Virus record (IMG/VR): IMGVR_UViG_3300026519_000043
Span: 1 to 33,717 of that record
Source of the DNA: a virus
DNA: 33,717 nt
Reading direction: 5' to 3' (one strand)
In this document: piece by piece, positions 1-33,717 of the stretch
Layout: each line of letters begins with the position of its first letter
Numbering within the stretch: position 1 is the stretch's first letter
Made by a program: the position numbers and the translations under genes
Notes under the pieces: model-generated
The model's database searches: none
The model's input: the letters and a program-made list of their open reading frames with translations, nothing else
Told to the model about the DNA's origin: nothing

Positions 1-33
1 CTAATAGTTAATGTAAGAATCCACTAAAAACTA

Positions 34-88
34 GAACAATTAACGGTAAGAATGTGAACAGCGTTCATGTTTATAGTGTTAATTGTTC
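34..88 (-). terminator. Probable terminator of the late operon
   Basis: Perfect 11-bp inverted repeat GAACAATTAAC (34-44) and GTTAATTGTTC (78-88). Read on the - strand it forms a stem with a 33-base loop, followed by a TAG and five Ts (26-30). It sits on the stop codon of the last - strand gene, so it probably ends the late transcript. The long loop is unusual for an intrinsic terminator and contains one copy of the 22-bp repeat family, so the palindrome may instead, or also, belong to the phage-end DNA. Confidence 0.45.
39..61 (+). repeat. 22-bp repeat family, left-end copy
   Basis: AACGGTAAGAATGTGAACAG on the + strand. A weaker relative, TTAATGTAAGAAT, lies at 8-20. Together they could be end-binding sites. 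Confidence 0.8.
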
Positions 89-381
89 TTAAACTTATCT
101 TTTAAGTATTTGGTAAGTGAGAGAAAATTTTCAAAGTTATACCGTGTTGTTTTAACTCTATAGCTTCTATTGAAGTTAGTATGATACTGTCTGTGGCATG
201 TTTTGCACAGGCATACACCATTCTGTACTACAAATCGTAGTTCAGGGAAATATGAGGCACTATCTATGTGGTGAGCATGCCTGTTCTTTCTACTTGTGCA
301 TACGGCACACACCTTATCTCGTCGGATGACTTGCACTCGCCATCGTCTGTATGCTCTACTTTGCCTCCAGTTCTTGGACAT
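79..381 (-). CDS. HNH endonuclease
   Basis: A 100-residue HNH nuclease. Visible are the first zinc pair C25-x2-C28, the catalytic HHID (37-40), N54, the second zinc cluster C59-x2-CH (62-63) and H67. N-terminal residues 1-22 are very basic, fitting DNA contact. The family nicks or cuts DNA; in phages such small HNH proteins often assist packaging or are autonomous homing nucleases. Its ATG overlaps the upstream stop (TAATG), so it is the last gene of the late operon, beyond the lysis genes. That position, far from the terminase, argues somewhat for a selfish or end-processing role. The domain call is sure, the role is not. Confidence 0.88.
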   Translation of the reverse strand: MSKNWRQSRAYRRWRVQVIRRDKVCAVCTSRKNRHAHHIDSASYFPELRFVVQNGVCLCKTCHRQYHTNFNRSYRVKTTRYNFENFLSLTKYLKDKFKNN

Positions 382-671
382 TATTGAGCCCTGAGGCTAT
401 TTGATATAAAGATTTGAGCATTCAACGCCACATTTGCAATGCGGAGCTGTTCTCTCTCTTTAAGGCATGTATCTAACTTGTTCGTGATGCACTTTGCGTC
501 ATTAAGCGGCAAAGTGACGGTTTCGTTTTCGTCTATGCTGTACGTTACGTTACAGTCGCTTAGCTCACTTAGCTCAACATAGATAGGGTTCAACTGTGGG
601 GACGCACCTGAAGGTCTTGTACATGCATTAAAAAGTGTAGCTATGCACGCCAAAGCTAGTATCTGCTTCAT
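381..671 (-). CDS. Rz1-like outer-membrane spanin lipoprotein
   Basis: 96 residues beginning with a lipoprotein signal: basic MKQ, hydrophobic LALACIATLF, lipobox FNAC with the lipidated cysteine at 17. The start is fixed by AAGGAG nine bases upstream. It begins inside the 3' end of the preceding inner-membrane spanin gene in another frame (44-base overlap), the classical Rz/Rz1 arrangement. Spanin pairs bridge the periplasm and fuse inner and outer membranes in the last step of lysis. It is longer than most Rz1 proteins and not strongly proline-rich, so the call rests on position, overlap and lipobox. Confidence 0.7.
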   Translation of the reverse strand: MKQILALACIATLFNACTRPSGASPQLNPIYVELSELSDCNVTYSIDENETVTLPLNDAKCITNKLDTCLKEREQLRIANVALNAQIFISNSLRAQ

Positions 672-891
672 GGGTTTTCTCCTTATTTATTTGCTCTATC
701 TTGCCTTTTGCTTTTTCAGCGATACTTGTAAGTTGCATCTCTGTTTTTTGCGTCTCTATGATGGTCTCTTTTTCGACGATAGTCTTCTTCGCTGCAGCCC
801 TGTCATGAAAGACATAAGCGACGTAAGAGAGAATAGCCACTACTAATAGCACGATGCCTGCATAAAGATAAGCTTGTACGTTCTTAAACAT
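628..891 (-). CDS. Rz-like inner-membrane spanin
   Basis: 87 residues with one N-terminal membrane anchor (about residues 8-28) followed by a charged helix with coiled-coil character (about 33-75), the usual i-spanin topology (N-in, periplasmic coiled coil). Its start overlaps the holin gene by 8 bases and its 3' end carries the start of the Rz1-like gene. Order holin, Rz, Rz1 supports the call. No sequence motif is diagnostic for Rz, so the name comes from topology and context. Confidence 0.7.
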   Translation of the reverse strand: MFKNVQAYLYAGIVLLVVAILSYVAYVFHDRAAAKKTIVEKETIIETQKTEMQLTSIAEKAKGKIEQINKEKTHEADTSFGVHSYTF

Positions 892-1336
892 TGTCTGAGT
901 CCTTTAGTATTTTGTTGAGCGTGTTTCTGATGAGTTTGAGTATTTTTGACAAGACATCAAACTCTTCTACATGCTTCTTCGTGTTGATGGTATAGATGTT
1001 CCCTAAGATGCTGTAGACTTCTGAGAGTATCAAGGCATCTACGACAACATAAAACAGCCATGTAATATCGACATGCACTGCTTTTGCACCTAACGCCATG
1101 ACTAAAGGAATAGTGATTAACACAACTTTACTTATGATGCCATTCGCTAATCTCCAGCTTCGTGGCTTCATGCCCAAAGATATCACTTTGAACCAACCAG
1201 TAATAATGTCTATGATAAGTAATCCTGAAAAGATAGCTAAAACCTCTGTATCAAGTTTCAAGTACTGCATAAGTGCAATAAAAGGAAGATAAAGAAGATT
1301 CATATACATCATCTTTAGTGTTAAACTCTGTTCCAT
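884..1336 (-). CDS. Phage holin (phage_holin_4 type)
   Basis: 150 residues with several hydrophobic segments (about 10-25, 30-50, 65-85, 90-110) and a short charged C-terminal tail. The pattern GLLIIDIITGWFK near residues 38-50 resembles the D-x3-G signature of the TcdE/phage_holin_4 family. Holins form inner-membrane holes that time lysis and release or activate endolysin. An AGGAGG precedes the ATG. It overlaps the peptidase-like gene upstream by 16 bases and is followed directly by the spanins. Confidence 0.8.
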   Translation of the reverse strand: MEQSLTLKMMYMNLLYLPFIALMQYLKLDTEVLAIFSGLLIIDIITGWFKVISLGMKPRSWRLANGIISKVVLITIPLVMALGAKAVHVDITWLFYVVVDALILSEVYSILGNIYTINTKKHVEEFDVLSKILKLIRNTLNKILKDSDNV

Positions 1337-1806
1337 CTACTACCTCCTAGTATTTTATAAAGTTTTGATGGGCTATATTTGCACCCATCTTTTAACCATC
1401 CATATTTATGTGTATGATTTAACACATTCACCGTAACCTCTGAACAAAATATCTTATTGCTTTGTTGTATACAGAATGGGGTAATGCTAAAAATTGCCCC
1501 CAAATAGTCATACTTGAAACCGACATAATTATTGACCTGTATCATGACGATGTCTTTATCGACACCGCTTAGATGCAACTCTACAAAATCCCACCTAGCA
1601 CATTTTGGGTTTATTTTTCTCTTTTGTGCTTTACCTGTGCGAGGTGATATGCTGAACCACTCATCACCGACCACAAGTTCCACATGAGAGTACTTCCCAA
1701 AAGAGGCACAGGCAATCAGCCAGTCGAGCCAAAGACGTTTGATATACTTTGTGTACGTCTCGTCTTTTGATTTAGGCTGAAAAGCTTTATAGAAAGCTAA
1801 TTTCAT
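1321..1806 (-). CDS. Permuted papain-like (NlpC/P60, YiiX-type) amidase/peptidase
   Basis: 161 residues. The order YSHVELV (H41, E43) then IFCSEVT (C121-S-E) matches circularly permuted NlpC/P60 enzymes, where histidine precedes the catalytic cysteine. These are cysteine hydrolases acting on peptide or lipid amide bonds. No signal peptide is evident. It lies just upstream of the holin, so it might be a lysis enzyme, but such proteins also occur as tail-associated hydrolases, and an M15 peptidase elsewhere in the window is the better endolysin. Its ATG overlaps the stop of the lipoprotein gene (TGATG). Confidence 0.65.
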   Translation of the reverse strand: MKLAFYKAFQPKSKDETYTKYIKRLWLDWLIACASFGKYSHVELVVGDEWFSISPRTGKAQKRKINPKCARWDFVELHLSGVDKDIVMIQVNNYVGFKYDYLGAIFSITPFCIQQSNKIFCSEVTVNVLNHTHKYGWLKDGCKYSPSKLYKILGGSRWNRV

Positions 1807-2285
1807 CAGTCACACTTTCCAACCCATTCAGGGTTGGTCGGCAAGTCAGTACCTCCACTAAAAACTGTGCCAGTGAGAGTGACAGGCTCAATTCTCTCAA
1901 CATGACCCTCTACATAATAGATAGTGCCATTTGTGCCTGGTGTTGTGCTTCTATTGTCTATTACTACTGTACCATTGTCTACAGTTACATCTACTCTCGT
2001 ATCTGTCTTTAAACAGTTATAAGCCATGATGAAGTAGGCGATATCCTCTTCACACTGTAGTACAATTTTACCCATGCTGTTAGCAGGGAAAGTAGGTACT
2101 TCTAGCGTACTGTTACTATCTACGATGCTAGATGTATTGCTGTCTGTACTGGCTGTAGTTGTCATTGTTGTTGTGCTGTTATCAGAGCTGTTACTGTTAT
2201 CTATAGAAGCAAGCAAGTTGTCTCCGCATGCAGTAAATGCCATCAGCGCTGTTGCTATTACGAGTAGTGTTTGTAATCTTTTCAT
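1806..2285 (-). CDS. Ser/Thr-rich lipoprotein
   Basis: 159 residues with a type II signal: MKR, hydrophobic core, lipobox FTAC (cysteine 20). Residues 25-60 are a low-complexity linker of S, T, N and D, then a compact domain with four cysteines. The signal predicts a membrane-anchored protein. A good AAAGGA precedes the ATG. Between fibre and lysis genes, it could be a virion or host-surface factor such as a superinfection-exclusion lipoprotein; nothing proves this. Function unknown. Confidence 0.6.
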   Translation of the reverse strand: MKRLQTLLVIATALMAFTACGDNLLASIDNSNSSDNSTTTMTTTASTDSNTSSIVDSNSTLEVPTFPANSMGKIVLQCEEDIAYFIMAYNCLKTDTRVDVTVDNGTVVIDNRSTTPGTNGTIYYVEGHVERIEPVTLTGTVFSGGTDLPTNPEWVGKCD

Positions 2286-2296
2286 TTTTTTGTCCT

Positions 2297-2527
2297 TTAT
2301 TGTATTGTTTGAGGTGGGTTGGGTACAAACGTAATGTTCGCACCATCTTTGGCTATGATAGTCGTACCGCCAAAGGCAAGCGATAAAGAGCCTTTAAAGA
2401 CCTCTATCTCGTTTCCACTGAGTGTACTGGCTTTACTTTGTGAGCCGTTCCCCATACCGGGTGTGGGTTGAGGCGCACAGCCTACAAAGGCTAGCATCAT
2501 CGCGAGTAGTAGCATTATTTTTTTCAT
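2297..2527 (-). CDS. Small lipoprotein of unknown function
   Basis: 76 residues: MKKIM, a methionine/leucine-rich hydrophobic stretch and lipobox FVGC (cysteine 17), then a proline/glycine-rich mature region. The start overlaps the preceding stop as ATGA. Lipid anchoring is well supported; the job is unknown. The pairing with a second lipoprotein immediately downstream is notable. Confidence 0.6.
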   Translation of the reverse strand: MKKIMLLLAMMLAFVGCAPQPTPGMGNGSQSKASTLSGNEIEVFKGSLSLAFGGTTIIAKDGANITFVPNPPQTIQ

Positions 2528-2655
2528 TTTTCATCCTTTAATTTTTGTAGCCAAAATTTGGCTTCGGTTGAGTCCTTTTTGACCACTTGTGTCTCACCAT
2601 TGGCAAGGCATATCATGAGTTGTGAGTCATTTATGTGTGTGATAATGCAACCCAT
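2524..2655 (-). CDS. Small conserved-position hypothetical protein
   Basis: 43 residues, MGCIITH... ending KDEK. The ATG starts directly after the TAG of the fibre-associated gene, and the stop overlaps the next ATG (ATGA). This tight packing with no other reading is the main evidence. No domain recognised. Confidence 0.5.
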   Translation of the reverse strand: MGCIITHINDSQLMICLANGETQVVKKDSTEAKFWLQKLKDEK

Positions 2656-3258
2656 CTACACACCTACACTTTGTGATAAGATAGCATCTATGTCTGCCAT
2701 CGTTGTACCGGCACCAAATTTTTTACCCGCATCTAGTGCGACTCTTGCTCTGCTAAGTTCACCTGCTACTATCATGTCATCTACGGCTCCTCTAAATTTT
2801 TCTATCAAATCTATAAAGCCCCTGATAACTCCCCGCATCGCTTCGTATTTTGCTATGATTACTTCATTTGTAGCTGTATCAAACTCACCACTCTTTGCTC
2901 TTTCATACTTGTCTATATATCGCTCTATTTGTTTTGGTGTAGCTTTGTATCCCAATATTAGTTTTTCAACATCATTCTGTTTAGTGTCACAAAGTGTCAT
3001 TAGCTCATCTTGGTAACTTAATGTAAGTCTAGCTACACGCTGTTCATCTGTTTCACTCTCTACAACTTTTCCTTTTACGACTGTTGGTATCATAAAATCT
3101 TCTGTATAAAAGTAGGGGAGATTATCATCACCAAAAATCATCTTTTCCCCCTGTTGAAGAGGGAGAAAAAAATTAGATACTCTCGCATCTGTGCTAGGTA
3201 TTGTAGTGTCACTGCTTACGTGTGTTTCAGTTCTTGTTTTTGTGTCGAAATATCTCAT
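2656..3258 (-). CDS. Tail-fibre-associated protein (possible fibre chaperone)
   Basis: 200 residues. I chose the ATG at 3258 (MRYFDTKT) rather than one 9 bases upstream because GGGAG then lies nine bases away and the start overlaps the fibre stop as TAATG. N-terminal 60 residues are beta/loop-like, residues 75-190 a charged helical region. Immediately downstream of the fibre gene is where tail-fibre assembly chaperones lie. I see no clear Caudo_TAP signature, so the role is inferred from place. Confidence 0.45.
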   Translation of the reverse strand: MRYFDTKTRTETHVSSDTTIPSTDARVSNFFLPLQQGEKMIFGDDNLPYFYTEDFMIPTVVKGKVVESETDEQRVARLTLSYQDELMTLCDTKQNDVEKLILGYKATPKQIERYIDKYERAKSGEFDTATNEVIIAKYEAMRGVIRGFIDLIEKFRGAVDDMIVAGELSRARVALDAGKKFGAGTTMADIDAILSQSVGV

Positions 3259-3830
3259 TATTTCCATCTCCCTATTGCCGTATAAGATAACTGGAAATTG
3301 TCTGTGGTTGGGTTCAGCAGTGAGCTAGAGTTTTTAACTATTATAAAACTGTCGTTAGTTAATCCCAACTTGCTTACTCCTGTTGTATAATATATCCTGT
3401 TGTCATCAGTTCCTAGTGGTTGTGAGTATCTTGACTGAGTTGTAATAACTGGTGTATCAATAAATGCCATAGGAAAAAATAATGTTTCTGTGGGTACAGT
3501 GCCAATGGATCCTGTCCAGTAACATATTAGCGTTCCATCTGAGAGCTTAACCCAATCCCCGTTTGCGTTAGACCCCCTTTCTGTAGCCATGCTTGCGACA
3601 CTGGATGCAATATCATTTATTTGACTTTGGATCAATGATACCCCCATATCTTCAAATCTCCAGTATGAAGTATTGGTCAATTCAATGCCCGCAGGCACAT
3701 CAAATCTATATGCCAGATATCTAGCCCCCGTGGTCGGATGACTCACTCTAGCTAATCTCTGATATGCTTTTGTAGATACATGAACCCCTTGGTCATGTAT
3801 CGCAATGGGACCTAAATTAATAATTGCCAT
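3258..3830 (-). CDS. Short tail fibre / receptor-binding protein
   Basis: 190 residues. The N-terminal part (1-60) is beta-rich; residues 70-85 contain a short helix (SQINDIASSVASMA) typical of a trimer linker; the C-terminal half is a Ser/Thr/aromatic beta domain ending FQLSYTAIGRWK. An ending of AIGRWK/Y is common in phage fibre tip domains. It is short for a fibre and may sit directly on the tail tip. Good AAGGAAA upstream of the ATG. Confidence 0.55.
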   Translation of the reverse strand: MAIINLGPIAIHDQGVHVSTKAYQRLARVSHPTTGARYLAYRFDVPAGIELTNTSYWRFEDMGVSLIQSQINDIASSVASMATERGSNANGDWVKLSDGTLICYWTGSIGTVPTETLFFPMAFIDTPVITTQSRYSQPLGTDDNRIYYTTGVSKLGLTNDSFIIVKNSSSLLNPTTDNFQLSYTAIGRWK

Positions 3831-3842
3831 ATTTTTTCCTTT

Positions 3843-4706
3843 CTATGTTGTGACAACAATTAAGTTGCCCTCTGAATCTATGTACATATTGGCTATCGTA
3901 GTACATGACGAGTAGTCCCCTATCACGTTACCATCAGCATCTAATGTTGTTGTCATCTTGATAAGTGAGAGGAGCTGTTGTTGTGTAGACGCATCTATGA
4001 GGTCTTGATTGACATACTCAATCAGCAAAGCATTGTTTATATCTTGAACATTCGTGGCAAAGGCTAGTTCACTTTGCCAGTTTATGATTGTTATGCTGGC
4101 AGTAGCAGTAGCACTTGCACCGAGTTCATCAGTGGCTTGCACAGTAAATGCATCTACACCGCTAACACCTACTGTAGGGCTATAATAATACCCTCCATCT
4201 CCACTTTCTACCACCGTTCCCAATGTTGGTTGTGTCACAATGTTATAGGTGAGTACATCATCGACATCAGTCGCTTGAAACAGTAAGAAGTTGTGCTTCG
4301 TATCCATATCAAAGGTAAATGTTTTATTTTCAAACACAGGCACAATGTTTTCATCCAGCGTACGATTACGATAGAGAATAAACTTCCCAGATACCCATCG
4401 TAACGTGTCATGTTGATGCTGAAGTTCCCCGTCAAGTAACACAAGATAGTGTTTGACAACGCCATAAAATGGCAATTTTGCATAAAATGGTTTCGCACCA
4501 TGCAGCGTTTTTTCTTTAAAGAACACAAAAAAATCTTGCAAATCTTCAGCAGTTTTAAATTTAATCTTCAAAGATACTGACACGGCAGATGGCAATGTTC
4601 TGTTGCGACCAAGATATACTTTACGTGGTGCATACGAAAGTTGCACATCTCTTTTGTTCAGCACACACTCGCCAATGTTCAATACACCGATTTCAAATGC
4701 TTCCAT
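3843..4706 (-). CDS. Tail-tip protein with cadherin/Ig-like domain
   Basis: 287 residues in two parts. Residues 1-125 form a beta domain (EIGVLNIGECVLNKRDVQ...) that looks like a distal-tail/minor tail protein. Residues about 125-215 are a VCBS/cadherin-like repeat (KHNFLLFQATDVDD, VDAFTVQATDELGASATATA), a fold used on phage surfaces for carbohydrate contact. The C-terminal segment is helical. Between the cysteine-rich tail protein and the fibre it probably belongs to the adsorption apparatus. No exact family named. Confidence 0.5.
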   Translation of the reverse strand: MEAFEIGVLNIGECVLNKRDVQLSYAPRKVYLGRNRTLPSAVSVSLKIKFKTAEDLQDFFVFFKEKTLHGAKPFYAKLPFYGVVKHYLVLLDGELQHQHDTLRWVSGKFILYRNRTLDENIVPVFENKTFTFDMDTKHNFLLFQATDVDDVLTYNIVTQPTLGTVVESGDGGYYYSPTVGVSGVDAFTVQATDELGASATATASITIINWQSELAFATNVQDINNALLIEYVNQDLIDASTQQQLLSLIKMTTTLDADGNVIGDYSSCTTIANMYIDSEGNLIVVTT

Positions 4707-4707
4707 A

Positions 4708-6264
4708 TTACACCCTCTCTTCTATTTCAAAAGTATAAGTCGAGGTTTCATCTTGTTTATTTGACTTAGCAGCCGTTTGAAGTCTCAATGTTTTAAATCT
4801 CCCAATCATCATAGTTGCCTGAAAAATATTGATGCTGTTTGACGGTGTATTGCTCAGACTATCAGAACCGTTTATAATCACTTCTTTACCTCCAATAAAT
4901 CCAGCCTGTCGAACCATCATGTCATACATAGGTGTAGGAAGATCTACAGTACCGCTATGCCGCTTGACACGTACACCATCGATATAGACGATGTTGCCCC
5001 ACTGGTCTTGCTCGTATGGGCTAAAATCTTTAAAATCATTTTTAAATGCCAAATTTGTAAAACCCATGTCAAGCTTGTCGCCAACTACAATGTCCCCTAG
5101 TTGTAGATTCACGCCATGTAGTGTCACTTTAATGAGCGATTCTTCCGTGATTTTTTGTGATGTGTACACTATGTGGGTGACGCCGATTTGGAATCTATCA
5201 TTACTCAAATCATTTTTAACAGGGTGCTTGTATAGATTAAAAAGTTCATGACCATCTTTATCGGTAATGACAATGCTCACGCCTTCGGCAATAATGTTAC
5301 CAAACGCGATTGTGTCTATTTGTTGTGTATTGTAGAAGTACCACTCTTCTAGCTCTATTGGCGGCGATGTCTCGACTGTCGTATAGTCTTTACCATCAAA
5401 AACAGACAGTGCGTTGATGTTGCGTTTGTAGGTAAAGCCATCGATATCAGTTGGGTGTTGTACTTCGGAAAGTGTGTATTTAATAGTACCATCGATAGGT
5501 ATCTCGTGATATTGCATCGGTGCCTGCGCATCACTCAAATGCGTTCTTGCATAGATATAGTCTCCTCGAATGACAATACTTTTTAAATTAAGTGTAGGTA
5601 CTTTGTCACCAGTATAGATCGTGCCACCACCACATGTGCTACGTTGTGGACACCCAGCCGTTGCTGTATCTGAAGTGCCACACCACTCTGTCGTCGTCGC
5701 TGCTACATCTTTAGCACTGTTGTATGCATAGGCAGTCGTAGGTGCTAAACATGTCGATAGATAACAGGTATATCCACAGCCAAGCAACCTTAAATCCTTT
5801 GCGGAGAACTTGTAACCACAACTATCTTTGAAAAAATAATACCACCGTCCCTGGTAATATCCAATATGCCCAAGACACTCATTCGATGCTATTTTATTGG
5901 CAAAGCGTACATATCTGTGTGACCATGTATTAAAAGCTATCCCGCTATCCCATCCGTCATACTCTTCTGGCTCTTTGGGTATATATTGTATGTAGGACTT
6001 ATTTCCTTGCTTTCCACTAATCTTATACAATTTACATGCATGCAGAACGATATCTCCCACATTATAATTCTCATTGTTCTCATCATAAGGTTCTGGTGTA
6101 AAATCCTCTCCCTCATATGAAAATATCTGTGTACCGTCTCGAACCTCCATACCCTTCGTGATTCTAAGAGACTGACAGTTGATGACTAAGTCACCTACCG
6201 TACGAGTGATATCTGATATCGTGCTACCTGCGTAGATTGTAGGAGACGGTATACTTACTGTCAT
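4708..6264 (-). CDS. Cysteine-rich minor tail / tail-hub protein
   Basis: 518 residues, mainly beta. Cysteines cluster at 130, 149, 163, 167, 172, 195, 205 and 211, including GCGYTCYLSTC. Such clusters recall the BR0599/gpL-type minor tail proteins, where cysteines ligate an Fe-S cluster at the tail tip. The gene follows the tape measure with an ATGA overlap, where tail-tip genes of siphophages lie. The metal site is an inference from spacing; the gene could also be a baseplate hub of another type. Confidence 0.55.
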   Translation of the reverse strand: MTVSIPSPTIYAGSTISDITRTVGDLVINCQSLRITKGMEVRDGTQIFSYEGEDFTPEPYDENNENYNVGDIVLHACKLYKISGKQGNKSYIQYIPKEPEEYDGWDSGIAFNTWSHRYVRFANKIASNECLGHIGYYQGRWYYFFKDSCGYKFSAKDLRLLGCGYTCYLSTCLAPTTAYAYNSAKDVAATTTEWCGTSDTATAGCPQRSTCGGGTIYTGDKVPTLNLKSIVIRGDYIYARTHLSDAQAPMQYHEIPIDGTIKYTLSEVQHPTDIDGFTYKRNINALSVFDGKDYTTVETSPPIELEEWYFYNTQQIDTIAFGNIIAEGVSIVITDKDGHELFNLYKHPVKNDLSNDRFQIGVTHIVYTSQKITEESLIKVTLHGVNLQLGDIVVGDKLDMGFTNLAFKNDFKDFSPYEQDQWGNIVYIDGVRVKRHSGTVDLPTPMYDMMVRQAGFIGGKEVIINGSDSLSNTPSNSINIFQATMMIGRFKTLRLQTAAKSNKQDETSTYTFEIEERV

Positions 6265-9200
6265 GCTGAAGCCTTTTGATACGAGGATTGCTCAACTATA
6301 TATTTAATATCTTCAAGGTCATCGCGCAACTTGCTCAATTCCTCCACCACATCTGTAGTTGTAGCCTCTGGTTCTTGTTCTTGTAACTTCTCAACATATA
6401 AGTCAAATTTTGAAGCATACGCCTCTTTGGTAACAGAGAGACGCTTATCGTACTCAAGCTGTGTTTGTAGCGTTTTGATGTAGTTTGCACTATCACCTTC
6501 GTCCTGATACACGGACGCGATACGTTCTAAATACGAAGCTTTTTCAACACTGTTTAAATAGGAAAGATTACCGCTGTAGGTATCTCGTATGGTTTGGAGC
6601 AAGTTAGTATAAAAGTCAATATCCGTTTTAACAGCGCTCTTCTCCTCTTCTGTTTTTTGTTCAAGAGCATCCTGATAGTTACGAAGTGCTGTTGACATAT
6701 CTTGCCATGCTTTGAGGGTATCATCTTCCATGCCTAAGCCATTTGCGGTAGCAGCTTCAAAGCGTTCCAAAAAGTTGTCATATGTCAAGTCTGTCATGCC
6801 TGTAGCACGTTTTGTTGCATCAAGTATGATCTTCTTAGCAGATATATCATCCTCTCCCCACACGGCTTTCAAATTAGCAATAGCCACAAGTGATTTTTCT
6901 AAGTCGTTGAGTGCTTCCGTTGCTGTTTCTGCAGCACTCTCTACCCCACCATAATAGTCGGCGAATGTACCCATATTTGACATAAGAGTGCCGTATAGAC
7001 CTTCCAAGTTAGACAATTCTGCCTCCGCTGCAGCGATGGCAGGTGACGTGATGCTATCCCAGTCTACATCCACTCCATTGGCTGCAGTTTGTGCACCTTC
7101 TGTCACCGCTTCACCTGCACCTGTCACCATACTGTTAATGGCAGTATAAACAGACTTACCAAATCCAACAGCCGCCTTACCTGCTTCCTGTGAAGACTCT
7201 ATAAGCATATTGTTTGAACTGACTTGACCTTTGATAACATCTGCTTGACCTTGAGCAATGCGACCTTTAGCTACAAGTTCTGATAGTGCGGCTTCTACAC
7301 CTGCTTCTGACCCTGCTTTTTTCGCAATAATCTCAGCTTTCATGGCAGAAATATTCGCTTGTACACTCAGTATTTTCTGCTGTGTCTCAAGCACTAGAGC
7401 TTTAAATTGTGCCTTACTTGCAGGCAGTGCCACATTGTGTGTCTGAAGTGCCATTTCAAGTTGCAGGCGTTGCATCTCTTGTTGCTCTGGCCCAGAGAAA
7501 AAATTACTCGTAAAGATACTCATCGCAGATTGAAATGCTTCCAGACCACCTGCCGCATCAACCAAGACGTTCGAGCCCACAAAGTCCGTCGCCGTCTGTC
7601 CAAACAGTGCCAACTGTATACGCACTGTCTCATGTGAAGCAGCTGCACGTACAAGTGTTTCTGTGTAGCTTTCACCTGCATGAGACAAGCTGTTGAGTGC
7701 TGCCACATTTTCAGGGCTTGCGATGGACGATATCGCATCCTTAAACGCACCATCAAGCTGCTCACTCATGGCATTATTGAGTGCTTCTGCCTGTTCCGTT
7801 GCATCTAAGTCTTTAAAGTTCAATTTCCCTAAATCTAATACATACTGGTCTAGTTTTGCCTGTATGGCAGTCGTATCAAACCCTAACACATCCACAGCTT
7901 CCATCACTGCTTGTATACCATCTCCAAAGGCTTGTGAGATGTCATCTTTGAGAGACTGAGGTAAATCCTTAGCAGTCTCTTGGATTTTCTCAGATTTGAC
8001 CAGGCCCCAAAAACTGGATGACGTCACTTTCACTGCCTCATAGCCTATGGCATCTACGCCTTCCAAAAATCCTGCAACCGTTTGCTTGCCAAAGGCGATA
8101 CCTGCACCTAATAGTTCGGACTCTGAAGAGCTAAATCCTAGAAATCCATAACTGGCTGTACTTTGAAATTCTGAGCCATTCAAGTCTAGCCCATTCGTAC
8201 TTGAACTGATTGCTGAGGCAATAGCATTAAAATGATTGTCCATAGAGCTAAGATGTGTGAGCATCTTGACGTTGAGTGGTAGAAGTGGATTCTTCTCGGC
8301 AAGTTCACGCATCGTTATTAACGACTTAGACTCAAACTCAGAACGTCCACGTGCACGTTCTATCTCTGCCTCACTAAGCGTATTTGAGAGCAATGCCCCT
8401 ACAGCTTCTAGTCCATACCCTATTGCAGCCATTGTTGGATCACCAGACTGTTGTAGCATATTGGCAGCCTGTACACCTAAGTCCATCTCAGCTAAGGCAC
8501 CATTGATGCCTTTGTCACTTTTGAGTACAGTCACAAACCCATCAAACATCCCTTGAAAGTCATCAAAGAGCTTTCCAAAGATAGAATCACTATCGATATC
8601 AAAAGCCTCTTTGAGCCATGTATGCACATTAAAAGAAGCCTCCTTGGCTTTACCCTCATAGTCCTCCCACATACCATCATAAATCTTGCTTAGCTGTTCT
8701 GCAGAGTATTCCCCAGAGTCGATGAACTTCTGCATCGTCTCCTCAACATCGAGTTGAAACAGTCCTGATTTGTCATGTGTAAGTCTAAGATACTCACGAT
8801 TCAGTTGTTTCTGTGAGTTCAGGGCTTGTGTAGCTTCCTGAGCTTGTGCCTTAAGTGATTGTACATGAGATTTTGTTGCCGCAGTGCTTTTCTTGGTATT
8901 GTCGGCTACTTTGCCTATTTTATATGCCAGTTGTGTTGTTGGCGTCACCGCTTCAGAGATAGGATTCACAATACCCTTCTTGATGTGTATCTGCTTGACC
9001 GTAGACGCAATCCCCTGCATCTTGCTATCAAATGTTGCGATGTCTGCCAAATCTTTGTCCGCTTCTTTCCACATTTTGATACCAGCATCATACCCCTGCA
9101 TATCTTTCTTGATAGCACGTATTTTGGCGCGCACCACACCATAGCTGCGCCCCAGTGATTTTAGTCTGTCCTGTTCGGCTTGCAAGGCTTGCAACTTCGC

Positions 9201-10211
9201 ACTATTTTCAGCGTTGTCATTGTTCCACCATGCCCGTGCTGCACCTGCCAATTTCTTATACCCAGCATAGGCAATCCTAAAGCCAGACACCAGTTTAGAT
9301 ATCCACCCTATCAAAGTACCCACAGCCGAGATGGCACCATTGACCATACCCACCAAAGCATCAGAAAAGACCTGCATCGAATCAGGTCCATACGTATTCA
9401 TCTGCTTGGTCACATATTTGATAGCCTCTTTCACGCCATCAAAGATAGGCTGTGTGACTTGCCCAGCCATATTGTCCCATGCCACTTGAAAGTTGGAGGT
9501 TGCCACAGCCCAGGTGTCTTGTGCCGCACCTGTCTCTTTCATCTTCTCTTTCAAGTATGCTACTTTATCTGCTGCAGCTTGGTACTCTTTTTTGCTCACG
9601 CCCAAGGACTTCATCATCTTACCAAAGCCAGAACTAGCTTCCCACGTTCCTGCTGCCAAATCATCTATCCCTGTACTCAGCTCTTCCGCGGTCATACCAA
9701 AGTTAGATGCCGTGTTTGAAGCCAACTTCACTATTGCTATCTGGTCTTTCACGGCCCAGTGGTATCTGTCCATACCAGGCTTGGCAAGAGCATAGATATC
9801 GACAAGTTCATTCATGCCCATGGCAGTCTCAGCATTGGTCTGTTTGAGTATCTGCATCATGTAAGCAGTCTCCTGAGAGATGAGCTTTTGTCTCTGCAAA
9901 GCAGTGACCTGCTCACCTGCTACAGTTGTATATCCTTTAGATGCACTTATCATCGCGGTTAACTTTGCAGTACTAGCGTCCATTTGCTTGTTATAGTCAA
10001 ATCCACTACGCACTACAAAACTAAATGCTTTTGCTAGACCATAAATAGTTCCAGCCATACCAGCAATTGCCAGTAGTTTAGGCATCATTCCTGCTAAGCC
10101 CTTATTGGTATCGTTCACCTGTCTGTCAAGGTCTTCAAAAGAGTTACGCACAGCCGTGACTTCACCAGTCTTGGCATCAACAGTCAAAGTAATGGCTAAT
10201 GATTTTTTCAT
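6261..10211 (-). CDS. Tail tape measure protein
   Basis: 1316 residues, by far the longest gene in the window. It is helical and alanine/glutamine-rich, with a hydrophobic segment near residues 45-70 and others around 280-310. It starts with a short beta strand (SLAITLTVDAKTGEVTAV) seen in many tape measures. It follows the tail assembly chaperone pair with an ATGA overlap. Tape measures set tail length and help eject DNA; at about 1.5 angstrom per residue a tail near 200 nm is expected (general rule). It is the strongest sign that the tail is long. Confidence 0.92.
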   Translation of the reverse strand: MKKSLAITLTVDAKTGEVTAVRNSFEDLDRQVNDTNKGLAGMMPKLLAIAGMAGTIYGLAKAFSFVVRSGFDYNKQMDASTAKLTAMISASKGYTTVAGEQVTALQRQKLISQETAYMMQILKQTNAETAMGMNELVDIYALAKPGMDRYHWAVKDQIAIVKLASNTASNFGMTAEELSTGIDDLAAGTWEASSGFGKMMKSLGVSKKEYQAAADKVAYLKEKMKETGAAQDTWAVATSNFQVAWDNMAGQVTQPIFDGVKEAIKYVTKQMNTYGPDSMQVFSDALVGMVNGAISAVGTLIGWISKLVSGFRIAYAGYKKLAGAARAWWNNDNAENSAKLQALQAEQDRLKSLGRSYGVVRAKIRAIKKDMQGYDAGIKMWKEADKDLADIATFDSKMQGIASTVKQIHIKKGIVNPISEAVTPTTQLAYKIGKVADNTKKSTAATKSHVQSLKAQAQEATQALNSQKQLNREYLRLTHDKSGLFQLDVEETMQKFIDSGEYSAEQLSKIYDGMWEDYEGKAKEASFNVHTWLKEAFDIDSDSIFGKLFDDFQGMFDGFVTVLKSDKGINGALAEMDLGVQAANMLQQSGDPTMAAIGYGLEAVGALLSNTLSEAEIERARGRSEFESKSLITMRELAEKNPLLPLNVKMLTHLSSMDNHFNAIASAISSSTNGLDLNGSEFQSTASYGFLGFSSSESELLGAGIAFGKQTVAGFLEGVDAIGYEAVKVTSSSFWGLVKSEKIQETAKDLPQSLKDDISQAFGDGIQAVMEAVDVLGFDTTAIQAKLDQYVLDLGKLNFKDLDATEQAEALNNAMSEQLDGAFKDAISSIASPENVAALNSLSHAGESYTETLVRAAASHETVRIQLALFGQTATDFVGSNVLVDAAGGLEAFQSAMSIFTSNFFSGPEQQEMQRLQLEMALQTHNVALPASKAQFKALVLETQQKILSVQANISAMKAEIIAKKAGSEAGVEAALSELVAKGRIAQGQADVIKGQVSSNNMLIESSQEAGKAAVGFGKSVYTAINSMVTGAGEAVTEGAQTAANGVDVDWDSITSPAIAAAEAELSNLEGLYGTLMSNMGTFADYYGGVESAAETATEALNDLEKSLVAIANLKAVWGEDDISAKKIILDATKRATGMTDLTYDNFLERFEAATANGLGMEDDTLKAWQDMSTALRNYQDALEQKTEEEKSAVKTDIDFYTNLLQTIRDTYSGNLSYLNSVEKASYLERIASVYQDEGDSANYIKTLQTQLEYDKRLSVTKEAYASKFDLYVEKLQEQEPEATTTDVVEELSKLRDDLEDIKYIVEQSSYQKASA

Positions 10212-10465
10212 GCCTGTGCTCCTCTTTCTATATGTTTGATACGCTCTAGCGTTTCGATCTCATCCATCTCAAACTTCGTGGCATAGCGAAATACCACGTC
10301 ACTGTTGATACTCACACCAAAGCCATTGCTTTCGCGACTGTTTGCCCAGACACGAACATGCCACAAGCTCCAGCTATCCTCCACAAAGACAATCCCTTTA
10401 TCTTCGTAGTACGCCCGTTGCATCTCCACACTATGTTCAGGGTGGTCAGGGTCTATGTTCGGCAC
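10208..10465 (-). CDS. Tail assembly chaperone T domain, expressed as a -1 frameshift fusion (GT)
   Basis: The segment from a GTG at 10465 encodes 85 residues, but its frame is open back to the end of the preceding gene and is exactly -1 relative to it. A slippery A-AAA-AAG at 10516-10510 joins them: after slippage, codons from 10510 run uninterrupted to the stop at 10208, giving a fusion of about 280 residues. This matches the G/GT chaperone pair between tail tube and tape measure in lambda-like tails. Independent initiation at the GTG has only a weak AAGG site. Four bases overlap the tape measure start. Confidence 0.75.
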   Translation of the reverse strand: MPNIDPDHPEHSVEMQRAYYEDKGIVFVEDSWSLWHVRVWANSRESNGFGVSINSDVVFRYATKFEMDEIETLERIKHIERGAQA

Positions 10466-10494
10466 ATCACCTTTCAGAATCTGTGCAGCATAGG

Positions 10495-11049
10495 CTACGA
10501 GCGTTTCTTCTTTTTTTTCTTTGCCTCAGTGATCAGCTTGCTGATTTCAGAGACGAGCATGCTATACTTGATGTTATGGGTCTCCATAGCTTTTACAAGT
10601 GCTTCTTTCTTCTCATCATCCTCGATGTTCAAATCAAAACTCTCTTTAGCCACAGCCTCCATCAAATCAGTCATCGACTTTTGGTACGATGTAATGTCAT
10701 GCTCTGCATTGTGTGCCTCTAAAGCATCTTCAGCTTTACGGTAGGCTTTACGTAACTTTTTACGCTTAGATTGCAGTTCACGTTTAAGCACTTTGTCCTC
10801 TGCATCTTCTATCTCATCGTTCAAATCATCGATGTCTTCACCTAGACGTACGACCTGTTTCGAGAGCTGTTTACCTACCTCGATGGCTTTTTCCATTGCT
10901 GCATTTTTTTCTTCTTGCTCGCTCTTAAATGCCTCAAAAGCTTGCTCTTTCTCTGGGGAGAGTACCAAATATGCTAGTACATTGTAGACGCTCACTGTAT
11001 CTTTTAGTTTGATTTTTATATCGATCTTTTCTGTTAGTTCTATAGCCAT
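10495..11049 (-). CDS. Tail assembly chaperone (G-like)
   Basis: 184 residues, highly charged and helical (about 60-115 coiled coil), ending in a run of lysines. It lies between the major tail protein and the tape measure, the position of lambda gpG. Its last codons GCA AAG AAA AAA AAG form the slippery site that feeds ribosomes into the downstream frame. AAGGAAA precedes the ATG. Such chaperones coat the tape measure during tail assembly and are absent from the virion. Confidence 0.75.
   Translation of the reverse strand: MAIELTEKIDIKIKLKDTVSVYNVLAYLVLSPEKEQAFEAFKSEQEEKNAAMEKAIEVGKQLSKQVVRLGEDIDDLNDEIEDAEDKVLKRELQSKRKKLRKAYRKAEDALEAHNAEHDITSYQKSMTDLMEAVAKESFDLNIEDDEKKEALVKAMETHNIKYSMLVSEISKLITEAKKKKKKRS
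10510..10516 (-). other. Programmed -1 ribosomal frameshift site
   Basis: The heptamer A AAA AAG is in the right register (X XXY YYZ) with the G-like gene and is identical to the slippery site of E. coli dnaX. GAGG at 10527-10524 sits seven bases upstream and could act as a stimulatory internal Shine-Dalgarno. The zero frame ends 15 bases after the slip; the -1 frame stays open for 100 further codons. Confidence 0.75.
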
Positions 11050-11119
11050 ATTTTTTCCTTTCGTTGTCTGTTTCCTTTGTCAAGTGGCGGGAAGGAAATC
11101 AGAAAAAAACCCGCCCGCG

Positions 11120-12043
11120 TTAAAACGCTACGAGTTCCCAGTTATCATCGCCATTTACCTTGCGACACTCATAGGTACGCTCGATAGCGATAAGACCTTC
11201 ACTTTTGGGTGTCTTATGATCTATCGCCACACATTTTGGGCTTCTAAACTCCCACTTTTTGTTACCATTAATGTCAAAAAATGGGATTACAAAGCTAAAC
11301 TGCGTACCATTTTTGAGGTCATTAAAACTTTGAGCGTTGTCGATATCATCCATCATGCTTACCATCAGTTCAGGTTTGACATCTTTCGTCCAGCTCGCAC
11401 CCGCACAGGTGTCTTTAGGTGTGCCGATGTCCGCACCCTGCTTGAACTCTACTTTCGTAAAGTGTGCCTGTGTACCGTTGACGAGGTACGCTGCACAGTT
11501 TTTAGTCATATAGACCGCATCAAAGCTAGGTGTATCAGGGATGGTATTGTCTGCGTCTGCAGCACCAAGCTTCACCTGCTCTTTAAACATGCCTTTAAAG
11601 CCTATGCTCATCTCGACAGCTTTACCGACCTCTGCAGAAAAACCAAAGTCACCACGCTCACCATAGGCACGTGTGGTGACTCTCTGCCCTACTTGCATAA
11701 GAGAGCAGGTGCCCTGTGTATTGGTATCATAGGTATAGCTGATGGTTGTGCCCACCGCGGTACTAACAATCCCACATGCCAACAGTGCCACTGTAATCAT
11801 TGTATGATCACTCGGCATCTTGAGCTTCATCTCCACAGGCATCGTTGCAAAGTCCGTGATGATGATAGTCTCTTTTGATCCATGATGTCCAGACTCAGGG
11901 TCAAAGTCATCTTTGTCAAATTCAGGACTCCACATATCACCTCCACGCTCTAGTGGTACAACCACCGTAGGTTCTTCATAGGTACCTGGTGCCGCTTCTG
12001 TTTTGAGGAGTACAGCACTCTTGTCAGCAATATATTTACCCAT
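11120..12043 (-). CDS. Major tail tube protein
   Basis: 307 residues, beta-rich with a shallow helical middle. It opens MGKYIADKSAVLLKTEAAPG, similar to siphophage tail tube proteins (TTP), which begin with a strand and an 'aapG..' loop. Position between connector genes and the tail chaperones supports it. A single tube-like gene, with no sheath or baseplate spike genes in the window, indicates a non-contractile tail. Strong AAGGAG precedes the ATG. Confidence 0.7.
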   Translation of the reverse strand: MGKYIADKSAVLLKTEAAPGTYEEPTVVVPLERGGDMWSPEFDKDDFDPESGHHGSKETIIITDFATMPVEMKLKMPSDHTMITVALLACGIVSTAVGTTISYTYDTNTQGTCSLMQVGQRVTTRAYGERGDFGFSAEVGKAVEMSIGFKGMFKEQVKLGAADADNTIPDTPSFDAVYMTKNCAAYLVNGTQAHFTKVEFKQGADIGTPKDTCAGASWTKDVKPELMVSMMDDIDNAQSFNDLKNGTQFSFVIPFFDINGNKKWEFRSPKCVAIDHKTPKSEGLIAIERTYECRKVNGDDNWELVAF

Positions 12044-12182
12044 GACTCACTCCTTGTGGCGTATCTTTTTTAGGTGGCTTTTTGCTCCATCCTGTTTTGA
12101 GATACGCTTCTGCAAAAGATGCACGTATCTCCATCTCGTTCCCATTCTTATCGTAAATTGTCACGGTTTTAATGGTTGCCAT
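12036..12182 (-). CDS. Small hypothetical protein in head-tail operon
   Basis: 48 residues (MATIKTVTIYDKNGNEMEIR...). It ends with the start codon of the tail tube gene inside its last codons (8-base overlap), and the tail tube's AAGGAG lies in its 3' end. A compact beta hairpin followed by basic SKKPPKK is visible. No family recognised. One copy of the 22-bp repeat family lies in codons 8-15. Confidence 0.5.
   Translation of the reverse strand: MATIKTVTIYDKNGNEMEIRASFAEAYLKTGWSKKPPKKDTPQGVSHG
12137..12158 (-). repeat. 22-bp repeat family, copy in small head-tail gene
   Basis: TACGATAAGAATGGGAAC on the - strand; three differences from the central copy over 22 bases. Coding for YDKNGN, a common protein motif, so the most doubtful member. 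Confidence 0.4.
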
Positions 12183-12183
12183 T

Positions 12184-12486
12184 TTAGACCTCACTTTCTA
12201 TCTCTAATAAAAAAAGATCCACCAGCTTCGTCTCTTTGAAGTTGATGTCACTCTGTAGTACTTTGATGCACACGTCACTTCGTGCGTGTAACTTCAAAAA
12301 CGCTTCAAACATCTGTGTATTCACAGACACATCTGGCTTAACCACCACGCCCACCTGAACCTTGTACACCAAGCCTTCAGTAGCAACTCTATGTGCTACA
12401 AAGATTTTGTAGTCATTCGGGTGGTACGTCTCGCAGATATCGGCTATGATCTGCTTGGATGCTTCAAAGCCTACACAGCACGACAC
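12184..12486 (-). CDS. Probable tail terminator / head-tail joining protein
   Basis: 100 residues of alternating helix and strand. The GTG start at 12486 is supported by an AGGAGG six bases upstream; no ATG is available. Position between the connector and the tail tube is that of tail terminator (gpU/gp17-like) proteins, whose size fits. No motif seen, so the name rests on order and length. Confidence 0.4.
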   Translation of the reverse strand: MSCCVGFEASKQIIADICETYHPNDYKIFVAHRVATEGLVYKVQVGVVVKPDVSVNTQMFEAFLKLHARSDVCIKVLQSDINFKETKLVDLFLLEIESEV

Positions 12487-12824
12487 TGTATGCCTCCTGT
12501 ATCGACTTTGCCATCACTGGCCCTGCTCACTGGTATAGACTCGGCACGCTCCAGCCAATAGTTCTGAAACACTTCCAAATCCCCAAATGTCTGCAAGGTC
12601 TCTTCAAACTCATTGGCACGTTGCTGTACCTTTTGCCATAGCATAGGTGCCAGATAGTAAATAGCTTTACACGCCACCGCTTCTACCTCGTCATATCCAT
12701 CGTCATCTGCTTCAAAAACTAACCCTCTAAAGTCACGCTTGGCACGTGCCAAGCATGACTCCATCACTGACGCAGAGAAGTCTGCCAGTGGTAGTCTCTC
12801 TCGAATGTCGTCCAAGGTCACCAT
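12471..12824 (-). CDS. Head-tail connector/head completion protein
   Basis: 117 residues, predominantly helical with an acidic start (VTLDDIRERLPLADFSASVMESCLARAKRDF). Small helical adaptors of this type follow the major capsid gene in many siphophages. I chose the second ATG (12824), where GGAG is five bases away. Overlaps the next gene by 16 bases. Family not certain. Confidence 0.45.
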   Translation of the reverse strand: MVTLDDIRERLPLADFSASVMESCLARAKRDFRGLVFEADDDGYDEVEAVACKAIYYLAPMLWQKVQQRANEFEETLQTFGDLEVFQNYWLERAESIPVSRASDGKVDTGGIQCRAV

Positions 12825-12832
12825 CATGTCTC

Positions 12833-13780
12833 CTATGGTACTACTGTAACCAGTGTCACATATTTCTTGATGTCAAACTCATAGTCAGGATATACTACAA
12901 ACTTGTAGCAGAGGGCATCAATGTCATCTTCGTACCAGCGTTTTCGCTTTATGTGTTTCGGTAGTCCAAGCACCATGTTCTTTTCAGGTGTACCAAGGTA
13001 CGTGCCTGCAGGGATACCTTTCTGTGGTGAGAGCGGAATGCCTTCAATGGTCAAGAACTTACCATCCTCAATCAGCTTGAGTGCTAGCATCTCTTTACCT
13101 AGCATACGTACATACGCTCTATAATCTGTAGGATTTAAGAAGATAGTCATCTCTTCCACAATATCCTCATTCGCAGAGTCGATGACCTTGTACAGTGCAG
13201 CTTCTACCTCTTTGCCTTTGTTGGCATTGACTGGCGAAGTCGCTTTGATAGACTCAGTTGCTTCAGCAGCTACAGTGAGCCATCCTTTGGCAAGTTCATT
13301 AAATGGTGCAGCAGGTGCACCATTGTCAGCAGTTCCTACCCACCCTAGATAGACAATGTCATTTGAAAAGGCAGTGGTAAACACATCGTATTGTTCTGTA
13401 TCAAAGTTTGCATTATCTTGATTGTCTAAGAGCGTATCATCGTTGATATGTGCTCTAAGTTCGACACCATTTTGCATGTCAAGTTTCGCACCAATCGTAG
13501 AGAGTTTTGCCAGCTGTGCTTCAGTCAGTGCTTTACCTGGTGTATGGCGTTGCAACAGTCCTTTGCTCACTGAGAGACCAGAACGTTTTTTGGTTAACGC
13601 ACCTGCGATATCGACCGTCACCATCCCTAAGAGGGCATGATTTGCTATGACATCATTGACAAACGTACGACCTATTTTAGCATCTAACACTCCATCTAGT
13701 CTTACGTCCTGAGGCTTAATCGCCCCACCTTTCATAATGTCTTGTAAGTTGAGTACATCGTCCGAAATTGTGTTTGGCAT
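12833..13780 (-). CDS. Major capsid protein (P2/PBSX XkdG-like)
   Basis: 315 residues with the expected order for HK97-fold capsids of the P2/PBSX family: an N-terminal arm, a long helix region, the A-domain and a C-terminal ...YEFDIKKYVTLVTVV strand. Its start overlaps the protease/scaffold stop (TAATG), a fixed pairing in these phages. Assembles into the procapsid around the scaffold encoded upstream. The family identification is by resemblance and order. Confidence 0.78.
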   Translation of the reverse strand: MPNTISDDVLNLQDIMKGGAIKPQDVRLDGVLDAKIGRTFVNDVIANHALLGMVTVDIAGALTKKRSGLSVSKGLLQRHTPGKALTEAQLAKLSTIGAKLDMQNGVELRAHINDDTLLDNQDNANFDTEQYDVFTTAFSNDIVYLGWVGTADNGAPAAPFNELAKGWLTVAAEATESIKATSPVNANKGKEVEAALYKVIDSANEDIVEEMTIFLNPTDYRAYVRMLGKEMLALKLIEDGKFLTIEGIPLSPQKGIPAGTYLGTPEKNMVLGLPKHIKRKRWYEDDIDALCYKFVVYPDYEFDIKKYVTLVTVVP

Positions 13781-14814
13781 TACATTACCACCTTTGCATT
13801 TTTATTGATTTGTGTTTCGATCTTTTTAAAATCACCAGACTGTTTTGACGCCTTGACTACTTCAGATAGGTCTTGGTACCCAGTTTGTACTTTCTCAATC
13901 ACGCCTTGCATTTTTTTCAGTTCAGCGTGAGCTGCCTTGACCTCGTCAGCTGCATCTTGTTTAGCTTTTGCAACATCCTCAGCTAAAGTATCATTGGTAG
14001 ACTGCAATGTTTGATTTGCTTTTTCAAGCTCTTTCATCTTTTCGGCGGTCTCTTTAGCATTATCTTGCAGAGTTTCCACCTGCTTTTGCAATGTCTGCAT
14101 CTCTTTTGCTTGTGCATCTGCAGTTTTCTGCATCTCTGCAGCCGCACCTTTGGCTTCATCTAATGAAACATCAATCTTCTCTTTGACAATTTTTGCAAAT
14201 TTATCCATGTCTAGTTCACCTTTGTGTTTGCTTTTTGCGATGTAGGCACCGAAGTCAACCCACACGCCTGTTGTTGCATTGGCAAGTGCTGCGAAAAATT
14301 TACTAAATGCTTTTTCGCCCACGCCTTGCTCCCCTTTTTCCACTTCTGTCTTTTGTGCCTGCCCTGCCATACTAAGCCCTTGAAGACTCCCTGCTTTGGC
14401 AAGATCTTGTAGATCTTTGCTCTCAAGCTTGATCCCCACTGCCCATGATCCTACTGGTTCATCGGGGAAGATGGCATCCTCTCCTTTGAGTATCCATGTT
14501 TCTGCCACAAAGGCATCTTCATTGTTAAAGCTATGATCTACATCTACATTCGTAGTGTTACGTGCTTTCATGAAGCCATAGGCTGCTTTTTCTATCTCGT
14601 TTGCCGTGGCAAAATCGCCCTGAGAATCCACCTGATCAGGTGCATAGACGATACCGTACACCATCCCCTTCTCTTCATCTGTTTTGGTAATAGCGACCGT
14701 ATGCTTATACTCACCCTCATCTACAGCAGACTTATAGATGAACGTTTTACCGTTGGCACCCTGCTTGACTAATGAGATATGCGTAATAGCAATATCGCTC
14801 AGCATGTTTGGCAT
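13780..14814 (-). CDS. Prohead protease fused to scaffold (XkdF-like)
   Basis: 344 residues from the ATG at 14814 (GGAG five bases upstream; a GTG two codons earlier is less good). Residues 1-155 look like the XkdF domain: GMVYGIVYAPDQVDSQGD, a VDHSFNN motif that could supply the histidine, and GLSMAGQ near 150, as in caudoviral prohead proteases. Residues 190-340 are a long charged coiled coil typical of an internal scaffold. So protease and scaffold are one polypeptide, cleaved out during maturation. First gene of the leftward late operon. Confidence 0.75.
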   Translation of the reverse strand: MPNMLSDIAITHISLVKQGANGKTFIYKSAVDEGEYKHTVAITKTDEEKGMVYGIVYAPDQVDSQGDFATANEIEKAAYGFMKARNTTNVDVDHSFNNEDAFVAETWILKGEDAIFPDEPVGSWAVGIKLESKDLQDLAKAGSLQGLSMAGQAQKTEVEKGEQGVGEKAFSKFFAALANATTGVWVDFGAYIAKSKHKGELDMDKFAKIVKEKIDVSLDEAKGAAAEMQKTADAQAKEMQTLQKQVETLQDNAKETAEKMKELEKANQTLQSTNDTLAEDVAKAKQDAADEVKAAHAELKKMQGVIEKVQTGYQDLSEVVKASKQSGDFKKIETQINKNAKVVM

Positions 14815-14972
14815 GGACACTCCTTATTTTTTTAAGATGTCGCAGTATAAAACAAAAGCCGCACGATTGAAAACCGACATAAGTACCGTTGGCACGAGCC
14901 ATGCAAGGCTATGTCGCTTGATTAAGAGATGCTTATTTGTCACACTAGCATTTAAAATTCCAAGGTACTCCT
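14815..14972. promoter_or_regulatory. Divergent late promoter region
   Basis: This 158-base gap separates the leftward late operon from portal/terminase. On the - strand TATACT (14849-14844) is a good -10. On the + strand an AT-rich TTTAAAAT lies near 14951-14958. The hexamer ATGTCG occurs three times (14837 and 14911 on +, 14875 inverted), a possible activator-binding arrangement; the second and third form a widely spaced inverted repeat. Both late operons may be switched on together from here. Confidence 0.5.
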
Positions 14973-16046
14973 ATGGCAAAACATAAGTCACTCGTTGTCA
15001 AATCTGCAGGCAAGTCACTACAGACGCAACACAGCCAAGACATGCTGCATGAAAATGAAAAGATGATTGAACCCTATCTCAACTACTATGCACTGCGTGG
15101 TCTCTATGCATACAATGTCTATCATAAGCGTTCACTCAAACTTAAGGCGATGTTGCTTTCTCAAATAGAGACGACAAATCTGGACAAATACCTCCCAGCA
15201 GGAATGACACCTAAGAAGTTCCTCTACAAATTCATCCTCAACGCCGAGACCTTTGGCTCTGCTTTCTTTGAGCGGGCATCCGCAAGTAAAGATGACTTTT
15301 ATCTCTATAATCTCAACACCTTCACGGCACGTGTAGACAAACAACACAACATCTACCAAGTGCAAGGGACAGAGTATCAGCCACTTGATGGGGCACATTT
15401 TATGTACGACTCTATTCTCTCAGACCACTACGGTGAACCTGATTACCTCGAGGTGATTTCGCAAATCATGACCCTGCACAAAGCAGACCAGTACAATGAT
15501 AAGTTTTTTGAGAACGGTGCCAAACCAGAACTGGCTATTGTCTTTGAAGATGCAGACCCATCAGATTCACAGATAGACGCTATTACGGAGTTTATGCGTA
15601 AAGATATGCGTGGTTATAAGAACAGCCATAAAACCCTCATTCTTACCACGGGTGAAGGTAACGGAGACACCAAACCTAAGATACGTATCGATGAACTTGG
15701 CAAAGTAGAAGACATGAGTCATGAAAAGCTCAAGAAAATAGGACGAGATGAAATTATCGCAGCACATGGCGTACCTCCTCGCTTAGTGGGTGTAGTAGAG
15801 GCTTCTAGCCTAGGTGGTGGGGGAGAGCTCACATCTCAACTGCACATGTTTAACCAAATTACAATCAAACCTAAAATGGAACTCTTTGAAGAGTTTTTTG
15901 CACATCAGGGCATAGAGCTCAAGCTCAAAGAGTTTGATGCCACTGCCTTCAAAGATGATGCCGATGTAGTCACCGGACTCGTCCAAGCAGGTATCCTTAC
16001 CGCGCAAGAAGCCAAGACAGTCATGGGCTGGTCACATGGCGATTAG
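14973..16046 (+). CDS. Portal protein (PBSX/P2 gpQ family)
   Basis: 357 residues. The order of the helical N-terminus, the NAETFGSAFFERA and HFMYDS segments (about 90-150), the ADQYNDKFFENGAKP helix and the IIAAHGVPPRLVGV motif (about 265) followed by a Gly-rich loop is that of PBSX-type portals. Forms the dodecameric DNA gate at one capsid vertex and docks the terminase. First gene of a rightward pair; AAGG seven bases before the ATG. Overlaps the terminase gene by 11 bases. It is in the opposite orientation to the capsid genes. Confidence 0.88.
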   Translation: MAKHKSLVVKSAGKSLQTQHSQDMLHENEKMIEPYLNYYALRGLYAYNVYHKRSLKLKAMLLSQIETTNLDKYLPAGMTPKKFLYKFILNAETFGSAFFERASASKDDFYLYNLNTFTARVDKQHNIYQVQGTEYQPLDGAHFMYDSILSDHYGEPDYLEVISQIMTLHKADQYNDKFFENGAKPELAIVFEDADPSDSQIDAITEFMRKDMRGYKNSHKTLILTTGEGNGDTKPKIRIDELGKVEDMSHEKLKKIGRDEIIAAHGVPPRLVGVVEASSLGGGGELTSQLHMFNQITIKPKMELFEEFFAHQGIELKLKEFDATAFKDDADVVTGLVQAGILTAQEAKTVMGWSHGD

Positions 16047-17637
16047 AAAAGAGAAAAAGAAACGCATACTACTTCTTGTTGAAGCAGGTATCCCTGTAGC
16101 AGAAGTAGCTGTAGATGAAGGGGTCAACAAAGGCACCATCCACGCATGGATGCGTCAACAAAAAGCAGAAGGCACTTCACCTGTAGAGACCATAGAGAAC
16201 ATCAAAAAACAACTCTCTATACTCTCTAAACGTAAAGCCACCGACGCAGTATCACGCAAGATAGCCATGCTCTCAAAGTCACTCTCAAGACTCGAACGTA
16301 CCCAAGACAAACAAGCCAAAGCAGTAGTCTTGGCACAACATAAGCCCATCATCTCTGACATAGCCAACCACGAAGAAGCTGGAGAGTTACGCCGTAAAGC
16401 TTTAGCAGGTGAGTTTGGTGAACTCTATGGTTACCAACACGCGTTCATGAGCTGTCAAGACCAGTTTAGACTGGTAGTCAAGTCAAGACAGATAGGGTTT
16501 TCGTATGTAGCAGCACTAGATGCACTCATCGCTGCAGTCGCAGGACGTAATCAGCTCTTTTTATCTGCTTCAGAAGAGCAGTCACTCATCCTCATGCGGT
16601 ATGTAGAACACTGGGCAGGAAAGATGGGTATCGTCTTTAGTACCGACAAAGACAACGAAAAACGCCTAGCCAATGGTGCCATCATCAAAGCCATGGCAAA
16701 CAACTTTAGAACCGTACAAGGCTTCACAGGTGACATCTGGATGGATGAGTTCGCCTGGTACCAAAACCCAAAAAAGATTTGGCACGCCTTTGTACCGTCT
16801 ATTGGTGCAGTCAAAGGTCGCTTTACCATCATGTCTACACCCTTTGAAGAGCATTCACTCTTTCATGATCTTATCATGGATGAGACAAAGTACTTTATGT
16901 TTACGCGTTTTAGAGTAGACATCTACAGAGCCATAGAAGATGGCTTAGTCTTTGACCTAGAGACCATGAGAGCCTTGTTTGATGCAGATACCTGGGCTTC
17001 AGCCTATGAGTGTCAGTTCATAGACGATGAGTCCTCACTCTTTAGTATCGCACTCATCAAGGAGTGTGTAGACAACCGCCTAAGCTACTTTACCCCTAGC
17101 TCTAAACGTACCATATTCTCAGGCTACGACATCGGACGTACTGCTCACCGTTCAGCACTTGCAGCTCTGGTACTACAAAGTACCAACATCTATGACCTAG
17201 CCTTCATGGACATCTTAGCCAAAGCCTCGTTCGATGAGCAACGCCTACACCTCAAACGCTTTATGGACACCTACCCACTCTCACAAATGGCGATAGACAG
17301 AACAGGTATAGGGATGGACATCGCAGAGACTATGGTAAAAACCTACAGGCAACGCGTCAGAGGAGTACACTTCACCGCCAGCCAAAAAGAGTCTATGGCT
17401 CTCAACCTAAAGAAGCTCTTTGAAGACAAGCTCATACGCATACCCAACGACCCACTGCTCATCGCAGATATTCATAGCATCAAACGTAAAGCTGGAGCTA
17501 GAGGGTTCCTCTATGACTCCAAACAAAACGAACACGGACACGCCGACAGGTTCTGGGCATTAGCCTTAGCAGCTTCACACATAGAAGCCATCGTTAGAAA
17601 ACAAGGGAAAAAAGGGAGGGGATTATGCATACGTTAA
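16036..17637 (+). CDS. Terminase large subunit (P2 gpP-like)
   Basis: 533 residues. Residues 10-42 form an HTH (AGIPVAEVAVDEGVNKGTIHAWM), as in the Terminase_5/gpP N-terminus; a coiled coil follows (50-100). The ATPase has an adenine/Walker A-like loop VVKSRQIGFS (147-156), deviating from GKT/S as usual in this family, and Walker B DIWMDEFA (233-240, D237-E238). The RNase H-fold nuclease shows D365, D421 (AIDRTGIGMD) and HADRF (502-506). No separate small terminase gene is adjacent; the N-terminal HTH may supply DNA recognition, or the small subunit is among the unknown genes. Confidence 0.9.
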   Translation: MAIRKEKKKRILLLVEAGIPVAEVAVDEGVNKGTIHAWMRQQKAEGTSPVETIENIKKQLSILSKRKATDAVSRKIAMLSKSLSRLERTQDKQAKAVVLAQHKPIISDIANHEEAGELRRKALAGEFGELYGYQHAFMSCQDQFRLVVKSRQIGFSYVAALDALIAAVAGRNQLFLSASEEQSLILMRYVEHWAGKMGIVFSTDKDNEKRLANGAIIKAMANNFRTVQGFTGDIWMDEFAWYQNPKKIWHAFVPSIGAVKGRFTIMSTPFEEHSLFHDLIMDETKYFMFTRFRVDIYRAIEDGLVFDLETMRALFDADTWASAYECQFIDDESSLFSIALIKECVDNRLSYFTPSSKRTIFSGYDIGRTAHRSALAALVLQSTNIYDLAFMDILAKASFDEQRLHLKRFMDTYPLSQMAIDRTGIGMDIAETMVKTYRQRVRGVHFTASQKESMALNLKKLFEDKLIRIPNDPLLIADIHSIKRKAGARGFLYDSKQNEHGHADRFWALALAASHIEAIVRKQGKKGRGLCIR

Positions 17638-17681
17638 ATGATGATAGTGAAGAACACTGGAAAGAAGGCGGTGATGCTTAG
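17625..17681 (+). CDS. 18-residue acidic micro-ORF
   Basis: A very strong GGGAGGGG precedes an ATG in the last codons of the terminase, opening an out-of-frame 18-codon reading frame (MHTLNDDSEEHWKEGGDA). It ends three bases before a perfect hairpin. Either a real micropeptide or the truncated start of a lost gene; length alone cannot decide. Confidence 0.3.
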   Translation: MHTLNDDSEEHWKEGGDA

Positions 17682-17683
17682 GT

Positions 17684-17714
17684 GTCAAGTAGCAGTGGTG
17701 AGTTGCTACTTGAC
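17684..17714. terminator. Hairpin at the end of the portal/terminase operon
   Basis: Perfect 11-bp stem GTCAAGTAGCA / TGCTACTTGAC with a nine-base loop. It follows the + strand genes and is immediately downstream of the - strand micro-gene, so it could serve either direction. No T-run follows on either strand, so it would be a weak or factor-dependent terminator or an RNA-stabilising hairpin. Confidence 0.4.
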
Positions 17715-17719
17715 GTTGC

Positions 17720-17794
17720 TTAATGTGACAAAGCCAACACGATATACGCGAGGGCAATGACCATATAAGCGATAGCTTGGGTGTCTAAGGTCAT
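17720..17794 (-). CDS. 24-residue membrane micropeptide
   Basis: ATG preceded by GGAG at seven bases; the peptide has a short polar N-terminus and one hydrophobic helix (IAYMVIALAYIVLAL). It lies between the strong leftward terminator and the hairpin, so it needs read-through or its own promoter. An overlapping frame of 33 codons starting at the same region is less convincing. Confidence 0.35.
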   Translation of the reverse strand: MTLDTQAIAYMVIALAYIVLALSH

Positions 17795-17861
17795 AATACT
17801 GCTCCATAGTTTCTATCCCCAAAACCCAACCATCTAGCTTACTGTTAGGTAAAAATAGACC

Positions 17862-17898
17862 AAAAAAAAACCCCGTGACTCCGAAAAGTCACAGGGTT
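17862..17898 (-). terminator. Strong intrinsic terminator
   Basis: On the - strand: about ten base pairs (AACCC-TGTGACT... with AGTCACGGGG, one A-C mismatch), a six-base loop and nine Ts. It ends the leftward transcript of the early/antirepressor operon before it meets the converging portal/terminase operon. Confidence 0.85.
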
Positions 17899-17968
17899 AT
17901 AGAGCATATGACAGTCGACACCCAAGCCGTTGTCTTACAAACTCTCGTTAGGAGTAACCAGCTCCTAC
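17862..17968 (-). ncRNA. Candidate small RNA
   Basis: Between a good -10 (TATACT, 17980-17975) and the terminator at 17862 lies about 107 bases without a reading frame. It contains a hairpin TAGGAG-7-CTCCTA (17949-17967 region), a wider AGAG/CTCT-closed domain and the terminator stem. The hairpin shows both an SD-like GGAG and an anti-SD CTCCT. The 22-bp repeat (17998-18019) ends 17 bases upstream of the -10, where an activator would sit. Not a tRNA: no T-loop consensus. No match to a known RNA family is claimed. Confidence 0.35.
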
Positions 17969-17997
17969 ACCAAAAGTATAACCTACCCAAGCTTAAT

Positions 17998-18019
17998 CGT
18001 TCTCATTCTTACCGTTAAT
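17998..18019 (-). repeat. 22-bp repeat family, central copy
   Basis: Core AACGGTAAGAATGAGAAC on the - strand, in a gene-free stretch near the middle of the element. Identical over 16 bases to the copies at both ends. Directly followed on the + strand by a cluster of GTGAAAC sites, the same arrangement as at the right end. Confidence 0.8.
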
Positions 18020-18050
18020 ATGTAGGGTTCTATGTAAGGTGGTGAAGTCA

Positions 18051-18146
18051 GTGAAACAGAAGTGTGTTTCACGCACAAGCCCTAAAACACGGACTTTAAG
18101 GGGGCATGAAACAGTGAAGCACGTGAAACAGGGTTTTACTGTTTCA
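18051..18146. promoter_or_regulatory. Internal cluster of GTGAAAC/GTTTCAC sites
   Basis: Sites at 18051-18057 (GTGAAAC), 18066-18072 (GTTTCAC), 18107-18112 (TGAAAC), 18123-18129 (GTGAAAC) and 18141-18146 (GTTTCA). The element GTGAAGCACGTGAAACA recurs exactly at 31921-31937 and GTGAAGTCAGTGAAACA recurs in the repressor gene. Probable binding sites for the repressor, transposase or another phage DNA-binding protein. The last site overlaps the stop of the next gene. Confidence 0.6.
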
Positions 18147-18320
18147 TGCTTTTTGCAGGGTTTGTAGCTCTTTTCGGATGCACTCTATCATGTAGAAGAT
18201 GCCATCCTTTTCTGCCTCACCAAACTCTATGGCGTCCAGGTCCCATGCCAAGAGCATACCACCCATGAACTCTAGTTGTTTAGTACTTTGTTGTATAATG
18301 TCTCGTTGTGTTTGTGTCAT
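18144..18320 (-). CDS. Small hypothetical protein of the antirepressor operon
   Basis: 58 residues from the ATG at 18320, chosen because GGGAGG lies five bases upstream; a TTG further up is inferior. Helical and acidic (MTQTQRDIIQQSTKQLEF... EKDGIFYMIECIRKEL). Last gene before the gene-free centre and the strong terminator. No family recognised. Confidence 0.55.
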   Translation of the reverse strand: MTQTQRDIIQQSTKQLEFMGGMLLAWDLDAIEFGEAEKDGIFYMIECIRKELQTLQKA

Positions 18321-18346
18321 CTCTTCCTCCCAGAAGTTGAGCAAGC

Positions 18347-18508
18347 CTACTGGCTTACCTTTTTATGTAGGTTCAGTATAGTCTTTCTGTACGGCTCAAA
18401 TGCCATACCCACAGACGCAACAATGAACGCTCGGTTCTCCTGCATCGTCGTATGACGATGCAGGTACTCGCTACTTAGGTAGTAGCGTGGGTGTTTAGGG
18501 TTAGTCAT
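18347..18508 (-). CDS. Small basic hypothetical protein
   Basis: 53 residues, MTNPKHPRYYLSSEYLHRH..., rich in H, R and Y. The ATG overlaps the stop of the preceding gene (ATGACTAA); a GTG at 18529 is an alternative. No strong ribosome binding site, so expression would depend on coupling. Function unknown. Confidence 0.45.
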   Translation of the reverse strand: MTNPKHPRYYLSSEYLHRHTTMQENRAFIVASVGMAFEPYRKTILNLHKKVSQ

Positions 18509-18731
18509 CGTGCGGTATTTGGTCACCACCTAGCATCTCAATATACTCTTGACATCTGTTTTGTAACCCCGTGTTCATTTGTTTCAAACAAGCGTTTTCT
18601 TCCTTTAGCTTTGCCACCTCTTCCCTCAAACTGTTAGCGTTGTTGGATTCCATCTGTGCGTCATCTTCAAGTAGTTCAGCGTCCGTAACAAGCAGTTCTA
18701 TTATGCGTTCATAAGTTGTTGCGTTCATCAT
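18501..18731 (-). CDS. Coiled-coil hypothetical protein
   Basis: 76 residues with a heptad-like helix from about 28 to 60 (NSLREEVAKLKEENACLKQMN), then a short tail. A GAGG-containing leader precedes paired ATG codons at 18731/18728. Directly follows the antirepressor gene (2-base gap), so it is probably co-expressed and could be its partner. No domain name. Confidence 0.55.
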   Translation of the reverse strand: MMNATTYERIIELLVTDAELLEDDAQMESNNANSLREEVAKLKEENACLKQMNTGLQNRCQEYIEMLGGDQIPHDD

Positions 18732-18733
18732 CC

Positions 18734-19348
18734 CTACACCTCCTCATCATACAGTGGCAATACCTCTTCTTGCTCTTCATGGTACGCAAGCTCCGGTGCT
18801 TGTTCGCCATCCTCATACTCTGCTCTGTATCTGCCGACTGTTCTTGGGTCGCACCCAAGTACGCGAGAGAGATAGGCATTGGTTTGATCGGTTTGAAATC
18901 CCATCTCACAGATGGCTTTCTCTCTATCACTTAGCCGTGTACCTACCCTACGCTTATTGGTCTCTTGTGGCATGCCTAGGCTATGCTTTTTGATGGCATT
19001 CCGTATGACTTCCATTAGAGCGTAATGCTGTTTTTCTATTTCGATGAAGTAGTCTCTAACCTCAAAACCTTTATCAGTACCACTCATAAGTGCAATATGC
19101 TTTGCAGTATCCACTGTCAAAAGATAATCTTTCGCATTATGACCACCAGACCCCTGTTTTTGCTCACTGTTTTCAGTGAGCAAAACATAGTCTCTTGGCT
19201 CTACAAATCTACCTCTTCCTAGTTGAGCTTTTATCCATCCTGAAAAATCTTGTTTAATTTCTAAATATTTATACAAGTCTCTAGCATTTACACTATTGAC
19301 CTCTTCTGTGCCTATAACCTCTTGTTGGTGAACTGTAATCAAATTCAT
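18734..19348 (-). CDS. AntA-type antirepressor
   Basis: 204 residues. The N-terminal 95 residues match the AntA/AntB layout: VNARDLYKYLEIKQDFSGWIK, then FVEPRDYVLL...GGHNAKDYLLTVDTAKHIALMSGTDKG, VRDYFIEIEK. The C-terminal part (125-180) has a second putative HTH (LSDREKAICEMGFQTDQTNAYLSRVLGCDPRTVGRYRAEY) and an acidic end. Such proteins bind and inactivate phage repressors. GGAG lies five bases before the ATG. Follows an Arc-like gene and palindromes, which suggests control of its synthesis. Confidence 0.8.
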   Translation of the reverse strand: MNLITVHQQEVIGTEEVNSVNARDLYKYLEIKQDFSGWIKAQLGRGRFVEPRDYVLLTENSEQKQGSGGHNAKDYLLTVDTAKHIALMSGTDKGFEVRDYFIEIEKQHYALMEVIRNAIKKHSLGMPQETNKRRVGTRLSDREKAICEMGFQTDQTNAYLSRVLGCDPRTVGRYRAEYEDGEQAPELAYHEEQEEVLPLYDEEV

Positions 19349-19562
19349 TTGTACTCCATTGTATTAAGATGTGAATACCAATACGCGTAAAAAATATTCT
19401 AAGAACCTACTAGCTTTGTAGGCTCTATGAAATATTCATAATAATAAGGTTTGTGAGGTAAGTGTGTTAAGATAATCCTTTCAGAGTGTATTTTGACTCT
19501 GAAAGTATTACACATATAATCTTAAAAGATTATTAAGGGATTATTTTTGTAATCTTTTAAGA
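19349..19562. promoter_or_regulatory. Antirepressor control region with three palindromes
   Basis: 214 gene-free bases. Perfect hairpin CTTTCAGAGT (19478-19487) / ACTCTGAAAG (19496-19505). Two 16-mers TAATCTTAAAAGATTA (19517-19532) and TAATCTTTTAAGATTA (19550-19565) are reverse complements of each other and each nearly palindromic. A CCTAC/GTAGG hairpin lies at about 19408-19424. AT-rich -10-like sequences occur on the - strand before the antirepressor. Such short symmetric sites are what ribbon-helix-helix repressors bind. Confidence 0.5.
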
Positions 19563-19712
19563 TTACTTAGAGATTCTAGTATCAATATCTTTCGATACAG
19601 CATATATGATATATTGATTTAATGTCATGCCAAGCTGTGTGGCGATTGCTTCCATTTTTTTAATCATATCCGTATTAAAAGTAATCTGTAGTTTTTTACT
19701 TTTTTCTTCCAT
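19563..19712 (-). CDS. Arc-like ribbon-helix-helix DNA-binding protein
   Basis: 49 residues: a basic start, the beta strand KKLQITFNTD (6-15), helix A MIKKMEAIATQLGM (16-29) and helix B TLNQYIIYAVSKDI (30-43). This is the Arc/MetJ/CopG fold in full length. AAGGAAA precedes the ATG. Lying directly upstream of the antirepressor and next to palindromes, it is probably the repressor of that gene, as Arc is for Ant in P22. It could instead be an antitoxin, but no toxin gene is adjacent. Confidence 0.7.
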   Translation of the reverse strand: MEEKSKKLQITFNTDMIKKMEAIATQLGMTLNQYIIYAVSKDIDTRISK

Positions 19713-19798
19713 GTATTTTCCTTTCGATTAATTTGTATAATTTTACCACACCCTTCCACATCATCACATAGATGTAAATTGGATATCGGTTCTTTAGG

Positions 19799-19864
19799 TT
19801 ATGCATTCTGCGTCATCCCTAGCTCTTTGGCTGTCTCTTTTACGATGTTCTGTTTTTCGCTCAT
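19799..19864 (-). CDS. Micro-ORF, copy 1 of duplicated NIVKETAKELGMT peptide
   Basis: 21 residues; start coupled to the preceding stop (ATGA). Shares NIVKETAKELGMT with copy 2 at 20333-20410 through a 39-bp DNA repeat with one mismatch. The sequence looks like the first helix of an HTH protein. May be a true peptide or a truncated gene start. Confidence 0.35.
   Translation of the reverse strand: MSEKQNIVKETAKELGMTQNA
19811..19849. repeat. 39-bp direct repeat, copy 1
   Basis: Matches 20366-20404 with one difference in 39. Both copies encode the same 13-residue peptide on the - strand directly behind a gene stop. Confidence 0.85.
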
Positions 19865-20316
19865 GCTCCACCTCCCATAAGCATACCACCCAATGCCACA
19901 CCTACAAGCTCAGACGCTTTATTGAGCATACCTTTTTTGACTGCATCGCTTATCTCTTCACCCAGACTCACACCTGTTTGGAGGCTTTGAGGTACTTGTT
20001 TGAGTACGGCTAAACCCTTGGCGGTTAGCACCACACAAGTAAACAGCTCGTCCATGCTCACATCATCACTGGTACTAAATGTTTTTTTACTTGGTGCATA
20101 AACAGATATAAGGTTGTTATCTCTTAGCCAGTGTAAAGCAGAACTACATATCTGTCTCTCTATCATAGGTATGTCTCCTATGGGTCTCTCTTTGTATTTT
20201 ACCTCTATACGGTTCACTATTTCGTGTGGCTTGATGTCCTTACACACAGGGAAGTTTTCATACAGTATCTTAAATATCTCTGCCGTATAGGCGTCAAATA
20301 GTTTAATATTGCTCAT
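19861..20316 (-). CDS. Hypothetical protein with winged-helix-like middle
   Basis: 151 residues from the ATG at 20316, where AAGGA lies six bases upstream; a longer reading to 20361 lacks such a site. Residues 1-95 are helical with LHWLRDNNLISVY then VVLTAKGLAVLKQVP, resembling a winged-helix 'LTxKG' strand; residues 100-151 are amphipathic and Gly-rich (VALGGMLMGGGA). The family is not recognised. Flanked by the two copies of the 39-bp repeat, it could be an inserted cassette. Confidence 0.6.
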   Translation of the reverse strand: MSNIKLFDAYTAEIFKILYENFPVCKDIKPHEIVNRIEVKYKERPIGDIPMIERQICSSALHWLRDNNLISVYAPSKKTFSTSDDVSMDELFTCVVLTAKGLAVLKQVPQSLQTGVSLGEEISDAVKKGMLNKASELVGVALGGMLMGGGA

Positions 20317-20332
20317 TTTAATCCTTTGCATT

Positions 20333-20410
20333 TTAAGTCCTTTTTCTCCCTGCCAATACATTTTTCGTCATCCCCAGCTCTTTGGCTGTCTCTTTTACGA
20401 TGTTACTCAT
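20333..20410 (-). CDS. Micro-ORF, copy 2 of duplicated NIVKETAKELGMT peptide
   Basis: 25 residues, MSNIVKETAKELGMTKNV followed by basic GRKRT. Its ATG overlaps the zinc-finger gene stop (TGATG). See copy 1 at 19799. Confidence 0.35.
   Translation of the reverse strand: MSNIVKETAKELGMTKNVLAGRKRT
20366..20404. repeat. 39-bp direct repeat, copy 2
   Basis: Matches 19811-19849 with one difference; the pair brackets one gene and is 555 bases apart. Confidence 0.85.
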
Positions 20411-20661
20411 CACTGTACCTCAATGCTTACAAGCGACACATCAAAATCATCACTTAGAAACTCAAGCTTTTTGAGGTTCTTGATGTACGACACCAAGGGT
20501 GTACCAAAGTGCTTGTCACATACACCACAAGTCTCTGTGTTGTACTCCCCATGCAGTTGTATACTCGTCTCAGACTGACACTTACTACATGTCACCGATA
20601 TGTAGTTTGCCTTTTTAAATTCTATCTTGCATCTCTTCTCTATCATGTGATTCCTTGGCAT
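20410..20661 (-). CDS. Zinc-finger protein (Com-like size)
   Basis: 83 residues with two cysteine pairs, C24-x2-C27 (VTCSKCQ) and C45-x2-C48 (ETCGVCDKHFGTP), a treble-clef/zinc-ribbon spacing. AAGGAA six bases before the ATG. Mu Com, a zinc-binding translational activator of mom, has similar size, but no mom gene is seen here. Probably binds RNA, DNA or protein; function open. Confidence 0.5.
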   Translation of the reverse strand: MPRNHMIEKRCKIEFKKANYISVTCSKCQSETSIQLHGEYNTETCGVCDKHFGTPLVSYIKNLKKLEFLSDDFDVSLVSIEVQ

Positions 20662-20671
20662 TTTAATTCCT

Positions 20672-21097
20672 TTATTTTACCCTTATTGTTTTAAGTCCAT
20701 CCACTATGGTGTTGAACATCTCTTCACTCATATCATCTGCGAACTTACCCAGTAGCCTGTGAAGGCGACCCGAACGTACGACTTGCTCTAAGGCATCATC
20801 TAAGTACGGATTGGCTTTGGTCCCGGGGTGATTGACCTTTTTAAATGTACCGTAAGGCGTCTTGAGAGCTTTTTTTCTTTTAGGCTCTATGACATGCGGC
20901 TTTGTACCATAGTAGACAAACACCGCGTAGTCTATGAGACTGGTGTTACCTATGCTTATCTCATGAGCCTTAGTCTGAGGAAAGACGGTAATGTCTCCTC
21001 TAAGCCGTCCCTCTTTCACAGGTGCAGTGTGCGTAGCCTGTGTTTGTACCATCAACGCACCTTGGCGTAAGAACTTGGCTATGGCTTCATCATACAT
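20672..21097 (-). CDS. HK97 gp10-like tail component
   Basis: 141 residues from the ATG at 21097 (AAGGAGAG eight bases upstream; the ATG six codons before has none). The layout is that of gp10-type proteins: N-terminal helix, APVKEGRLRGDI (about 30-41), IDYAVFVYYGTKPHVIEPKRKKAL (about 60-83), HPGTKANPYLDDAL (about 97-110). These are head-tail joining or tail completion factors. Found in the early-side operon rather than with the other tail genes. Confidence 0.75.
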   Translation of the reverse strand: MYDEAIAKFLRQGALMVQTQATHTAPVKEGRLRGDITVFPQTKAHEISIGNTSLIDYAVFVYYGTKPHVIEPKRKKALKTPYGTFKKVNHPGTKANPYLDDALEQVVRSGRLHRLLGKFADDMSEEMFNTIVDGLKTIRVK

Positions 21098-21428
21098 CGT
21101 ACTGCTCTCCTTCATTGGCCGCTATGAGTAGTGCATCATACAGCGTACCCTCAAAGTCATGAAGTTTGGTGACAAATGTACCGCCCACATCTTCCCACAC
21201 TTCTAGCTTGACTTCCTCTTGAAACATAGGCTCATCTTTAAGAGATGCTACTAGATGAATGGCATCACAAGATTCAAACCATGTATGCACAAATGCACCA
21301 TCTTTAGTCACATACATACCTGGTATGTGTTTGTGTACTTTGTTGTCCCAGTCATCAAACTTGACTGCATCTTCACTTTCTATGGTGAGCGTGACTAAAC
21401 GCCCTAAACCTACTTTACATACTCGCAT
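21090..21428 (-). CDS. Hypothetical head-tail protein
   Basis: 112 residues from the ATG at 21428 (GGAG six bases upstream). Beta-rich, with VKLEVWEDVGGTFVTKLHDFEGTLYDALLIAAN near the C-terminus. Overlaps neighbours by 14 and 8 bases, between the MuF-like and gp10-like genes, so it is probably structural (connector or neck). No family recognised. Confidence 0.55.
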   Translation of the reverse strand: MRVCKVGLGRLVTLTIESEDAVKFDDWDNKVHKHIPGMYVTKDGAFVHTWFESCDAIHLVASLKDEPMFQEEVKLEVWEDVGGTFVTKLHDFEGTLYDALLIAANEGEQYDV

Positions 21429-22650
21429 TATCTGCTCCTTTTTTTGTGTTTGCATCCAGTAACTCGACTGGTCCTACTTTTTGATCGTCAAAATAGTCCT
21501 TACGGTTTTGTTTAAACGCTGTCCACACCTCTGCACCTTTAAAAGAGAAAAAAACTTGTTTGTCTTTGTTAAGTCCTACAGTCCTGTCTGCAAAGCTTCC
21601 ATGTGAAGCCAGTCTATCCATGCCGTTTATCGCTTTCAGTATCTTATTGTCTGTCATATCTGGGTGACCATTCCCACCATGGTTATTTGTTTTTTCTGTC
21701 ACAACCCGTTCATATCCAAACCGGTCAACATGAGAAAAACGCACTTTTTTACCCCTGTATATTTCACCAGGCAACAAAGAACCGTTCGCATTCTTACCAT
21801 TAATATCTGTTTCTTGTCTAAAGAATGCTACCACAATAGTCCTGCACCTGAAATGATAAGGAGGCAATGCCACCTTGTCTGGTAGCACCCTACTAAAAAT
21901 AGGCTGTGACTGCCACTCAGACACGTTCTTTTTCTCAGCGATACTTTGTGCCTTCAGTATGCCGTCTGCTTGTTTTACGACTGTACGGATAGGGATTATA
22001 CGCCCATCCATGCTCTTACATATTTGAGAGGTTTTTCCATCCATAACCGCCACAACTTTGACCTCCTTCACACCAGCCTTTTCAAACTGATACGCACGTG
22101 TCACAGACTGGCTTTGGCGTATGATATGGTCACTCACGCCCTCAAAGTACCTCGCACTCTCATCGACCACACCCTCAAAGCCTTGACGCAAGGTTTCACC
22201 CAGTTTAGCCATCGTTACTTCACCTTTCATGGCGTCAGCTATGATGGACTTGAGCTTGCCACTGCTGTTGGCAGCCGCATCGTCTTTCATCCATGTTAAG
22301 GCTCTATACATGGAGTCCAGCACTTCGGCATCTGTTTTGTCAAAACTAAACGTCGCACCCACACTAGAGGCTACTGCAGCAGCAGCTTTGGTGTGAATCT
22401 CTTCGAGTGCTGCTGTCTCTACACTGTAGCTAAGATGACTCAACTTACTCTCTACTACCGAGAGAAGTACTTCCTTGTTAAGATTCTCTACATTTTGCAT
22501 GATGTACACCAGTAGCTCCGAGACAAAGGCTGCACTCTGTTGTTTGTTTGTCTTTGTCACATCCCTAAGGTACTTCTCTATCAGTACCTCTATCTCGTCA
22601 GTTTGTGCTGTTTTGGCTTTGAGTAAGCTCTTGAGCAATGTATTCTTCAT
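21415..22650 (-). CDS. Phage head morphogenesis protein (Mu F / SPP1 gp7 type)
   Basis: 411 residues. Residues about 100-290 are the MuF domain: a helical portion (QSVTRAYQFEKAGV), VKVVAVMDGKTSQICKSMDGRIIPI (about 196-220), and the signature PPYHFRCRTIVVAFF (about 262-276). The C-terminal 110 residues form an extra domain (GRSFADRT, FFSFKGAEVWTAF, KVGPVELLDA), as in MuF proteins carrying C-terminal cargo, but I cannot name it. A minor capsid protein bound to the portal. Oddly placed 7 kb from the portal and on the opposite strand. One copy of the 22-bp repeat lies within. Confidence 0.8.
   Translation of the reverse strand: MKNTLLKSLLKAKTAQTDEIEVLIEKYLRDVTKTNKQQSAAFVSELLVYIMQNVENLNKEVLLSVVESKLSHLSYSVETAALEEIHTKAAAAVASSVGATFSFDKTDAEVLDSMYRALTWMKDDAAANSSGKLKSIIADAMKGEVTMAKLGETLRQGFEGVVDESARYFEGVSDHIIRQSQSVTRAYQFEKAGVKEVKVVAVMDGKTSQICKSMDGRIIPIRTVVKQADGILKAQSIAEKKNVSEWQSQPIFSRVLPDKVALPPYHFRCRTIVVAFFRQETDINGKNANGSLLPGEIYRGKKVRFSHVDRFGYERVVTEKTNNHGGNGHPDMTDNKILKAINGMDRLASHGSFADRTVGLNKDKQVFFSFKGAEVWTAFKQNRKDYFDDQKVGPVELLDANTKKGADNASM
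21783..21804 (-). repeat. 22-bp repeat family, copy in head morphogenesis gene
   Basis: AATGGTAAGAATGCGAAC on the - strand; two differences from the central copy. It encodes INGKNANG, so protein constraint could explain part but not all of the match. Confidence 0.55.
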
Positions 22651-22813
22651 ACTCGTCTTTCTCCTCTTGAGTAAATAGTGTTAAGTTGGGTCTCTCGGTC
22701 GTCGTAAAAGAAAAATGACAGTGAGGACAATAGCGTAATCGCCACGTCACGGCACCTTTTTTCTTGGTATCAGGTACTTTCGTTTTGTCGTTGGCACATT
22801 TTGGGCAAACCAT
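22598..22813 (-). CDS. Zinc-ribbon protein, candidate late activator (Ogr/NrdR-like finger)
   Basis: 71 residues. CPKC (3-6), then TKVPDTKKKGAVTWRLRYCPHCHFSFTTTER: four cysteines with an R-x-R-x-C-x2-C-x3-F-T-T-x-E pattern shared by the NrdR zinc ribbon and close in plan to the P2 Ogr/Delta activators. The ATG follows the GemA stop directly. Given a P2/PBSX-type head module, an Ogr-like late activator is plausible. It overlaps the next gene by 53 bases. Confidence 0.5.
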   Translation of the reverse strand: MVCPKCANDKTKVPDTKKKGAVTWRLRYCPHCHFSFTTTERPNLTLFTQEEKDEYEEYIAQELTQSQNSTN

Positions 22814-23245
22814 CTAGCTCTCCTTGAGTGTGTTTTTCAGGGCCACTATGCACTTGGTAGCATCTGCCTTGCTTAGCCTGTCTAAGTGTAAGTAGGTCTT
22901 TTTCGTTATCTTGTTTACAAAGGCACGCAAGGCAGAGTCACTGTGGTCTCTGGCATAGCTTTGCCACAAGGCGTGCATCAAGGCTATCTGCCGTTGTGTA
23001 GCCTCTTTACTGCGATCTTTAATGATGGGCATATCTGGCAACGCGTAGTTGAGCCACTTGACCAATACCACAAGTTGTGCAATGTTTAAATCTTTCGAAC
23101 TACGTTCCCCAAAATGTCTCTCCAAAATGTCACGGTACTCATCTTTATGCTCATGATAGTAGGCACGGTACTTCTGTGACACATGCACCTGCTGGATGAG
23201 TGACTTCTTGTAAGCTGTTTGTTTTACTGTGGGTTGTTTACACAT
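22814..23245 (-). CDS. gemA: GemA-like regulatory protein (DUF1018)
   Basis: 143 residues, basic and helical. KKSLIQQVHVSQK near the start, then YRDILERHFGERSSKDLNIAQLVVLVKWL is the GemA/Gp16 signature, followed by QIALMHALWQSYARDH. In Mu, GemA modulates host gene expression and DNA topology in the middle phase. AGGAG precedes the ATG. Located after the replication ATPase. Confidence 0.85.
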   Translation of the reverse strand: MCKQPTVKQTAYKKSLIQQVHVSQKYRAYYHEHKDEYRDILERHFGERSSKDLNIAQLVVLVKWLNYALPDMPIIKDRSKEATQRQIALMHALWQSYARDHSDSALRAFVNKITKKTYLHLDRLSKADATKCIVALKNTLKES

Positions 23246-24204
23246 GCTTTCTCCTCTATATGATGATACAAATACTTATTATGTCCCAGTTCCTCTTTTC
23301 GCCAGTACTTACCTGTAAGCTCCTCAACGATGCGTTTCCCCTTGCGGTCAGTAGGGCCCAGCCCCATACCTTGTATCATCTGTCGTTGGCTCAACCCTTC
23401 TGGTGCATTACGCAAGACAAAGCGTGCCAGTTCTACCAGCTCTTTTTCTTGACTCGTAAGCCCTGAACTCACCGCATCATAGGCAAGAAGCTCTAGGGTC
23501 TTCGTATCGACTGACCACTTACAGTCTTTTACCAACCCACGTGCATGGGTGACTTTCAGCTGATAGTTTATAACAGACTCCAGCTTCCCTGTCTGCTTCA
23601 TCTCATACACGTTGTCAGGCGTGTTGGTAAAGACTTGGTTTCCAGATATTTTTTTGTTGTTTTTCGTAGCATGATGCAAGATAATGACCGTCGCACCTGC
23701 ATCACGTAAGCGTACACAGTACTTCATAAACTGTACAGACTGATTTTTATTGTCTGTGTCCACAAAGTCTTTTGTCGTGTCCAAAAAGAAACATACCCCA
23801 TCATAGGCACCACGTGTAGCAGCATGTGCTATGAGAGCCAGTTGTTCCAACGGTTCACAGCCTATGGTACCACGTGTTAAGTAGTGTACGTTCTCATGTT
23901 GCAGAAGCGTGTTGTGCACGTTACGTTCCTTGAGCGTCGAGATGGAGTTGTCCATATCCAGGTAATACACATCTTCTATAGCCGCACATGCCGCCACACT
24001 CAGAGCCACAGCGTAGCCTAACCACGTTTTACCCTGCTTAGGCGGACTGTAGATAAGCGTCACCGACTCTGTAAACACAAAGTCTTCTATCAGCATCACT
24101 TTATCGTTAATCTCAAAATCATCTTGCGTCAGCGTCTTTCCATCAGCCCAAGCAAACCTGTTAGGTGACTGCTCTATGATGATCTCTTCCTCATCTGTTT
24201 GCAT
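23224..24204 (-). CDS. RepA-like RecA-fold ATPase/helicase
   Basis: 326 residues. Walker A SPPKQGKT (53-60), second acidic strand YYLDMD (80-85), Walker B VCFFLDTTKDF (137-147), and the motif VIILHHATKN (173-182), as in RepA/DnaB-like AAA_25 proteins. Residues about 245-310 look like a winged helix (SQRQMIQGMGLGPTDRKGKRIVEEL). Expected to move on or unwind DNA. Unusual beside MuA/MuB, which normally recruit the host replisome. Overlaps GemA by 22 bases. Confidence 0.75.
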   Translation of the reverse strand: MQTDEEEIIIEQSPNRFAWADGKTLTQDDFEINDKVMLIEDFVFTESVTLIYSPPKQGKTWLGYAVALSVAACAAIEDVYYLDMDNSISTLKERNVHNTLLQHENVHYLTRGTIGCEPLEQLALIAHAATRGAYDGVCFFLDTTKDFVDTDNKNQSVQFMKYCVRLRDAGATVIILHHATKNNKKISGNQVFTNTPDNVYEMKQTGKLESVINYQLKVTHARGLVKDCKWSVDTKTLELLAYDAVSSGLTSQEKELVELARFVLRNAPEGLSQRQMIQGMGLGPTDRKGKRIVEELTGKYWRKEELGHNKYLYHHIEEKACVNNPQ

Positions 24205-24754
24205 CGTGTCCTTCCTTTATGTTGTTTCGTATCCGTTCAAATATCTTGCTCAAGCCACTATCAGAACAATGTATCTCAAACTCTCCAGTGGCTTTGTCTT
24301 CATAGGGTACTGCGGTCTCTTGACGAGGCAATGCCTTAGGCTTCACCTTTGCCTCTATACGTTTAAAAAGCACCGTCTCTTTCTTGATGCCTTCGCGTTT
24401 CCATATGGCCTTCATCTCCTCTAAGATAACTTCCTTTTGGCTCTTAAACTCCATGAGTATCGCAGGGTGCGAAAAGTAAAACACTAACGCCTCACCTTCT
24501 ACTGCTGCATACACATAAAAGTGCAACAGCTTACCTCCTAGTGCCTTGCTTAATTTGTCTATAGCCTGTGCCTCTTTAAGCTTAGGAGAGGTCAAGGCAG
24601 TTTGCTCTCCTAGGTTTTTGTCATATGCCTCACATACTGCATTGGCTATCGCCATGTCTCCTCCTTTGGTATTAAACTCAATAAAGCCACCCGTAGGTGA
24701 CTCTATGAACTTAAAGCGTGTACTCAATCTGTATCCCATACTTCTTATACGCAT
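24191..24754 (-). CDS. Hypothetical protein, possibly DciA-like (DUF721)
   Basis: 187 residues (start uncertain: ATG at 24754 or 24739, neither with a good site). The middle (about 80-140) has HFYVYAAVEGEALVFYFSHPAILMEFKSQKEVILEEMKAIWK, resembling DciA/DUF721 proteins of Campylobacterota, which load or help the replicative helicase. The gene for a RecA-fold helicase-like ATPase follows with a 14-base overlap, consistent with a partner role. I would not assign it more firmly without a profile search. Confidence 0.4.
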   Translation of the reverse strand: MRIRSMGYRLSTRFKFIESPTGGFIEFNTKGGDMAIANAVCEAYDKNLGEQTALTSPKLKEAQAIDKLSKALGGKLLHFYVYAAVEGEALVFYFSHPAILMEFKSQKEVILEEMKAIWKREGIKKETVLFKRIEAKVKPKALPRQETAVPYEDKATGEFEIHCSDSGLSKIFERIRNNIKEGHDANR

Positions 24755-25010
24755 CTTTTACACGCATATAGTACGCCTCTCTACCCATACTATTAAGTAG
24801 CTTGAGGTAGTTGCTGTAGGTTTCTATCTTCTTTTCATCTGCCTCAGACTCACCTTTAAGTGCTTTGCGATGGTTGTATTTAAAAATATTACATTCACAC
24901 CAACCTATCACGCTGCACACTACTGTTTGCTCTTCTAGCATCTCTATGGCTGTCTTTTTCCCTGCATCATAGTGCTTGGCACTATCAGGGTTTAAAAGTG
25001 GATGTTTCAT
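24711..25010 (-). CDS. DUF3310-like protein
   Basis: 99 residues: AKHYDAGKKTAIEMLEE (11-27), then GWCECNIFKYNHRKALKGESEADEKKIETYSNYLKLL. The HY...TAIE..E...G...NIFKY..R..KG pattern is DUF3310, a phage family often near replication or nucleotide genes. Overlaps the M15 peptidase gene by 4 bases. Function unknown. Confidence 0.7.
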   Translation of the reverse strand: MKHPLLNPDSAKHYDAGKKTAIEMLEEQTVVCSVIGWCECNIFKYNHRKALKGESEADEKKIETYSNYLKLLNSMGREAYYMRVKDAYKKYGIQIEYTL

Positions 25011-25426
25011 GCGAACCTCTTTGCATCGATGCGACGTATGTCATATTTTTGTCTATACCCAGTCATCTGCCAGTGTGGTTTATCCCACCCCCACTTCTCA
25101 TAGCCCCACTCTATAGGCAAATTATATTCAGCTATCACCTCACCCATAGACTCAGCGATGAGCGTGAAGGCATCATCATCCGCCCAGGTGTACTTGCCAT
25201 CTATATACGGTACTAAGTCTACAGCCAAGCCATAGAGATGGTAAGATCTAAAGGTCTTACTTTTACCCTGTGCCACCAAGGCACGTTGTCGTGCCATGGT
25301 GCGTACGCCATCTAGCACGCCAAAATCTACAGCACAACGCTTGATGGCTTCATGCACACAAAAGCCAAGCACTGGGTGCACACCTACCAAACGCTGCAAA
25401 GAGCGTCTACCTAATGTAAAACTCAT
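25007..25426 (-). CDS. M15 peptidase endolysin (L-Ala-D-Glu type)
   Basis: 139 residues. Zinc ligand motif SYHLYGLAVDLV (S61, H63, G66, D70), catalytic/ligand region near E107 and PHWQ (H118), and VLDGVRT...QGKSKTF: the VanY/T5 endolysin M15C layout at full length. It cuts peptidoglycan cross-peptides. No signal peptide, so a holin should release it. GGAGG precedes the ATG. Odd placement in the early operon, 24 kb from holin and spanins; it could also serve another role. Confidence 0.8.
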   Translation of the reverse strand: MSFTLGRRSLQRLVGVHPVLGFCVHEAIKRCAVDFGVLDGVRTMARQRALVAQGKSKTFRSYHLYGLAVDLVPYIDGKYTWADDDAFTLIAESMGEVIAEYNLPIEWGYEKWGWDKPHWQMTGYRQKYDIRRIDAKRFA

Positions 25427-25435
25427 CCTATCCTC

Positions 25436-26041
25436 CTACAACGCTGCAAAGTCAAGACTGACATTTTGCCAAGGTGCATCGACACTCTCACGCGTATAAA
25501 AACGTATGTAGGACTTGCTACCCACTATCTCTATAGCATCGTCTATGATACCCATAGCCTCCAGCCACATCGGATGCGTAATCTTGTATGACTTCAAGCT
25601 CAAAATTTGCTTGGCATTTACATTTCCCTTGCTATCGACATCAAACACCTTTGTGATCAGTGTCTTTATCTCAGGATCTGCTTTTTCTGTCTTGAGCGTG
25701 AAGTACTCGTCTAGCTTCTCTTTAGCCAAAGTCAGCTTCTCGTCAAAGTCGATATGCTTACTCACCTGCACCTGCACTTTCTTAAGCCCATCATAGCTCT
25801 GCAGTGTGATGTTGCCTTTAGTACCCTTCATAGGGTCTAGGTTGTACGTCTCACGCATCATCTCCATATAGCCATCTATCTGAGCGACAATGCTCTCTTT
25901 GAAGCTACTTAGTAGTGACACACCTTTCACCGCACGCCCTACAAGCTTCTCTACCAGCTCAGTCTTGAGCTTCTCCTCAAAAGGTACCATATCTGGGTGT
26001 ACCTTCTCGCCTTGTTTGTTTGTCCACATCTCTACACTCAT
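25436..26041 (-). CDS. DUF3164 family protein
   Basis: 201 residues. MWTNKQGEKVHPDMVPFEEKLKTELVEKLV at the start, GYMEMMRETYNLDPMKGTKGNITLQSYDG in the middle, and a C-terminal YIRFYTRE...PWQNVSLDFA: the DUF3164 profile, common in the early regions of Mu-like phages. Function unknown; a nucleic-acid role is guessed from context. Start overlaps the stop of the basic small gene (ATGA). Confidence 0.8.
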   Translation of the reverse strand: MSVEMWTNKQGEKVHPDMVPFEEKLKTELVEKLVGRAVKGVSLLSSFKESIVAQIDGYMEMMRETYNLDPMKGTKGNITLQSYDGLKKVQVQVSKHIDFDEKLTLAKEKLDEYFTLKTEKADPEIKTLITKVFDVDSKGNVNAKQILSLKSYKITHPMWLEAMGIIDDAIEIVGSKSYIRFYTRESVDAPWQNVSLDFAAL

Positions 26042-26160
26042 GATTTCGCCTTTGCTTTACGTCTATTGGCTCTCACTTTAAGAGAGCGTGCTTTTTTGCC
26101 TAGTGCAAGACCCTTTGTCATCTTCTCTTTTTTAAGTTTTTTGACGGTGTTATACTTCAT
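26038..26160 (-). CDS. Small highly basic protein
   Basis: 40 residues, about 40 percent K/R (MKYNTVKKLKKEKMTKG...). Coupled at both ends by ATGA overlaps. Probably binds nucleic acid. Its tail ANRRKAKAKS resembles the KLAKAKAKA ending of the gene before it, so the two may derive from a small duplication. Confidence 0.5.
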   Translation of the reverse strand: MKYNTVKKLKKEKMTKGLALGKKARSLKVRANRRKAKAKS

Positions 26161-26885
26161 GCCTTCGCCTTTGCTTTTGCTAATTTCTCAGGTCTCTTAC
26201 GTTGAAAAGAGTCCATACTCTCATACACCGCAAGTTTTCCCATCTTGTATGCCATATCGGCAACCTCTTTCATGTCATGGGTGTTGTACTTTTTCACACA
26301 CTTTTTACGGCCACCCACTGCCAAAGCACGTACCGCTTTATCCATATACTGAATACCAGGAAACAAATACTTCATCACATCATCGAGTGACATATCTGGG
26401 TCTAGTTTTACCCCAGCATCTTCAGACCCCACTTCATCTCCATCTTTTCCAACATCATCAGCGTCCTCATCTGTAGCTCCCTTCTTAGAAGTTTGCTCCT
26501 GAGGTTCTGCAGTCTCAGACCCTTTTGTCTGTTCTGCATCAGTTCCGCCTCTCTCTTGAGAGGCTTGAGACTCTTGTGGTGCTTCAACATGCACGCTATC
26601 GTCCGATTTTGATGTAGGTGTATGAGCCACTGCTTTTGTTTCGTTCTCATTTTTAGTGCTTTTTTTCGCTGCTTTTGTTTTAGCATCTACTGGTTTCACC
26701 TCTTTTTTATTTTGTTTACCCTCTGCTATGCCACTATAGGCATACACAGACTCTTTTTCCAAGTACAACGTGGAAGACTCTTTTTTACCTGTTAGCTTGC
26801 CTGCTTTCCACAAGGCTTCTACCTCTGCGACACTCTGTCCCAGTCTTTGTGCAGCACTCATAGCTGTTATCATCTCTTTACTCAT
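26157..26885 (-). CDS. Acidic-linker protein with N-terminal HTH-like domain
   Basis: 242 residues in three parts. Residues 1-55 resemble an excisionase/MerR-type winged helix (MSAAQRLGQSVAEVEALWKAGKL... LEKESVYAY). Residues 58-165 are a low-complexity, E/D/K/S/T/Q-rich linker, probably disordered. Residues 165-242 are a helical domain (LDDVMKYLFPGIQYMDKAVRALAVGGRKK) ending in a basic tail. No family name. Early-operon position suggests a DNA-binding regulator or adaptor. Confidence 0.55.
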   Translation of the reverse strand: MSKEMITAMSAAQRLGQSVAEVEALWKAGKLTGKKESSTLYLEKESVYAYSGIAEGKQNKKEVKPVDAKTKAAKKSTKNENETKAVAHTPTSKSDDSVHVEAPQESQASQERGGTDAEQTKGSETAEPQEQTSKKGATDEDADDVGKDGDEVGSEDAGVKLDPDMSLDDVMKYLFPGIQYMDKAVRALAVGGRKKCVKKYNTHDMKEVADMAYKMGKLAVYESMDSFQRKRPEKLAKAKAKA

Positions 26886-26988
26886 ACCAATCCTTTAGTT
26901 TATTTCTCATCTCTAAACGCTCATGCATCACAAAAGCACCTGCTACACATCCTACAATCACCCCTACCACAATACTTACGTAACACAT
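26878..26988 (-). CDS. 36-residue membrane protein
   Basis: One hydrophobic helix (VSIVVGVIVGCVAGAFVM, about 4-21) and a charged tail (HERLEMRNKLKDW). Stop and next start are 4 bases apart; its start overlaps the upstream micro-gene by 13 bases. One of several membrane micro-genes here. Confidence 0.45.
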   Translation of the reverse strand: MCYVSIVVGVIVGCVAGAFVMHERLEMRNKLKDWYE

Positions 26989-27092
26989 ATGTACTCAACT
27001 CTATCCATAGCCTCTGCAAACATACGAAGCATCTCAGGGTTGTCTGTATGTAGCACACGCTCTTTACCTTTTTTCCATCCTATCACAGTCAT
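26976..27092 (-). CDS. 38-residue hypothetical protein
   Basis: MTVIGWKKGKERVLHTDNP followed by a short helix. The ATG overlaps the stop of the preceding gene (ATGA). Soluble, beta hairpin likely. Function unknown; held up by coupling only. Confidence 0.4.
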   Translation of the reverse strand: MTVIGWKKGKERVLHTDNPEMLRMFAEAMDRVEYICVT

Positions 27093-27214
27093 CGTCTCAT
27101 CCTTTTCCATTTTTGTTCTTGTTTCCACCAGGTACGTATCTCATCTAACTCGCTTTTAAGAGCAAGATAGCAGATACCTACCACCAGCACACCTACACCT
27201 ATTTCTATACTCAT
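27089..27214 (-). CDS. 41-residue membrane protein
   Basis: N-terminal membrane helix IGVGVLVVGICYLALK (5-20) and a tryptophan/lysine-rich cytoplasmic tail (TWWKQEQKWKRMRR). ATGA overlap with the upstream stop. Similar plan to the 36-residue neighbour. Confidence 0.45.
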   Translation of the reverse strand: MSIEIGVGVLVVGICYLALKSELDEIRTWWKQEQKWKRMRR

Positions 27215-27447
27215 GCTTGCCACCATCCTTCCACTATGACTAACTTGTGCAAATACACGATCAGCTTCCTATACTTAATCCTCCCATCTCGTGACGTAGC
27301 ACGACGTGGTGGCGAGAGTACTTTCATCTCTACAGGCATCTTCTCTTTCAACCTGTCATATATCTGTGCATCTCGTGGACGCATCTGTGTCACTGGGTCT
27401 ATCTCAATCCCATAGTACATACCAACACACTCTATCTCACTCACCAT
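27211..27447 (-). CDS. Small early protein of unknown function
   Basis: 78 residues from the ATG at 27447, with GGAGG seven bases upstream; a longer frame to 27474 is less likely. MVSEIECVGMYYGIEIDP, then RPRDAQIYDRLKEKMPVEMKVLSPPRRATSRDGRIKYRKLIVYL. No domain recognised. Overlaps the upstream gene by 11 bases. Confidence 0.5.
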   Translation of the reverse strand: MVSEIECVGMYYGIEIDPVTQMRPRDAQIYDRLKEKMPVEMKVLSPPRRATSRDGRIKYRKLIVYLHKLVIVEGWWQA

Positions 27448-28021
27448 CCCTGCACCTCCTATACAAAGGTACACCTTTCACATAGCCTATATGCTCAGCC
27501 ACACCAGCATCTACCAACGCTTTCAATGCTGTAGCAAATTTGTTGCCACTCACCCCACTGCGCGTACTCAACTGTAAGATGCTTATACCTTCAGCTTCTA
27601 TATTGAGTATCTGCTCTATGCGACCTTTGGCATAGTCTTCAGGCTTCACAGGGCGTTGTTCTATCTTCTTACTCACTTTTGGCGTATATACAGGGTCTTT
27701 TATCTGCACCTCCTGCGTGTTTCTGTCAAAAAGTCTCTTTTGTTTGGCTATCCACACAGGACACAACGCTCCCGTGTTTTTGACTAGCCCATAGCTTCTA
27801 TGGACAAAGAGTTTCGGCTTTGTCTTTTTACCAGCAGGTATGCGTACCTTGATGTACCCTGCATGCTCTAGCTGCTTGAAAAACACTTTCATGCTAGCAA
27901 GACTCATCTCATCCACTATCACCATGACATCTTCCACTTTAAAGATGCGATTACGTCGCATATACTCCCAGATGTATTGACGGTCGTTTTTACGTCTTTT
28001 TGTACTTTTAAACGGTGTCAT
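27437..28021 (-). CDS. Double winged-helix-like DNA-binding protein
   Basis: 194 residues from the ATG at 28021 (inside the MuB 3' end; a TTG five codons before is possible). A basic N-terminus, then a first HTH (YIWEYMRRNRIFKVEDVMVIVDEMSLASMKVFFKQLEHAGYIKV, about 15-58) and a C-terminal second one (RIEQILNIEAEGISILQLSTRSGVSGNKFATALKALVDAGVAEHIG). Two winged helices suggest a regulator or a DNA-bridging accessory to MuB. No named family. Confidence 0.55.
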   Translation of the reverse strand: MTPFKSTKRRKNDRQYIWEYMRRNRIFKVEDVMVIVDEMSLASMKVFFKQLEHAGYIKVRIPAGKKTKPKLFVHRSYGLVKNTGALCPVWIAKQKRLFDRNTQEVQIKDPVYTPKVSKKIEQRPVKPEDYAKGRIEQILNIEAEGISILQLSTRSGVSGNKFATALKALVDAGVAEHIGYVKGVPLYRRCRDGE

Positions 28022-28751
28022 TTTTCTTCTTTTCAATACCTGAGAGTCTATAGGTTTTCAAGTCCACCTCATACACTGCGTTTGTCTCGCACCAAAGCTC
28101 CAGCAATTTCAGTATCACCTTCACAGAGCGTATACTCTTAAACTTGTTATTCAAATACGCTTTCAAATCATCTTTAATCACGATCGGCTCAAACTTGTCA
28201 CCATCACCAATACCACACAGACCAATGAACTTATCTATGTCATCTTTGGGTGTGTCAGTAAAGTACGTCTTCTTAACGATACGATCATAAAAATGTTTAT
28301 ATCGTTGCAAGCGTGCATCACACTGACCCATGCCCACAAGCAGTAGCGGTATCTGTGCTTGGTCATGTATATCACGTAAATTCTCCAAGATGCCTATCTT
28401 GTCTGCACTCAATGCTCTGTCTATCTCATCCACAATCAGTGGGCGAGGATCATCGATCAGAGAATCAACGATGCGTCGCACCACCTCGGAAGTACTTCCT
28501 TTTGTGTGCACACCCAAGGCATCTGCAAGAGCTATCATGCTAGACGTCGGTGTCCACGATGCATTCACACGTACCAAAACACCATTAAACTCACGCGTCA
28601 GCTTCTCGAGTGCGGTCGTTTTCCCTACACCAGGGTTACCATAGCCAAGCCCTATACGCTCCAAATTGCCTTCCATATCTACCAGTGTTGACAAAAGCTC
28701 AAACATTGCTGTATAATTCTTTGTTTTCACAAATTCTCGTTTACTCATCAT
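28008..28751 (-). CDS. MuB-like AAA+ ATPase (transposition target selector)
   Basis: 247 residues from the first of two ATGs behind AAGGAAA. Walker A GYGNPGVGKT (37-46 region), Walker B PLIVDEID (104-111), sensor LLLVGMGQ (136-143), arginines near R149-R157. Shorter than Mu B (312 residues), as in the B proteins of other transposable phages (AAA_22 type), and without an obvious N-terminal HTH. MuB coats target DNA, stimulates MuA and gives target immunity. Follows the transposase gene. Confidence 0.88.
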   Translation of the reverse strand: MMSKREFVKTKNYTAMFELLSTLVDMEGNLERIGLGYGNPGVGKTTALEKLTREFNGVLVRVNASWTPTSSMIALADALGVHTKGSTSEVVRRIVDSLIDDPRPLIVDEIDRALSADKIGILENLRDIHDQAQIPLLLVGMGQCDARLQRYKHFYDRIVKKTYFTDTPKDDIDKFIGLCGIGDGDKFEPIVIKDDLKAYLNNKFKSIRSVKVILKLLELWCETNAVYEVDLKTYRLSGIEKKKNDTV

Positions 28752-28773
28752 CTTTCCTTTTTTGTTGGGTATT

Positions 28774-28819
28774 AAGTCTTCCTCATAAAGACTTGAACGA
28801 GAGTTGCTAAGCAACCCTC
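28774..28819 (-). promoter_or_regulatory. Tandem hairpins between transposase and MuB genes
   Basis: Read leftwards: GAGGGTTGC-TTA-GCAACTCTC (28819-28799, one mismatch) and AAGTCTT-7-AAGACTT (28794-28774), 22 bases before the MuB start. No T-run, so not terminators; they may set the MuA:MuB ratio by RNA processing or stability. Confidence 0.45.
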
Positions 28820-28829
28820 TATCAAAGCT

Positions 28830-28892
28830 TCACAAATCCATTGTCACTAGCACGATAAACATCATCACCAGTGCCCACGCTATATCTTCCAT
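28830..28892 (-). CDS. 20-residue membrane micropeptide
   Basis: The ATG follows the transposase TAG with no gap; AAAGG lies eight bases before it. The whole peptide is a single hydrophobic helix with an acidic start (MEDIAWALVMMFIVLV). Coupled to transposase translation if real. Confidence 0.35.
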   Translation of the reverse strand: MEDIAWALVMMFIVLVTMDL

Positions 28893-30908
28893 CTATCCAG
28901 CCTTTCGTTGCTCATACTCTTCTAGTGCTATCTGCCACAGTCCTTCATGTTTGTCTGCAAGTCTCTGTGTGAGTGCATCACCATGATCCAATCCTTTGTT
29001 CTCAAGCATCCACGCAAAGCGTTCACTCACAGATGCAAAGACTGGCATACCATTGAGTACCACTGTCTCTACACGCTCATCTTGAAGTACTTCCTGCTCT
29101 TCTTGTGTATGTACGCTCTCATCTGCCACACTCTCACGTACATTCGTCACTACCTCAGACTTAAATTCAAGTCCTACTTGTACCTCTTCATCCACCGAAG
29201 TGGCTTCTAAAGCACGTTTATACAGTGCAGGTTCTGCATAACGAAGCTCTCTAAGCTCACGTATCTGCTTCTCTATCTTTTTAGAAAATTTCAACCCAGC
29301 CAAATAATCAGCCCGACTCTTACCAATACTCTCAGCATGTTCTGCCTTACACAAAAACTTCATCTCAAGGTCATAAATATACAAATACCCAAGCTCATCA
29401 TCACTCAGCATCCATATACTCTCACCTACTTTGTCATACAGGGCATCATGCCAGTAGCTCAGCCCTTTCCAAGTGACACCTTTCTTGGTTACTTTTTTCT
29501 TTTCGCTAAGCCCCACAAGTACATCAAGTACCCGTGCATCACTGATGGTTCGTGTCGGTATCGCACACTCATTCCATCGCTCTAGTGGTGTCTGCTTGAT
29601 ACCTCTATGCATACGGTTCTCATATTTACGTATCCACTGCTCTATGTACCCTTCAAGCTCTTCACGACTCACAGGCATCTCTATGTCTATGCCTACATTC
29701 TCTTTTTTAATAGCAAAACGTTTAGCAAAGTCATCACCATCTCTATATTTCGCTTTCCATTTACGTATCGCTTCAAGTTTTTTATCATAACCTGCCCTAT
29801 CAGCGATGATGACCCTATCAGCCACCGAGTGACCGATGTATCCTGGCAACTCTTCAAACAAGTCACGCGTCATCGTCCCGAAAAAACGCTCTATGTGTGG
29901 CTTTTGCCACCCAGAGTATGGCATCGTAAAGCGTTGCTCTATCTTCAAGCGTGAGCAGGTATATTCAAAGGTCTTCGAGCGATATTCTCGACCATTATCA
30001 AGCAACACCGCCTCAGGGATACCAAGCTTCTGTATCCCCACTTTAAACACCTTAGCAAGTGCAGTCGCATTGGCACTAGGTGTCACCACGACGACTGGAC
30101 GACGGCTATACACATCAATAGCAGCACTCAGCTGATACCGCACACCATCACTACAGATGACATCCACAGGCGTACCATCCATCTCCCACACTGCATTGTT
30201 ATACGGTGCATTCTCCGCTTTGTTGCCAGGTGCAGGTCGCAGTTTATTGTTTGCTTCACCTGGACTTACCGCTACAGTACTCAGTAGCACATTTTCACTT
30301 CTATACCGTTCTATCATACGCATCACAGTAGAGTAAGAGGGTGCCTCTTTGCCAAACTCCTCTTGCAAGTACTGGTGTATCTTGATCTTCGTACGACTAG
30401 GGTTGACCAAAAACAGTTCAGTCACATACTGATAGTGTGCCTCCGTGTAGCTTCTATTGTTTGCATGCTTGCCACGCTTATCAAGTAGCCACTCCAAAGG
30501 CACATCACCACGCTCTTCACACCCACGCACAATCTCCAGCCATCGAAACAACTTCGACTTCGTAGGCTTCACATCTCTATACTTGTACGCTATACGATCC
30601 AAAAACTTCTGCCAGCTCTCACCACTAGGACGGTTCCTATACAGCCGTACCACCGCCAACCTTTTACTAGCCAGTTCCTGCTGCGCATCACTAGCCCTAC
30701 GCCACGCAGCACTTAAGTCTGTGTCACTCGTGTCCACCACCTCGGCAAATATCTCCTCATACACATAATGACCCTTCACCACTTCAAACTTAAAGAAACG
30801 CTCATTAAGCTTGATGCTTTGTTGGTTTTGTTCTTTGGCTTTTTGTGTCTTATCTTGTATCGTTCGCGGTGATATGTTGAGTATCGTGCCTAACTCATTG
30901 CTATTCAT
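28893..30908 (-). CDS. MuA-like DDE transposase
   Basis: 671 residues from the ATG at 30908 (GGGAGG seven bases away). Residues 1-25 resemble an HTH (LGTILNISPRTIQDKTQKA); DNA-binding domains follow to about 215. The catalytic core has D244 (WEMDGTP), D304 (VLLDNGRE) and E340 (KPHIERFF), a D-x59-D-x35-E triad, then beta-barrel and C-terminal domains. It pairs phage ends and joins them to target DNA in integration and replication. Only residue spacing was checked. A GTTTCAC site overlaps its ribosome binding site, hinting at control. Confidence 0.92.
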   Translation of the reverse strand: MNSNELGTILNISPRTIQDKTQKAKEQNQQSIKLNERFFKFEVVKGHYVYEEIFAEVVDTSDTDLSAAWRRASDAQQELASKRLAVVRLYRNRPSGESWQKFLDRIAYKYRDVKPTKSKLFRWLEIVRGCEERGDVPLEWLLDKRGKHANNRSYTEAHYQYVTELFLVNPSRTKIKIHQYLQEEFGKEAPSYSTVMRMIERYRSENVLLSTVAVSPGEANNKLRPAPGNKAENAPYNNAVWEMDGTPVDVICSDGVRYQLSAAIDVYSRRPVVVVTPSANATALAKVFKVGIQKLGIPEAVLLDNGREYRSKTFEYTCSRLKIEQRFTMPYSGWQKPHIERFFGTMTRDLFEELPGYIGHSVADRVIIADRAGYDKKLEAIRKWKAKYRDGDDFAKRFAIKKENVGIDIEMPVSREELEGYIEQWIRKYENRMHRGIKQTPLERWNECAIPTRTISDARVLDVLVGLSEKKKVTKKGVTWKGLSYWHDALYDKVGESIWMLSDDELGYLYIYDLEMKFLCKAEHAESIGKSRADYLAGLKFSKKIEKQIRELRELRYAEPALYKRALEATSVDEEVQVGLEFKSEVVTNVRESVADESVHTQEEQEVLQDERVETVVLNGMPVFASVSERFAWMLENKGLDHGDALTQRLADKHEGLWQIALEEYEQRKAG

Positions 30909-31120
30909 CGTTTCACCTCCCATGGTAAAGCACCCACATAGATGCCATCTTTCTTTAGCTGTGCATACACCTTACGCACCGCACCCACACGACTTCTGTT
31001 TGTACCCTTGACCTTTTCATCCAACACCTCACTAAGCCTTGGCTGACTCAGCTTATGAGCCTTGGCATACTTACACACACCATAGCCCTTAGCATCAAAC
31101 CGCTCTCTCAAACTCTTCAC
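30905..31120 (-). CDS. Ner-like HTH regulator
   Basis: 71 residues from the second GTG (31120), six bases behind AGGAGG. RFDAKGYGVCKYAKAHKLSQPRLSEVLDEKVKG is a short HTH, then a basic helix and ALPWEVKR. It lies directly in front of the transposase gene with an ATGA overlap, the place of ner in Mu, which turns down the early promoter. Not visibly homologous to Ner; the call is by position and fold. Confidence 0.6.
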   Translation of the reverse strand: MKSLRERFDAKGYGVCKYAKAHKLSQPRLSEVLDEKVKGTNRSRVGAVRKVYAQLKKDGIYVGALPWEVKR

Positions 31121-31141
31121 CACTTACCTCCTATAAAATTA

Positions 31142-31210
31142 CTCCACACTGGTAGCCCCTCTGTGTTATAATGTCCTGCCACAAAACAAAAAACAAAAGG
31201 AGCCACCACT
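31142..31210 (+). promoter_or_regulatory. Promoter and leader, copy 1 (KTSC gene)
   Basis: Consensus -10 TATAAT (31167-31172) and leader ACAAAAGGAGCCACCACT before the ATG. Nearly the same block precedes the gene at 32238. Lies face to face with the start region of the Ner-like gene. Confidence 0.65.
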
Positions 31211-31414
31211 ATGGACATGATACGCGTACATTCCACAGCCATCCGTGCTATCGGATACGACCCAGAAACCTCTAAAATGAAAATAGCCTTTATCACTAGT
31301 GGTACATACACTTACTGTCGTGTACCACCTACACTATTTGAAGCCTTTTTAAAAGCTTCATCAAAAGGCATCTTCTACAAAAAACACATCGCTAAGAGAT
31401 ACCAATGTTTTTAA
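31211..31414 (+). CDS. KTSC-domain protein
   Basis: 67 residues: VHSTAIRAIGYDPETSKMKIAF (about 5-26), TYTYCRVPPTLFEAFLKASSKGIFYKKHIAKRY. This is a full KTSC domain (S..I..IGYD...L.V.F..G..Y.Y..VP...F..L..A.S.G.Y....I...Y). Such small proteins are common on phages and next to lysyl-tRNA synthetase genes; function unknown. It runs against the early operon, like the repressor, and has its own promoter, so it is probably expressed in the lysogen. Its last 23 bases overlap the 3' end of the opposing HTH gene. Confidence 0.8.
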   Translation: MDMIRVHSTAIRAIGYDPETSKMKIAFITSGTYTYCRVPPTLFEAFLKASSKGIFYKKHIAKRYQCF

Positions 31415-31838
31415 GATATTTCTCCAATTTCGTAACCCCCGCCAATTCTGACTGGGTATTCTGTCGCCACATCAACCCTTTATCTATCAGCTTTTTTACA
31501 TGCTTATTGTCATCCCTATCAGTCATCAAACAACCATCACTAAAGCTAAGTGCCACCCCAATATCACGTAATATATTTTTGAGTTCAAGTATGTCTTTAG
31601 ATGCACCTTGTGTTGGAGCAGACGCCATCTTATGCTTATAGGATGCAACATCTATGATAGGAAACCTAATCTCTCTAGACCCAACAATAATCCAACCAGG
31701 TATATTGCGTTTCTTTTTCTTACGCTCATAGATAGTTATTGGGTGCACACCTAGCTCATCGGCTAGTTCCTTGACACTCAATACGCTCTTTCCATACTTC
31801 TTTCGAAGTTCTTTTAGAATCTTTTTTTTACCCATCAT
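31392..31838 (-). CDS. HTH DNA-binding early regulator
   Basis: 148 residues; AAGGAAG lies just before paired ATGs (31838/31835). VLSVKELADELGVHPITIYERKKKKRNIPGWIIVGSREIRFPIIDVASY (18-66) is a MerR/excisionase-type winged helix; the C-terminal 80 residues are helical with an unnamed fold. The cluster of GTTTCAC operators is right in front. Could be an excisionase-like or a middle-promoter regulator. Transcribed from the early promoter at 32.67 kb, it would be antisense to the KTSC gene. Confidence 0.6.
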   Translation of the reverse strand: MMGKKKILKELRKKYGKSVLSVKELADELGVHPITIYERKKKKRNIPGWIIVGSREIRFPIIDVASYKHKMASAPTQGASKDILELKNILRDIGVALSFSDGCLMTDRDDNKHVKKLIDKGLMWRQNTQSELAGVTKLEKYLKNIGIS

Positions 31839-31856
31839 CTTCCTTTTTATAAAGCA

Positions 31857-31962
31857 GTGAAACGTTTCACCCCTTTTTTATGTTTCACTACAAAGCCATA
31901 GTTTACGGCATTTGTAGCGTGTGAAGCACGTGAAACAAGTGAAACACATATTTTTGTTTCAC
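31857..31962. promoter_or_regulatory. Operator-like cluster of GTTTCAC sites
   Basis: Perfect palindrome GTGAAACGTTTCAC (31857-31870), then GTTTCAC 31882-31888, GTGAAAC 31930-31936 and 31939-31945, GTTTCAC 31956-31962. Placed before the HTH gene. In Mu, transposase end sites contain the similar GTTTCA core and the repressor also binds an internal enhancer; this cluster may be that kind of enhancer/operator. Confidence 0.65.
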
Positions 31963-31972
31963 GTACAAATCC

Positions 31973-32044
31973 ACAGAAGAGCCCTCGCAACATAAATTCA
32001 TGGGAGGAAGAGATCTAGGCTTTGGACACCGAGGGCTCATCTGT
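31973..32044. other. Long stem-loop of unknown role
   Basis: Arms ACAGAAGAGCCCTCG (31973-31987) and CGAGGGCTCATCTGT (32030-32044) pair in 14 of 15 positions (one A-A mismatch) around a 42-base loop. The loop has GGGAGGAAGAG, an SD-like sequence on the + strand, but no convincing gene follows. May be an RNA element of the + strand leader or of the - strand early transcript. Confidence 0.5.
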
Positions 32045-32162
32045 AGATTCAAACCATCTTGCTGCTCTCGACAACATGGTTTACTTATTAGTCTTACGCA
32101 TAGTAGTTACCTACCATGTCATCTGCCGACGCAACAGATGAGAAATGTAAAAAAACACAGTG

Positions 32163-32237
32163 CATTCACACTGATAGCCCCTTTATGTTATGATGTTATG
32201 TATCTCAAATACAACAAAAACAAAAGGAGCCATCACT
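32163..32237 (+). promoter_or_regulatory. Promoter and leader, copy 2
   Basis: TTCACACTGATAGCCCCTTT then TATGAT (32189-32194) and leader ACAAAAGGAGCCATCACT. Aligns base by base with the region at 31142, so both + strand genes share one promoter design. Confidence 0.65.
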
Positions 32238-32456
32238 ATGGACGAACTCAGCATCAGAAAACAACAACTCAGAGCTATGCACTCTGCCATCACCGAAGCA
32301 ATGCAAAGCAACACGCCAACCAAAGAAACTATCTACGCGTTTTACGAGAAGAAACTATCTCAAGCTGTGGACTTTGGTCCTCTCCCTTCTGACTACTGGG
32401 AGAGGTGGCACGACTCTCTGTACGATGACCTGGCCAAGGCTGATACAACTCCTTAA
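32238..32456 (+). CDS. Small lysogeny-expressed hypothetical protein
   Basis: 72 residues from the ATG at 32238, set by AGGAG eight bases upstream. MDELSIRKQQLRAMHSAITEAMQSN then an aromatic, acidic end (FGPLPSDYWERWHDSLYDDL). No family recognised. It has the same promoter and leader as the KTSC gene and the same direction as the repressor, so it is a moron-type gene. Its 3' 128 bases overlap a - strand gene. Confidence 0.6.
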   Translation: MDELSIRKQQLRAMHSAITEAMQSNTPTKETIYAFYEKKLSQAVDFGPLPSDYWERWHDSLYDDLAKADTTP

Positions 32457-32592
32457 TCATCATATTGAGAGGATCAATCACTAAAGTCAAAGCACCCATG
32501 GCACCACGCACACGAGACTCTTTGGCTTTAAGCTCTCTCTTGAGTTGCTTCACCTCTTTTTTAAGTCTCCTAATCTCTAACTTCTTTTTCAA
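32329..32592 (-). CDS. Coiled-coil protein, first gene of the early transcript
   Basis: 87 residues from a TTG at 32592 with AAGGA six bases upstream. Residues 2-26 are a basic/acidic coiled coil (KKLEIRRLKKEVKQLKREL). The rest is polar and probably partly disordered. It is supported by the consensus - strand promoter 67 bases upstream of the start. Its 3' part overlaps the opposing + gene, where codon constraint makes the C-terminus uncertain. Confidence 0.5.
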   Translation of the reverse strand: MKKKLEIRRLKKEVKQLKRELKAKESRVRGAMGALTLVIDPLNMMIKELYQPWPGHRTESRATSPSSQKGEDQSPQLEIVSSRKTRR

Positions 32593-32665
32593 AATATTCC
32601 TTTATTCCCACTCTAAGTGGATTTTTCTCTCACTTTCTGCTACAATCGTATGAAGTGATACGAGA

Positions 32666-32694
32666 ATTATAGGACATTTGTCTTTAAATGTCAA
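32666..32694 (-). promoter_or_regulatory. Early lytic promoter (consensus sigma70)
   Basis: On the - strand TTGACA (32694-32689), 17-base spacer, TATAAT (32671-32666): a full consensus match. Faces left into the early region and lies between the repressor gene and the early genes, the place of Mu Pe. Overlapped by the operator repeats. Confidence 0.8.
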
Positions 32695-32710
32695 GACAAA
32701 AATGACATTT
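32673..32710. promoter_or_regulatory. Nested operators of the repressor
   Basis: Perfect inverted repeat TTTGTCTT (32677-32684) / AAGACAAA (32693-32700), interleaved with GACATTT (32673-32679), AAATGTC (32686-32692) and GACATTT (32704-32710). The first and last GACATTT are 31 bases apart, about three helical turns. They cover the -35 and spacer of the early promoter. Likely bound by the S24 repressor, which would also control its own gene 23 bases away. Confidence 0.65.
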
Positions 32711-32732
32711 TGCAAAAAAATAGGATTATTAC

Positions 32733-33356
32733 ATGGATGTTAGAGAGTATTTAGATAGGAAAAAGTATGAATTTGGATTAAAAAGTGATGAGGAACTAGC
32801 CGTATACGTGGGTGTAAGCGTTGATGCAATGAACAAATGGATACAAAGAAGGACATTGCCAAAAAAATGGGAATTTATTATTGGAGAACTTACCAAAAGT
32901 CTTAATAAGTCAGGACAAAGTGAAGTCAGTGAAACAAAAAAAGACCAAAATGTTTCACTTTCTGTTTCACTACTCCAGGCAGGTGCTGGAGAAGGTGTCT
33001 ATAACTTTGAAACCCAAGAAACCCTCCTCTCTCTCAACCCCACCATCTTCTCACGCCTCACAAACCAGCAACTCACCGCCGTAGAGGTCATGGGAGACTC
33101 CATGGAGCCAGAACTCCATTCAGGAGACTACATCATCATCACACCACCATCCACAGAACGTGCCACCGAAGACGGCATCTACGCCATACGCATAGACGGC
33201 ATGGTCAAAGTCAAAGCCCTACAGTTCCTACTAGACGGACGCATAAAGATCATCTCCTACAACCGCAACTATCAAGAAGAGATCTACGACAGCACCCAAA
33301 CCCAAATAGACTTTTCTATTATAGGCAAAATGCGTATGCACCTCACCTTCAAGTAA
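32733..33356 (+). CDS. LexA/CI-type phage repressor (S24 peptidase)
   Basis: 207 residues. Residues 15-50 are an HTH (LKSDEELAVYVGVSVDAMNKWIQRRTLP). The S24 part has the likely cleavage site in LLQAGAGEG (83-87), catalytic S123 in MGDSMEPELHSGDYIII, and K161 in GMVKVKAL. It therefore should self-cleave with RecA, giving SOS-induced lysis. Mu itself has an unrelated repressor; S24 types occur in other transposable phages. AGGA lies eight bases before the ATG. The linker region of the gene (32929-32970) carries three GTTTCAC/GTGAAAC sites. Confidence 0.9.
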   Translation: MDVREYLDRKKYEFGLKSDEELAVYVGVSVDAMNKWIQRRTLPKKWEFIIGELTKSLNKSGQSEVSETKKDQNVSLSVSLLQAGAGEGVYNFETQETLLSLNPTIFSRLTNQQLTAVEVMGDSMEPELHSGDYIIITPPSTERATEDGIYAIRIDGMVKVKALQFLLDGRIKIISYNRNYQEEIYDSTQTQIDFSIIGKMRMHLTFK

Positions 33357-33717
33357 AACTGTTCTCATTCTTACCGTTTAAGTGACTTGCGTCTGCTATT
33401 GCGTCTGCTTCACGGCGTTTCACTCACTTTTGAGCCACAAAGCCCCACCACACCGAACAAAACACCACATCTAAGCCATTTTCAGTGAAACAGAGCAGTG
33501 TTTCATACCACCACCCAACATCAAAGCCCCACACATCCACACATAACCCCAAAAATCAACTAGTTCAAATAAGTTGCGTGAAACATGAACTAGCTTCACA
33601 GCTAAATAAAACCAAATAACCCCCACAAACAACGCTCTGCACGCAATTAAAGCGAAACACAACTCATTCCTTTTTTAACTGAACCCCCACACTTTCATTG
33701 GCTTGAAACATTGTTAA
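33357..33717. other. Gene-free element end with repeated binding sites
   Basis: No credible gene. Contains the right copy of the 22-bp repeat (33359-33381) and GTTTCAC-type sites at 33417-33423, 33485-33491, 33499-33505, 33578-33584 and 33704-33709. Location beyond the repressor corresponds to attL of Mu, where MuA end sites with a GTTTCA core occur. I cannot fix the exact terminus. Confidence 0.55.
33359..33381 (-). repeat. 22-bp repeat family, right-end copy
   Basis: AACGGTAAGAATGAGAACAG on the - strand, in inverted orientation to the left-end copy. Confidence 0.8.

Follow-up and report, generated by a model that had tools for sequence, protein, structure and literature searches.

The ends of phage Mu carry several MuA sites of about 22 bp, inverted between the two ends and with R1 and R2 adjoining; the terminus is 5'-TG, and a MuA/TnsB-type transposase is paired with a B ATPase. 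Multiple putative transposase sites beside TGT termini are also found in Pseudomonas Mu-like phages (three 22-bp sites per end) and in phage KS10 (four 15-nt repeats), according to the available excerpts of the two reports, which describe no interior copies (PMC4378225, PMC2628397). In Mu cis-immunity, MuA stimulates the removal of MuB from nearby DNA. The effect is strongest within about 5 kb of the MuA-bound ends and cannot cover the 37 kb of the genome from the ends alone (PMC7350765). The end sites do not reach far enough to protect the interior, which another mechanism does (PMC7350765, PMC2837660).

The window analysed here, the whole 33,717-nt stretch of IMG/VR record IMGVR_UViG_3300026519_000043, amounts to an almost complete Mu-like phage, with hosts of the Sulfurovum/Sulfurimonas type. 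Its right terminus, 5'-TGTAAG of the Mu type TG..CA (12-17, + strand), aligns with the right ends of the related phages G001, G005, G041, G042 and G043. The left terminus, 5'-TGTGGG (33686-33691, - strand), reads TGTGGGGGTTCAG in common with G001 and G043, and TGTGGGGGATCAG in G041, leaving 1-11 and 33692-33717 as flanking DNA. When the flanks were searched for a target duplication, those of G041 gave a 19-bp direct repeat and those of the window and G043 no clear 5-bp repeat. Transposase A (28893-30923, - strand), the likely reader of the sites described below, has an rve core and a Mu-transpos_C domain, and its profile matches TnsB structures. Next to it is an AAA+ protein B (28008-28814, - strand; TniB/AAA_22, phrog_296 DNA transposition protein), a target-capture ATPase of the MuB/TnsC type; the phage thus has both the MuA/TnsB-family DDE transposase and the AAA+ (TniB) partner of a Mu/Tn7-type element. 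The best fold matches of transposase A are TnsB and the Mu transpososome, obtained with a low-confidence AlphaFold model (mean pLDDT 59.8); they agree with the sequence evidence and contribute little beyond it. An S24-type repressor is encoded at 32733-33356 (+ strand).

A first-pass annotation of this DNA had described a five-copy 22-bp site at both ends, at the centre and inside two genes. All five copies are recovered, at 42-59 (+), 12138-12155 (-), 17999-18016 (-), 21784-21801 (-) and 33361-33378 (-), with the consensus TTNACRGTAARAAYGNGAAC. In position order, they have 0, 2, 0, 1 and 0 mismatches to AACGGTAAGAATGNGAAC, and their variable base is T, G, A, C and A. Only 0.05 matches are expected by chance in the window, and none of 100 shuffles reaches five. 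When repeated 20-mers are sought de novo in the window, this motif family comes out on top, with a weaker sixth member at 26643-26662 (-); a profile search adds an inverted arm at 63-82 (-) and a terminal site at 18-37 (+). The GTGAAAC/GTTTCAC repeats reported earlier near the centre and the right end are indeed present, with further ones at 31857-31956 and 32929-32964.

Several of these sites adjoin each end and are inverted between the ends, in the window as in its relatives. On the right, the terminal site R1 (AATCCACTAAAAACTAGAAC, 18-37, + strand) starts 6 nt from the terminus and has a profile score of 12.6, in the same register as R1 of G042 (16.0) and G043 (16.7), with adjacent registers strongly negative. 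R2 (TTAACGGTAAGAATGTGAAC, 40-59, + strand), the first of the five copies, follows 22 bp from R1; the distance is 21 bp in G001, 22 bp in G041, G042 and G043, and again 22 bp in G045, where the motif is another one. R3 (TTAACACTATAAACATGAAC, 63-82, - strand; 22.2 bits) forms an inverted repeat, and similar inverted arms occur in G041, G042, G043 and G005. On the left, the terminal site L1 (GGTTCAGTTAAAAAAGGAAT, 33666-33685, - strand) also lies 6 nt from the terminus, so that the outermost sites adjoin the termini TGTGGG and TGTAAG/TGTACG at offset 6 on both sides. In five of the six left ends tested, L1 keeps the register of R1, scoring 2.2 to 5.6 (a score of 2 is reached by 0.00075 of random 20-mers). 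A probable L2, inverted and half-matching, is present as AAGTTGCGTGAAACATGAAC on the + strand (33571-33590); it belongs to an element, GTTCATGTTTCA, that is conserved in the left ends of the window, G001, G041, G043 and G038, and an inverted L2-type site is also found at +80 in G045 and +81 in G046. L3 (TAAACGGTAAGAATGAGAAC, 33361-33380, - strand) lies immediately 3' of the repressor gene; its distance from the left terminus is 311 bp here, 299-313 bp in G041, G043 and G044 and, with another motif, about 321-328 bp in G045 and G046.

The motif and the terminal repeats L1 and R1 are members of one family. Because of this kinship, the 22-bp step from R1 to R2, the inverted R3 and the position of L3 at about 311 bp, it is very probably the sequence that transposase A, the phage's own enzyme of the MuA/TnsB type, recognises, as judged from sequence and layout. 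Of the roles first suggested for it, an end or synapsis site is thereby strongly supported, and a dedicated packaging or segregation site would not be expected to form part of the terminal inverted repeats. The earlier remark that no known Mu motif matches concerns the sequence of E. coli Mu, which is different; the layout of the end sites is Mu-like. What departs from the Mu arrangement is the placement of further sites of the same type in the interior, not the Mu/Tn7-type end site itself.

The sequence of the site follows the transposase lineage. With a profile built from end sites only and applied leave-one-out, nine clade phages (240 kb) yield 43 sites, against 3 from Mu and 26 other Mu-like phages (965 kb), which essentially lack dispersed sites; controls give 1 site with the reversed profile and 0-1 in shuffles. 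This test replaced an end-anchored identity test (16 of 20 positions), whose signal was clear for the window alone and which failed to pick up the dispersed sites of the relatives. Transposase relatives in genome contigs were found with an alignment query, a single-protein query having found none. In G045, whose transposase A is 40% identical, a different motif, AAAACAAGGCAAGAATGTCA, occupies R1, R2, L2 and L3 and recurs at +1.1, 10.8, 21.2 and 33.7 kb, so that the layout is the same as in the window, and G046 has the same type of motif at its ends and inside; the site sequence thus changes along with the phage's own ends. Within the clade, sites are present at the same places in relatives, and 16 of 17 motif matches in three host genomes fall in prophages, so the motif is nearly absent from the host chromosome proper and a host chromosomal element of the Chi, KOPS or parS type is rejected. 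An exact-pattern scan of IMG/VR returned 13 single matches, by estimate roughly chance level. Among the matches listed, the de novo repeat search gave no comparable end-anchored families in other Mu-like phages. Dispersed TTTAAA-type repeats occur in G010, G012, G014, G022 and G064, where they do not exceed shuffles in the end-anchored test.

The interior sites lie at about 0.32-0.36, in some phages 0.46-0.49, and 0.62-0.72 of genome length. Two are in coding sequence, as originally annotated: TTTACGATAAGAATGGGAAC (12138-12157, - strand) in a 48-codon gene (12182-12036, MATIKTVTIYDKNGNEM...) just upstream of a tail-protein gene, and TTAATGGTAAGAATGCGAAC (21784-21803, - strand) in the Mu gpF-like head gene (MuF, 21415-22650). 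A weaker candidate, AAAGCACTAAAAATGAGAAC (26643-26662, - strand; 19.1 bits, 17.3 bits leave-one-out), lies in gene 26157-26885. The coding copies might reflect a conserved peptide with a KN-x-N turn, leaving only the end and central copies real; both peptides are in fact conserved in relatives. The codons speak against such a coincidence. The phages compared mostly have MuF codon identities of 0.25-0.6 where residues are shared. Of the 122 degenerate MuF columns in which the residue is conserved, just 2 keep the third base unchanged throughout the 10 phages, and the AAC of the motif is one of these; columns 283 (xTT) and 288 (GNG) nearby are invariant as well, and the positions at which the motif is degenerate (AAR, AAY) vary. 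The small gene has the same pattern of fixed and free third bases in seven clade phages, which keep its site as xTT TAC nnn AAR AAY GGG AAC, whereas its homologue in G001 retains the peptide YAKNG without the full motif and uses other codons there. Coincidental matches are rejected by this codon test and are extremely improbable. Codon choice is thus constrained at the fixed positions of the motif and free at its degenerate ones, and the interior sites, two of them inside genes, are under selection. They make a clear case of a putative DNA-binding site superimposed on coding sequence and maintained through the choice of codons, and they are a warning against taking every end-type site of a Mu-like phage for an end.

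The central site, TTAACGGTAAGAATGAGAAC (17999-18018, - strand), is noncoding and is supported by pattern and profile matches. G004 and G041 carry it in the corresponding position, downstream of the 18144-18344 gene, as does G005 in weaker form, and G001 has a central-type site downstream of a gp10-like gene. It falls in the -35 region of a short-RNA promoter both in the window and in G004, where the spacing is identical, as would suit an operator or an activator site bound by a phage regulator (a late activator, a Ner-like or a zinc-ribbon protein). G041, however, keeps the same promoter with the site farther upstream, no such promoter is seen at the other copies, which lie inside genes or at gene ends, and L1 and R1 themselves include the motif. 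The late-promoter or activator reading, another of the initial suggestions, is rejected on the changed distance, and regulator binding is very unlikely. The central position also recalls the strong gyrase site (SGS) of Mu. The SGS is a single gyrase-cleavage site, a description that the motif here does not fit, since it is multi-copy and is found in the terminal repeats and elsewhere in the interior as well.

The explanation proposed is that all of these are transposase A sites: R2, R3 and L3 would be ordinary end sites beside the terminal R1 and L1, and the interior copies, near the one-third, halfway and two-thirds points of the genome, would be the same site type without the terminal TGT cleavage position. 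The interior sites would hold transposase A on the phage's own DNA, where it would strip the target-capture protein B from all phage DNA, because no point is more than about 6 kb from a site, and so protect the replicating phage from integrating into itself. The reaction would be the one known from Mu, where MuA stimulates removal of MuB from nearby DNA. The interior of Mu is protected by another mechanism; here interior sites could extend cis-immunity genome-wide. Taken as a whole this explanation is the probable one; its immunity part, considered separately, is the likeliest role for the interior sites and is tentative. That the lineage protects its whole genome in this manner, with sites about every 10 kb and some of them in genes under codon-level selection, is likewise tentative. 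If true, the way in which a transposable phage keeps, while it replicates, from inserting into copies of itself becomes testable by synonymous changes in two genes.

The largest gap between sites is 10.5-12.5 kb in the window, G041, G043 and G045, which places every point at most 6.2 kb from a site. Against immunity, G001 has a gap of 16.7 kb, and in Mu interior protection does not depend on interior MuA sites (PMC2837660). Even spacing has P values of 0.01-0.09 per genome, with three sites counted in the window and with the window, G041 and G043 not independent, and is by itself only suggestive. All interior sites share one orientation, which immunity would not need. This fixed polarity would suit sites that bind transposase and, without conferring immunity, organise the phage DNA, through loops or a closed domain that draws the ends near each other, or through an enhancer-like function. 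Such a role is unlikely, though by no means negligible. It would also accommodate the fixed left-end distances (L3 at about 311 bp and a further site at 1.05-1.12 kb in G001, G041, G043 and G045), comparable to the enhancer/operator region of Mu, and the presence, in several phages, of a site close to the middle of the genome; Mu itself forms a domain bounded by its ends, according to the available part of one report (PMC3820752). The one-third and two-thirds sites are, however, more constant than the central one, and G043 has its interior sites without a central copy.

The window, which at 33,717 bases makes up an entire IMG/VR virus record, has the gene order of Mu on its minus strand. A repressor comes first, followed by a small Ner-like gene, the genes for transposase A and ATPase B, the early genes and then head and tail genes, with an HNH gene last. 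The portal and large terminase genes (14973-17637) run in the opposite sense. Relatives (G-numbers below; W stands for the window in Mu orientation) were found in Sulfurovum and Sulfurimonas genome bins and among IMG/VR records; all are MAG or metagenome sequences, few in number and some only fragments.

The five-copy site proposed in the first-pass annotation is borne out: AACGGTAAGAATGNGAAC has five matches in the window at no more than two mismatches, against 0.05 expected, and its family ranks first among repeated 20-mers in a search made without a prior motif. The proposal would have fallen had the motif been equally common in the host chromosome, but it stands, since 16 of 17 matches to a wider consensus in three host genomes (∼6 Mb in total) lie inside prophages.

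Alignment of the relatives places the left terminus, 5'-TGTGGGGGTTCAGTTAAAAA.., at window 33691 inwards and the right terminus, 5'-TGTAAGAATCCACTAAAAAC.., at window 12 inwards. The motif is present in both terminal repeats at one register, 6 nt from TGT. The profile score of the outermost right site, R1, runs from 3.3 to 16.7 bits across six phages, and that of its left counterpart, L1, from 2.2 to 5.6 bits in five of the six left ends tested (−0.3 in G038); adjoining registers fall far below zero, and the fraction of random 20-mers at 2 bits or more is just 0.00075. An R1-R2 distance of 22 bp is shared by W, G041, G042 and G043, with 21 bp in G001, and R3 forms an inverted arm in the same four phages. 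Counted from the left terminus, L3 comes at 299-313 bp in four phages (W, G041, G043 and G044), with the repressor gene directly upstream in the first three. Mu-type transposase end sites are arranged in this way.

No clear target duplication was found in the flanks of the prophages examined. In G041 (L183/L184), both termini are directly adjoined on the outside by the same 19 bp, CATGATCTTCGAAATCTAA; as a target duplication of the Mu type this would be of unusual length, and it may instead be a repeat at the insertion site. The right flanks of G042 C20 (binned as Sulfurimonas) and G043 C7 (binned as Sulfurovum) are nearly identical beyond the terminus (L185-L188), which suggests either that insertion favours this site or that a contig was misbinned.

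The motif changes with the transposase. Transposase A of G045 shares 40% identity with its counterpart in W, and a different motif, AAAACAAGGCAAGAATGTCA, occupies R1 and R2 of G045, 22 bp apart, an inverted L2 at +80 and an L3 at +328. Further copies lie in the interior, at +1.1, 10.8, 21.2 and 33.7 kb. The fragment G046, whose motif is of this type, carries L1, L2 and L3 and, at 9.5 kb, one interior copy. The structural genes of G045 have no match in W, so its interior sites were not inherited along with the same genes. Most simply, the protein that reads the terminal repeats and changes with them would be the transposase.

A leave-one-out profile drawn from end sites alone matches, at a threshold of at least 15 bits, 43 sites in 240 kb from nine clade phages, compared with three in 965 kb from Mu and 26 other Mu-like or terminase-related phages; the reversed profile gives one match and shuffles 0-1. 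Every match other than R1 and R2 has the same orientation. Interior sites fall at 35, 47 and 64% of the genome in W (with a weaker site at 21%), 36, 49 and 70% in G041, 33 and 72% in G043, and 32 and 62% in G045. No interior copy in W is preceded by a TGT like the one that stands 6 nt outward of L1 and R1; these copies thus look like candidate binding sites that are left uncut.

Both motif lineages have a copy ∼1.05-1.12 kb from the left terminus (Mu-orientation coordinates: G001 1049, G041 1189, G043 4166, G045 1217), between the repressor and early genes and comparable in place to the Mu transpositional enhancer; the window showed no copy at that position. Other Mu-like phages (G010, G012, G014, G022, G064) have dispersed repeats of the TTTAAA-N5-TTTAAA type, such as TTTTAAACGCCTTTTAAAAG, which do not rise above shuffles in the end-anchored control.

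Two interior copies are coding. In the gene for the Mu gpF-like head protein (MuF), the motif region of ten phages reads xTT-GAC-GGY-AAR-AAY-GNG-AAC with few exceptions. Pairwise codon identity at shared MuF residues is mostly 0.25-0.6, and the third base is identical in all ten at two of 122 residue-conserved degenerate columns, one being the AAC of the motif. At columns 283 (ATT/GTT) and 288 (GTG/GCG), the residue varies and the third base does not. The 48-codon gene at 12138 reads xTT TAC nnn AAR AAY GGG AAC in seven of seven phages, its glycine always GGG, when the G-ending share of glycine codons in these phages is only 0.14-0.25. Third bases are fixed at the fixed positions of the motif and free at its degenerate ones, and the codons differ in relatives outside the motif group, which indicates selection on the DNA of the coding copies and not on the peptide alone. 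The codon-test probabilities count phages as independent and are indicative only. Window 22598-22813 (minus strand) encodes a phage-borne protein of 71 aa whose zinc ribbon is NrdR-like; its place next to MuF is conserved in relatives.

In Mu, the DNA around MuA-bound ends is cleared of MuB, the target-capture ATPase, a cis-immunity strongest within about 5 kb. The Mu interior lies outside that range, and a separate mechanism, so far unresolved, protects it (PMC7350765, PMC2837660). ChIP places MuA at the ends of Mu only (PMC2837660). In W, G041, G043 and G045, neighbouring sites are at most 10.5-12.5 kb apart, so that no base is more than ∼6 kb from a site, and interior transposase sites could thereby extend cis-immunity across the whole phage genome. 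Even spacing is by itself weak evidence for such a role, with P at 0.01-0.09 per genome, and at 0.23 in W when the weak fourth site is included. Immunity would not call for the common polarity of the interior sites, and G001 has a gap of 16.7 kb. The main rival is that interior sites serve DNA looping or end synapsis.

In W and G004, the central copy (window 17999-18018, minus strand) overlaps a promoter at its −35 region. This promoter (TATACT at 17980-17975) serves a short RNA that ends at a terminator (about 17862-17898). A gene for a 24-aa hydrophobic peptide follows at 17794-17720 (minus strand; MTLDTQAIAYMVIALAYIVLALSH and MSPDINTIAYLVIALAYIALALSH in W and G004), so that RNA and peptide gene together span 17720-17980 on the minus strand. 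In each phage the RNA is complementary to the start region of its peptide gene, co-varying in G004; predicted pairing is −70.6 and −59.5 kcal/mol with the own partner and weaker, about −51.6, with the other's. The pair looks like a candidate type I toxin-antitoxin system; an Rfam search of the short-RNA region gave no match near any gathering score. Because the distance from site to promoter differs in G041, the pair is treated as a separate finding. Clusters of GTGAAAC/GTTTCAC repeats (window 31857-31956, 32929-32964, 33417-33585 and 18051-18140), probably operators or half-sites, surround the repressor as well as the early promoter and central intergenic regions.
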